Below are positions 1-45,237 of a DNA stretch of 45,237 bases, piece by piece. The DNA comes from an uncultured Kiritimatiellota bacterium (GTDB lineage: Bacteria > Verrucomicrobiota > Kiritimatiellia > RFP12 > DVOR01): assembly GCA_944391065.1 (NCBI GenBank), contig CALXSH010000011.1, positions 1-45,237 of the forward strand, read 5' to 3'. The stretch's first letter is position 1. Each line of letters opens with the position of its first letter. The position numbers and the translations under genes are program-made. The notes below the pieces were generated by a model, which had not been told where the DNA came from, did no database searches, and saw nothing but the letters and a program-made list of their open reading frames with translations.

Positions 1-99
1 CATTTACCCCTTCACGAATACCTCACAACGATGGTCTTGCTCGGTTGACTGCCACGGACTTTTACGGATGCCCCGCTTTTCGCGTATAAAGGGGAAAAA
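1..99 (-). other. Leader region of the next gene beyond the window edge
   Basis: This stretch lies downstream of the rhomboid gene. Read on the minus strand it ends with ATG at positions 3-1, preceded by GAAGGGG at a spacing of about three bases, so it is probably the leader of a gene that starts at the very edge of the window. A TATACG hexamer near 85-90 could be a -10 element, but no convincing -35 accompanies it. No strong rho-independent terminator for the rhomboid gene was found; the short CCCC/GGGG pairing around 72-95 is too weak to call. Confidence 0.3.
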
Positions 100-720
100 T
101 CAGAAGCGGCGGCCGGCGAGAGCGCCCCAGACGAGGCCGGCGAGGAAGCCGCCGAGGTGGGCGCCGTAAGCGGTGGTGAGGGGCCAGAAGGCCGCTTCGG
201 AGGCGATGAGGAGCAGGATGAGGGGGATGAGCTGCCAGGCACGGACGGGGAGGGGGAGGAGGAGGACCCAGAGGGTGAGGCGGCAGCAGGGAGCGAGGGT
301 TGCGGCAGCGCCGAGGCACCCGGCCAGAATGCCGGAGGCGCCGACGCAGGCCATCCGCGCATTGAGGCGCGGATCAAGGCCGATGCTGAGCAGGAACCCG
401 AGAGCGCCGGCCAGCGCGGCGAGGAGGAAGAGGCGGAGGACGGCGGCGGTGCCGAGAAGGCGCTCCAGGGCGATGCCGGTGACGAGGAGGCCGAAGGCAT
501 TGGCAATCAGATGGAGCCAGCTGCCGTGAAGGAAGGCATAGGTGACGGTCTGCCAGAGGGCGCCCTCACGCAGGCCCTCGGCGGTGAGGGCAAAGAGGGC
601 CCGGAAGGCGCCGCCTCCGGCGGGCGCGGCCAGGCCGGCAAGAAAGACAAAAAAAGAGGCGACAACGACCGTGAGGGTCGCTGCCGCGGAAACGTTGTTG
701 CCGGAGTCCCGCAGAATCAC
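100..720 (-). CDS. Rhomboid-family intramembrane serine protease
   Basis: Predicted polytopic inner-membrane protease of 206 aa that would cleave transmembrane segments of other membrane proteins. About six hydrophobic segments are visible. Family signatures present are the HGSWLHLIANAFGL segment (His65, His70, Asn74), the nucleophile motif GASG with Ser129, and the catalytic His188 in AYGAHLGGFLAG, so the Ser-His dyad is intact. The start is GTG at 720-718, overlapping the stop of the upstream 79-aa gene as GTGA, which argues for translational coupling. The length is normal for a bacterial rhomboid lacking extra domains. The substrate cannot be told from sequence. The family call is firm; any role linked to neighbours is unknown. 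Confidence 0.9.
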   Translation of the reverse strand: MILRDSGNNVSAAATLTVVVASFFVFLAGLAAPAGGGAFRALFALTAEGLREGALWQTVTYAFLHGSWLHLIANAFGLLVTGIALERLLGTAAVLRLFLLAALAGALGFLLSIGLDPRLNARMACVGASGILAGCLGAAATLAPCCRLTLWVLLLPLPVRAWQLIPLILLLIASEAAFWPLTTAYGAHLGGFLAGLVWGALAGRRF

Positions 721-956
721 ATCGTCAGGGCTTCGATGACGGTCTTGCCGAGATAGGTCGCATAGACCTGCATATCCCCATAGAGGACGTAGAGAAGGGC
801 AAGGGAGAGCGCGAAGGCGACGACGGCACCGCCGAGGCCGACCCAGTCGGTCTTGCCGGGGACAGAGGGCTTCTTGGCCTTCTTCTGCTTCTTTTCGTTG
901 GCCTCTTCGGCGGGGTTGCGCAGGCGCGCGGCAATGAAGGGTTTCTTGTCTGCCAT
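717..956 (-). CDS. Small single-pass membrane protein, unknown function
   Basis: Encodes 79 aa. The N-terminal 38 residues are lysine- and glutamate-rich (a run such as NEKKQKKAKKP), followed by one hydrophobic segment at about residues 40-60 and a short tail. It looks like a single-pass inner-membrane protein with a basic cytoplasmic N-terminus. The start is ATG with AAGGAG upstream at a good distance. Its stop overlaps the rhomboid start, so the two form an operon under the promoter at 983-1011. No family is recognised. A regulatory or adaptor role toward the rhomboid is possible but rests only on coupling. Confidence 0.7.
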   Translation of the reverse strand: MADKKPFIAARLRNPAEEANEKKQKKAKKPSVPGKTDWVGLGGAVVAFALSLALLYVLYGDMQVYATYLGKTVIEALTM

Positions 957-982
957 GGGCTTAGCTCCTTAGGATGAGAGAC

Positions 983-1011
983 AGTATACACGGACGGGCG
1001 GCGGGATGCAA
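983..1011 (-). promoter_or_regulatory. Sigma70-type promoter of the small membrane protein-rhomboid operon
   Basis: On the minus strand a TTGCAT -35 (1011-1006) is separated by 17 bases from a TATACT -10 (988-983). The -35 lies only a few bases beyond the pdxB stop codon. The expected start of transcription leaves a leader of about 20 bases containing AAGGAG before the ATG at 956. The same TTGCAT hexamer and 17-base spacer recur in front of pdxB, which strengthens the call. Confidence 0.65.
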
Positions 1012-1014
1012 CCT

Positions 1015-2172
1015 TTAACCCTCCTCGCGAAGTTTGAATCCGATGCCGGCGATTTTGGCCTTGAGCGCAGGCGTGCCGTGCTGGACGCCAACCTCGGTGG
1101 CGCAGAACTGGCGGCGGTAGGGATAGGTGCGGCGGAGGGCATTGAAGGCCTGCACGCGCGCGGCGGGTTCGAGATGGAAGGTGTCCTGGAAACGCAGATG
1201 GTCGGCGACAATCATGGAGATTTTCTGCGTGAGGAACCAGAGGACCTCTTCGTCGCTCTTGCCGTGGGCGTCAATCTCGATGTGGGGATAGACGGGCGGC
1301 GGGAGCATGGGCGTGAGGGCGGGACGCTTGCCGAAGTAGTTGCAAGCGGCGTTGTAGACCGAGACGGTGCCATTGACCTTGCCCTCATAGGAGTGACCGG
1401 CGAGGTGCGGGGTCGCGAGAAAGACGAGGTCGGCGAGTTCGGCATTGTAGAGCGGCTCATCCTCCCAGACGTCAATGATAGCATCGGAGAGGCGCCCTGA
1501 ACGGAGGGCGGCGATAACGGCGGGGGTGTCACAGACGGCGCCGCGGGCCATGTTGACGAGGACGGCGCCGTAGCGGGTGCCCTCGAGCGCGGCGGCGTCG
1601 ATCATGTGGAAGGTGGGATACGGGCCGTCGGCGGTGAGGGGAACGAAAGGGACGATGAAGTCGGCCTCGGCGAGGACCTCCTGCATGGGCCGGAACCCCT
1701 GGGCGTCGTGGTCATGGACATTGTCCCTGCGGGGCGGGTCGCAGCAAAGGACGCGCATGGCCATGGCTTCGCAGCGGCTGCGGATCATGGAGCCGATCCA
1801 GCCCACGCCGATGAGGGCGACGGTCTTGCCGGCGAGGGTGATACCGCGCATGTGGGCGTATTCGAGCAGGGCGGCAATGCAGTAATCGGCGACGCTCTCG
1901 CCGTTGGCGCGGGGGGCGTGGACCCAACGGATGCCGGCCTTGGCGAGCCAAGCCTTGTCGAGATTGTCTGTACCGCTGATGGCCGCGCCGACGAAACGGA
2001 CGGGGGTGCCGCCGAGGAGATCCTCATTGACCTTGGTGTCGCGGACGATGAGCATATCGGTTTCGGCGAGGTCTTCTTTGCGGAGGCGGACGCCGTTGAC
2101 AAGCGTCACGGGGCCGAGCGTTCCGAACAGCGTACGCCCAAGCGGCATATTTTTGTCACAGCAGATTCTCAT
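1015..2172 (-). CDS. pdxB: Erythronate-4-phosphate dehydrogenase
   Basis: NAD-dependent oxidation of 4-phosphoerythronate to 2-oxo-3-hydroxy-4-phosphobutanoate, the second step of the DXP-dependent pyridoxal phosphate pathway. The 385-aa protein has the D-2-hydroxyacid dehydrogenase fold with the dinucleotide motif GVGWIG at residues 122-127. Catalytic Arg (NMARGAV), Glu (DVWEDEP) and His (TPHLAGHSYEGK) are all in place; the last motif, followed by NGT, is characteristic of PdxB rather than of other family members. The C-terminal region matches the PdxB dimerisation domain in position and length. The ATG at 2172 is preferred to a start nine codons upstream because it has AAAGGAG at a good spacing and lies downstream of the promoter. 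It is monocistronic as far as the sequence shows. No other pdx gene is nearby. Confidence 0.93.
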   Translation of the reverse strand: MRICCDKNMPLGRTLFGTLGPVTLVNGVRLRKEDLAETDMLIVRDTKVNEDLLGGTPVRFVGAAISGTDNLDKAWLAKAGIRWVHAPRANGESVADYCIAALLEYAHMRGITLAGKTVALIGVGWIGSMIRSRCEAMAMRVLCCDPPRRDNVHDHDAQGFRPMQEVLAEADFIVPFVPLTADGPYPTFHMIDAAALEGTRYGAVLVNMARGAVCDTPAVIAALRSGRLSDAIIDVWEDEPLYNAELADLVFLATPHLAGHSYEGKVNGTVSVYNAACNYFGKRPALTPMLPPPVYPHIEIDAHGKSDEEVLWFLTQKISMIVADHLRFQDTFHLEPAARVQAFNALRRTYPYRRQFCATEVGVQHGTPALKAKIAGIGFKLREEG

Positions 2173-2199
2173 CGGACTCACTCCTTTATCTTCGCACAC

Positions 2200-2228
2200 A
2201 GTCTATCCGAAACCGGCGGGAGATGCAA
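2200..2228 (-). promoter_or_regulatory. Promoter of pdxB
   Basis: Minus-strand TTGCAT (2228-2223), a 17-base spacer, then TAGACT (2205-2200). The pdxB ATG lies about 28 bases downstream with an AAAGGAG site in between. The -35 sits essentially at the end of the preceding operon, whose last stop codon is at 2233. Confidence 0.6.
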
Positions 2229-2232
2229 GCGG

Positions 2233-3105
2233 TCAGCGCTCGTTGCGTGCTTTTTCCTTCATTTCCTCGTTCTTCCGGACGATGGAATCGAGGTCCCCGC
2301 GCAGGCCGTTGAGGCGCGCGGTGTCGGCCGTGGAGGGGTCGAGCAGATCGAGGCGGGAGCGCTGGACGAAATCATTGGGCAGGGACCAGAAGACGTTTCG
2401 GACATAGTACTCAGGCGTGGCGCGGTGGAGGGTGGTAATCTCACCGTTGTCGGCGATGTTGAGACGGGGCTCCATGAGGTTGAGGAAGGCGCCGAGCTTG
2501 ACGGTGGGGAACCAGCGGCCGTCGGGGGTGTCACGGACACGCATGAAGAGGCAGTCGACGTGGTCCCGGGGCCACCGGACGACGGTGATGTGGCGCTGGC
2601 GCGCGGGGTCCTTGGCGAAGAGCTGCGTGCCCTCGGCGATGACGTAGCCGGGAACAATCTCGACGGAGTAGACCGTCGTATTGTAGCGACGGCCGCCGTA
2701 GATGGCGCCGAAGGTGACGTTATAACGGCCCTCGCCGTAGATGTTGGCATTCCGCGAAAGGTCAAAGGAGAAGATACACTGTTCGTTGGGCTTCAGGGTC
2801 AGGGGCGCGGGGACGACGCCGCGGCCGGGGAAGGCGAGATTGCGGCGGACGGAGTCATTGGCGCGCCAGACGCTGATGGTGGCGGCAGGGCGCTCGCCGG
2901 CGCCGAGGATGACCTCGGAGGACATATTGTTGCGGATCAGCACGCGGACGGGCACGGGTTCGCCCACGATGTAACTGGTGGAGGCGAACTCAATGCCGAC
3001 GGAGAGCGGGTCAAGGTGTGTCGTGCGCGGAGCGGCGGAAAGCGCCGTGGCCGCGCTCAGCACGAGCGCGGCCGCAAGCGGACGGAAGCGAAGAAGACGC
3101 AGCAT
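2233..3105 (-). CDS. Exported protein of unknown function, last gene of symporter operon
   Basis: Encodes 290 aa with a clear Sec signal peptide (MLRLLRFRPLAAALVLSA, cleavage near the following SAAP). The mature part begins with a beta-rich region (about residues 30-150) with alternating hydrophobic residues, resembling a periplasmic immunoglobulin-like or carrier domain. The C-terminal third is more helical and ends in a charged segment (KNEEMKEKARNER). No family is recognised. The start is ATG at 3105, two bases after the symporter stop (TGATCATG); a longer in-frame extension upstream overlaps the symporter and lacks a ribosome site. Position suggests a partner of the kelch-symporter protein, but that is inference. 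Confidence 0.7.
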   Translation of the reverse strand: MLRLLRFRPLAAALVLSAATALSAAPRTTHLDPLSVGIEFASTSYIVGEPVPVRVLIRNNMSSEVILGAGERPAATISVWRANDSVRRNLAFPGRGVVPAPLTLKPNEQCIFSFDLSRNANIYGEGRYNVTFGAIYGGRRYNTTVYSVEIVPGYVIAEGTQLFAKDPARQRHITVVRWPRDHVDCLFMRVRDTPDGRWFPTVKLGAFLNLMEPRLNIADNGEITTLHRATPEYYVRNVFWSLPNDFVQRSRLDLLDPSTADTARLNGLRGDLDSIVRKNEEMKEKARNER

Positions 3106-3107
3106 GA

Positions 3108-5756
3108 TCAGGCTTTTTCCTCTGTAGGTTTGGAAAAGTGGGTCAGGCCGACGGTGGACCGACGGTTGGGGATGAACCAGGAGAGCACCAGGGCCACGAC
3201 GACGCAGACCGCCAGGCCGATGCCGCCGTAGACGAAGGGATGGGGTTTCCACGCCGCCAGGGCCGAACCGGCCGGGATGAGGTCGAGGCCGTAGCAGACG
3301 ATGTAATTGGCAATCAGACCGATGACGGCCGGAACGCCGCCGACGCGCGGCATGAAGATACCCATGAAGAAGAGGGCCGTCAGACCGGCGGTGAGGACGG
3401 CGATGAACTTCTGGAAGGCGTCAAAGAGCGACCGGTTGTCGACCTGCGCCAGCACAAGGGCCGCGACGATGCCGAGCACGCCGATGACGATGACGCAGAT
3501 GCGGCCGCACCGAACCTGCTGGGGCCCCGTCATGGTGGGACGGAAGCGCAGGACGAAGTCGGTGGTGATGGCGGTGGAGGACGAGGTGATGTTGGCCGAG
3601 AGCGTGGAAATCGTCGCGGCAAAGATGGCGGCGATGACCAGGCCGGCAACCACCGGATGCAGCTCAATGGCCATGAAGAGCGGGAAGACGGAGTCGCTCT
3701 TGGGCATGGTCACGTCCATCAGCTCGGGATGGCTGAAGTAGTGGGTGTAGAGGGCCGAGCCGATGGTGTAGAAGATGACGGAGGCGAGGACGGAGAGCAC
3801 GCCGTTGAACCAGATGGAATTGGCAGCCTTCTTCTCGTTGGTGCAGGCGATGTAGCGCTGGACGACGCACTGGTCGCTGGTGTACGAGGAGAGGTTGCTC
3901 ACCAGGCCCTGGATGACGACGACCCAGAAGACCGGCTCCTTCATCAGGAAGCGAAAATCGAGGACGCGCAGCTTGTCGGCCCGACCGGAGATTTCGAGGA
4001 AGCCGCCGAAACCGCCGTCGGTGGCGTTGAGCAGGACGATCATCACGGTCACCGCGCCGCCGATCAGGATGAGACCCTGGACGAAGTCACTCCAGATAAC
4101 GGCGTCAAGACCGCCGAGGCAGCAGTAGATGACGGTGGCGACGCCACAGATGAGGATGCAGAGATTGACATCGATGCCGGTGACGGCATTGAGTGCGATG
4201 GCCGGGAGCAGGGTCACGACGGCCACTCGGCAGACCATAAAGATGTTGAAGACACCGGAGCCGAAGAGACGGACGGCGAGGTTGAAGCGCTTCTCAAGGT
4301 ACTCGTAGGCGCTGGTGATGTTGAGGCGGCAGAAGAAGGGCAGGTAGAAGTAGATGGCGATCGGCGCGAGGATGAAGATGCAGATGACCATCGGGAAGTA
4401 GCGCCAGTCGGAGATGTAGGTCATCGTCGGGATGGAAATGAAGGTGATGGAGCTGAGCATCGTGGCAAAGATACTCATGCCGGCGACGTACCAGGGAATG
4501 CTCTTGCCGCCGCGGAAGTAGCTGTCGGCGGTCTTTTCGCGCAGGATGAAAATCAGCGCCAGGCCGACCATGGCCAGGAAATAGACGCCGATGACGGCCC
4601 AGGAGACCCAGGAGAAGGCCCAGCCCTGACGGGTAAAGGTGACCACCTGGGTATCGGCGGTGCGGACGCGCGGACGGGTCTCGCCGCCGCTGACGATCAG
4701 ACGGGGCTCGCTCTTGAGGTTGCCGAGCTTATGGCTGTAGACGGCAACCGCGGCGCCGCAGCGGGGCGAGAGACCTTCGGGGAGTTCGGCATAGGGGGTC
4801 CAGCGGCCGGTCACGGCGTGGTAGGCGTAGACGGTACGGTTCCACTCGAAGGCCTCGGCCGGGCCCTGCATGAAGGCCTGCTGGGCTTCGGGAGTCATGC
4901 GGTTGACGCGGTCCCAGACGGGGCCGCTGTAACCGCCTATGAGCAGGACATGCTGGTCGCCGATGGGCGTGAAGGCCGCGCCGATGGTCGCGGCGGGGGC
5001 GTCCTCAAGCTTCACCCAGGCGTAGTTGCCGTCGAAGCCCTTGCGGTAGGCGTAGCCGTCGTAGAGGGCGACGGGCTTATTGTCGGAGGGGGAGACGGCG
5101 GTGCCGCCGTAGACGATGAGTTCGAGAGCCTTCTGGTCGCCGTTCTGACGGGCGGCGACGGCCTGCGAGCGCGGCAGGCCGGGAAGTTCGGGAAGTTCGC
5201 CCCAGACCCAGGCACCGTCACGGCCGCGGGTGAGGGTCATGGCCTTGGCGGTGGGCCGGCCGTTGAGGAGGCCGCCGACAAAGACAGCGCCGTCGCCCCA
5301 CGGGGCGGCGGCGGTCATGGTGAGGGTGCCGTAAGGACAGTCGGGAAGGGCCTCGACCCGGCCTTCGGCATCAATGGTAAAGGCCTTGGCGGAGGCGCTC
5401 TTGCCGTCGGTGCCGCCGACGCAGACAAGCTTGGTGACCGCCTTGCCGTCCTCGCGCCAGGTGACGGAGACCGCGCCGCCCTCGGCAAGCGCCTGAGGCA
5501 GGTCGGCATCGAGGGTCTTCCAGGTGGCCGATTCGGTATCGAAGAGGCGGATGTCGGCGGTGTAGGTCTTGGTGCCGTTGACGAAATCGGAGCCGCCGGC
5601 GACGACGAAGCCCTCGTCGTCGATCATGCCGGCAAAGGGACGGGCCGTGGCCGCGGGGGCGTCAGGGGCCTTGGACCAGTTGAAGGCAATCGGGGCGGCC
5701 TGAAGCCCCAGGGCGAAGGCAGCCAGTGAGGCCAGCAGCGGAATACGGGTGATCAT
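3108..5756 (-). CDS. Kelch/mutarotase-like beta-propeller fused to a sodium:solute symporter
   Basis: An 882-aa two-domain membrane protein. Residues 1-19 form a signal sequence. Residues of roughly 25-375 form a six-bladed kelch-type propeller with repeated G-G pairs (VVAGGSDF, VGGTDG, VYGGTA, LIGGYSG, VSGGETR), like the cyclically permuted NanM/YjhT mutarotases of sialic-acid use. From about residue 383 the protein is a complete SSS-family transporter of about 12-13 hydrophobic segments, including the family-typical GGLDAVIWSDFVQGLIL stretch. The simplest model is a periplasmic sugar-binding or mutarotase domain tethered to a Na+-driven sugar transporter; sialic acid is a candidate substrate by family analogy only. 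The ATG at 5756 follows AAAGGAG located in the end of the upstream gene, three bases after its stop. Confidence 0.88.
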   Translation of the reverse strand: MITRIPLLASLAAFALGLQAAPIAFNWSKAPDAPAATARPFAGMIDDEGFVVAGGSDFVNGTKTYTADIRLFDTESATWKTLDADLPQALAEGGAVSVTWREDGKAVTKLVCVGGTDGKSASAKAFTIDAEGRVEALPDCPYGTLTMTAAAPWGDGAVFVGGLLNGRPTAKAMTLTRGRDGAWVWGELPELPGLPRSQAVAARQNGDQKALELIVYGGTAVSPSDNKPVALYDGYAYRKGFDGNYAWVKLEDAPAATIGAAFTPIGDQHVLLIGGYSGPVWDRVNRMTPEAQQAFMQGPAEAFEWNRTVYAYHAVTGRWTPYAELPEGLSPRCGAAVAVYSHKLGNLKSEPRLIVSGGETRPRVRTADTQVVTFTRQGWAFSWVSWAVIGVYFLAMVGLALIFILREKTADSYFRGGKSIPWYVAGMSIFATMLSSITFISIPTMTYISDWRYFPMVICIFILAPIAIYFYLPFFCRLNITSAYEYLEKRFNLAVRLFGSGVFNIFMVCRVAVVTLLPAIALNAVTGIDVNLCILICGVATVIYCCLGGLDAVIWSDFVQGLILIGGAVTVMIVLLNATDGGFGGFLEISGRADKLRVLDFRFLMKEPVFWVVVIQGLVSNLSSYTSDQCVVQRYIACTNEKKAANSIWFNGVLSVLASVIFYTIGSALYTHYFSHPELMDVTMPKSDSVFPLFMAIELHPVVAGLVIAAIFAATISTLSANITSSSTAITTDFVLRFRPTMTGPQQVRCGRICVIVIGVLGIVAALVLAQVDNRSLFDAFQKFIAVLTAGLTALFFMGIFMPRVGGVPAVIGLIANYIVCYGLDLIPAGSALAAWKPHPFVYGGIGLAVCVVVALVLSWFIPNRRSTVGLTHFSKPTEEKA

Positions 5757-5759
5757 CGG

Positions 5760-6497
5760 TTATTCTCCTTTGTTCGGGGTTACGGCCGCCTTCAGGACGG
5801 TCAGGGCTTCGGGACGGCACAGCGGCGCCAGGGCATCCCAGGTCAGCGTTGTCTCGGGCATCCCGGCGGAGCCCGGCCCAACGGTGTACGGAGCAAACCG
5901 GAAGAGGAGGCCGGACCTCAGGGGCATAAAGTCAGGCAGGGCATCGCCGGTATCGTCAAAGGTTTCGGGGAGACGCGCGACGATGGCCGCGCGCAGGGCG
6001 GCGGGGTCGTCGGTAAGCCAGTCAAAGGACAGGACGCCGAAGGGTTCGCGACGGACGGTCAGGAAGCGGCCGCGCGCGTGGCACCCGGCCCCGCCCTCAT
6101 CCTCATAGCCGTCGTAAACGATGACGGCAAGGCCGTCGGTCAGGACAGGGAAGGCAAGGGAGGCGGAAAAGACGAGACGGCGGACGGATTCGCGTTCGCC
6201 CAGGGGACGCTCCTGCGCGGCCTTGGCGCGGGCGCGGATCCAGGGTTCGGCGGGCCCGTTGTCGCCGCCGGTGACCTGCGCGTCGGCCAGGGCGCGGAGA
6301 CGGGCGAGTGCGTCGGCGGACCAGCCCTCCGCGGCAATGGGATAGCTCAGGGCCCACGTGACATCGAGCGCAGTATCGGGCTCCTCGACGCGGATCGCGC
6401 CGCCGGATGCGGTCATGGAGGAGGTGTAAGCGGGGGAGGCCGTGCTCAGCAGGCACGCGGCCAGGGCGGCCGGAAGGGCTGTCGGGAACATTTTCAT
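5760..6497 (-). CDS. Exported DUF3298-type protein
   Basis: A 245-aa protein with an N-terminal signal peptide (about residues 1-22, cleavage near ASPA). The C-terminal half carries the pattern of the DUF3298 domain found at the C-terminus of RsiV/PdaC-like proteins: LPDFMPLRSGLLFRFAPYTV followed after a short linker by a TLTWDAL segment. The middle region (about 100-165) is the variable part that precedes this domain, often annotated DUF4163. DUF3298 domains occur in anti-sigma and cell-envelope proteins and can bind lysozyme in RsiV; no such role is shown here. The ATG at 6497 overlaps the dehydrogenase stop as ATGA, so translation is coupled. Confidence 0.7.
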   Translation of the reverse strand: MKMFPTALPAALAACLLSTASPAYTSSMTASGGAIRVEEPDTALDVTWALSYPIAAEGWSADALARLRALADAQVTGGDNGPAEPWIRARAKAAQERPLGERESVRRLVFSASLAFPVLTDGLAVIVYDGYEDEGGAGCHARGRFLTVRREPFGVLSFDWLTDDPAALRAAIVARLPETFDDTGDALPDFMPLRSGLLFRFAPYTVGPGSAGMPETTLTWDALAPLCRPEALTVLKAAVTPNKGE

Positions 6498-7165
6498 GGA
6501 AGCGGAATCCTTTCGAAGAGTGCGCGCGGCATCAGCTTCAGCAGCCAGGCGACCAAACGCCAGCGGGGCGTCACGTAACCCACCGCCCGGCCGCTCTTCA
6601 CGGTCTTTAGTATAGCGAAAGCAGCGGCCTTTGGCGAACACCGCCAGACGGCCGAGGCCTGCCCCATGGCCGTATCGACGAAGCCGGGCAGAAGGGTCAC
6701 GTAGCGGCAGGGAAAGCGGCCGTGACGGGCCTTGCGGCGATAGCCCTCCATCGCGTTGATCATGTAGGCCTTGGAAGCGGAGTACCCATTGGTATCCTCC
6801 AGACCGCGAAGGCCGGCGATGCTGGCGGTGGCGACGAAGAGACGGGCATGGGTCAGAGCCCATTGGGCGGCGCGCTCAAATCCGAGCACATTCACGGCGA
6901 CGGCGCGTTCGGTGCGCTCCGGGTCGGGCATGGGGGTGCGTTCGCCGTAGCCGGCGTTGTAGAAGACGGCATCCGCGCCGACGTCCGTGAGCCGCTCGGC
7001 CAAATCGGGCGCCGTCGCGTCAAGCACCAGCGTCTCGCCGCCCAGGGCGTCGAGAAGGTCCTTCCGCCGTCCGGCGGCGACGGTGGGCACGCCGCGCTCG
7101 CGCAGGGCCTCGGTCAGCGCCCGCCCGATGCCGGAGGTCGCGCCGATGACCAATGCCTTCCCCAT
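6494..7165 (-). CDS. Short-chain dehydrogenase/reductase
   Basis: A 223-aa classical SDR using NAD(P)H as cofactor. Visible motifs are the Rossmann glycine motif GATSGIG at about residues 7-13, the structural NAG in YNAGYG, the catalytic Ser in VATASIAG and the YSASK catalytic Tyr/Lys. Arg residues after the first beta strands (GRRKD) favour NADP over NAD. The ATG at 7165 is chosen because it puts the first strand two residues after Met; a GTG three codons upstream is an alternative. It sits between the YccF protein and the DUF3298 gene in one operon. The substrate is not predictable; the family includes many carbonyl reductases. Confidence 0.88.
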   Translation of the reverse strand: MGKALVIGATSGIGRALTEALRERGVPTVAAGRRKDLLDALGGETLVLDATAPDLAERLTDVGADAVFYNAGYGERTPMPDPERTERAVAVNVLGFERAAQWALTHARLFVATASIAGLRGLEDTNGYSASKAYMINAMEGYRRKARHGRFPCRYVTLLPGFVDTAMGQASAVWRCSPKAAAFAILKTVKSGRAVGYVTPRWRLVAWLLKLMPRALFERIPLP

Positions 7166-7186
7166 CCCGCGCACCGCCCGCCGCCG

Positions 7187-7603
7187 TCAGATCCGCAGCT
7201 TACGCGCGAGTTTCAGCGCGTCGCCGGAGACCACCCGCTTCCCCAGGGGATTGAACGCGGCCTTCGCCAGCCTGAAATAGGCCAGCCCGAAGGGAATGCC
7301 GATGACCGTGACGCACATCAGCGCCCCCATCACCGCACAGGCCGTGGTGATCCAGATGCCGAAAAGCAAGATCCACACCAGCGAGAAAAGCGCCGTCCCG
7401 AAGATCCGCCTCTCGCCCACCTCCTCGGCATCCACCAGCTCCCGCCCGAAGGGCAGCAGGGCAAACTCCGCCACGCGGAAGCAGGCAATGCCGATTGGGA
7501 TGCCCACCACCGTAAGGCACCACAGACAGCCGACCGCCGCCCAGATTACGGCCAGCTCCAGGCCGCCGAAAAGAATCCACAGCAGATTTCCAAGACAGGA
7601 CAT
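7187..7603 (-). CDS. YccF-domain inner-membrane protein
   Basis: A 138-aa protein with two copies of the YccF-type membrane domain. The duplicated signature is visible as VVGIPIGIACFRVAEFALLP in the first half and VIGIPFGLAYFRLAKAAFNP in the second, each following a hydrophobic hairpin. Members of this family are small inner-membrane proteins with no established biochemical activity. The start MSCLGNLLW at 7603 has CGGAG at a spacing of seven bases; it is the first gene after the promoter at 7711-7740, leaving a leader of about 100 bases. It opens the operon that continues through the SDR, DUF3298 protein and symporter. Confidence 0.85.
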   Translation of the reverse strand: MSCLGNLLWILFGGLELAVIWAAVGCLWCLTVVGIPIGIACFRVAEFALLPFGRELVDAEEVGERRIFGTALFSLVWILLFGIWITTACAVMGALMCVTVIGIPFGLAYFRLAKAAFNPLGKRVVSGDALKLARKLRI

Positions 7604-7710
7604 GACAAAGCTCCGTTTCCAACCGCGTCCGCAGACCGTTCCTCCCCGGCAAAACGGCGGACGCGCTCCCCGGGCAGCCGGCCGCGCCCCTCGGGCGCAA
7701 CAACGGGAGC

Positions 7711-7740
7711 AGTCTACCCGTCCTAACGCCCCGCTGTCAA
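7711..7740 (-). promoter_or_regulatory. Strong sigma70-type promoter of the YccF-SDR-symporter operon
   Basis: Minus-strand TTGACA (7740-7735), a consensus -35, is separated by 18 bases from TAGACT (7716-7711). It is the best match to consensus in the window apart from the pyruvate formate-lyase promoter. About 100 bases of G/C-rich leader separate it from the yccF start codon. Confidence 0.7.
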
Positions 7741-7932
7741 CCCCGCCCGGGTTCTTCGCTGAGCGCGAAAAAATGCACAATTAAATGACGCACCCTTGAA
7801 GAGGAGAGGAAGTCCCCTCCCTCGCCCCCCGGGGGGCGACGCGCCGATCAGAATCAAGGCATGAAAAAGTCAGCCCAATGTGCGACAGTATGTGTGAACC
7901 AAAACAACCAAACGCACAAAGAGGCTGACAGG
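7741..7932. other. Left flank of the IS30 remnant, no gene seen
   Basis: Together with the leader of the yccF operon this forms a stretch of over 300 bases without a functional gene. It contains the 18-bp palindrome at 7822 and, at about 7791-7805, a TTAAATG...GCACC segment that partly matches the complement of 9289-9306. That match may be the remains of the terminal inverted repeats, but with mismatches and a gap it is not good enough to fix the element ends. Confidence 0.35.
7822..7839. repeat. Perfect 18-bp GC palindrome
   Basis: TCGCCCCCCGGGGGGCGA is a perfect palindrome with no spacer. It lies between the operon promoter and the IS30 remnant. No T-run follows on either strand, so it is not an ordinary terminator. 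It could be part of the insertion-sequence end or simply a GC-rich oddity. Confidence 0.45.
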
Positions 7933-8992
7933 ATGAAATGTAGCAAATCCGGATCACACTTTACAGAGAAAGACCGTTTCATGATTCAGAAAATCTGAAA
8001 CACTCCAGACCATCTTCCTCACGTGAGTGTTCGCGAGGCAGCAAAGAATCTAGGTCTCAGTGAGGCAACACTCCGACGTGATCTCAAAAGAGGTTGCGCA
8101 GATGGCAAATACTGTATGCGACTGAATAATGGGCCAGAAATCAAATAGCAATACTTCCCCTACTACGCGAATAAAGCCATCCAAGATGCATGTGAGAAGG
8201 CAAATCACAAGGGACCGAAGATGGAACTGATCACCACACATATCAATATGATTAAATAACACCTTGCGACGTGGCACTCGATTCCCGCGGCATATACCAA
8301 AATGATCCACGAGCATCCTAACATCAAGTTTCCCTGCCTCCGAACCTTTGTTTACCATGCACAAAATGGAGATTGGTGCACCACCGTCGGAGAGATTGAA
8401 TGTTTCAGACCGTATGGATCGCGAGAAATCCCCGATAAACCTGCCGATGATGCCAGAAACCATCCCCCTACGCTTCTGATAGACGACCTTCCTGAAGACG
8501 TTAAATCCGATGAAAACAAGAAGTTCGCACAAATGGACACCGTACACTCGGGCTCAAAGGGAAGCGGCGGAGTCCTTACGATGGTACTGCCCACAGACAA
8601 GCACCAAGCATTCATCCGTAAGCTGACAGACTTCCAGCAGGAGACAATTCATAAAGCCCTGCGAAGTATCCGGAGAGAGTGTAAAAAACAAGGCATAGAG
8701 ATTGACCACATCCTGACCGACAACGGCAGCGAGTTCCTCGATGAGAAAACCATCGACGGTATCTTCGGGGCCAAGGTCTACTACACTCATGCTTATGCCG
8801 GTTGGGAGACAGGGACTGTCGAGAACCTCAACAAACTCGTCCGCCGGTTCTACCCCAAGGGCACCGATTTCTCCAAGGTTACAAGGAAACAAATCAAGGC
8901 TCTCCAAGAGAAGCTCACCGCCTATCCTCGCCAACTCAAGCCAAGAAAGGAGCCTAAAATGCGTATCTTCTCAGTCTGGCCCGTGGTCTGCG
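7933..8992 (+). pseudogene. Degenerate IS30-family transposase
   Basis: A single reading frame from ATG 7933 reads as an IS30-type DDE transposase but is interrupted by TGA at 7996, TAG at 8146 and TAA at 8257. Before and between the stops the N-terminal helix-turn-helix is readable (VSVREAAKNLGLSEATLRRD), then the family-typical region ending in LRTFVYHAQNGD. The catalytic core follows: Asp in KFAQMDTV, Asp in LTDNGSEFLD and Glu in GWETGTVENLN, then RRFYPKGTDFSKVT. Near 8930 the frame seems to shift, since the expected C-terminal segment continues better in the next frame to a stop at about 8993. Three stops plus a likely frameshift show it is dead. It is the only identified gene on the plus strand in the first 33 kb and is less GC-rich than the flanks. 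Confidence 0.85.
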
Positions 8993-9388
8993 TGATTTTA
9001 CTTGCATTCTTTAGAGCCGACGTCAAAGGCATCGCCTATACAAGATGCTTCGATCTCCCTTTGGCACCATGGCAGCGAGTCAACCAAATCACACCTCAGT
9101 CCCCACACAAGGCCATCAATGCAATTCTCCTTCGTCGGAAGTGCGAGAAAACGCTTAAACGCCTCTATTCGACGCAGGAATCGCAACGTCTCATGGGGCG
9201 GGGCGATAGCGGCCTCCGCCCCATGAGAACGCTTCCCCTTCGGTGCACATCCTTATGACACATCAAGTCAACATTTATGCATCGTTCGGTGCACTTTCCA
9301 TTTAACACATTACGTATGTTACGACTAATTCAGAGCCGACTGACTTAGGGACTTTCACCTTTTGGATTGAGTACATGCCGAGCACACA
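8993..9388. other. Right flank of the IS30 remnant, no gene seen
   Basis: The transposase frame stays open to 9258 but no longer resembles the family after about 8990, so this is probably non-coding or scrambled element sequence. It contains the 13-bp inverted repeat at 9189-9228 and a 10-bp direct repeat TTCGGTGCAC at 9239 and 9285. The region is distinctly A/T-richer than the genes on either side. Confidence 0.35.
9189..9228. repeat. Perfect 13-bp inverted repeat (hairpin)
   Basis: TCTCATGGGGCGG at 9189-9201 is exactly complementary to CCGCCCCATGAGA at 9216-9228, with a 14-base loop. No T-run follows on either strand, so it does not look like a classical terminator. It lies about 200 bases past the end of recognisable transposase sequence. 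Its role is unknown. Confidence 0.6.
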
Positions 9389-9416
9389 AAAACGGCCGCT
9401 CTACCGAACGGCCGTT
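9388..9416 (-). terminator. Rho-independent terminator of the Tad gene run
   Basis: On the minus strand AACGGCCG (9416-9409) pairs with CGGCCGTT (9398-9391) around a 10-base loop and runs into TTTTT. It lies 22 bases after the stop of the last lipoprotein gene and is the first terminator seen in the 23-kb minus-strand gene run. Confidence 0.8.
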
Positions 9417-9437
9417 GGTCTTCGGAAATGAAGAAGA

Positions 9438-9956
9438 TTACCGCTGAATCTTGCCGTCTTCTCTGAGGCGCAAAGCCTTTCCTTTGACCGTCGCAGTTTC
9501 AACCTTATAGATAGGGCTGAACCCACGCATTGTGCGGTGCACACGCTTTGGGACGACGACATCCGCGCCCTTTGCCTCCGCCGCGGTAAGAGCAGTATAA
9601 TTGGCCCGTTCCGTGGGGCTACCGCCGGAGAAGCGTTCGCCGAGCCAATAGATCGTGTCAGCGATAATGCCCTGGGACGGAACATCCTCGTACTGATCCT
9701 CAAATGTGCGGAACCCGAAGATAATCATCTTCGACGGATCGTTGTCGACGATATGGACGATGTTGAAGTAGGAGGTGACCTCGGAGGTCTCCTCAACATC
9801 ACCCATGATCTCATAGTCCTCTCGGTCGAGGTTCATATTGACCACAGGGATGGCCTCCGGCGCTGAACGTTTGGCGGTGCTGCAACCCGTGGCAAGAAGC
9901 CCCACAACCCCGACAAAGGCAATGAGGGATGAACGGATGAGGGTGGTAGTATTCAT
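9438..9956 (-). CDS. Lipoprotein of unknown function, last gene of the Tad run
   Basis: A 172-aa protein with a type II signal peptide: hydrophobic stretch at residues 11-22 and lipobox LLATGC with Cys25. The mature part includes REDYEIMGDVEETSEVTSYF and a later AKGADVVVPKRVHRTMRG segment, suggesting a small alpha/beta domain repeatedly seen in exported lipoproteins of environmental bacteria; no named family is assigned. The ATG at 9956 is chosen over an upstream in-frame start because AAAGGAAC lies just before it. It is separated from the preceding lipoprotein gene by 49 bases containing a hairpin, the largest gap in the run, so its expression may differ. Dependence on the Tad machine is inferred from position. 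Confidence 0.8.
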   Translation of the reverse strand: MNTTTLIRSSLIAFVGVVGLLATGCSTAKRSAPEAIPVVNMNLDREDYEIMGDVEETSEVTSYFNIVHIVDNDPSKMIIFGFRTFEDQYEDVPSQGIIADTIYWLGERFSGGSPTERANYTALTAAEAKGADVVVPKRVHRTMRGFSPIYKVETATVKGKALRLREDGKIQR

Positions 9957-9975
9957 GTTGTTCCTTTCTGAAGTT

Positions 9976-9998
9976 GGCCGGGACACCGCGTCTCGGCC
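9976..9998 (-). other. Intercistronic hairpin between two lipoprotein genes
   Basis: GGCCGGGAC (9976-9984) and GTCTCGGCC (9990-9998) pair over nine positions with one mismatch and a five-base loop. On the transcribed strand no T-run follows it, so full termination is unlikely. It may act in mRNA processing or stability at the junction. Confidence 0.45.
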
Positions 9999-10005
9999 GA
10001 AAAAA

Positions 10006-10923
10006 TCATCGTTCGGAATCCTTAGGGCGAAGATCTCCGCGGAAACAGACTAGGAGCGTTGCTGCGGGCTGTCTCGGATTCACGTACGGAGCATAACGTT
10101 TCTTAAAAACAACACAGCGTGTCCTCTCCTTAGCCCAGACCCGTACATCGCCCGTCCCGAGGCAGAATATAAATGCCGGATGCAGAAAAATATCTCCATA
10201 GAACGTGCGGTCGGTCATCAGCGTCGTTAGATCATTCAAGTCCGGCAATGCCCCTGAGAAGCCCTGCTCCTGAAGGCTTTCCGCAAACAGCCGGGCTTCC
10301 TCAAAAGTACAGGCCGGACGATCCGGGTAGTACCAAGTACAGTTCAAAGCGTGATCATAAATCATCGGACGTCCGGAGGCTGTCACGAAGGGCTCAAAAC
10401 GATTTCGGATTTTCACCGATTCGATAACCTTTGGTGCAACGGTGGCAGTGCTGATCACTGCGCCCGCGAGGTATGCGCCGTCGAACCGCTTACCTTTCAA
10501 TTCAAAACACTCCTCCGGAGAATCCAAGTCTATATCACCATAAGTCTGCCGTTGCGCGTCCCAAGCCACATCTCCCTGAACCCCAGCCTCTACGGCAAGT
10601 TCAATCTCCCCTCCGCGACGGACACGCACCTCATAAAAAGGGCTTTCCGAGGACGCTTCGATCCAACGAGGGGTTCCCCCGCGGTGGCGTACGCTCAGAG
10701 GGACAGTGTAGATCGTTTCTCCTTCGCATTCCAAACGGAACTTGCACATCACGGAGTCCGTTGCAGGCGTCACATCGAGCTCCATGTTACCACGCGGGCG
10801 ATAGGGCTGTCCGTAATCCACGGATTTCAGAGGCCGTCCTGTTTTCGAGGCGCATCCCGCAAGCAGAGTCGCCAAGACAAGCGGCAACAGATTTCTAAAT
10901 GTTGGATTTTTTTCGATAAGCAT
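10006..10923 (-). CDS. Lipoprotein with DUF1566-like C-terminal domain
   Basis: A 305-aa lipoprotein with lipobox LLAGC (Cys24). Residues of about 40-150 look beta-rich and resemble a carrier-protein-like domain (ECEGETIYTVPLSVRHRGG, then VRVRRGGEIELAVEAG). The C-terminal half resembles the DUF1566/Lcl-type domain: NCTWYYPDRPACTFEEARLF, a GALPDLNDLTTLM segment at the place of the usual WRLPT-x-x-EL, and a final aromatic-rich strand region. Such domains occur in secreted or surface proteins of unclear function. The ATG at 10923 has GGAG ten bases upstream. It follows the kinase gene by 15 bases in the same run, so it may be a surface or pilus-associated component; this is inference. Confidence 0.8.
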   Translation of the reverse strand: MLIEKNPTFRNLLPLVLATLLAGCASKTGRPLKSVDYGQPYRPRGNMELDVTPATDSVMCKFRLECEGETIYTVPLSVRHRGGTPRWIEASSESPFYEVRVRRGGEIELAVEAGVQGDVAWDAQRQTYGDIDLDSPEECFELKGKRFDGAYLAGAVISTATVAPKVIESVKIRNRFEPFVTASGRPMIYDHALNCTWYYPDRPACTFEEARLFAESLQEQGFSGALPDLNDLTTLMTDRTFYGDIFLHPAFIFCLGTGDVRVWAKERTRCVVFKKRYAPYVNPRQPAATLLVCFRGDLRPKDSER

Positions 10924-10938
10924 GGCAATAGAACTCCT

Positions 10939-13080
10939 TCAATCCTCAGGAGGGGGGATTTCATAAAGGTCTGCGGATTCATTAGTCAGATCCAGCCGCA
11001 TTCCCGCATGATAGGGCTGGACGTCCCCCGCACGCCGAGGGATTTTTGCCGGACAGAAACTTGCTTCGCTTCCATCCGAGCGCTCCAAAAAAAGCCAGTA
11101 GTTCCCGTCTCCGGGCGCATTCCGGCGCAGAAAGTCCGCAAGTTCCTCCGGTGTGCAAGGCCCGAACGCCTTGGATTTCCCGCCAAATTTTCGGAACCGT
11201 CCCTGTATCGCCGCCACAGGCCTTCCATCCTCGACGACGGACAGCCCCTGAATCCGTTTGGGCTCAACTGTCTCGGCGCTTAACAAGAGGGTTACGTGAG
11301 GGCTGTCGCCTACCGTCATTCGACGGGCGACAACGGCTCTCCAACGTTCCTTCTCGTTGTTCCCTCGGGCCACAGAGACGTCAAAAGACTTTCCTGGCAA
11401 CGTTTCAAAGACATAGGGGCCCTTCGGGAAATGTACAGGACGCCCCTCCGCCACCACCGTTACCTCAGCCTGCGTAATTTCCCGCGTGCCCAAAAGCAGA
11501 TGCAACGTCACGCTAAGCGGGGCAACGGGGGGCGCGGATGCATCGGCATTCTGGCTCGCCTCCTCATCCGTTTTGACGGAAGCCTCCCTCCGTTGAGGGG
11601 TGTTCTCAGTGCCCTCGTTGCGTTCCGCATGTGGGAGAAAGACACTTTCCAAAGTATGGTCATTCTCAGTCTCCGCCTCAACAGGGGACGGGGCCAGGCG
11701 TACGGTTGCCGTGTCGGCTTCCGGACGTACCGTCACGGAAGGCTCCAAGGAGGGGCCGGAGGCCGGCTCCCGCGGCGGCGGGCATTCCGGATCCGCCGTA
11801 CTTTCTTTCGAAAGCATCTCTGTGAACCTCGCGGCCCGTTGTTCTCGTGACGGCGAATGCCGGGCCCCGGCGCTTCCGTCCGGAGATGAAGAAGGTTTCG
11901 GTATGGAGCGCTCAGCATGCTCCGACGGGAAAAGCTCCGCAGAAGTCGGCTGCGTTGGCTCCAGGCTCATGTGGGGCGGCGCCTTTGATGCTTTCTGCCG
12001 GAATGAAAACCACGCAAGCCCCATTCCCAATAGGACAACCACCCCTGCAAGCAGCATAACGCGCATCCACCGCCGTCGGAGCAAGATGAAGATACGATGC
12101 CCCATGGAGGGCAGGATCGGGCGAGAGTCCGCCGCTTCGGCAGCAACAGTCTGTGTCGGCAAGGTCTCCTGAGAAACAGCATCCGTTGTCGGCATTGTCC
12201 GAGCCGCATCATACGTCGGCGGTGCCGGATGTTCCGGCTCCAATTCCCTGAGGCGTTCCAGCAGATCTCTTACCGAAGCCGGACGGCGGGAGCACTCTTT
12301 ATCCATCATAGTTCGCACCAGTGTCGCCGTTTTTTGGGAAACATCAGGACGGATTGAGCGAACATCCGGCGGGGGAGCTTTGTCCACGACTCTTGCCAAG
12401 ATCTCCGTAATTGATTTCCCGGCGTAAGGACGGTGTCCGGACAGCATTTCGTAACAAACGACCCCAAGACTGTAAATATCCGCACGTACGTCCACCTTCC
12501 CGGCGTCTGTCGCCTGTTCAGGAGACATATAAGCAGGCGTCCCAAAAACAGCCGCCGTCTGCGTAAGATTCGGATCATCCCCCAAATCAGCTTTCGCGAT
12601 GCCGAGATCGGAAAGCTTGGCTTCCCCCTGCTCATCAAACATAATATTGTCGGGTTTGATGTCCCGGTGGACCATGCCAAACCGCTCCGCCTGCCCGAGC
12701 GCCTCCGCAACCTGACGGACGATGTCCAACGCGGTTTTCTCCGCGAGCGGTCCTTCCTTGGCTAAGAGCTGTGCGACATTTCCCCCTGGAACATATTCCA
12801 TGACAAGATAATAAAGCCCGGTAGCAGGATCCTTCCCGACATCATAGACCCCGACCAAGTGCGGATGGTGAATGCGGCTGGCAAGGCGTGCCTCCCGCAT
12901 AAACCGCTCCACATAGCGCGGATCCCGTTCCGCGACGGCGGGATCCAAGATTTTCACGGCGAAGGGTGTCTCCAACAGCGTGTGACGGGCCAACCAGACA
13001 CTTGCCATACCGCCGTGCCCCAAAAGACGCTCCAGGCGGTATTTCCCGAACAGCATACCCGATTTGACAGCCACGCTCAC
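10939..13080 (-). CDS. Transmembrane Ser/Thr protein kinase of the Tad locus
   Basis: A 713-aa Hanks-type kinase. The cytoplasmic catalytic domain (about 12-280) is complete: glycine loop GHGGMASV (21-28), Lys43 in AVK, HRDIKPDN with catalytic Asp140, DLG in place of DFG (158-160) and SPE (186-188). A Thr-rich activation loop (NLTQTAAVFGTPAYM) offers autophosphorylation sites. A Pro/Thr-rich linker leads to one membrane segment at about 341-360, then an outer region of some 350 aa: a Pro/Ser-rich stretch and a C-terminal beta-rich domain of unknown family. GTG start overlaps the cpaF2 stop as GTGA. With the PP2C gene two genes upstream and three FHA proteins in the same run, it most likely phosphorylates Tad components; targets are not known. 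Confidence 0.92.
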   Translation of the reverse strand: MSVAVKSGMLFGKYRLERLLGHGGMASVWLARHTLLETPFAVKILDPAVAERDPRYVERFMREARLASRIHHPHLVGVYDVGKDPATGLYYLVMEYVPGGNVAQLLAKEGPLAEKTALDIVRQVAEALGQAERFGMVHRDIKPDNIMFDEQGEAKLSDLGIAKADLGDDPNLTQTAAVFGTPAYMSPEQATDAGKVDVRADIYSLGVVCYEMLSGHRPYAGKSITEILARVVDKAPPPDVRSIRPDVSQKTATLVRTMMDKECSRRPASVRDLLERLRELEPEHPAPPTYDAARTMPTTDAVSQETLPTQTVAAEAADSRPILPSMGHRIFILLRRRWMRVMLLAGVVVLLGMGLAWFSFRQKASKAPPHMSLEPTQPTSAELFPSEHAERSIPKPSSSPDGSAGARHSPSREQRAARFTEMLSKESTADPECPPPREPASGPSLEPSVTVRPEADTATVRLAPSPVEAETENDHTLESVFLPHAERNEGTENTPQRREASVKTDEEASQNADASAPPVAPLSVTLHLLLGTREITQAEVTVVAEGRPVHFPKGPYVFETLPGKSFDVSVARGNNEKERWRAVVARRMTVGDSPHVTLLLSAETVEPKRIQGLSVVEDGRPVAAIQGRFRKFGGKSKAFGPCTPEELADFLRRNAPGDGNYWLFLERSDGSEASFCPAKIPRRAGDVQPYHAGMRLDLTNESADLYEIPPPED

Positions 13081-14147
13081 GCCAAACCCTCCAGCGGGAA
13101 ACCCATCCGCGCAGCCTCTTCCGCGAAAGTTGGTGGCGCGAGGCGTTCAAAAGTTCCCTCCCGTTTTCCCTGCTCCGTGAGGGCTTCCGTACGCCACCGG
13201 ACAAGATCGCGTACGGCGTATTCCCCGGATACCAAGGGTAGGACCTCCGATACGGCCACCATTTTGCGCGAGCCATCCGGGAGCCGCGCCGTATGCGCGA
13301 CCATGTCTACCGCAGAGGCTACCTGCGAGCGCAACGCCGACAACGGAAGGTTCACGCCACTCAGGAGCGCACAGGTCTCGAGACGATACAGACAGTCCAA
13401 AGGTGAATTGGCATGAATAGTAGACATAGAGCCCGCATGTCCCGTATTCAGGGCTTGAAGCAGATCAAGGGCTTCCCCACCGCGGATTTCACCGATCACA
13501 AGGCGATCCGGGCGCAACCGAAGAGCAGAATGGATCAGATCTCGGATGGTGACCTCTCCCTGTCCGTGTTTGTCCGGCCGCCGCGTCTCAAAGCAGACCA
13601 CGTGCGCCTGTTGCAACTGGAGCTCGCTTGCGTCCTCCAGTACCAAGACACGCTCCTCCGGGGGGATGAAAGAGCTCAACGCATTGAGCACGGAGGTCTT
13701 GCCCGAGGAAGTGCCACCGGAAACGATGATGTTCCGGTGCAGACGGACTGCGGCCCGCAACAACGTCACCAAGCCTTTATCCACGCTCCCAAAGCTCAGC
13801 ATCCGTTCAATGGAAAGCGTCTCCTTTTTGAATTTTCGGATCGCGATCACCGTGCCGCACCGGGCGAGCGGCGGGATCACGGCATGGACCCGCGATCCAT
13901 CCGGCAGACGGGCATCCAAGCGCGGGTTCGCGTCATCCAGAAGCCGTCCGACTCCCCGGGCGATGTTCACTGCCGTAGCCCTCAGTGCTGCCTCGTTCAC
14001 AAAATGTGCCTCCGTGGGCTCCAAGCGTCCCCGGCGCTCTACATACACTTGTGAGGGCCCGTTGATAAGAATCTCGGAAACATCGTCATCCTCAAGATAA
14101 GCACGTACCGGTTCCAGAAAAAAGACCAAGAAGTCCGCCGTCGCCAC
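13077..14147 (-). CDS. Second, short CpaF/VirB11-type secretion ATPase
   Basis: A 356-aa hexameric secretion ATPase of the CpaF/TadA family. It begins directly with the second N-terminal domain (ISEILING-like EILINGPSQVYVERRG at about 26-40) and lacks the helical first domain and the FHA module of the other ATPase in this run. Walker A is GGTSSGKTS (144-152, Lys150), Walker B region RLVIGEIRGGEA with Glu220, and the family-typical STIHANS follows at about 242-248. The GTG at 14147 is chosen over longer in-frame extensions since GAGGAGG precedes it by six bases and the phosphatase stop is one base away. It lies between the phosphatase and kinase genes, so it may drive a regulated second step such as export or retraction; this is inferred. 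Confidence 0.9.
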   Translation of the reverse strand: MATADFLVFFLEPVRAYLEDDDVSEILINGPSQVYVERRGRLEPTEAHFVNEAALRATAVNIARGVGRLLDDANPRLDARLPDGSRVHAVIPPLARCGTVIAIRKFKKETLSIERMLSFGSVDKGLVTLLRAAVRLHRNIIVSGGTSSGKTSVLNALSSFIPPEERVLVLEDASELQLQQAHVVCFETRRPDKHGQGEVTIRDLIHSALRLRPDRLVIGEIRGGEALDLLQALNTGHAGSMSTIHANSPLDCLYRLETCALLSGVNLPLSALRSQVASAVDMVAHTARLPDGSRKMVAVSEVLPLVSGEYAVRDLVRWRTEALTEQGKREGTFERLAPPTFAEEAARMGFPLEGLA

Positions 14148-14148
14148 T

Positions 14149-14964
14149 TTAGTCCTCCTCTCGTCCAATGATCGATTCCAGATACACCCCTTCTGCGCGC
14201 TCCTCCTCGGAAAAACGGACCGCCTGAGGAAGAATGAGGGGAACTTCGAGCAATACAAATGAAATGTTGTCCCTGGCCTCGGTCGTCAGAGCCTGCGACA
14301 GAAGGTCATCGGCCAGGGCCTCCGTCGGAAGCGTCTGCACCAGTGTTTGCCTGATTGCAGAATCGGGCAGGGCAGAGGTCAGGCCGTCAGAACACAGCAA
14401 TAAGAGATCGCCTGGACTTAGGGAAATATCCGTCCATTGCGGATGGATTTCTTCGGAGACCCCCACGGCTCGCGTCAACAGGCGGCCCAGTTCTGGGCGC
14501 AGTTCCGCTCCGCCGGACATCTCGTTTGCGACGGTATGGTCACATGTCAGCCGCTCCAGTGTCGCCGAACGAAAACGATAGGCCCGGCTGTCACCCAAAG
14601 CGCAAAGCGTAGCCCGGTCAGTATGCTCCGGATCCAGCAGACAGGCACAGAGCGTCGCCCCCATGGACTTCAGCCCTTGTTCCCGAAGATAATGACGGAT
14701 CTTTCCGTTCACACTGCACAGCGCATCCATGAGCGCATACTTCCGTGTCCCCTGCGGTTCCACGTTTTCTCCGGCGAACGCACCGGACAGCGTTTCAACC
14801 ACCCACCGACTGGCCAGTCCCCCCGCCGAAGCGCCGCCCATCCCGTCCGAAACGAGGCCCAGCCCCACCCTAGGAAAGATGCCGACGGCATCTTCGTTGC
14901 GCGAACGAAGTCTGCCAACATTCGTACGGAAGGTCCACCGAAAGCCATCAAAAGGATATCGCAT
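14149..14964 (-). CDS. PP2C-family Ser/Thr protein phosphatase
   Basis: A 271-aa soluble PPM/PP2C phosphatase. Metal-binding and structural motifs appear in order: RNED (22-25), SDGMGG (39-44), GDSRAY (124-129), SDGL (192-195) and RDN (231-233), so the dinuclear metal centre looks intact. No transmembrane segment or extra sensor domain is present. The ATG at 14964 has a GGAGGGG site overlapping the end of the previous gene (TGAGATG junction). It is followed one base later by the second ATPase and then the kinase, so it is the natural antagonist of that kinase. The combination matches the PppA/PpkA pairs of type VI secretion in logic, though this operon is a Tad system. Confidence 0.93.
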   Translation of the reverse strand: MRYPFDGFRWTFRTNVGRLRSRNEDAVGIFPRVGLGLVSDGMGGASAGGLASRWVVETLSGAFAGENVEPQGTRKYALMDALCSVNGKIRHYLREQGLKSMGATLCACLLDPEHTDRATLCALGDSRAYRFRSATLERLTCDHTVANEMSGGAELRPELGRLLTRAVGVSEEIHPQWTDISLSPGDLLLLCSDGLTSALPDSAIRQTLVQTLPTEALADDLLSQALTTEARDNISFVLLEVPLILPQAVRFSEEERAEGVYLESIIGREED

Positions 14965-14965
14965 C

Positions 14966-15298
14966 TCACCCCTCCCCCACGGAAAGCCGACAAACATTCG
15001 GCCCAGTACGGCGCAGCAACGTCAGAATCTTCCGACCTGATTTCCCCCAGAGAATGAGCTCACCCCCATTGCGCGGGAGAATAACGGCCTGACACATTTC
15101 CCAGCCTTCCGCCAGCATTGCAGCTTCCAAGCGCACGCGCGCCGAGCCGTACGGAAGCGCCAGCCAAGCCTCCTGGCGCCATCCTGCCACCGCACCCGTG
15201 GGACGTAACTGTGGGAACGGCACCGGGAAATCCGCGCCGTTGCCGAGCCCTCCCATCAGAAAGCACGCTGTCAGGAGGCTATTCCGTAAAAAGTTCAA
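14966..15298 (-). CDS. Small exported protein with TTG start, Tad run
   Basis: Proposed 110-aa protein starting at TTG 15298, inside the last 20 bases of the preceding TadE-like gene. AAAGGA lies nine bases before the TTG, and the product then begins with a good signal peptide (MNFLRNSLLTACFLMGG, cleavage near GNGA). A longer in-frame extension upstream would only overlap the TadE-like gene and give a low-complexity N-terminus. The mature part is about 90 aa with a GWRQEAWLALPYGSARVRLE segment that looks like a small alpha/beta domain. No family recognised. Position between a pseudopilin and the phosphatase suggests a periplasmic assembly factor. Confidence 0.55.
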   Translation of the reverse strand: MNFLRNSLLTACFLMGGLGNGADFPVPFPQLRPTGAVAGWRQEAWLALPYGSARVRLEAAMLAEGWEMCQAVILPRNGGELILWGKSGRKILTLLRRTGPNVCRLSVGEG

Positions 15299-16082
15299 GG
15301 GTTTCGTTCCTTTCGTAGTTCCCCTCGTCCCGAAGCGTATCCGGGAGAGCCGGGGGATCCGAGGTGGGGTCTGCCGGCTTCCGCTCTGGCCAGATGTCCC
15401 CGACAACCATGAAGAGAACCTCCGGATTGAGGTAAAGAGTCTCACCGGAAAGCGATCGGACATCTAAGTCTCCTCCGAAATAGGACATCCTCAATGCGTC
15501 TCCGGAAGGGCGCAGCAGCATTGTTCCGCAGAGATGCACAACTCCCGGCACATCTTCGTCTGGTTCCGTTGGTCGGGCAAAAGAAAATCCTCCGGACGAA
15601 AGTGTGCGTCCCGTGCGGGGCGCTCCCGTGAAGCTCTTTTCCCAGAGGCGCAGAAAAGCCGCCGGCAATGCCGGGAGTTCCTCTAGACCGTACCCCTCGA
15701 GCCCACCGGTTGTTTCGGCCACATAGCTGTTGGTGCGCGGGTATTTCGCGAAACGGACGGAGCCTGCCATTGTCGGCTCGGAATAGACCTGTGCCCCGGC
15801 ATTCTTGCCCACCCACAGCGCGGCCTTTGTCTTTGCTTCCAGAACGGCCAGTTGGTTGGTATCGCCGGGCTCCGCACCCCAAGTGACCATCCGCTCGGCC
15901 CGAATCAGGCGCAGGCGTGCCGACAGCATCTCCCCCATCAGGAACAATCCGCCCAACAGTAGCGCATAGACGGGAAAGACGAGGATGAACTCCATCATCG
16001 CCGCCCCTCGGCGGCGACGATCCTCCCGCGTAGGGGACGATGGTCGCCCTAGGGATTTGGCATTCTGACGTCTCATCCGCAT
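15279..16082 (-). CDS. TadE-like pseudopilin (second copy)
   Basis: A 267-aa membrane-anchored protein with an N-terminal basic leader ending in RRRRGAAMMEFILVFPVYAL: a Gly at the predicted cleavage point, Glu five residues later, then a hydrophobic stretch of about 20 residues. This is the TadE-like pattern, processed by the prepilin peptidase in known Tad systems. The rest is a periplasmic domain of unknown fold with Pro/Asp-rich C-terminal segments. The ATG at 16082 has GAGG nine bases upstream; a long in-frame extension overlaps the upstream gene and is discarded. It heads the second half of the run, next to the second ATPase, and may be that ATPase's own pseudopilin. Confidence 0.8.
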   Translation of the reverse strand: MRMRRQNAKSLGRPSSPTREDRRRRGAAMMEFILVFPVYALLLGGLFLMGEMLSARLRLIRAERMVTWGAEPGDTNQLAVLEAKTKAALWVGKNAGAQVYSEPTMAGSVRFAKYPRTNSYVAETTGGLEGYGLEELPALPAAFLRLWEKSFTGAPRTGRTLSSGGFSFARPTEPDEDVPGVVHLCGTMLLRPSGDALRMSYFGGDLDVRSLSGETLYLNPEVLFMVVGDIWPERKPADPTSDPPALPDTLRDEGNYERNETLELFTE

Positions 16083-16086
16083 AGGA

Positions 16087-18021
16087 TCAGTCCTCGTAAT
16101 AGGGGGACTGTTTGGCCTTTTCGTAATCTTCCGGGGTCGGTTCATACCGTTTGCCGATTTCTCGGCCATCCGTGGTCCGTCGTGTCGACTGCGACTTCTC
16201 AAATAACCCACGAGCCTCCTCCCCGAAGGCATCCAACCCCTCGGACGCGGCCTTTAGCCCTCCCTGGCGCAACATCAGCAATCCTTCGCGGGCTTCGTCC
16301 GTGAAGCCAACGGAAATGATGCTTCCATGCTTTTGCAGGAAGTCGTTGATTTTGGCCTCCACCTTGGCGACCTCCGCCACGATGGCTTGGATGGCTTTCT
16401 GCGTCCACTCCGCAAGCCACTGCTTCACCATAGAAATGGCGTTGTTCAGTGCGGTCGTCAAAGCCTCCGACAGAGCCTTCACCGCCAAATCGGCGATGGC
16501 TTGAAACTTCTCTTTGAGACTGAGGTTGTCGTCTGTGAGCACATTCAGCACATTGGAAATGCCCGCTTTGATGTCTTCGCCATTGATGCCGAAGAAGCCG
16601 AGCGCCTTTTCAATCTCCGGATGGTTGGCCAAATAACCGTCCACCCACTCCCCGGCCACCGTGTTGAGATAGTTCTTGCCTGCCACGACGCCAAGATCCA
16701 AAGCACTTTCGGCAATGTCCCCAAGATCGGCGTCCGGATTGGTGACCGTGTCCCAAAGCCCATCAAAAGCGGCACCCGTGCCGGGTCCCAACTCCTTTTC
16801 GATGGCGCTTCCGGCGGCCACGCGCCCGATGTCTGTCAGCGCACCGGCGTAATCGCCCGCATCAATCTGTGCGTCGATTTGTTGCTTGTAGGCCGCTTTC
16901 TGTTCATCCGTGAGATGGTCGGCTTTGTCGATCTGCTTATGACCCCATCCCTTTGTGGCGGATTTGATCGCCTGGGTGCGTAAAGCGTCCTTTTGTTGGT
17001 TCGTCAGAGAGTCGTCACCAAAGGAATCAATCCAAGCATTCACGTCGGACGCTGAATCTCCGGGCGCATATTCGGTCACGAAATCCTTCAGCTCGTCCTT
17101 GGCTTGGGCGAAGGCCTCCTCGGTGCCGGCAGTGAGGAGTTTTTCGGTGACGGCTGAAAGGGCTTCGGCTTCCTCCTCCCCGAGTTTGTCATGCAACATC
17201 TCCGAAACTTGTGCCGCCAGCAGAAAGCGGCCTTCGGTTATCGCAGCGTCCCCAAGTGTCTCCCAATCTATCTCCTCTGTGGCCCAAATAGCATCAATGA
17301 CCTCCTGCTTTGACTCTTCGCTAGACCATCCGTCATAACGATTGAGTCCCTCCACAACCCATCCTTTGGCGACCTGCTCACCCAGTGCGCAGTAATCCGT
17401 CCCTTCTTTTCCAACGGCATCCAGCGCCTCCAGAAAGGTCGTGCGAACCCGTTCGTCGGTGATATGCTTGTTGATGTCATCCACCAACTGTTGCTTTCCT
17501 CCGGCAACGCCACCCATGCCGACGGCTTCGATGTATTTAGCCATCGCATTGGCGATGTTCTGCTCCGTCTTACTGTCGCCCGCACTGTTTCGCACGAACT
17601 CCGCCGCCGTGATGACACTGGCCTCATGTGCCGTCGCCAACGCCTGATTCGTCCCCATCGCATCCACGGCGGATAAAAGCGCATCCCTGCACCGATCACT
17701 CGGCCATTCTTCCTCCAAGAGGCGACGCTTTAGTTCATCCTTTTGCCGTTGAGCACCCGTCTCCGCAATGTCTTGGAGCAACGTTTGGAATCCCGGCAGT
17801 TTTTCGTCGTCGGCAAGCGTCTCCAGCGTCTTTCCCACAAGAAGCAAAGCCTCCCTCGACGAAGCGCCCGTGTCCAGCGCCTGCAAGGTCAGCGAGACCG
17901 CTGACGACCAATCCGCGTTGCCGCCGTCAGCCACAGAGATCCCACCGTCGGGGGCGGAGGCGCGGACCATCGTCCCCACCGATCCTACGGCTACCATCAA
18001 AAGCAATCCCAATCGCTTCAT
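16087..18021 (-). CDS. Large helical exported protein of unknown function
   Basis: A 644-aa protein with a Sec signal peptide (residues 1-22, MKRLGLLLMVAVGSVGTMVR) and no further membrane segment. The mature part is strongly acidic and predicted almost wholly helical. It contains many Asp/Glu/Lys-rich amphipathic stretches, a segment DSFGDDSLTNQQKDAL that only faintly recalls an EF-hand, and a Lys-rich C-terminus ending in EDYEKAKQSPYYED. No family is recognised. The start ATG at 18021 has GAGG eight bases upstream; ten bases separate it from the preceding gene. Given its place between TadG-like and TadE-like genes it could be a secreted substrate, adhesin scaffold or periplasmic assembly protein of this Tad machine. 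None of these can be decided from sequence. Confidence 0.75.
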   Translation of the reverse strand: MKRLGLLLMVAVGSVGTMVRASAPDGGISVADGGNADWSSAVSLTLQALDTGASSREALLLVGKTLETLADDEKLPGFQTLLQDIAETGAQRQKDELKRRLLEEEWPSDRCRDALLSAVDAMGTNQALATAHEASVITAAEFVRNSAGDSKTEQNIANAMAKYIEAVGMGGVAGGKQQLVDDINKHITDERVRTTFLEALDAVGKEGTDYCALGEQVAKGWVVEGLNRYDGWSSEESKQEVIDAIWATEEIDWETLGDAAITEGRFLLAAQVSEMLHDKLGEEEAEALSAVTEKLLTAGTEEAFAQAKDELKDFVTEYAPGDSASDVNAWIDSFGDDSLTNQQKDALRTQAIKSATKGWGHKQIDKADHLTDEQKAAYKQQIDAQIDAGDYAGALTDIGRVAAGSAIEKELGPGTGAAFDGLWDTVTNPDADLGDIAESALDLGVVAGKNYLNTVAGEWVDGYLANHPEIEKALGFFGINGEDIKAGISNVLNVLTDDNLSLKEKFQAIADLAVKALSEALTTALNNAISMVKQWLAEWTQKAIQAIVAEVAKVEAKINDFLQKHGSIISVGFTDEAREGLLMLRQGGLKAASEGLDAFGEEARGLFEKSQSTRRTTDGREIGKRYEPTPEDYEKAKQSPYYED

Positions 18022-18031
18022 TGTCCGGCCC

Positions 18032-19015
18032 TCACTTGTTGTTGTGTTGCCATACGGCCAGCAATTCCGCCGACTGTTTAAGGTCAAACCACTCGAGCGT
18101 GGCCGGTTGCTCGGGGCGCAACGAGACGAGCGTCACCACCGTCGGCGATACCGACGAGACATAGGCCAACATCAATTCTCGGCCTTTTGCTCCCTGCACG
18201 GCATACCATCCGTAGGGCACCAACGACTGCCGCACCTTCGCGGGAACCGCCGCCCATGTCTTGCAATAAAAAGCCGTGTTCGGGTTTGGAAAGAGCCGTG
18301 CCAGCCGCTCCGCCTCCCCAAACCTCAGCTCCCGTCCGATGAGCTGGACGCGGGCCAGTTCACCGCCCTTGCCCTCGCCTAAGCGCACCAGCCACTTCAT
18401 GCGCAGGGCCGTCCGTGCCACGGTCGGTGCGATATCCCATGCGGTGGTGTGCAGATGCGCCTCCCCCGTCAGCGGGTAGAGCACGTCGAACCGCGCCGCC
18501 GTCGCCGCCGTCTTCTCCCATAACACCGTTGCCAACGGCCGAGACTTCGGGGGCACCACCGTATCAACCCGCAACGGGGTCTTCGCTTCTCCGCGGAAGG
18601 TCTCCCCGCAGAGGAAGGCCGTTTCTTCCGCCTGTGGCACACGCTCTTGCCCATAACGTACCGAGGGCCCCCACCGCAACAGCAAGATTGCGTCCTGCCA
18701 TGGATTGTAAAGAGCCGTTATCGCACCTTTCTCCGAAAGGGCGCCGGCCATTGACACCGCCCCAGTGAAAAAGTCAGCCAGCGGCACCTCCGCAAGTTCC
18801 GCCTCGGAACACCGTTTGTCCCACACGACCCTTGCCGGGGCCGAAAAGAAGAGGCGAACCCCCTCTTTCGGATTTTCCGCCATCGCCTCCCGAAACGCCT
18901 CCGTCACCGAGAGCGCCATCACCGTAGGAGCCATCGCCGGGGCTTGCGGTTCCCCCGCCCAAACGTTCACCGCGCACAGAGCCATCGCCGCCACGTATCC
19001 GATTCGTCTCATCAT
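18032..19015 (-). CDS. Exported protein of unknown function, Tad run
   Basis: A 327-aa protein with a signal peptide (MMRRIGYVAAMALCAVNVWA, cleavage before GEPQ). The mature part has alternating hydrophobic and polar residues, with segments such as AITALYNPWQDAILLLRWG and QSLVPYGWYAVQGAKGRELM, suggesting a mixed alpha/beta periplasmic domain. No family recognised. The start at ATG 19015 has GAGG eight bases upstream; the second Met is a one-codon alternative. A longer open frame upstream overlaps the TadG-like gene and is a shadow. It follows the TadG-like gene by ten bases and is followed at ten bases by the 644-aa gene, so the three probably act together. Confidence 0.72.
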   Translation of the reverse strand: MMRRIGYVAAMALCAVNVWAGEPQAPAMAPTVMALSVTEAFREAMAENPKEGVRLFFSAPARVVWDKRCSEAELAEVPLADFFTGAVSMAGALSEKGAITALYNPWQDAILLLRWGPSVRYGQERVPQAEETAFLCGETFRGEAKTPLRVDTVVPPKSRPLATVLWEKTAATAARFDVLYPLTGEAHLHTTAWDIAPTVARTALRMKWLVRLGEGKGGELARVQLIGRELRFGEAERLARLFPNPNTAFYCKTWAAVPAKVRQSLVPYGWYAVQGAKGRELMLAYVSSVSPTVVTLVSLRPEQPATLEWFDLKQSAELLAVWQHNNK

Positions 19016-19025
19016 GTCCGTATCC

Positions 19026-21713
19026 TCATAAGATCTTCCTTGGCCACAGGGTCTTCGGCCAGTCAGCCTTGTTCTCGGGCCCGAACGTTGGGCCATCCCC
19101 CGACCCGGGAGCGGCCACACGCAGGAACTCGTCGGTTTTCTTTGGGTCGCCCTCCCCGGAGAGAGGCAACCAGCCAGATTCGTCGCCCTCGTCTTTTTGG
19201 ATCGTTCCATCATCCACAAAATCAAGGTAAAGCAGTTTCGCCAAGCCGGAGGTCTCCTGCTGCGGATTCGCGACAAATTGATCCTCCACGGCTCGGAAGG
19301 CATCCGCCATCGCCACCGGCACCAAGGTTGGCTCCCACTCCGTCACGCATAGGTTCCACTGCCTCTCCAGACGAGCCGGAGCCGTGTCGCACACGCACCC
19401 GCTCTCTCCCGGCTCAAAATCGCCCAATCCGTCATGTTGCCGTTCCTTGTTGAGATAGCGATAAGACCCCTGTAAGGACCCGTCAACCGGATCTCGGAAC
19501 GCTGCCCGCCCTGAGCTCAGCGCCCACATATAGGTGCCCGCGGCTTCATTCTTTCCCGCAGGATTCCCCACCGAATAGAGACTCCGGACGGATTCCACCG
19601 CATCGCCCAACAATTGCATCCACGGATTCCGCCGCCGCTTCGCCACCGCCACCGTGATGGTCCCGTCCGGCCCAAAGAACCGCTCGCTCAGAATCCACGG
19701 TCTGGGGTTGGCCCCTTCATAAATGAGAGGATCCAAAATCTCCGCGTCGTCCCCGTAAATCCGGGCATAGCCGCGCAACCAAACCCGATCGTTCGGGTCG
19801 CTTCCTCCGCCATTGTTCGGATAGGCACCTATCGCACAACTTCGATAGTCTTCGCGTGGAATCTCATGTTCGGTGATGTTCAGCTTAAGTTGTCTTGCAA
19901 CACCTTTTCCCGTTTCGATCAGAAGTGTGCCGAAATCTTCCCCTTCACGATCGGCATAACCGTGATGGTCGGGTCGGTGATACGCGGAGACATCTCCGTT
20001 TCCGATAGCAAGAAGTCCCAACATATCCCGGAAATGTGCCCCCAACCGTGATGTTGGTGAAGCATTGCCATCAAGCATTCCGGTGGTGACGTCCATGAAT
20101 GCCTTGGCAATCTCAATGACCGCTTCAATTTCGTTGTCGCTTTCAAACATTCGCCATCCGCCGCCATTCAATGGTTTGCCGCAGAAATATTTTGGGATGG
20201 GAATATGCCACTTTGAGCATCGCCATTCCTTTCTCGGCCACTTGAATCCCTTTCGTTTCTTTTTGTGGACACCAATACAGAACCATTTTGCGGAGGCCCA
20301 TTCGTATTCTGCGTACAGCGCCGCGCCCTCATTGATATGGGAACAGGCCCGTGGATCTTCGCCGTCTTTCAGATGGGGACCGCCTTTTCGGCTTCCGACG
20401 GAGGGGCCAACATCCACCAGACTGATAAGTGCACTTGACAGCTGGCCAATAATCTGTTGGACAAACCCGGAGCCTGCGGAAAGATTCCCCCCGAGCATAT
20501 GATTGCCGCGCGTCGCCCCATAGAGTCCTCGGCGGCGTTCTTCCGTATTGGTATCCCAAAAAACGCGGCGGATACCTGGTCCACCGTCTTCACGCAGGAA
20601 GCGCTCCCCCGTGCGTCGTCCACGCACAAACCATTGGTCAAATCCTGAAGAGCGCAAGGAATCATCGGTTGCTCCTAGAAGTTTTCCCTTGCTTGGTGAT
20701 AGGCGGGATGCTTGAAGTTTCGGAGAGACAAAGAAGGTGGGGAGTGTCCAAGTCTCGGTCCCTTTTCCCGTCATTGCCAAGAAACGCCGCTCATCGTTCT
20801 CGGTGTTTCGGAGCCACTGAAAATAGCCCGCCTTTTCAGCCGAAGCCATCGCATCCTTGTCATCTAAGGAGGTCCCGTTGATTCCCTCAAAGAGAATATA
20901 TGGATTCCATTCCGCTTCCGGGGTCTTCAAACTATAATACACATCGTCCAGTACGTCGCCGAATGCCGCCCGGAGATTCCGCTGGAGGACGTTTGCCACG
21001 GTCAGCTCAATACTTTCAACCATCTCCGAATGGATGCCGGAATAAAGAGCATTGAGGGCTTCGATGGTGTTCTTGTCTTCTTGAATCGATTTCGAGAGTG
21101 TGCGTACATAGTCTGTATCATACTGAGTCAGCACACCTGCAATGGTCATAATCGGGATCGGATTCCCATTGACGTTCACGACGTCTCGGGTATTCCCGTA
21201 TCCGCAGAAGGGCTGATAGTCTTTCATGCAACATTTGGACACCTTTTTTATCGCCAGCTCTCCCACATTTGCTGTCGTAAAGTCTTTAACGGCATTAAGT
21301 AGCGTAATCAAATCCACCGGGATGGTAGTTTGTGGGAGAAAAATCACAGAAGGCCATTGTTCTGCCCACATTTTATCGGCGTTATAACGGTCATACACCA
21401 GCCTCAGCCATTGAGCCGTGATGCAGTCCATCTGCTTACGGGACATTTGGATGTAGGTGTAAGAGAGGGCTTTGTTGAGCATGGCCATGCGGGAGAGGGC
21501 GTCGGCCTGGATGGAGGCGGCGGAGTAGGCGGCGGCATCGGCGGCGTTTTGGAGGGCCTCGCGTTCGTAAATGGTGGTGCCCAAGGCATAAACGCCGCAC
21601 CCCAGAACATAAAGGAAGAGAAAGACCGCGAGAGAACAGGCTATGATGACACCGTCCTCCTCCCGACGGAGGCGACGAAGCTCAGCTCCCAGGCGACAGA
21701 AAAAGTCCCTCAT
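19026..21713 (-). CDS. TadG-like pilus-assembly protein
   Basis: An 895-aa protein with a short cytoplasmic N-terminus, one membrane segment at about residues 21-45 (EDGVIIACSLAVFLFLYVLG) and a segment EREALQNAADAAAYSAA typical of TadG/TadE-like proteins, where the mature domain begins. It lacks the Glu at +5 seen in true pseudopilins, as in other TadG members. The large periplasmic part (about 850 aa) is much longer than in common TadG proteins and has no recognised von Willebrand A metal site. The ATG at 21713 overlaps the tadE stop (ATGA) and has GGGAGGG six bases before it. Base composition changes about 100 codons in: the start of the gene is very GC-rich, the body noticeably less so. 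Confidence 0.8.
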   Translation of the reverse strand: MRDFFCRLGAELRRLRREEDGVIIACSLAVFLFLYVLGCGVYALGTTIYEREALQNAADAAAYSAASIQADALSRMAMLNKALSYTYIQMSRKQMDCITAQWLRLVYDRYNADKMWAEQWPSVIFLPQTTIPVDLITLLNAVKDFTTANVGELAIKKVSKCCMKDYQPFCGYGNTRDVVNVNGNPIPIMTIAGVLTQYDTDYVRTLSKSIQEDKNTIEALNALYSGIHSEMVESIELTVANVLQRNLRAAFGDVLDDVYYSLKTPEAEWNPYILFEGINGTSLDDKDAMASAEKAGYFQWLRNTENDERRFLAMTGKGTETWTLPTFFVSPKLQASRLSPSKGKLLGATDDSLRSSGFDQWFVRGRRTGERFLREDGGPGIRRVFWDTNTEERRRGLYGATRGNHMLGGNLSAGSGFVQQIIGQLSSALISLVDVGPSVGSRKGGPHLKDGEDPRACSHINEGAALYAEYEWASAKWFCIGVHKKKRKGFKWPRKEWRCSKWHIPIPKYFCGKPLNGGGWRMFESDNEIEAVIEIAKAFMDVTTGMLDGNASPTSRLGAHFRDMLGLLAIGNGDVSAYHRPDHHGYADREGEDFGTLLIETGKGVARQLKLNITEHEIPREDYRSCAIGAYPNNGGGSDPNDRVWLRGYARIYGDDAEILDPLIYEGANPRPWILSERFFGPDGTITVAVAKRRRNPWMQLLGDAVESVRSLYSVGNPAGKNEAAGTYMWALSSGRAAFRDPVDGSLQGSYRYLNKERQHDGLGDFEPGESGCVCDTAPARLERQWNLCVTEWEPTLVPVAMADAFRAVEDQFVANPQQETSGLAKLLYLDFVDDGTIQKDEGDESGWLPLSGEGDPKKTDEFLRVAAPGSGDGPTFGPENKADWPKTLWPRKIL

Positions 21714-22345
21714 GTCAAACCCTCCCGCGTACCGGCGAATGGAGTATCCGCCTTCGGACCAACGCCTGGATTCTGAGTCGCGGCATTTTCCGGAGGCGGA
21801 TCCGGGGTACGCTTCGGCCAGGCCTCGGTACTCCACGGCTTAGGCAGCGTACAGGACGAAGAAATCGTCACAGCATGCGGATAACCCGCATCCTCATCCA
21901 TCATGGCCGGCACAAGCTTAGAGACCACGGGGACAAAAAGCGGGAAGGCGAAATGTACCGTGGCGGTCACAAAGCCTTCCGCAGCATTATCCACCGTCAC
22001 GCGCAACTGGCGGTCGATGTCGCCGGACAGGGGGATGCGTCCCCACCCGGGCACCGTGGGGGCATCGCCGCCTGTGTGTGGCGCAGAGAAGCTCATCCAT
22101 GCCAAAATCTGCCGGGCGGCCTGATAGGAGACATTCGTCTCATCGCCGCACACCGTATCCGCCGGATTGTAGACCAGTGCGGCGCGCGCGGCGCAGAAGG
22201 CGGCGTAGTCCGTCATCAGACGGGCCACCCAAAGGAAGGAAAACTGCACTACGCCGAAAACCACCAACAGAAACCATGGCAGAATCAGCACGGTCTCCAT
22301 CATCACGCTTCCGCGCCGCGCCCCATGCTTCCGACGACCGATCAT
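21710..22345 (-). CDS. tadE: TadE-like minor pseudopilin
   Basis: A 211-aa protein whose N-terminus reads ARRGSVMMETVLILPWFLL: Gly before the predicted prepilin cleavage site, Glu at +5 and a single hydrophobic segment to about residue 40. This is the TadE pattern. The periplasmic part is about 160 aa and ends in a Pro/Gly-rich tail. Start ATG at 22345 overlaps the prepilin peptidase stop and its own stop overlaps the TadG-like start, so the three genes are coupled. In characterised Tad systems such minor pseudopilins are needed for pilus biogenesis. Confidence 0.85.
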   Translation of the reverse strand: MIGRRKHGARRGSVMMETVLILPWFLLVVFGVVQFSFLWVARLMTDYAAFCAARAALVYNPADTVCGDETNVSYQAARQILAWMSFSAPHTGGDAPTVPGWGRIPLSGDIDRQLRVTVDNAAEGFVTATVHFAFPLFVPVVSKLVPAMMDEDAGYPHAVTISSSCTLPKPWSTEAWPKRTPDPPPENAATQNPGVGPKADTPFAGTREGLT

Positions 22346-22878
22346 ATCTGCCCTCCCGCGAGGCCCAGAGTACCCAAATAGCCCAAGGCAATCGCCAATG
22401 AGAAGGGGATCCTTCCGCCCTCATCCGTCCGCGGCGGCAATTGGGCCCGCCCCGCCCCGCAATCATAACGGACATCCGTGAGCGTACGGAACAAATGCTT
22501 CAGCCGTGCCGCGGAGCCCCTGCGGCAGAGCAGAAAAGTCACCGCCAGTACAAAGCCACCGAGCGAGGTCAGCATCAGGAAATCAGCGGCCCAGGCACTG
22601 CCAAGCCAACAGCCGCAGACGGCGAGCAGCTTGACGTCGCCGGCGCCGGCCATCCGCAGAAAGAAGGGCAACAGCAGGAAGAGCCCGCATAGGGCTCCTC
22701 CTGTCAGCCCCGGCAGAACGCCCCCGTTCCACCCAGCCAACGCCAGTCTCGCCGTGAGCGCCACCGCGCCCATCGGCAAGACCCAAACGTTGGGCAGACG
22801 CCGGGTCCGCCAGTCTTTTACGCAAAGAACCGTCAGCCACGGCAACGTGAACAGAAGCATCCAGCCAAGGGGAGACAT
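22342..22878 (-). CDS. tadV: Prepilin peptidase TadV/CpaA
   Basis: A 178-aa polytopic A24-family aspartic prepilin peptidase of the short TadV/CpaA type lacking an N-methylation domain. The two catalytic aspartates are visible: Asp22 in CVKDWRTRRLPN and Asp81 in GAGDVKLL, the GxGD motif. It would cut the two Flp-like pilins and the TadE-like proteins of this run after Gly. Start ATG at 22878 with AGGAGG five bases upstream. It lies directly behind the two pilin genes. Confidence 0.92.
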   Translation of the reverse strand: MSPLGWMLLFTLPWLTVLCVKDWRTRRLPNVWVLPMGAVALTARLALAGWNGGVLPGLTGGALCGLFLLLPFFLRMAGAGDVKLLAVCGCWLGSAWAADFLMLTSLGGFVLAVTFLLCRRGSAARLKHLFRTLTDVRYDCGAGRAQLPPRTDEGGRIPFSLAIALGYLGTLGLAGGQI

Positions 22879-22890
22879 TGGATCCTCCTA

Positions 22891-23154
22891 TCAGGGAGCC
22901 GGTTGCTGCTCCCCTGTGCCACCGGAGCCACCGGTTCCGTCGCCGCCCTTGTCAGACCACTCGCCTCCCGCATATGAGGTTTCCCCGGCAGCGGCACCGA
23001 CGAGTTCCGTATTTTGCGTAATGCTTTCACGCATTTTGTCGCCGAAAAAGTAGACCGCACCGGCAATGGCAGCGGCGATAAGGCAAATGATGAGAACGTA
23101 TTCCATCATCGTTTGGCCGCGGCGGCGGCGGCGTTGGGACTGCGTAAGGCGCAT
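22891..23154 (-). CDS. Flp-like pilin with glycine-rich tail
   Basis: An 87-aa prepilin. The leader is basic (SQRRRRRG), cleavage is expected after that Gly, and the mature start QTMMEYVLIICLIAAAIAG has Glu at +5 followed by Tyr, the hallmark of Flp pilins. After the hydrophobic segment come about 50 residues, the last 25 very rich in Gly with Asp/Glu and ending QQPAP. The length is slightly more than a standard Flp pilin (50-70 aa), due to this tail. The ATG at 23154 with AAGGAG eight bases upstream is preferred to a longer in-frame extension. It is the better candidate for the major pilin of the two. Confidence 0.85.
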   Translation of the reverse strand: MRLTQSQRRRRRGQTMMEYVLIICLIAAAIAGAVYFFGDKMRESITQNTELVGAAAGETSYAGGEWSDKGGDGTGGSGGTGEQQPAP

Positions 23155-23180
23155 GAATGCATCTCCTTGTTTTGTCGGCC

Positions 23181-23381
23181 TCACGGAATCGGCAGCGAAA
23201 CGGCGCGACCGAGTCCCTGAAACCATTGAATGAACGTAAGGCCCATTGAGCGGTAACCCTCTCCGGGCATGAAAAAACTCATAAACAGTATCAGCAACGG
23301 CACGGCGAGCAGGCACAGCAACAGCACATATTCAATCATCGCCTGTCCGCGCACAGCGGTGTTCCGGGATGTCGGCCTCAT
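23181..23381 (-). CDS. Flp-like pilin, small
   Basis: A 66-aa prepilin-like protein. The predicted cleavage is after the Gly in AVRGQAMIEYVLLLCLLAV, with Glu at +5 and Tyr at +6 as in Flp pilins. The hydrophobic core is followed by about 30 residues with aromatic groups (MGLTFIQWFQGLGR). The ATG at 23381 has AAGGAG seven bases upstream and overlaps the end of the FHA gene as ATGA. Being next to the second pilin gene, it may be a minor pilin or the initiating one. Confidence 0.8.
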   Translation of the reverse strand: MRPTSRNTAVRGQAMIEYVLLLCLLAVPLLILFMSFFMPGEGYRSMGLTFIQWFQGLGRAVSLPIP

Positions 23382-25423
23382 GGTTGCTCTCCTTGCCGAA
23401 GTGTCCAGAAATCCGCCCGGGCCGCCACATCGCATATCTCCGGGAAAAGAAGAAAAGCCGTCAGCCGCGCCTCCGCACCCGGCTGCGCAAGAAGCTCCCC
23501 GCGCAGAATATCGGCATCGGCCAGAAAAGACGCCGCCTGGCGGATCTTCCGCGCGGTTTCGGAATCCGGCGCCTGCGTCTCAATGAAGGCAAGCGCCCCG
23601 TCAATGCTCTCCACTGCATCCAGCAGTGCTTTGGCACGTGCGCGGCACATCTGCCAATCGGCCAAAAGGCGGCGTGCGTCAGCCTCCGGCGCGGCAAAAA
23701 AAGCAAGAAGCGGAGTCTTTGCGCTCCCAGGCGCCAACCAGGCACGGGCGATTTCCTCTGCCCGGCCCCGAGCCTGTGCGGGATCTTCGGCCGCCCCGCG
23801 CCACACCTGCGTCACGGGGCGAAGAATCTTCCCAAGTACCGATGCGGAACGCAGGCGCTCTCCCAATGCTTCGCGAAACGATACGTACAGCGGGGATTTG
23901 GACTCCGGCAGTTCCGGGGGCACCGGGAGAGCGGCCTCCGTGCCCGAAAGGGCCTCGTTCAAACGGTCAGGCATCGCAGCCAGTGTCCCGTCGACCCAGA
24001 CAGACAGGCTACGCCAGCGCCCGGCTTCTGCCGCCAGCGCTCCGCTCAGCGGCTCCGTCCCGGCGAGGGTCCCGATCCGCTTCGGGAGCTCCGCAGGCGG
24101 GGTTTCCCGAAGCATCAGCAGAGCGGCGGCGGCATCCGAAGCCGACTGCGCCGACCGTCGAAATGCGGCAAGCCAGACTTCACCTTTGCTCAGCCCTACA
24201 GCTTTCAGGGCTTCGACATTCAGGCGGAGATCCGGCAGAGAACGCAAGGTCACGAGATCCGCGTCGGAAAGGGGAGTCTGCTGGCGGAGCAAACGGCGAA
24301 GCGTCCTGTCGGCCAAGGACAATCGTTCCAGCTCATGGGCCGCCAAACGGGCCTTCCCAAGCGCTCCTGGCCAATCCTGAACCTCACCCTCCGGCACCGC
24401 GGCCGAGACCTGCGGTACGGTTTCCGACACCGCGGCCGCCCAAGACGACGCATAGGCATGCCAAGCCTTGCTCTGACGGGCCCAGCGATCCAGCCGCCCG
24501 GCGCATGCCTCCAGTTCGTCCGCGAGTGCCTCTGCACCGCGCGCATGACGGGCCTTCTCCAGCGCCTCAGCGGCCTCGGCAAAACGGCAGGCATTGCCCA
24601 ACGTCTCCGCTTGGTTCAACCAAGAGGAAGCATCTTTCCAAACAAAGAAGCGGAGCAATGCGAATGCGCCGAGGGTGAGTACAAATATCCCCGCGATGAT
24701 TCCGGTCCGGCGAAAACCGGCCTTGGGATCCTCATGCCGGACGGCACGGTCCAAGAAACGGAAGGCCTCCGAGGCAAAAACCAACGTATCGCCGTCCGAC
24801 AGCAAACGCGCGTTCATCTCGGATTTCTGCGGGACACCGTTCACGGTAGTGCCGTTGGTGCTCCCGAGATCCCGCAGAAAAATGCCTTGGGCGGCCCCCT
24901 CTTCCGGAGCCTGCTCCAGCAGCTCCGCATGACGGCGGGAAGCCAAGGCATCGGTCAGCCGCACCGCACAGTCCGGCCCCGTACCGATGACGGCAGGAAA
25001 GCATTCCAGGGGGATACGCTCACCGGCATGGGGCCCACCCAACCGCTGCAGTCTGTGACAGGTATCGACTGTGACAGACTTCGTGCGCGGCCCCGGAAGA
25101 GAAACCGCCAGACGGCATTCGCCGAGGACGTAGACTTCGCCGGGTGCCAACGGATGCTCCCCGGTGATCCGTTCGCCGAAGAGCCACACGCCGTTGCGGC
25201 TGGAAAGGTCACGGATGTACCAGCGCCCGCGTCGAAGGAAAAGTTCCGCATGGCGATGACTCACCAGCGTATCCTCCGCAGGCAGCTCCCAGTCGGCCCC
25301 GGCGCGACCGAGAAGCAGACGGGTAACCGTCAACGTGTCGGTTTCGCACAACCTGACGGTCTGCCCTCGATAGGTCAGCGCCAAGTGCAGGCGGATTTTC
25401 GGGAAGAGACTCGGCAATTTCAT
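23378..25423 (-). CDS. Membrane-anchored protein with two FHA domains
   Basis: A 681-aa protein. FHA domain 1 (about 20-110) shows LGR at 38-40, SHRHAE at 55-60 and SSRNGVWLFG at 74-83; FHA domain 2 (about 125-225) shows SRRHAE at 162-167 and the complete GSTNGTTVNG at 187-196. Both retain the Arg, Ser and Asn positions that bind phosphothreonine in known FHA domains. A membrane segment follows at about 240-260, then a periplasmic region of some 420 aa rich in Ala/Leu/Glu helices of unknown family. The start ATG at 25423 has AAGGAG six bases upstream and overlaps the previous gene's stop. It is a prime candidate reader of the kinase in this locus, tying phosphorylation inside the cell to an outer assembly. 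Confidence 0.85.
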   Translation of the reverse strand: MKLPSLFPKIRLHLALTYRGQTVRLCETDTLTVTRLLLGRAGADWELPAEDTLVSHRHAELFLRRGRWYIRDLSSRNGVWLFGERITGEHPLAPGEVYVLGECRLAVSLPGPRTKSVTVDTCHRLQRLGGPHAGERIPLECFPAVIGTGPDCAVRLTDALASRRHAELLEQAPEEGAAQGIFLRDLGSTNGTTVNGVPQKSEMNARLLSDGDTLVFASEAFRFLDRAVRHEDPKAGFRRTGIIAGIFVLTLGAFALLRFFVWKDASSWLNQAETLGNACRFAEAAEALEKARHARGAEALADELEACAGRLDRWARQSKAWHAYASSWAAAVSETVPQVSAAVPEGEVQDWPGALGKARLAAHELERLSLADRTLRRLLRQQTPLSDADLVTLRSLPDLRLNVEALKAVGLSKGEVWLAAFRRSAQSASDAAAALLMLRETPPAELPKRIGTLAGTEPLSGALAAEAGRWRSLSVWVDGTLAAMPDRLNEALSGTEAALPVPPELPESKSPLYVSFREALGERLRSASVLGKILRPVTQVWRGAAEDPAQARGRAEEIARAWLAPGSAKTPLLAFFAAPEADARRLLADWQMCRARAKALLDAVESIDGALAFIETQAPDSETARKIRQAASFLADADILRGELLAQPGAEARLTAFLLFPEICDVAARADFWTLRQGEQP

Positions 25424-26925
25424 CGCACACTCCTTCCGATGGCTCGGGTGTCCCGCTCCGGATAGGGGAAGGCCCGCTTTTTCTCGCTGTGCGTCAGCGG
25501 ATGATTGGCAACCCAGCGACGCTGCATCGCCCGGAATTCGGCAAGAATCCCCTCCCAATGTCCGCGCTCCGGACTGCCGGCCCGGGTAGCGCACAGATGG
25601 GCTGCCAGAGACGCATCCATCCGCGGCCAGTCAGCCGTGTCCGGATGCTTCAGCCTTTCGGCAATGACGGCCTCGCCCAGGGCATTCTTCGGCGAAGGGA
25701 GTCCCGGCGTAAAGTCCCAGATGCGGTCCACGGCCTCTGCTGGGTTCTCACCGGCCCGCCACGCCACAAAATATGGGCTGGTTGAGAAAAGAAGCCGGGT
25801 GGCCCGATCACGGACTTCCCAGGGGACCTCCCGCACCAACACCCAACGCCGCTCGCCATGGCGCACAAGAACGGCACTTCCCGCCCACCGGCTGCCGGTA
25901 GGCTCCGTGTGAATATAGCGAAGACAGACTCCCGGAAGCCCATGACCAAGATTGCTGCGAAGCTGATAATCCTCCACATAGATTTCGTCCTGCTCCGGCA
26001 TGGCATAGCGCTGGGTCAAGATCTTGGCCTCCTCCCGCCGCCAGCGTTCATCAATCTCATAAACGTGGCCGCCACGTTGGCGGTCATCAAACCATGCCCG
26101 CATCGAAGCCGCACGGCTGCGGCGAAGTTCCTCAGGAGAATCCGCCACCTCCAGGGCAATGCACAAAGGAACACCTTTAACCGAAACATCCCTTCGGTAT
26201 GTCCCCGGCCCACAATCGGGCAGGACAAACGCCACTTGCGTAACCGGAGGAAGGAGCGAGGTGTCTTTCCACAACGCTTTGAGCAAGAACACCACCCCTA
26301 TCACGGCGACCGCAAGCAAAAGAAAGCCCCTGCGCCGAAGCCGGTTCCGCCGCCGGACCGCCTGGCGTTCGGCCAATAACCGCAGCTCTTCGGGCGTGAC
26401 AGCCCGGGTCCGCTCCGAAGGGTCAAAGAAGGCCGTTCTGTCATCGCTTGGAGTCTCTTGGCAACAGGAAACCGATACCGGAGGAGATGCCGTTGCCGAA
26501 GAAAGCGTTACCGCAGGTGCCGCCACACCGATCGGTACCGTCGCATCGGCAAGCGTAGGGGCCCCCGCCAAGGTAGCCATGGCATCCGCCCCCTGCGTCG
26601 CTGTCTCATCTGCCGCCACAGGCGCCGGCCCGACGACCTCAAAGGCCAACGTCCCCCCCATCTTCAGCATATCCCCGACCGAAAGCGGCAGGATATCCCC
26701 CTGCCGGAGCTTCCGGCCGTTCAGCATCGTCGTACGTACGCTGACCACCTCGATATACGGCACACCCGAGCGGACAGAGAGCAACGCATGAATCGCGGAC
26801 ACGTCCGGGAGCTGCGACCTGATGTCCGCCCGACGCGAACGTCCGATCAGGCGGGGTGCTCCTTCCGCCGGAAAGCTCTGGCCGAAAAGATCGCCGGCAA
26901 TGCAACGCAGCTGGAATCCACTCAT
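25420..26925 (-). CDS. Membrane-anchored protein with degenerate FHA domain
   Basis: A 501-aa protein. Residues 1-100 are FHA-like: LIGRS at 26-30, SAIHA at 43-47 and LNG at 68-70, but the usual STNGT is replaced by a degenerate VRTTM stretch, so phosphothreonine binding may be reduced or lost. A linker of about 90 aa rich in Ala/Thr/Pro leads to a basic stretch (RRRNRLRRR) and one membrane segment at about 201-220. The remaining 280 aa are periplasmic, with no recognised family. ATG at 26925 overlaps the tadC stop (ATGA), and its own stop overlaps the next FHA gene, so tadC and both FHA genes are coupled. Confidence 0.8.
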   Translation of the reverse strand: MSGFQLRCIAGDLFGQSFPAEGAPRLIGRSRRADIRSQLPDVSAIHALLSVRSGVPYIEVVSVRTTMLNGRKLRQGDILPLSVGDMLKMGGTLAFEVVGPAPVAADETATQGADAMATLAGAPTLADATVPIGVAAPAVTLSSATASPPVSVSCCQETPSDDRTAFFDPSERTRAVTPEELRLLAERQAVRRRNRLRRRGFLLLAVAVIGVVFLLKALWKDTSLLPPVTQVAFVLPDCGPGTYRRDVSVKGVPLCIALEVADSPEELRRSRAASMRAWFDDRQRGGHVYEIDERWRREEAKILTQRYAMPEQDEIYVEDYQLRSNLGHGLPGVCLRYIHTEPTGSRWAGSAVLVRHGERRWVLVREVPWEVRDRATRLLFSTSPYFVAWRAGENPAEAVDRIWDFTPGLPSPKNALGEAVIAERLKHPDTADWPRMDASLAAHLCATRAGSPERGHWEGILAEFRAMQRRWVANHPLTHSEKKRAFPYPERDTRAIGRSVR

Positions 26926-27833
26926 CGCATGGTCCTCACGAGATCCAAAATACGGATGGCCACCGGCGCACCGATCACGATAAAAACCGCCGGCATGATA
27001 AAAAGAATCATCGGAAAGAGAATCTTGGTAGGGGCCTTGGCAGCGAGGCGTTCGGCGAGATTGAAGCGGGCTTTGCGCATTTCCTCGGCCTGGATGCGAA
27101 TGGTCTCCGAAAGCGTGGCACCGGTCTTGTCGCTGTTGATAACAGCCTCGGCAAAATAAGTGAAGGCGTCCAGCTGGATCCGATCGGCCATTCCGCGCAG
27201 TGCGACGTCCCGGGAGGAGACCTGCTGTTCACGCATCATGTGGCCAAATTCCTCCGTAAGGGGATTCTGAAGGCGGAGGTCAAGGTAACTCTGCACAGCC
27301 GCACCAAAGCTCTGCCCCGCCGAGACCGCCGCATGCAACAGGTCAAAGACGAAGGGTAGCGCACGGGAGATGGCCCGTTGCCGGGCCTCCACCGCCTTGC
27401 GCAGCTGGGAGGACGGATAGGCGAGACCCATCACCAGCCCAGGAATCAGGCCAAAAAACCACAGGATGCCGTTTTCCTTCCCGGCAACGGAGTCGAGCAG
27501 CAACCCCATACCCGAGAGCATCCCCCCAAAAACCGGGGCGTAGAGCAATCCGGCCACCCAGACCTGTGGCACGGATATCCGTTCGGAGAGACCCGCAACG
27601 GCGAGTTGCCTGCGGATGCGTTCGGAAGCGTCCGTGAAGAGCGCCTCCAGCGCGCTCCCCACCGGAAGCAAAGCGGTGCAAACGGGGGCGACATTGCGGA
27701 ACCAAGCCGGCGTCCCCGCCTCTTCCCGTCCTTCCCGCCCCCCTGCGGTCAGGCCTCCGTGCATCAGCCCCGAGGCCAACCAGAAACTGCCAAGGATAAG
27801 CGCCCCCACCGCAAGTGCCAACAAAAAGTTCAT
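26922..27833 (-). CDS. tadC: Tad inner-membrane platform protein TadC
   Basis: A 303-aa integral membrane protein of the type II secretion F (GspF/PilC) superfamily, the TadC type. Hydrophobic segments occur at the N-terminus, at about 100-145 and near the C-terminus, with the cytoplasmic T2SSF helical domain at about 150-260 (RAISRALPFVFDLLHAAVSA). The C-terminal KILFPMILFIMPAVFIVIG is typical of TadC. It forms the platform with TadB on which TadA works. Start ATG follows the tadB stop by three bases. Confidence 0.88.
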   Translation of the reverse strand: MNFLLALAVGALILGSFWLASGLMHGGLTAGGREGREEAGTPAWFRNVAPVCTALLPVGSALEALFTDASERIRRQLAVAGLSERISVPQVWVAGLLYAPVFGGMLSGMGLLLDSVAGKENGILWFFGLIPGLVMGLAYPSSQLRKAVEARQRAISRALPFVFDLLHAAVSAGQSFGAAVQSYLDLRLQNPLTEEFGHMMREQQVSSRDVALRGMADRIQLDAFTYFAEAVINSDKTGATLSETIRIQAEEMRKARFNLAERLAAKAPTKILFPMILFIMPAVFIVIGAPVAIRILDLVRTMR

Positions 27834-27836
27834 GGC

Positions 27837-28703
27837 TTATACCTCAATGGTGACGATTTTGCGGATCCAGAGAAACCCCAACGTTTCCAAGACCACTACA
27901 GCGCCCAACGCAATCCACCCTGCGGGCCGCGTGACCAACAGCAACATCAGCTGCGTATCGATCAGCAGAAGAATCAGAAAAATGCCGACGGGGGCACAAG
28001 CCATTAGAATAGCCTCAAATTTCCCCTGCGCCACACGGTTCTTCAGCCGCTCGCGGAAGTCCGCCCGCTGACGGATGGTTTCCGCCAGCTGCGCCATGAT
28101 ATCCGTCAGGCGGCCGCCGGATTTGGTCGAGAGGCGAATGGCGGACTTCATCAGCAGCAGATCCTCGCAGGGAACGCGTCCATAGAGCCGGTCGAGAGCC
28201 TCATTGACATCCCTGCAGAGCGGAAGCTCCTCCACTGTCAGCGAGAGCTCCTCGCGCACGACGCCTGGTGTATGCTCAGCCAACGTCCGCAGGGCCTGAG
28301 TGATACCCATGCCAGCCTTGACGTTGCCCGCCAGTCCGAGTACGACATTCAGCATCTGCCGTTCAAAATCAGCCCTGCGGGCTTCGGCTTTCCGACGATA
28401 AAACGCATAAGGGAGTTGCCACCCCAGCAGAGCCGCGGCCACGGCCAGCAACGTCACACCGAAACCGTGAAACCCGACTCCAACCCCAAACAGCAACACC
28501 ACTCCGGCACCGGCGCCGGCCGTCCCCACGCGCAGGCGCGCCAGCTCCTCCGGCGCGATGAACCGGCTGACCGGATCACCCCCCGGGACGATCGCACGGC
28601 TTACAAGCCCGGCATCCATCCGCCGCCGAACCGTGCGCGCCGCCAAGACGGCCACAAAGAAGACCGCCACGAAGACAAATACCAGCAGCAGGGTATCGCT
28701 CAT
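27837..28703 (-). CDS. tadB: Tad inner-membrane platform protein TadB
   Basis: A 288-aa integral membrane protein of the same T2SSF superfamily. One N-terminal membrane segment, two near residues 60-100, a cytoplasmic helical domain containing QMLNVVLGLAGNVKAGMGIT and KSGGRLTDIMAQLAETIRQR, and two closing membrane segments give the usual TadB layout. It lies five bases after tadA and three before tadC, the conserved tadA-tadB-tadC order. Confidence 0.88.
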   Translation of the reverse strand: MSDTLLLVFVFVAVFFVAVLAARTVRRRMDAGLVSRAIVPGGDPVSRFIAPEELARLRVGTAGAGAGVVLLFGVGVGFHGFGVTLLAVAAALLGWQLPYAFYRRKAEARRADFERQMLNVVLGLAGNVKAGMGITQALRTLAEHTPGVVREELSLTVEELPLCRDVNEALDRLYGRVPCEDLLLMKSAIRLSTKSGGRLTDIMAQLAETIRQRADFRERLKNRVAQGKFEAILMACAPVGIFLILLLIDTQLMLLLVTRPAGWIALGAVVVLETLGFLWIRKIVTIEV

Positions 28704-28708
28704 CGCCC

Positions 28709-30439
28709 TCAGCTCTCCGCCGTCGGATTGAAAATGCCGCGGGGCATCCGAAGATCGCCGACTTCGTCAAGGCGGCGCACGAAATCCGGGATGATGCCAT
28801 TGCCGGTATGGTAACCCAAGACACGGCGGCGTTCGTCAACCCCAGTCCGGACAAAAGAAAAGATATCCTGCAACATGATCAGATCCCCCTCACAACCGGT
28901 CACCTCCGAGATGGCCACCACTTTGCGCGAGCCATCCGGAAGGCGTGTTTGCTGTACGATGAGCTGCACGGCGGAGGCGATTTGCTGGCGGATCACGCTC
29001 ACCGGCAGCTCAAACCCGGCCATCAGCACCATATTTTCCAGACGGGTGAGGGCCTCGCGGGGGGAATTGGCATGAAGCGTGGTCAGCGAACCGTCATGTC
29101 CGGTGTTCATGGCCTGAAGCATATCCAGGGCCTCGGCCCCGCGGCATTCGCCCACAATGATGCGATCGGGCCTCATGCGCAGAGTATTCACCACCAGGTC
29201 GCGAATGGTCACACGCCCCGTGCCTTCGACGTTGGCGGGGCGGGCCTCCATGCGCACAAGGTTCCGGTGCTGAAGCTGAAGTTCGGCGGAGTCCTCAATG
29301 GTGATCACACGCTCACCTTCGGGGATGAATCTGGACAGAACATTGAGCAGAGTCGTCTTTCCCGAACCCGTTCCTCCGGAAACCACGATATTCTGCCGTG
29401 TGCGGACCGCCTCGCGCAGAAATTCCCCCATGGCCGGGGTCATACTGCCAAAGTTTACCAGATCGTCCACCGTCAGCTTGTCTTTCCGAAACTTCCGGAT
29501 CGTCAGCGCAGCGCCGCCCAACGACAGAGGACGGATGACCGCATTCACGCGGGAGCCGTCAGGCAGGCGGGCATCCACCATCGGGCTGGCTTCATCGACA
29601 TGGCGCCCGATCGGTTCCACAATGCGGCGGATCACCGCCAGCAGCTGTTCTTCGTCGCAAAACCGGATTCCCGTCTCATACATTTTCCCGCGGATCTCAA
29701 CAAAAATGTAGTCGGGGCCATTGACCATCACCTCGCTGATGTCATCACGGCGAAGCAGCGGCATGATCGGGCCGTAATCTATCAGCTCATCCATCAGAGC
29801 CTGGGCAAACCGCTCCTTGGAAAGACTCGCCGGCAAACGGTGCCCCTGCTCGGTAAGCGCCTGCCAGATCCCCTCGGTGAGCTTTTGGCGCATGGCCCCG
29901 TCAGACCGGCCAACGCCCTCCTTGAGATTCAGCCGCTCCACAATGTCGTGGCGGAACTCCGCCAGCAACTGCACCGTACGCGCGTCATAGAAGGTGCAAA
30001 TATCATGGAAGAGGTTGGCCGCCTCCGGCGGGAGACCGCTCTCAGCACGGGGTGTACACCCGACCTCCGGCGCAGGCTTCAAAGGTTCCTGAAAGGCAGG
30101 CGGCGGAGGCGGCGCGTCCTGGGAGGCAGACGGCGCCCCCTCGCAAAGCTCCAGCGCACAATCCGCCAAGCGCACGTCCATCCCGGGCTCCAGCGCGGAC
30201 ATCCGCTCCACCCGGACCCCGTCGATTGTGAGGCCAGCAGTGCTGCAGAGGTCTTCAATGAAAAAAACACCGTTCACACGGACCAACCGGGCATGGCGAC
30301 GGGAAACGCGCTGGCTGCGCAAAACCACAGCACACTCCGCCGAGCGACCGATAATCCATTCCTGCGCCTCCGGCGCAAGCGGGATCTCCGCACTCATACC
30401 GTCGGCATGGGCGATGCGCAGCCGGACCGAATCGCTCAT
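28709..30439 (-). CDS. tadA: FHA domain fused to Tad assembly ATPase TadA/CpaF
   Basis: A 576-aa fusion. Residues 1-100 are an FHA domain with GR at 31-32 and SRRHA at 46-50; the last loop reads CSTAGLTIDG, so the Asn of the usual STNG is Ala. A Pro-rich linker (about 101-135) leads to a full CpaF-type ATPase: helical N-terminal domain 140-215, second N-terminal domain from about 220, Walker A GGTGSGKTT (355-363), RIIVGECRGAEA with Glu431 in the Walker B region, and LTTLHANSP. It powers pilus assembly or secretion. It directly follows the secretin gene at the place where tadZ usually sits, and overlaps it as ATGA. The FHA part could dock the motor to a phosphorylated partner; the variant loop makes tight binding uncertain. 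Confidence 0.93.
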   Translation of the reverse strand: MSDSVRLRIAHADGMSAEIPLAPEAQEWIIGRSAECAVVLRSQRVSRRHARLVRVNGVFFIEDLCSTAGLTIDGVRVERMSALEPGMDVRLADCALELCEGAPSASQDAPPPPPAFQEPLKPAPEVGCTPRAESGLPPEAANLFHDICTFYDARTVQLLAEFRHDIVERLNLKEGVGRSDGAMRQKLTEGIWQALTEQGHRLPASLSKERFAQALMDELIDYGPIMPLLRRDDISEVMVNGPDYIFVEIRGKMYETGIRFCDEEQLLAVIRRIVEPIGRHVDEASPMVDARLPDGSRVNAVIRPLSLGGAALTIRKFRKDKLTVDDLVNFGSMTPAMGEFLREAVRTRQNIVVSGGTGSGKTTLLNVLSRFIPEGERVITIEDSAELQLQHRNLVRMEARPANVEGTGRVTIRDLVVNTLRMRPDRIIVGECRGAEALDMLQAMNTGHDGSLTTLHANSPREALTRLENMVLMAGFELPVSVIRQQIASAVQLIVQQTRLPDGSRKVVAISEVTGCEGDLIMLQDIFSFVRTGVDERRRVLGYHTGNGIIPDFVRRLDEVGDLRMPRGIFNPTAES

Positions 30440-31947
30440 TTCAGCGCTCCGGTCTTCTCGCGCACATCATCCACCACACCTTCGGCATGGCCACTCGTCG
30501 GCATCGTGATGGACTCCGCCTCCTCCACAATCGGGGAGACCAACAACAGCACATGCGCTGAGGAGGAATTGTTTTCTTCCTTACTGAAAAACCAGCGAAC
30601 AATCGGAATATGCCGCAGAATCGGCGTACCCGACGGCTCCGACCAGTGAACCTTCGCATTGCGATTGTGCGACAGCACGTAGGTGCGGCCCAAGATCATC
30701 GGGAAGCTGGGCGTCTCAAAGGAGACACCATCCGTGCTCATATAAGCCGCAGCGCCCTCCCCTGTCGGCTCACCGCTCCGCTCCACCTTCATCCGACAGA
30801 GGACCATGTTCGGAGCAACCAAACCGCCGGACACCTCCGCCGTGAGGCCGAATTCTACCGACTCCAGCCCGCTGTTGTCCGAAGTATCGTCCGTATTGCT
30901 GCCGGTGTTGACCATCAGGGTTCCGCCGACATGAAGCTTCGCAGGCTCCTCCACATGGTTGGTGAACCGCACACTGTCCGTCAGCATCGCCCGGGAATAC
31001 TCCTCACCGGCGTAAAAATCCGTCGTAGAGGCCGAAATCCCAGTGTCTCCGGAAGAAATGGTGGCACTCCGGGAACGGGAACGGGTACTTCCGCCATCAC
31101 TCGAACGCCCCCAAGCGAAATCGATCATGCTTCCGACGCTAAGGGCATTCTGCCGGCCGTATCGCTCCTCCTCTCCGTCGGAAAGCACGAGCACCGCCAC
31201 ATTCAGCGTAATCACCAGATACTTATCCACCTCCACATTCACCTGGCAGGCAACCTCCCCGGGCTGCGGCTCGGCATCAACGGCCAGATGCCCCACATTG
31301 CGCAACGCTGCACGGATCTTTGCCAATGCCTCGTCAGAATAGGTCTTTCCGGAAACAACCACGCAGTCTTTGCGTTCTTCAACGGCCAGTTCGTTAAGCG
31401 GGGAATTCTGAGTCACCTGCTCCCGGACCACATAGCCAAGGCCCTCCAGTTCCTGGCGCACACGTGCCGGTTCATCCGACACGCGGAGCCGTACGCTGTT
31501 CACCGGCTGCCGACCGAAATACTCCGCTGTCTCCGCTATCGCCGCCTGCAGCTTTTCCCATTCCGTCCGTGAAGCCACCGTTCCCAAGACAGCGCCGTCC
31601 TTTTCCCGGACGGACACCCCTGCGACACCCTGCAATCTTTCGCGCAACGCGCGGACGTACAGTGCAGCATCGTCCAGAATTTCCACCCGAAGCTCTTCCG
31701 TCCCGCCGCCGGCAAAGATCAGCGACAGCGTCCCCTGCCCTGTCCCCGCGCCGGCGGTCAGACGCAGCACCGAAGGCCCCATCGGCCGCACAGAGAGCCA
31801 ATCCGGCGCATCATAGGCGGAGATCGGCGCAGGAAACGAACGCAGCATACTCTCCCCCGGACGGAGGAGCAAGGGCGCCTCTTCGGCAAGAACCATACCT
31901 GCCGCCAAGGCGCAGACGACAGACACAATACAGGCACGCTGACTCAT
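30436..31947 (-). CDS. rcpA: Tad outer-membrane secretin RcpA/CpaC
   Basis: A 503-aa secretin. A signal peptide (about 1-21) is followed by an N-terminal pilus-secretin domain, then a BON-like region (about 85-215) and the secretin domain. The C-terminal signature GTPILRHIPIVRWFFS with a following LLLVSPIV closing strand is the classic secretin end. A Ser/Thr/Asp-rich segment around 280-300 probably corresponds to an extended loop. It forms the outer-membrane channel through which the Flp pilus passes. Start ATG has GGAGG six bases upstream. It overlaps tadA and follows cpaB by 17 bases. Confidence 0.9.
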   Translation of the reverse strand: MSQRACIVSVVCALAAGMVLAEEAPLLLRPGESMLRSFPAPISAYDAPDWLSVRPMGPSVLRLTAGAGTGQGTLSLIFAGGGTEELRVEILDDAALYVRALRERLQGVAGVSVREKDGAVLGTVASRTEWEKLQAAIAETAEYFGRQPVNSVRLRVSDEPARVRQELEGLGYVVREQVTQNSPLNELAVEERKDCVVVSGKTYSDEALAKIRAALRNVGHLAVDAEPQPGEVACQVNVEVDKYLVITLNVAVLVLSDGEEERYGRQNALSVGSMIDFAWGRSSDGGSTRSRSRSATISSGDTGISASTTDFYAGEEYSRAMLTDSVRFTNHVEEPAKLHVGGTLMVNTGSNTDDTSDNSGLESVEFGLTAEVSGGLVAPNMVLCRMKVERSGEPTGEGAAAYMSTDGVSFETPSFPMILGRTYVLSHNRNAKVHWSEPSGTPILRHIPIVRWFFSKEENNSSSAHVLLLVSPIVEEAESITMPTSGHAEGVVDDVREKTGALK

Positions 31948-31964
31948 GGACGACCTCCCCTTCC

Positions 31965-32693
31965 TCAGTTAAGAGCACGAATGCGCCGCTCAAGTTCATC
32001 GGCCGTAACCGTTTCGGGCTTCATCGTGGCGCCATCTCGCACGATCCACGGATAGAGCTCCATGGTACGCTGCGCCCACAGCACGGTCTGGGCGTCACGC
32101 TGCGACAGCTCCAGCAAAACCCCCGCCCCCCCGTTAAGCACCTGGCGCACGCGGATATTCGACAACACCGGACGCAGCGTATACACCGTTCTCGCCTGTG
32201 CCGTGGGAGATGCCGCATCAGCACTCAAATCACGCGGAAGGCGGTCCGGTGAGACCGTCTCTGCCGTCTCCAGACCGACGATCGTGATGTATGCGCCTGC
32301 CCGAAGCAGACGCCCCAGCGTCGCATCCGAGAAGGTTACCGTCGTCAGGCAGTTCTCGCGTTCCGACGGTTCCAACGGTACCGGCGACTCGTCGCTCACG
32401 CCGTCGCGCAAAATGTAATCCCCGCCTTCAACTGCCCGTGTCGCACGACTGCCCAACGGGGAGGAAGTGCCGCGGAACGCCTGCCGGGGAAGCGCCGAAG
32501 AAACGCGCTCAGCTTGCTCCGCATTCCCTTCATTGATGACATCTCCCGCTCGGATGCCAACCCCCCGACGCGCTACCCAGACGCGTTCCGTCACCGGCGT
32601 GTCACGCTCCACGCGGCCGAGCCGATGCCACACCAGAGCCACGGCCATTGCCGCCACAACCGAAGCAATCAGCAAAGGAATCATATTTTTCAT
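31965..32693 (-). CDS. cpaB: Tad pilus assembly protein CpaB/RcpC
   Basis: A 242-aa periplasmic protein held by an N-terminal membrane anchor (about 4-22). Residues of about 35-110 fit the SAF-type domain of CpaB/RcpC, with VWVARRGVGIRAGDVI at its start; the central part (110-150) contains CLTTVTFSDATLGRLLRAGAYITI, the typical RcpC/CpaB segment. It is somewhat shorter than Caulobacter CpaB (about 300 aa). It would stabilise or gate the secretin. AGGGGG precedes the ATG. It is the first gene of the run. Confidence 0.85.
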   Translation of the reverse strand: MKNMIPLLIASVVAAMAVALVWHRLGRVERDTPVTERVWVARRGVGIRAGDVINEGNAEQAERVSSALPRQAFRGTSSPLGSRATRAVEGGDYILRDGVSDESPVPLEPSERENCLTTVTFSDATLGRLLRAGAYITIVGLETAETVSPDRLPRDLSADAASPTAQARTVYTLRPVLSNIRVRQVLNGGAGVLLELSQRDAQTVLWAQRTMELYPWIVRDGATMKPETVTADELERRIRALN

Positions 32694-32717
32694 ATGCGCC
32701 CCCTATCAATACCGTGA

Positions 32718-32744
32718 ATTAGAACTCTCGTAATCGTTTGCCAA
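32718..32744 (-). promoter_or_regulatory. Candidate promoter of the Tad gene run
   Basis: Minus-strand TTGGCA (32744-32739) and TCTAAT (32723-32718) match the consensus hexamers at five of six positions each, but the 15-base spacer is short. A second possible -35, TTGACG (32846-32841), lies 100 bases upstream next to an A/T-rich tract without a clear -10. Some promoter must exist here since cpaB is the first gene of the run. Confidence 0.35.
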
Positions 32745-33175
32745 ATCTGTGTAATCGGTCTCATTTGCAAAACCTCCCCACGTAAGCGCACCCGCACGGG
32801 AGAGTCCAAGAACCGCTACTACGCTATCACACTACCCCCCCGTCAACACTTTTTATCTTATTGATATTACAATAATAAATCACGTCACAAGCCATCCGAG
32901 GTGAACCTACGGCCTATTCCTCCGGAAAAGGAAGACACCTGCTCCGCTGAGGGGGAGTGTACCCTTTTCACCTCCTGAACGCTCCGGATCAGCCCTAAAG
33001 CACCTCCTGGCCCACCTCAGAGCCACCTTCGGTCTCAAGTGGACCCACGCTGTGGAAGGAGTAAATGCACTTTACGCTCATTTACTCTTACAACGGCGCA
33101 CTTCGGATGGCGAGTGACCCCCGTGCCGGCGGACCCGGAGAAAGGCCGGCGGGAGGCGGTTTTTTGCGGATGTTT

Positions 33176-33184
33176 TGGTATACT
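33176..33184 (+). promoter_or_regulatory. Extended -10 promoter giving a near-leaderless ligase mRNA
   Basis: TGGTATACT is an extended -10 element (TGn followed by TATACT). No -35-like hexamer lies 17 bases upstream (GCGGTT). The ATG of the downstream gene begins only eight bases after the -10, so transcription should start at or within about two bases of the start codon. No Shine-Dalgarno sequence is present. Confidence 0.65.
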
Positions 33185-33192
33185 GGCGCATT

Positions 33193-34884
33193 ATGACGAG
33201 CACACGCTATATTGTCGTTTCGCTGGTGGCCTTGATGTTCACCCTCTATACGTGGCTGGGCGGCGGCTTCGTGGCCTCCTGGCTCTCCCCCTGGGCCGGC
33301 TGGCTGGCGCTGCTGATTGCCGAGGCCGCCCTGCTGCTGCCCGAACAGCGGCAGACCGAGTCGCTCTTCGACGCGCGCCGGCGCGTCTGGCGCGCGGTCG
33401 TGCGCGACCCGCTGACCTGGCTGGCGGCGGCCCTCTCGCTCTATCTGCTGATCCAATGGTTCAACGCCTGCACCTTCGCCGTGTGGGACGCGGAAGACCG
33501 CCTCTGGCACATTGTCTCGCCGGCCTTCGACTGGCTCCGTCACCCGCAGACGGCGATGCTGACGGCGACGCCACCCGAGGCCGGCACGGTCAGCCGCTTC
33601 CTGCCTGCCCCTTTTGCCTGGCTGCCCTCCTCGCTGCGCGCCGACGAAGCGTGGAACGTGCTCGACTGGTTCCCGCCGATTCTGGTCACCCTCCTGGCCA
33701 TGCGCCACGCGACGCTGCGCCGCACGAAGCGCATGCTGCTCACCTACATCTGCCTGATGACGGCGGTCCTGGCGGTGGCCGGCATCATCCAATACGCCGT
33801 CGACGGCACCTTCCTCTACTGGGGACGCAAAGCCGGGGCCTTCTTCTTCGCCACCTTCGGCTATCCCAACCACGCCGCCAGCTTCTTCCCGGCGGTCATG
33901 GCCCTCTCGGTCGGCATGCTCCTGTGGTCCTTGGAGCACCGCGAACACGCCCGCGTCCCGCCGATCGCCTACGCCGTCACCATTGTGCTGACGGCCGTCT
34001 CGGGCTTCCTCTCCGAATCGCGCGCCGGCATGCTGCTGACGCTGGGCGTCGCGGCCTGCTCCATGGTCTACGTCATCATCCGCTACTGCGGGTCGTGGCC
34101 GGCCAAACTGCGCCTGGCCATCCCCGCGCTCTGCCTGACGCTGGCGCTCTGCCTCGGGGGCACCTTTGCCTTCCGCCTCTACGCGACCTCGGCCAACGAC
34201 GCCCGCCGCCAGGCCATCGCCACGGCACAGACCGCCGAGGAGAAGACCGCCGCCGAGGCCATGCCGTCCTACGCCCCGCTGCCGATGGTTGACCCGGTCA
34301 TTGCCGAGATCGGCGGCACCGACTGGGCGGCCTTCTTTGAAAATCCGATGCTGATGCGTTCGGGCTACCAGGGCATCCTGGCCCTGCGCCAGCACGCCGA
34401 CCGTCCGTGGTACGGCACGGGCGCCTGGAGCTTCCGCTGGCTCAACGTCACCTACATCGACCGCGACAACCCCGAAGAACGGCAATGGCTCCGCAACCGC
34501 ATGGGCGTCGGCCAGGCCAACGTGCACAATGACACCCTCCAGTACCTCGCCGAACACGGCTGGATCGGCTTTGGCCTGATGCTCGGCTGCGTCGCGGCAC
34601 TCTTCCTGCCCTTCCTGAAATTCCTCTTCACCAGCCCGGCCTACACCTTCACCGACGAACAGGCCGACCGCTGCTGGCTCAACCGCATCAACGTCACCGC
34701 CGTCTTCATCCTGATGGCCACGACGATGATGGCCTTCCACAGCTTCATCGACCTCGTCTTCCGCAGCCCCGCCTGCATGATGCTCTACGGACTTCTCTTC
34801 GTCTGCGCCCCCGGATGCCTCGTCTACGTCGGCAAACGGGGCTCCGCCGCCCCCGCGGCGCCCGCCGTCCGCAGCGGCCCCTGA
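33193..34884 (+). CDS. O-antigen ligase/polymerase-like membrane protein
   Basis: A 563-aa polytopic membrane protein with about 11-12 hydrophobic segments and a large periplasmic loop at about 320-450. The loop and the next segment hold the Wzy_C/WaaL-type signature: GTGAWSFRW followed later by VHNDTLQYLAEHGWIGFGLM, with the conserved His-Asn. Such proteins join polymerised glycans to lipid A core, to proteins or to each other in the periplasm; the actual acceptor cannot be told. The ATG at 33193 immediately follows an extended -10 element; an in-frame ATG six codons upstream lies inside the -10 region and is unlikely. No glycosyltransferase genes adjoin it. Confidence 0.85.
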   Translation: MTSTRYIVVSLVALMFTLYTWLGGGFVASWLSPWAGWLALLIAEAALLLPEQRQTESLFDARRRVWRAVVRDPLTWLAAALSLYLLIQWFNACTFAVWDAEDRLWHIVSPAFDWLRHPQTAMLTATPPEAGTVSRFLPAPFAWLPSSLRADEAWNVLDWFPPILVTLLAMRHATLRRTKRMLLTYICLMTAVLAVAGIIQYAVDGTFLYWGRKAGAFFFATFGYPNHAASFFPAVMALSVGMLLWSLEHREHARVPPIAYAVTIVLTAVSGFLSESRAGMLLTLGVAACSMVYVIIRYCGSWPAKLRLAIPALCLTLALCLGGTFAFRLYATSANDARRQAIATAQTAEEKTAAEAMPSYAPLPMVDPVIAEIGGTDWAAFFENPMLMRSGYQGILALRQHADRPWYGTGAWSFRWLNVTYIDRDNPEERQWLRNRMGVGQANVHNDTLQYLAEHGWIGFGLMLGCVAALFLPFLKFLFTSPAYTFTDEQADRCWLNRINVTAVFILMATTMMAFHSFIDLVFRSPACMMLYGLLFVCAPGCLVYVGKRGSAAPAAPAVRSGP

Positions 34885-34889
34885 CCCTC

Positions 34890-34913
34890 CCCCGCCAACC
34901 TCCCCACGGCGGC
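34890..34913. repeat. Direct repeat copy 1 (24 bp)
   Basis: A 24-bp sequence beginning CCCCGCCAACCTCCCC and ending CGGCGGC. It recurs at 35000-35023 with one mismatch, and its first 10 bases recur again near 34919. It lies just past the ligase stop. CCGCC and GGCGG within it are complementary and could pair. Confidence 0.55.
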
Positions 34914-34999
34914 ACACTCCCCGCCAACCGCCGGCCCCTTACCCGGCACCGCACCACCCCCTGCTTCAAAGACTCCACCCCGGCGGCCCACTCCCCTCA

Positions 35000-35023
35000 C
35001 CCCGCCAACCTCCCCCCGGCGGC
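35000..35023. repeat. Direct repeat copy 2 (24 bp), at the dinB promoter
   Basis: The second copy, with 23 of 24 bases identical to the copy at 34890. It ends two bases before the extended -10 element of dinB and so covers the region where a -35 or a regulator would bind. A role as an operator for an SOS-type or other regulator is possible; it does not resemble the E. coli LexA box. Confidence 0.5.
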
Positions 35024-35024
35024 G

Positions 35025-35033
35025 TGCTATAAT
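35025..35033 (+). promoter_or_regulatory. Extended -10 promoter giving a leaderless dinB mRNA
   Basis: TGCTATAAT is a perfect extended -10 element. Only six bases separate it from the dinB ATG at 35040, so the transcript is expected to begin at the start codon itself. No -35 hexamer and no Shine-Dalgarno sequence are present. Confidence 0.72.
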
Positions 35034-35039
35034 CCTGCC

Positions 35040-36260
35040 ATGGAGCACGAGCGCGCCATTCTTCATGTCGACATGGACGCCTTTTTCGCGGCGATCGAGC
35101 AGCACGACCGGCCTGAACTGCGGGGGCGGCCGGTCATTGTCGGCGCGCCGCCCGACCGCCGCGGCGTGGTTTCGACCTGCTCCTACGAGGCGCGCGCCTT
35201 CGGCGTGCACTCGGCGATGCCCTCCCGGCAGGCCTACGAACGCTGCCCGCAGGGCATTTTTCTGCCCCCGCGAATGGGGCGTTACCGCGAAGTCAGCGAG
35301 CAGGTCTTCGCCATCTTCCGAACCTTCTCGCCTCTTGTGGAGCCGGTCAGCGTGGACGAGGCCTTTCTTGACGTCAGCGGCGTGCGGCGCCTCTTCGGCG
35401 AACCGCGCGCGGTGGCCGAGGCCATCCGTGCGCGCGTCCGGGAAGAGACGGGGCTGACCTGCAGCGTGGGCGTCGCGCCCAACCGCTTTCTTGCGAAGCT
35501 GGCGGGGGAGGAGCGCAAACCGGACGGTCTCTTCGAGGTGCCGCGCGATCAGCCGGCCCTGCTTGCCTGGCTCGGGGCCAAGCCGATCCGGGCGCTCTGG
35601 GGCGTGGGGCCCGCGCTGGCCGGGCAGCTGGAGGCGCACGGGCTGAAGACGGTCCGTGACCTCCAGAGCTGCGACCCGCGGCGCCTGCGCGCCTTTCTGA
35701 CCGAGGGGCTGTGCGCCCATCTAACGGCCATTGCCTTCGGCCGCGACAGCCGGCCCGTCGGCGTGAGCCGCCCCGAGAAGTCCTTCTCGCGCGAACACAC
35801 CTACCCGGAGGACACCCTCGACCTGACCCAAATCCGCGACGACCTGCGCCGCATTGCCGCCAATGTCGGCCGGCGTCTGCGCGAAGCGGGGGTGCGGGCT
35901 TCGGTCGCCAGGCTGAAGATCCGGTATGCTGGGTTTCGCACCGTCACGCGGCAGGCGCCCTTTCCGACGCCGGTCTGCGACGACTTCGCCCTCCGCGACA
36001 TGGCGCTCCGGCTCCTTGAGACCCACCTGGAGCGCGGCACGCCGGTCCGCCTGATCGGGTTTGGGGCGGAGCATCCCGACGCGGGCCCCGACCCGGCGGA
36101 GGACCTCTTTGCCTACGCCGGCGTGGAGACGCCCTCTCCGCGCACCAAGGAGGAGAAACTCTTCGCCACCCTCGACGCGCTGCGCCGGCGTTACGGCCGC
36201 GACACCTTCCCGACGGGACGGGAAGGCAAAGCCGACAGCGCCTCGGAGAGGGATGCCTGA
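35040..36260 (+). CDS. dinB: DNA polymerase IV (Y-family)
   Basis: A 406-aa Y-family translesion polymerase. Palm-domain motifs with the catalytic acidic residues are HVDMDAFFAAIEQ at about 8-20 and SVDEAFLDVSG at about 103-113; the PSRQAYERCP segment and the fingers motif (STCSYEARAFGVHSAMPSRQ) fit DinB. The helix-hairpin-helix thumb (IRALWGVGPALAGQLEAHG) and the little-finger domain follow. The C-terminus lacks an obvious canonical clamp-binding motif; AEDLF about 55 residues from the end is the nearest. The ATG at 35040 is the first codon after the -10 element. It converges on the GH95 gene with an 18-base gap. Confidence 0.93.
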   Translation: MEHERAILHVDMDAFFAAIEQHDRPELRGRPVIVGAPPDRRGVVSTCSYEARAFGVHSAMPSRQAYERCPQGIFLPPRMGRYREVSEQVFAIFRTFSPLVEPVSVDEAFLDVSGVRRLFGEPRAVAEAIRARVREETGLTCSVGVAPNRFLAKLAGEERKPDGLFEVPRDQPALLAWLGAKPIRALWGVGPALAGQLEAHGLKTVRDLQSCDPRRLRAFLTEGLCAHLTAIAFGRDSRPVGVSRPEKSFSREHTYPEDTLDLTQIRDDLRRIAANVGRRLREAGVRASVARLKIRYAGFRTVTRQAPFPTPVCDDFALRDMALRLLETHLERGTPVRLIGFGAEHPDAGPDPAEDLFAYAGVETPSPRTKEEKLFATLDALRRRYGRDTFPTGREGKADSASERDA

Positions 36261-36278
36261 CGGCGCCCAAGGCCCGCA

Positions 36279-38237
36279 TCACTCCTCAGAGAGCGGCGTC
36301 AGAACATAGCGCTCCCCCTTCCGGGTCATGAAGACTATGCCGCCCGCAGACGTCCGCTCAAAGGGTACAGGCCGACCCGCCGCATCGCGGACACCAAGCC
36401 TGCCGACACGCTCACAGAAGACCTCAGCCTGACCGCCCTTCCGGGACAGAAGCACGGCCTCTTGGAGCCGCCCTCCCACCCATGCCGCAGAGACCTTGAA
36501 ATTGCCCCTGGCCACCAGACCGTCAACGCATCCGGCAGCCCAGGCCGCAGGCAACGCCGGCAGGAGGTGTATATAGCCGGCATGGCTCTGCAGAAGCATC
36601 TCCGCCACACCGGCGGTCATGCCGAAATTGCCGTCAATCTGGAAAGGCGGATGGGCATCCCATAGATTCGGATAGATTCCGACAGCGAACAGAGTGCCGA
36701 TAAGTCGGTGTGCCCGGTCGCCGTCTCCCAGACGGGCCCAGAGCGCGATACGATGCCCCATGCCCCATCCGGTAGAACGGTCCGTGCGCAGATTCATGGA
36801 CACTCTGGCCGCCTCGAACCACTCCGGGGTATCGCGGGTAATCAGGTCACCGGGGTACAGCCCCAGAAGATGGGACAGGTGACGGTGGCCAAAGCCCTGC
36901 CCCAGGGGCTTCCCCTGCGCATCGCGGTTAAAGTCCGTCTCCGTATACCACTCCAGGACCTGCCCGTCGCGGCCGATTTCGACAGGTCCCTTCAGACCGT
37001 CGCGTTTCCGCTGCCAGTCGGCCAAAACGGCGGCATCCTCTCCGACAAGACGGCCGGCGGCCATGGCATCGGTGAGGAGCTGCCAGACAAGGGTCTGTTC
37101 GTAGGTATTGCCATGCGTACGGGGGCCGTGTTCGGGCGAATAGGCCGGCGACGTAACGTAGCACCCGTCCGCATCGGCCGTCAGCAGGCCGGAGAACATA
37201 ACAGCCTCCTCTCGCAGCATGGGGTAGACATGACGGCGCATGAAATCGAGATCACCGGTGTATTCGTAATGTTCCCAGCAGTTCTGCAGGATCCATGGCA
37301 CAGCCGTAGGCGACCATCCCCAGTCGAATGACCAGCCGGGACAGGTCCACCCAAAGGGCGTATTCTGCGTGTGCGCCATGAAGCCGTTTTCTCCGTCCGG
37401 GCCGCCGGGAATGCCGGCGTAGATTTCCGCCGTCACACGGCCGGGCCGGCGCAAAGCATTCACATAGGCCACAAGCGGCAGGGCGCATTCGGCCAGATCG
37501 GTGCTGTAGACCGGCCAGTAGTTCATCTGCAGGTTGACATTGAGATGGTAATCGGAGGACCAGGCCGGGCTGTTGACATTGTTCCATACACCCTGCAGAT
37601 TGGCCGGAAGAAGCGAATTTTCACGTGACGAGGAAAGCATCAGATAGCGTCCGTACTGGAAAAGAAGCACCTCCAGCAGCCGCCGCTCACCCTCCGTGGC
37701 CGTTCCGTCCCGGTAGGCCTCGAGCAGGCCATCGGTCGGACGTGCCGAGGGGCCCTGCCCCAGATCGAGGGTTACGCGGCCGAAACGGGATGCATAGTCG
37801 GCCACATGGTCCGCCCTGACGGCCCGGTAACCTTTCTCCGCAGCCGCACCGACGGTGGCCGTCACGCGCCGACGGAGCATCTCCGGCGTCTCCCCCGTCC
37901 GGTAATGCGGAAAGACTGAGGCATAATCGGTAGCCGCACAGAGGTAAAGCGTGACGGCATCCGCACCGGAAACGGAAAGCGCACCGTCTGCTGCACGGAC
38001 CTCCGCGGCTTCCCCCTCGGCTGTGACACGGATCTCCGAATCATAACGCAGCCCGTTGTCAGCAACGCTCCCGGCCAGGACAAGGGCATTCTCCCGTGAT
38101 TCCGGAACACCGCCCTGAGCCGAATCAAAGGCGATTCCGACATCCGGCAACACACCGTCCGAAGCTTCCAGACGGATAACCAAGACATTGTCGGGATTGC
38201 TGACAAAATACTCCCGCCGGAAGCGTATCCCCCGCAC
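36279..38237 (-). pseudogene. GH95 alpha-L-fucosidase, C-terminal catalytic fragment
   Basis: The main part (652 aa) of a glycoside hydrolase family 95 enzyme, which hydrolyses terminal alpha-L-fucosyl (or related galactosyl) linkages in host glycans or plant polymers. The (alpha/alpha)6 catalytic domain is readable: NLQGVWNNVNSPAWSSDYH, NLQMNYWPVYSTDLAECALP, the HRHLSHLLGLYPGDLI motif and FQIDGNFGMTAGVAEMLLQ, all typical. The C-terminal beta domain closes it. The frame is cut off from its N-terminal part by a one-base frameshift in a run of five C on the plus strand (38229-38233). A GTG at 38237 could in theory restart translation, but it has no ribosome site. The break may be biological or a homopolymer sequencing error. 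Confidence 0.85.
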
Positions 38238-38803
38238 GCAAACGAAACGGAGGCTATCGCCGTGCGAAGATCAAGATCCCTGATATAGTCCCGGATTTCC
38301 GCCGCACCGAGCCCGGAAAACGTAAGTCGGAGCGTTCCCCAACTCTGGTAGGCCCCATATCCGTCCCGCCCGCCGACCAAGCTATCGCAGAGTGCAGAGG
38401 CCTCCCCGGAGCGCCCTTGGGCAAAAAGCTCACGGATACGGCGGAGGGTGGCGCCATGCCGCCCCTTTTCCGGCAGATTGCCGCCGATATAACCCGGACG
38501 GGAGGGAGATGGACCGCCGGTCCAGAGGGTTTTCTCGTTGACCGTAAGGCGCTCTTCCGAAATTTCCCCGTAGATATTGGCCCCAACATCCCCGTTCCCG
38601 ATGGGAAGGGTAAAGCGCTGCCAGATTTCATCTTCCCCCGAGGCTCCGCCCTGTGAGGCCGGCCGATCATACCAGAGACGGAGAGCTCCCGAAGACTGAG
38701 CGGACAGTTCAGGAAGCGCAACCGCGCTTCCGGCAGCAGACAGCGTGAGCATGACCGGAAAAAGACGGAGCAAACTCCGATACAGGCAAACGTGTACACG
38801 CAT
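37862..38803 (-). pseudogene. GH95 alpha-L-fucosidase, N-terminal fragment
   Basis: Start of the same GH95 gene. ATG 38803 has AAAGGAG six bases upstream and begins a signal peptide (about 1-28, ending near GSAVALPE), so the intact enzyme would be exported. The N-terminal GH95 domain is recognisable in RFTLPIGNGDVGANIYGE, ERLTVNEKTLWTGGPSPSRP and the DLDLRTAIASVSFAC segment. Homology stops at about 38234; one extra G in the five-G tract would join this frame to the catalytic part (giving CGGIRFRREYF). The frame then runs in a meaningless register to 37862. Intact length would be about 840 aa, normal for the family. It lies about 170 bases downstream of the pyruvate formate-lyase terminator; no strong promoter was found in that gap. 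Confidence 0.8.
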
Positions 38804-38974
38804 ATTCAACTCCTTTCGGCTGATTGTGGCACGGTCTTTCCCCCTATCCGGACGGGAACACCGAAGTTTCTTCCATACTCCCACATTGTCCGGATCCGGC
38901 CAATCCGCATATGCCGTATTCTCGGAAGGAGGCACGGCCGTACGCAGTCCGGCCGGGCGACCGGGCCAGAAACA

Positions 38975-39006
38975 AAAAAGGTCCCCGCCGGAGCGGGGAC
39001 CTTTTT
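38975..39006 (-). terminator. Rho-independent terminator of pyruvate formate-lyase gene
   Basis: A 14-bp perfect stem (AAAAAGGTCCCCGC with its complement) around a four-base loop, ending in a T-run on either strand, so it could work in both directions. It lies 20 bases after the stop codon of the pyruvate formate-lyase gene. Confidence 0.9.
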
Positions 39007-39025
39007 CTTAGCCGGAGCTGCACGC

Positions 39026-41263
39026 TTACAGGCAGCTGTGGCAGGTGCGGGCGATGACTTCGTCCTGATGCTTCTTGCTGAGGTTGATGAAGCGGACGGC
39101 GTAACCCGAGACGCGGATGGTGAGATTCGGGTACTTGTCGGGGTGGGCCTGGGCGTCGCGGAGGAGGTCGGTATTGAAGACGTTGACATTGAGGTGGTGG
39201 GCACCCTGGGCGAAGTAGCCGTCCATGAGGCGGGTGAGCTTGGAGACCTGCTCGGGTTCCTCCTTGCCCAGCGCCATCGGGTTGATGGTGAAGGTGTTGG
39301 AGATGCCGTCGCGGCAGGCGTCGTAGTTGAGCTTGGCGACGGAGTTGAGCGAGAAGGTCGCACCGGAGGCATCGCGGCCGTGCATGGGGTTGGCCCCGGG
39401 GGCGAAGGCCTCGCCGGCCTTGCGGCCGTCGGGGGTGGCGCCGGTGTTGCGGCCGTACATCACGTTGGAGGTGATGGTCAGCAGCGAGAGCGTGTGCTCG
39501 GCGCCGCGGTAGCAGGGGGTCTTGCGGAGCTCGGCGTAGAAGAACTCGGCCAGCTCCTTGGCAATGCTGTCGACGCGGTCATCGTCGTTGCCGAACTTCG
39601 GGAAGTCGCCCTCGACGATAAAGTCGGTGGTGATGCCCTCCTCGTTGCGCACGGGGGTGACCTTGGCGTACTTGATGGCGGAGAGGGAGTCGGCGGCGAC
39701 GGAGATGCCGGCGCAGCCGAAGGCCATCCAGCGGTGGGCCAGGTGGGTGTCGTGCAGGGCCATCTGGATCTTCTCGTAGGCATACTTGTCGTGCATGTAG
39801 TGAATCACGTTCATGGTGTTCACGTACTGGTGCGCGAGCCAGGAGAGGAGCTTCTTGTAGCGGGCCATGACGTCGTCGTAGTCCAGCGGGCCGGGGGCGG
39901 GGAGGTCGGAGACGGGGCCGACCTGCTTGCCCTTGATCTCTTCGCGGCCGCCGTTGAGGGCCATGAGGAGGACCTTGGGGAGGTTGCAGCGGGCGCCGAA
40001 GAACTGCATGTCCTTGCCGATCGTCATCGCCGAGACGCAGCAGGCGATGGCGTAGTCGTCGCCGAAGCGCTCGCGCATCAGGTCGTCATTTTCGTACTGG
40101 ACGGAGTCGGTGACGATGGAGACGTGGGCGCAGTAATCCTTCCAGCCCTGAGGCAGCGCGTTGGCCCAGAGGACGGTCATGTTCGGCTCGGGGGCCGGGC
40201 CGAGGTTTTCGAGGGTGTGAAGCACGCGGAAGGTGGTTTTGGTGACCAGCGTGCGGCCGTCGAGGCCCATGCCGCCGAGGGATTCGGTCGTCCAGGTGGG
40301 GTCGCCGGCGAAGATGTCGTTGTACTCGGGGGTGCGGAGCTGGCGGTTCATGCGCAGGTGCAGCACGTAATCGTCGATGAGCTCCTGGGCGGTCTCTTCG
40401 GTGAGGATGCCGGCCTTGATGTCGCGCTCGATGTAGATATCGAGGAAGGTGGCGGTGCGGCCGAGGGACATGGCCGCGCCGTTCTGCTCCTTGATGGCGG
40501 CGAGATAGGCGAAGTAAACGGCCTGGATGGCCTCGCGGGCCGTGGTCGCGGGCTTGGAGATGTCCTTGCCGTACATTTCGGCCATCTTCTTCAGGCGGCC
40601 GAGGAAGTCGATCTGGCGCCAGACATCCTCGCGCAGACGGATATCCTCGTCGGTCATGACAGCGTCGGGAGCGGTGGCGATGCCGTCGAGGTCCTTCTGC
40701 TTCTCCTCGATGAGGCGGTCAACGCCGTAGAGGGCGACGCGGCGGTAGTCACCGATGATGCGGCCGCGGCCGTAGGCGTCGGGCAGACCCGTCAGCACGT
40801 GGGCGGAGCGGAGGGCGCGCATATCCTTGGTGTAGGCACGGAAGACGCCCTCGTTGTGGGTGGTGCGGTAGGTGAACTGCGTCTTCAGCTTGTCGCTGAG
40901 GTGATAGCCGTAGGCTTCGGCGGCCTGCTCGGCCATGCGCATGCCGCCGAAGGGGTTGACGGAGCGCTTGAGGGGGGCGTCGGTCTGAAGGCCGACGATC
41001 AGCTCGTTCTCGCGGTCCAGGTAGCCGGGCTTGTGGGAGAGAAGGGAGGAGGCATTCTCGACATCGACGTCGAGCACGCCGCCTTTGTCAAACTCTTCCT
41101 TGTGGAGGCGCTCGTATTCGGCATTGACCTTCTGCGTGCGGGCCGTCGGGCCGACGAGGAAGGAGGCGTCACCCTCGTAAGGGGTATAGTTGGTCTGGAT
41201 GAAGTCACGGACGTCGATGCTGTCGACCCACTTGCCACCATTGAATTCGCTGTACTGAGACAT
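39026..41263 (-). CDS. pflB: Pyruvate formate-lyase (formate C-acetyltransferase)
   Basis: A 745-aa glycyl-radical enzyme converting pyruvate and CoA to acetyl-CoA and formate during anaerobic fermentation. The vicinal active-site cysteines are Cys408-Cys409 in [13 protein letters not shown], and the glycyl radical site is Gly720 in RVSGYAVRF near the C-terminus. Length and motifs match PflB rather than glycerol or choline lyases. The ATG at 41263 has AAAAGGAG seven bases upstream; a long in-frame extension covering the promoter is not coding. It stands alone between a strong promoter and terminator. The activating radical-SAM enzyme PflA needed for radical formation is not in the window. Confidence 0.95.
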
Positions 41264-41344
41264 TGGCGTACTCCTTTTGATAAAGGGCCTTTGGGGTTTC
41301 CGAACGCCGCGGACACCCGCTGGACCGGTCGGAAAAGTGCGTGC

Positions 41345-41374
41345 AAGGTAGCAAAACTTGCTTAGCCTTGTCAA
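41345..41374 (-). promoter_or_regulatory. Promoter of pyruvate formate-lyase
   Basis: Minus-strand TTGACA (41374-41369), a consensus -35, 18 bases before TACCTT (41350-41345). The leader to the pflB ATG is about 75 bases and carries the AAAAGGAG site. Confidence 0.65.
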
Positions 41375-41405
41375 ACTTCTGCCACCAAAGGCTTCAACGG
41401 CATAC

Positions 41406-41432
41406 AATATGCGGTACACCATACGGCATATT
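41406..41432. promoter_or_regulatory. Imperfect palindrome upstream of the pflB promoter
   Basis: AATATGCGGTA and TACGGCATATT pair at 10 of 11 positions around a five-base spacer, forming a 27-bp dyad. It lies about 30 bases upstream of the -35, where an activator such as an oxygen or redox regulator would bind. It does not match the FNR (TTGAT-N4-ATCAA) or Rex consensus. Confidence 0.45.
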
Positions 41433-41571
41433 CGGCGCACAGCGCATCCATATCCGCCATTCTTGCAACAAGTACAGAAAAATTCGCCCGCCTCTTCCCC
41501 GCCGTCTCCGGTATCCCCGGGAGAGGGCTCCCGGAGCACTTTCCGCGCGTCTTCGCGGCACGGCTGCGGGG

Positions 41572-41604
41572 AAAAAACGGAAGGCACCCCTCGCGGGATG
41601 CCTT
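41572..41604 (-). terminator. Rho-independent terminator of the M50-ychF-dac operon
   Basis: On the minus strand AAGGCATCCC pairs with GGGGTGCCTT (one G-T pair) around a GCGA loop and is followed by CCG and six T. It lies about 30 bases past the carboxypeptidase stop codon. Confidence 0.88.
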
Positions 41605-41635
41605 TCGGAGCATCGGCGGAAGCGGACGGTCCGTC

Positions 41636-42751
41636 TCAGTGGGCGTACCCCCAGTCGAGCAGCGCCTTGCAGAAGGCATCGCGGTCGGCGGGACGCTTGT
41701 ACCCGGTGACGCAGCCGAGGAGACGGCGGCCGTCGCGCAGGCAGGTGATGGTCACGCAGAAGCCGGCGGCGTCGGTGTAGCCGGTCTTGAGGCCGTCGAC
41801 GCCGGGGACGCGGTTGAAGACAAGGTTGTTGTGGTTTTTGAGCTCAGTCTTGCCGTTGCGGAAGGTGTCCATGCGGGTGGAGGCGAGTTTGATGACCTCG
41901 GGATAGGCCAGCAGGGCCTCGGCCAGGATGACCATGTCATGGGCGGAAGCGGTGTTGTGGCGCTTCCGGTCGTCGCCCAGGCCGTGGGGGTCGTAGAAGT
42001 GCGTGGCCTTCATGCCGAGCTCCCCGGCGCGCCTGTTCATACGCGCGACGAAGGCGTCGATGTCCCCGCGGCCGAGATACTCGCCCACGAGATAGGCCGC
42101 GTCGTTGGCGGACTTGATGGCCACCGCCTTGAGGAGTTCGCTCAGCGGGAAGGACTCGCGCGGATCGAGCCAGACCTGCGAACCGCCGATCTCATAGGCC
42201 GCCTTGGTGACGCGGATGACCGTATCGCGGGAGACGACGCCGGAGGCGAGGTCTTCCTCGGTCAGCAGCAGCGTCATCATTTTGGTCATGGAGGCGATCG
42301 GCACAGCCTTGTCGGCGTTCTTGGCCCAGAGCACCTTGCGTGTCGCCGGATCGACGAGAATGCCGGTCTGGCAGAGCTCCTCCTTCGGCAGGCCGAGCTT
42401 CGAGACGGCCCCGGTGAAATCATAGGGCGCAGTCGGCAAGGCCGCCTGGGCGGTCTGGGCCGTGCGCGGCTGCTCAGAAGCAGCGGGCTTCGGCTGCTCG
42501 GCCGAGGCCGGGGCGGCAGGGGCTCCGGGCGCCGCGGGTGTCTCCGCGGGGGCGGGAGCCCCGCCGGCGGCGGGCTGCTCCGCGGCGGGCACGGCCTCGG
42601 CAGACGCCGCACCCTCCTCTCCGGGCGCCAGAAAAACAACGAAGCAGAGCACCAGAACGGCCCACCCCAGAATCGGCAGGCCCCAGACCAGCATATTGCG
42701 CAGCAGCGCGTTGGAACCGGACTGTCTGGGCAGATCGTATCGGGTCGACAT
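41636..42751 (-). CDS. D-alanyl-D-alanine carboxypeptidase (PBP5-type, S11 family)
   Basis: A 371-aa penicillin-binding protein that trims the terminal D-Ala of peptidoglycan stem peptides. An N-terminal membrane anchor (about 20-42) is followed by a long Ala/Pro/Glu-rich linker (about 43-108), then the catalytic domain: SMTK with Ser154 and Lys157, SAN at 214-216 and KTG at 322-324. The C-terminal PBP5 beta domain is absent, so the enzyme is anchored at its N-terminus instead of its C-terminus. The ATG at 42751 has AGGAGG upstream; a GTG three codons earlier is possible. It is the last gene of the operon with ychF. Confidence 0.92.
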   Translation of the reverse strand: MSTRYDLPRQSGSNALLRNMLVWGLPILGWAVLVLCFVVFLAPGEEGAASAEAVPAAEQPAAGGAPAPAETPAAPGAPAAPASAEQPKPAASEQPRTAQTAQAALPTAPYDFTGAVSKLGLPKEELCQTGILVDPATRKVLWAKNADKAVPIASMTKMMTLLLTEEDLASGVVSRDTVIRVTKAAYEIGGSQVWLDPRESFPLSELLKAVAIKSANDAAYLVGEYLGRGDIDAFVARMNRRAGELGMKATHFYDPHGLGDDRKRHNTASAHDMVILAEALLAYPEVIKLASTRMDTFRNGKTELKNHNNLVFNRVPGVDGLKTGYTDAAGFCVTITCLRDGRRLLGCVTGYKRPADRDAFCKALLDWGYAH

Positions 42752-42770
42752 GGTTCGCACTCCTCCTTTG

Positions 42771-43877
42771 TCAGACGTTGAACAGGAAGTGGACGACGTC
42801 GCCCTCCTGCATCACGTATTCCTTGCCTTCCACGCGCAGAAGGCCCTTCTCGCGTGCGTGGGCCTCACCGCCGAGCGTCACGAAGTCGTCATAGGAGACG
42901 ACCTCGGCACGGATGAAGCCGCGTTCGAAATCGGTATGAATCACGCCGGCGGCCTTCGGAGCCGTCCAGCCGCGGTGAATCGTCCACGCGCGGGCCTCCA
43001 TCGGGCCGGCGGTGAAGAAGCTCTGCAGCCCCAGCGTGTCATAGGCCATGCGAATAACCGTATCCAAGCCGGATTGAGCCAACCCGTAGGACTGCAGAAA
43101 GTCCTGCTGCTCGGCATCGGAGAGCCCGATCAGGTCGGCCTCCATGGCCGCGCAGATGGTGACCGTCTCGCAGCCGCGCCCGGCGGCATAGGCCTTCAGC
43201 GCCTTCACATGCTCATTGTCCTCGCCGCCAAGATCGGCCTCGCCGACATTGGCGACGTAGATGACGGGCTTGTCGGTCAGGAAGTTCAGCGCCTGGCGCG
43301 TGGGCAGCAGGGCGTCATTCTCCTCCAGACCGGGGAAGGCACGGACGGGGGCCCCGGTGTCGAGATGGGCCTGCAGGGCCGTCATCGCGTCAACCTCCTT
43401 CTGCAGCGAGCGGTCGGCCCGCGCCTGACGGCTGAGGCGGTCGAGGCGCTTCTCGAGGCTCTGCAGGTCGGCCAGAATCAGCTCGGTCTCGATGATGCCG
43501 ACGTCGCGGAGGGGATCGACGGAGCCCTCGACGTGGACGACGTCGTCATTGTCGAAGCAGCGCACGACCTGAAGGATGGCATCGCATTCGCGGATGTTGG
43601 CCAGAAACTGATTGCCCAGCCCCTCGCCCTTGCTCGCGCCGCGCACGAGGCCGGCGATGTCGGTGAAGTCGACGGTGGCATGGATGATGCGGCCGCTCCG
43701 GCAGACCTCGGCCAGCTTCTCGACGCGGGCGTCGGCCACGGGCACGGTCGCCTTGTTGGGCTCAATCGTGCAGAAGGGATAATTGGCGGCCTCGGCGTGC
43801 TGCGCGCGCGTCAGGGCATTGAAAAGCGTCGACTTGCCCACGTTGGGCAACCCCACGATACCGACCGAAAGACTCAT
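42771..43877 (-). CDS. ychF: Ribosome-associated GTPase/ATPase YchF (OLA1 family)
   Basis: A 368-aa Obg-like P-loop protein that binds ATP in preference to GTP and associates with ribosomes. The P-loop GLPNVGKST is at about residues 9-17; DIAGLV follows as G3, with the switch region [15 protein letters not shown] beyond it. A coiled-coil helical insertion lies at about 115-200 and a C-terminal TGS domain from about 280 ([19 protein letters not shown]). Start ATG at 43877 overlaps the protease stop as ATGA; length is that of the family. A longer frame upstream is a shadow of the protease gene. Confidence 0.95.
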
Positions 43878-44692
43878 GAACGACCTCCGTAAATCCGGGA
43901 ATACAGCGCTTCCTGCCGGGCAAACGCCAGTTCCCGGCGGCCGGAAGCCCAAATCATGTACGCGACGGCCAGCAGCAGAAGCCCCCCGCCGCCGAAAAGC
44001 AGATCCCAGCCGAACCGCAGCGCCTCCGGCCAGGCCTCCGGCGCCTGCATCGAAACCCCCAGCAGCGCCAGCACGCTCACCGCCGCCCACAGCACGGCAA
44101 ATCCCTGCCCGACCGTCACGGCAATCTCCGTCGCGGCCACCTTCGTCCTGCCCGCCATCTGCAATGCCGAGCGCAGCACGCGCCCGCCGTCCATCGGATA
44201 GGCCGGCAGCAGATTGAAGCATCCCAGACCGAAATTCAGCATCGCCGTAACGCCCAGCCAGAAGTTCTGCACCGTCACGGTCGACCCGTCGGTGAAATAG
44301 TTGCCGCCGATCCGCCAGACCCGCGGCTCCTCCGTGGCAAAGGCCCAGGAGAGCCCCCAGAAAAGCGCCGCCAGCAGCAGCGAACAGGCCGGCCCGGCCA
44401 GCGCCATCACGCACTCGTGCCACGGCTTCGGCGGCATCCGCGTAATCATCGCGCATCCGCCCATCAGCTGCAGACGGATATCGCAGACGTGGCCGCCGAA
44501 GGCCACCGCCGCCGCCGTGTGCGACAGCTCGTGCAGCAGAATCGAACCGAGCAGCATCAGGGCAAACATCAGCCCGTAAAAAAGATTGCCGACGGTAAAT
44601 ACCAGATACAGCATCAGCAACCCCACCGACAGGTGCGCCCTGACGGGGATGCCGAAGACACGGAAAAGCTCAAAAGACGTGGGAATCTGCAT
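43874..44692 (-). CDS. M50 site-2-type membrane metalloprotease
   Basis: A 272-aa intramembrane zinc protease of the S2P/SpoIVFB-like group. The zinc-binding HELSH in ILLHELSHTAAAVAFGG and the second motif NLLPAYPMDGGRVLRS, supplying the third zinc ligand, are intact. About six hydrophobic segments; no PDZ domain and no CBS domains. The start ATG at 44692 (MQIPTSFELF) lies ten bases beyond a -10 element; ATG at 44701 is an alternative just one base from the -10 and unlikely. It heads the operon with ychF and the carboxypeptidase. The substrate is unknown; the family often cleaves anti-sigma factors. Confidence 0.88.
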   Translation of the reverse strand: MQIPTSFELFRVFGIPVRAHLSVGLLMLYLVFTVGNLFYGLMFALMLLGSILLHELSHTAAAVAFGGHVCDIRLQLMGGCAMITRMPPKPWHECVMALAGPACSLLLAALFWGLSWAFATEEPRVWRIGGNYFTDGSTVTVQNFWLGVTAMLNFGLGCFNLLPAYPMDGGRVLRSALQMAGRTKVAATEIAVTVGQGFAVLWAAVSVLALLGVSMQAPEAWPEALRFGWDLLFGGGGLLLLAVAYMIWASGRRELAFARQEALYSRIYGGRS

Positions 44693-44702
44693 AAGGCCCA
44701 TC

Positions 44703-44711
44703 AGTATAACA
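44703..44711 (-). promoter_or_regulatory. Extended -10 promoter of the M50-ychF-dac operon
   Basis: Minus-strand TGTTATACT, an extended -10 element without a -35 in the G/C-rich stretch behind it. The protease ATG at 44692 begins ten bases later, so the leader is only a few bases and has no Shine-Dalgarno sequence. Confidence 0.6.
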
Positions 44712-44790
44712 TAACCGCGCCGCCCCACCCCAGCCCGCCGCGCAGCGCCCCCGCCCGCCTGCCGCCTGCAGACACAGCCCGCCCCCGCGG

Positions 44791-44820
44791 CAAAAAAAGC
44801 GCCCCGGGGGTCCGGGGCGC
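44791..44820 (-). terminator. Rho-independent terminator after the RGG-rich frame
   Basis: On the minus strand a nine-bp G/C stem (GCGCCCCGG with its complement) around a four-base loop runs into seven T. It starts about 10 bases after the stop of the glycine/arginine-rich frame. Confidence 0.88.
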
Positions 44821-44830
44821 CTTCAGGGGA

Positions 44831-45002
44831 TTACCATTGGGATTCGCGGGGCGCGTATCCGCCGCGGTCGCCGCGGGGACGGAAGCCGCGGGGACGCTCA
44901 CCGTAACCGCCGCGGGGACGCTCACCGTAGCCGCCGCGCGGGCGCCAGCCCGCCCCACCCCGCGCCGCCCAAGCCTCCGCCCGCCGCCCCCGCGGCAAGA
45001 GC
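44831..45002 (-). CDS. Glycine/arginine-rich (RGG-box) C-terminal frame, start uncertain
   Basis: The frame ending at TAA 44833-44831 reads GGYGERPRGGYGERPRGFRP and on to RGGYAPRESQW, a typical RGG-type RNA-binding tail as found at the end of DEAD-box helicases and RRM proteins. The terminator immediately behind it shows it is a genuine gene end. Upstream the same frame becomes low-complexity and is overlapped by the better protein frame ending at 45003, so either a frameshift joins the two or a short protein starts within about 50 codons, possibly at a TTG near 44990; neither has a clear ribosome site. The stated start is only the edge of the overlapping frame. Confidence 0.4.
44887..44934. 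repeat. Two tandem 24-bp repeats in the RGG frame
   Basis: Two direct copies of a 24-bp unit differ at one base (44887-44910 and 44911-44934). Each encodes the eight residues GGYGERPR. Slippage in such repeats commonly changes the copy number of RGG boxes. Confidence 0.75.
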
Positions 45003-45237
45003 TCACGCCCCGGGCGCGTCCGGCGTCTTCGCGACCGACACCCTGAAGAGACAGGCGGCCTCTCCCTCCGGCGGGGTGAATGCCAGCACGGCGGTATCGC
45101 CGGCCTCTTCCCGCACGGTGACGGCGGGCGCGGTGCCCTCCGTGGCGGGCACAATGGCATAGGCAATGCCCTCGGCGAAGGTCAGGGGCATCTCGGGAAG
45201 GCCGCTCTCGACCTTGACCGTGACGACGACCTCCGCC
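45003..45237 (-). CDS. C-terminal end of an unidentified protein, 5' part outside the window
   Basis: The frame is open from the window edge to TGA at 45005-45003, giving the last 77 residues of a protein. It is rich in Val, Glu, Ala and Thr with alternating hydrophobics (AEVVVTVKVESG, GTAPAVTVREEAGDTAVLAF), suggesting a beta-sandwich domain such as those at the end of secreted glycan-active enzymes. An internal ATG at 45191 is unlikely to be the start. No family can be assigned from this tail. Its stop overlaps the beginning of the RGG frame. Confidence 0.6.
   Translation of the reverse strand, partial: AEVVVTVKVESGLPEMPLTFAEGIAYAIVPATEGTAPAVTVREEAGDTAVLAFTPPEGEAACLFRVSVAKTPDAPGA

Follow-up and report, generated by a model that had tools for sequence, protein, structure and literature searches.

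An operon that encodes a Tad pilus side by side with a Ser/Thr kinase, a PP2C phosphatase and several FHA proteins raises the question of whether these signalling genes control the pilus or merely share its locus. We analyzed such a case in a stretch of 45,237 nucleotides from an uncultured Kiritimatiellota bacterium (the window). The answer bears on how Tad pili switch between extension, retraction and rest. Judging from sequence comparison, we consider it fairly probable, at roughly 60%, that the locus is a Tad (type IVc) pilus operon with a dedicated threonine-phosphorylation module which works as proposed below.

Architecture of the operon

The 21 genes comprising the Tad core, the kinase, the phosphatase and the FHA proteins form one operon (Table 1). 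A preliminary description had placed 21 tightly packed minus-strand genes between positions 32693 and 9438, and all of them are present there. Open reading frame starts were shortened for FHA2x (25423), Flp2 (23381), Flp1 (23154), TadG (21713), PP2C (14964) and TadA2 (14147); after this correction the gaps range from -4 to +26 nt, with 4-nt overlaps at seven junctions. Ribosome-binding sites at the start codons are mostly good, and a terminator hairpin follows 22 nt past the last stop codon. The small secreted protein s165 keeps its signal peptide only with the TTG start at 15298. A decayed transposase adjoins the locus.

The full Tad core that had been claimed is borne out by Pfam together with profiles built from syntenic relatives; the latter recovered CpaB, one TadE and both Flp pilins, whose Pfam scores are weak. 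The operon thus encodes a motor of the CpaF/TadA family, the platform proteins TadB and TadC (both matching PF00482), a secretin, CpaB, a prepilin peptidase, and Flp and TadE/G pilins, all of which it has in common with the Tad/Flp systems of Caulobacter (Cpa) and Aggregatibacter (Tad). Unlike these, it adds a kinase, a PP2C phosphatase, two membrane FHA proteins and a second CpaF-family ATPase, and no Pfam family of the TadZ/CpaE localisation ATPase is recognised among its 21 genes. Because the Tad core is complete, the missing TadZ was not counted against membership. Pfam also agrees with the earlier assignment of the phosphatase, the transmembrane Hanks kinase, the FHA-TadA fusion and the two membrane FHA proteins, and predicts four FHA domains in three proteins. 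For the unmatched secreted proteins and lipoproteins, Pfam and NCBIfam searches gave no reliable family.

Table 1. Features of the operon, in window coordinates and in order of transcription.
Feature	Position	Strand	Evidence or remark
CpaB-like protein, first gene	31965..32693	-	SAF domain, weak in Pfam; syntenic in relatives
Secretin (CpaC/RcpA-like)	30436..31947	-	PF00263 8.7e-8
FHA-TadA fusion motor ATPase (CpaF class III)	28709..30439	-	PF00437 1.4e-66; FHA 6.4e-16
FHA-TadA pThr anchors Arg and Ser	30290-30349	-	within FHA domain
FHA-TadA Walker A	29351-29377	-	
TadB platform protein	27837..28703	-	T2SSF 2.9e-15
TadC platform protein	26922..27833	-	T2SSF 2.5e-10
FHA1x: FHA domain, disordered linker, TM helix, periplasmic domain	25420..26925	-	FHA 3.1e-9; one TM helix
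Candidate phosphosite motif ERTRAVTPEELRLLAE (Thr173), FHA1x linker just before TM helix	26368..26415	-	
FHA2x: two FHA domains, TM helix, periplasmic helical region	23378..25423	-	two FHA matches 1.2e-28; start moved from 25594
Flp-like pilin or pseudopilin GQAMIEYVLLLC	23181..23381	-	class III prepilin motif; syntenic orthologue in G005
Flp-like pilin GQTMMEYVLIIC	22891..23154	-	Flp_Fap 0.01; syntenic
Prepilin peptidase (TadV/CpaA)	22342..22878	-	PF01478 3.9e-16
TadE-like pseudopilin	21710..22345	-	PF07811 6.6e-9
TadG-like protein	19026..21713	-	PF13400 1.5e-7; start corrected
x423, secreted protein specific to this Tad system	18032..19015	-	orthologues in many of these loci
L666, large secreted helical protein	16087..18021	-	no confident family; syntenic in some loci
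Second TadE-like pseudopilin	15279..16082	-	PF07811 0.0015
s165, small secreted protein	14966..15298	-	orthologues in nearly all untruncated loci
PP2C-type Ser/Thr phosphatase	14149..14964	-	PF13672 (PP2C_2) 6.3e-13; Stp1 family 9e-46
TadA2, second CpaF-family ATPase	13077..14147	-	PF00437 1.1e-52; start corrected from 14258
Transmembrane Hanks-type Ser/Thr kinase	10939..13080	-	PF00069 (Pkinase) 8.8e-47
Kinase juxtamembrane TxPT motifs	12151-12204	-	TxP[TS] enriched across orthologues
Kinase TM helix	12007-12063	-	TM prediction
Lipoprotein	10006..10923	-	lipobox LLAGC; no family match; orthologue in G005
Lipoprotein, last gene	9438..9986	-	lipobox LLATGC; G005 orthologue 60% identical
Intrinsic terminator	9391..9416	-	11-bp stem, then T-run; z-score -4.1

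Conservation of the linkage across the phylum

A congener (G005) carries all 21 genes in identical order at a different genomic site. Within the genus the locus is patchy, being present in 2 of 17 genomes. This patchiness, the differing sites of the two carriers and the adjoining transposase remnant speak for a clustering by chance or history, in which signalling genes came to lie next to Tad genes by accident and then moved with them by transfer. The wider comparison makes such an origin very improbable. With FHA-TadA as bait, 388 genomes of the phylum yielded 43 loci, 34 with the kinase and 23 with PP2C; in seven of the nine FHA-TadA loci without a kinase the contig ends inside the locus, and for two of these contig-broken loci another contig supplied the other half, kinase and PP2C included. 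At other TadA loci, which served as control, a kinase lies within 10 kb in 1 of 76 cases and PP2C in 3 of 76, and the FHA-TadA loci of another type in the genus possess neither. Extended to 51 loci (bait FHA-TadA or TadA2), the kinase is found within 10 kb of FHA-TadA in 27, against 1 of the 76 controls (Fisher p = 1.7e-12, uncorrected for relatedness). Gene order varies between lineages, families and classes while the gene set is retained, and in the window the operon is tight, the genes at the kinase junction overlapping by 4 nt. On the comparison with the control loci, chance clustering is rejected and comes close to being refuted.

A conserved neighbourhood in relatives had been proposed as a check, and the kinase, phosphatase and FHA genes do stay with Tad through rearrangements across the phylum. 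Since the same combination recurs beside Tad in this way, threonine phosphorylation is a probable switch of the pilus motor. Not every lineage has all three parts of such a switch: in one branch, which accounts for 12 of the 43 loci, PP2C is missing locally and most FHA domains are degenerate. Here FHA2x and FHA1x lose binding residues, and the kinase is short and soluble. An extra gene between kinase and FHA2x in this branch, considered as a hidden PP2C, appears to code for an HExxH-containing membrane protein rather than a phosphatase.

Enzymes, candidate phosphothreonine readers and motors

The kinase consists of a catalytic domain, juxtamembrane TxPT motifs, a transmembrane helix and a periplasmic sensor region that lacks a family match. 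Kinase and phosphatase motifs had been described as intact, and all of them were found. The GxGG loop, HRDIKPDN, DLG in place of DFG, and GTPAYMSPE cover the residues by which a putatively active Hanks kinase is recognised, from the Gly loop through the Asp of HRD and the Asp of DFG (here DLG) to APE; the metal-binding motifs of the PP2C (RSRNED, DGMGG, GDSR, SDGL, DN) are likewise intact. Ectodomains are exchanged between the kinases, with PEGA/carboxypeptidase-regulatory domains in one and Sel1 in another, neither of them identified in the window kinase. In three related genomes, the genome-wide best match to the window kinase is the kinase of the Tad locus.

The four FHA domains are unequal, and in the window the full R-S-H-N set occurs only in the first FHA domain of FHA2x. 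This domain holds the full phosphothreonine-binding set in 31 of 45 cases, the window included, and retains all of these residues in every locus that has PP2C; the second domain lacks the Arg in the window and almost everywhere else. FHA-TadA matches CpaF structures (7e-125) and unites an N-terminal FHA domain, linker and motor in one chain, as in class III CpaF. Its phosphothreonine anchors Arg and Ser are invariant in 49/49 loci, and the Asn of the binding set occurs in seven of these and is absent outside one branch. Without this Asn, phosphothreonine binding may be weak or altered outside that branch; yet invariant Arg and Ser next to a freely varying Asn are the pattern expected for a retained phosphothreonine contact.

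FHA1x contributes the candidate target. All of its 48 orthologues contain the motif T-[RQ]-x-[hydrophobic]-x(1,3)-[ED]-[LIM], against 0.47 expected in shuffles, and the motif is missing from almost every other protein of the locus. In the window, Thr173 lies in the linker peptide ERTRAVTPEELRLL. This Thr is a plausible phosphosite and the FHA domain of FHA-TadA a plausible reader, although the conservation of the motif could have another reason, e.g. a membrane-proximal helix (EELxxLR). An AlphaFold model of FHA1x built from four sequences had a mean pLDDT of 48.7, too poor for a fold search.

The FHA proteins could also be mainly structural scaffolds, comparable to the FHA-like domain that SctD/YscD of the type III secretion system has in the cytoplasm, which recruit the motor independently of phosphorylation; kinase and phosphatase would then act elsewhere, e.g. 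in envelope or expression control, and reside in the operon for co-expression only. Matches of FHA2x to Yop-YscD_cpl (1.2e-18) and, weakly, to the SctD model TIGR02500 point in this direction, as do its second domain without the phosphothreonine Arg, the degenerate domains of one branch and the Asn lost in FHA-TadA. Such a role leaves unexplained why FHA-TadA keeps Arg and Ser throughout while its Asn varies, why the first domain of FHA2x is intact wherever the phosphatase occurs, and why almost every locus includes a kinase; we consider it rather unlikely.

The second motor, TadA2, matches CpaF (7e-86) and forms a clade of its own. Both the FHA domain and the three-helix bundle are absent, and about 24 residues stand ahead of the NG motif. 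Some complete loci do without TadA2; in one locus of Victivallales, the place where a hidden TadA2 was suspected encodes an unrelated secreted protein.

A proposed switch and its relation to known systems

The anatomy of the locus fits a threonine-phosphorylation switch. In the scheme that we infer, from kinase activity and substrate to FHA binding and the direction of control, the membrane kinase would sense a periplasmic or envelope cue via its exchangeable ectodomain and phosphorylate the conserved Thr in the FHA1x linker, and probably also the juxtamembrane TxPT sites of the kinase itself. FHA-TadA would bind the FHA1x phosphothreonine through its FHA domain, the bound motor would be docked or activated at the TadB/TadC platform so that the pilus is built, and PP2C would erase the mark. 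TadA2 may act while the FHA motor is undocked, e.g. in retraction. For canonical Tad, the literature describes a single bifunctional ATPase (PMC12019362). More tentatively, and on balance doubtfully, the phylum might possess a class of type IVc pilus with two motors that are exchanged at a docking site set by phosphorylation: the kinase would mark the FHA1x Thr, FHA-TadA would dock there through its FHA domain, and TadA2 would take over once PP2C has erased the mark.

A related composition is seen in Kil of Myxococcus xanthus, which has an FHA-fused Tad ATPase (FHA-KilF) and several FHA proteins in its Tad clusters and for which its authors proposed control by phosphorylation (PMC8460266). The locus might encode a contact-dependent weapon of this kind, a Tad machine assembled on cell contact and triggered by the membrane-sensing kinase, and the nearest pairs of TadA2 and FHA-TadA outside the phylum do occur in Myxococcota. 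Kil, however, has a single ATPase, no TadG and a short secretin that lacks N0 (PMC8460266), whereas in the window locus a TadG-like protein accompanies two ATPases; no effector is recognisable among the operon genes, and the text of the Kil paper mentions neither kinase nor phosphatase for the Kil clusters (PMC8460266). We regard a weapon as improbable. The genomes with Myxococcota relatives of TadA2 have 44-127 kinase matches, and none of the matches listed lies in the TadA2 locus.

The preliminary description had likened the proposed switch to PpkA/PppA/Fha of type VI secretion. The working principle is common to both, with a transmembrane kinase, a PP2C and an FHA reader in one cluster and with FHA Arg and Ser required in the type VI pathway (PMC3953482). 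Agrobacterium offers a precedent for the proposed docking: through R30 and S46, its Fha binds TssL, a protein of the inner membrane, at pThr14 (PMC3953482). The likeness does not extend to the machines, which are not homologous: no type VI component occurs among the 21 genes, the machine of the window is a pilus, FHA domain and motor are parts of a single protein, and the kinase ectodomains are unrelated. Type VII variants c to j of Gram-positives also have a kinase, a PPM phosphatase and FHA in the secretion locus, suggesting the same control principle, but in a different machine with FHA on an FtsK/EssC-type ATPase (PMC11217815). With the window locus, Tad joins type VI and some type VII systems as a machine apparently under kinase/FHA control.

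Class III CpaF proteins combine FHA, linker, three-helix bundle and ATPase in one chain (PMC12019362), as FHA-TadA does; unlike them, FHA-TadA shares its operon with a kinase that could produce its ligand and a phosphatase that could remove it. FHA-CpaF fusions and an FHA-rich Tad system (Kil) are already known, and we class the window locus, with its kinase/phosphatase pair inside the operon, as a further variety of Tad. No earlier description of Tad with a kinase or PP2C, or from Kiritimatiellota or Verrucomicrobia, was found in a literature search whose coverage did not extend to subscription journals and preprints. In this widespread Tad lineage, one locus combines proteins that are likely to write, erase and read phosphothreonine with a second motor. 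With one specific Thr and two specific FHA residues named as mutation targets, the phosphorylation idea raised for Kil becomes directly testable through peptide binding.

A further likeness concerns GltG of the Myxococcus gliding machinery, which involves no Tad genes. FHA1x matches the NCBIfam model of GltG over FHA domain and linker (2.6e-9, far under the family cut-off with 36 of 650 bits), and both proteins have the same layout of FHA domain, linker and transmembrane helix.

Composition of the operon and its signalling genes

The window is contig 11 of a 79-contig, 1.96-Mb genome, and by sequence criteria its minus-strand run of 21 genes is an operon. The tight packing claimed in the preliminary description is borne out: with start codons picked mostly by ribosome-binding site, the 20 intergenic gaps measure 17, -4, 5, 3, -4, -4, -4, 26, 12, -4, -4, 10, 10, 4, 22 (or -20 if a TTG start is used), 1, 1, -4, 15 and 19 nt, and the last stop codon is followed by a hairpin of 11 bp with a T-run (folding z = -4.1). 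Pfam recognizes a secretin, a motor ATPase fused to an FHA domain (FHA-TadA), TadB, TadC, two membrane proteins with one (FHA1x) and two (FHA2x) FHA domains, a prepilin peptidase, two TadE-like proteins, a TadG-like protein, a PP2C phosphatase, a second TadA without FHA domain (TadA2) and a Hanks kinase. CpaB and two Flp pilins yield weak Pfam matches, yet occupy the same positions in relatives; the assignments of weak families (the small protein s165, the second TadE-like protein and Flp) are based on iterated profiles. The proteins x423 and L666 are candidate pilus tip, periplasmic or secreted parts. Elsewhere in the window, a Kelch-symporter fusion is likely a sialic-acid uptake protein.

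Inspection of both signalling enzymes also upheld the claim of intact motifs. The kinase possesses the Gly loop, HRDIKPDN, DLG and GTPAYMSPE, the PP2C the full set of metal-binding motifs, and the signalling parts of the operon look working. The kinase has a single transmembrane helix C-terminal to the catalytic domain, FHA1x and FHA2x one each after their FHA domains. The kinase domain is kept between loci, but its periplasmic part is replaced: one locus has PEGA/carboxypeptidase-regulatory repeats, a second has Sel1 repeats, and the window kinase carries an unclassified region. This pattern suggests that different cues feed one output.

FHA-CpaF fusions are already known (PMC12019362). The Tad-related Kil system of Myxococcus xanthus possesses FHA-KilF and several FHA proteins, and a phosphorylation trigger was proposed by its authors (PMC8460266); variants of the type VII secretion system with kinase, phosphatase and FHA are likewise known (PMC11217815). 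In the open-access papers searched, neither TadA2 nor a Tad operon that includes a kinase and a phosphatase has been described. We file the locus as a new variant of Tad.

Coordinates of the features discussed
Feature	Location	Position	Strand	Remark
Tad operon	window	32693-9438	-	21 genes
Decayed transposase	window	7900-9260	+	integrase core (rve, 1.7e-4), reduced G+C, adjoins operon 3' end
x423	window	18032-19015		secreted, no known family, recurrent in loci of this system
L666	window	16087-18021		as x423
Kelch-symporter fusion	window	3108-5756	-	N-acetylneuraminate-epimerase-like Kelch domain, sodium:solute symporter
Congener block	G005:C35	63527-87776		
HExxH membrane protein	L115 (and counterparts)	17414-18316	-	conserved; LAHELVHA
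PP2C adjoining FHA-TM protein	Bdellovibrionota L172, L185, L194	about 1-4 kb		ahead of prepilin peptidase
Solitary TadA2 genes	G365:C317, G133:C18, G317:C134, G320:C298, G219:C90, G284:C165, G056:C18			no adjoining Tad gene
TadA2-like ATPases	Myxococcota L127, L128, L135, L139			

Conservation of the linkage

Within the genus, the system occurs in only one of 16 other genomes (2/17 with the window genome). This congener contains all 21 genes in the same order, at 28-81% identity; the FHA-TadA locus of the other congeners is of another kind and includes neither kinase nor PP2C. No gene flanking the Tad block is common to the two carriers, so the system is an accessory block that is mobile or was relocated; patchiness and unshared flanks would be typical of an island that is accessory, relocated or transferred. 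The decayed transposase may mark how the block moved.

Loci were collected from 388 genomes of the phylum twice, with TadA2 and then FHA-TadA as bait, so that neither bait was a signalling gene. The FHA-TadA search gave 43 loci in 39 genomes above a threshold at which the other Tad type is left out. The proposed co-occurrence of tadA with kinase, PP2C and FHA genes was confirmed as a conserved neighbourhood, with a kinase in 34 and a PP2C in 23 of the 43 fetched stretches. The relatives are draft genomes with frequent contig breaks, and seven of the nine kinase-less loci stop at a contig edge; for two of these seven (G235, G346), the other half with PP2C, TadA2 and kinase lies on a separate contig. 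The arrangement varies: in the window type, PP2C-TadA2-kinase close the operon; a Victivallales type has the kinase ahead of CpaB and PP2C after FHA2x; and another type, split into two divergent halves, lacks PP2C and has a kinase that is short and soluble. That the set is kept despite changed gene order argues for function.

As control, 80 TadA loci from species across bacteria were annotated with the same profiles, and four of this system were left out. A kinase lies within 10 kb of FHA-TadA in 27/51 loci versus 1/76 controls (Fisher p = 1.7e-12) and a PP2C in 13/51 versus 3/76 (p = 6e-4), where kinship between loci is ignored and the profiles behind both counts were trained on this system. 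An independent check in three related genomes identified the Tad-locus kinase as the genome-wide best match to the window kinase, the next being well behind.

Candidate readers and phosphorylation sites

In FHA-TadA, the phosphothreonine-contact Arg and Ser are invariant (49/49) and the Asn varies freely; in Agrobacterium Fha, the corresponding Arg and Ser were shown to bind phospho-TssL, an inner-membrane T6SS protein (PMC3953482). The first FHA domain of FHA2x is intact in the window and in every locus with PP2C, and degenerate in the branch without PP2C; as decay and PP2C absence fall in one clade, they count as one event. The second domain lacks the Arg almost everywhere.

The low-complexity cytoplasmic linker of FHA1x is conserved only at the motif T-[R/Q]-x-[A/L]-[S/T]-x-x-E-[L/I/M], which lies directly N-terminal to the membrane helix, is present in 48/48 linkers versus 0.47 expected in shuffles and is nearly absent from the other proteins of the locus. 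We regard this motif, in the window ERTRAVTPEELRLL with Thr173, as a candidate phosphorylation site. Further candidates are TxP[TS] repeats in the juxtamembrane regions of window-type kinases (26 observed versus 4.9 expected).

In the branch without PP2C, the gene that separates the short kinase from FHA2x, at the place of the missing PP2C, encodes a possible metalloprotease with an HExxH motif. The PP2C/FHA-TM arrangement of the Bdellovibrionota Tad loci, with no kinase nearby, is possibly a separate instance of Tad phospho-control.

The second motor TadA2

TadA2 is the most conserved of the 21 proteins between window and congener. A FastTree phylogeny of 173 TadA domains, with some long branches, places it in its own clade apart from the FHA-TadA motors and every other TadA, with only four Myxococcota proteins from outside the phylum. 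Most TadA2 orthologues have ~24 residues ahead of the NG motif versus ~190-290 in FHA-TadA, and hence TadA2 lacks the three-helix bundle. Because this bundle belongs to the minimum CpaF architecture as described, and its deletion in Caulobacter abolished CpaF protein (PMC12019362), TadA2 is unusual as a second motor; that it serves retraction is a guess. The protein is missing from some complete loci and thus not essential to the set. In most genomes with a solitary TadA2, a Tad block of this system sits on another contig. L135 and L139, which combine a TadA2-like ATPase and FHA-TadA within one Tad locus, represent a two-motor Tad outside Verrucomicrobiota.
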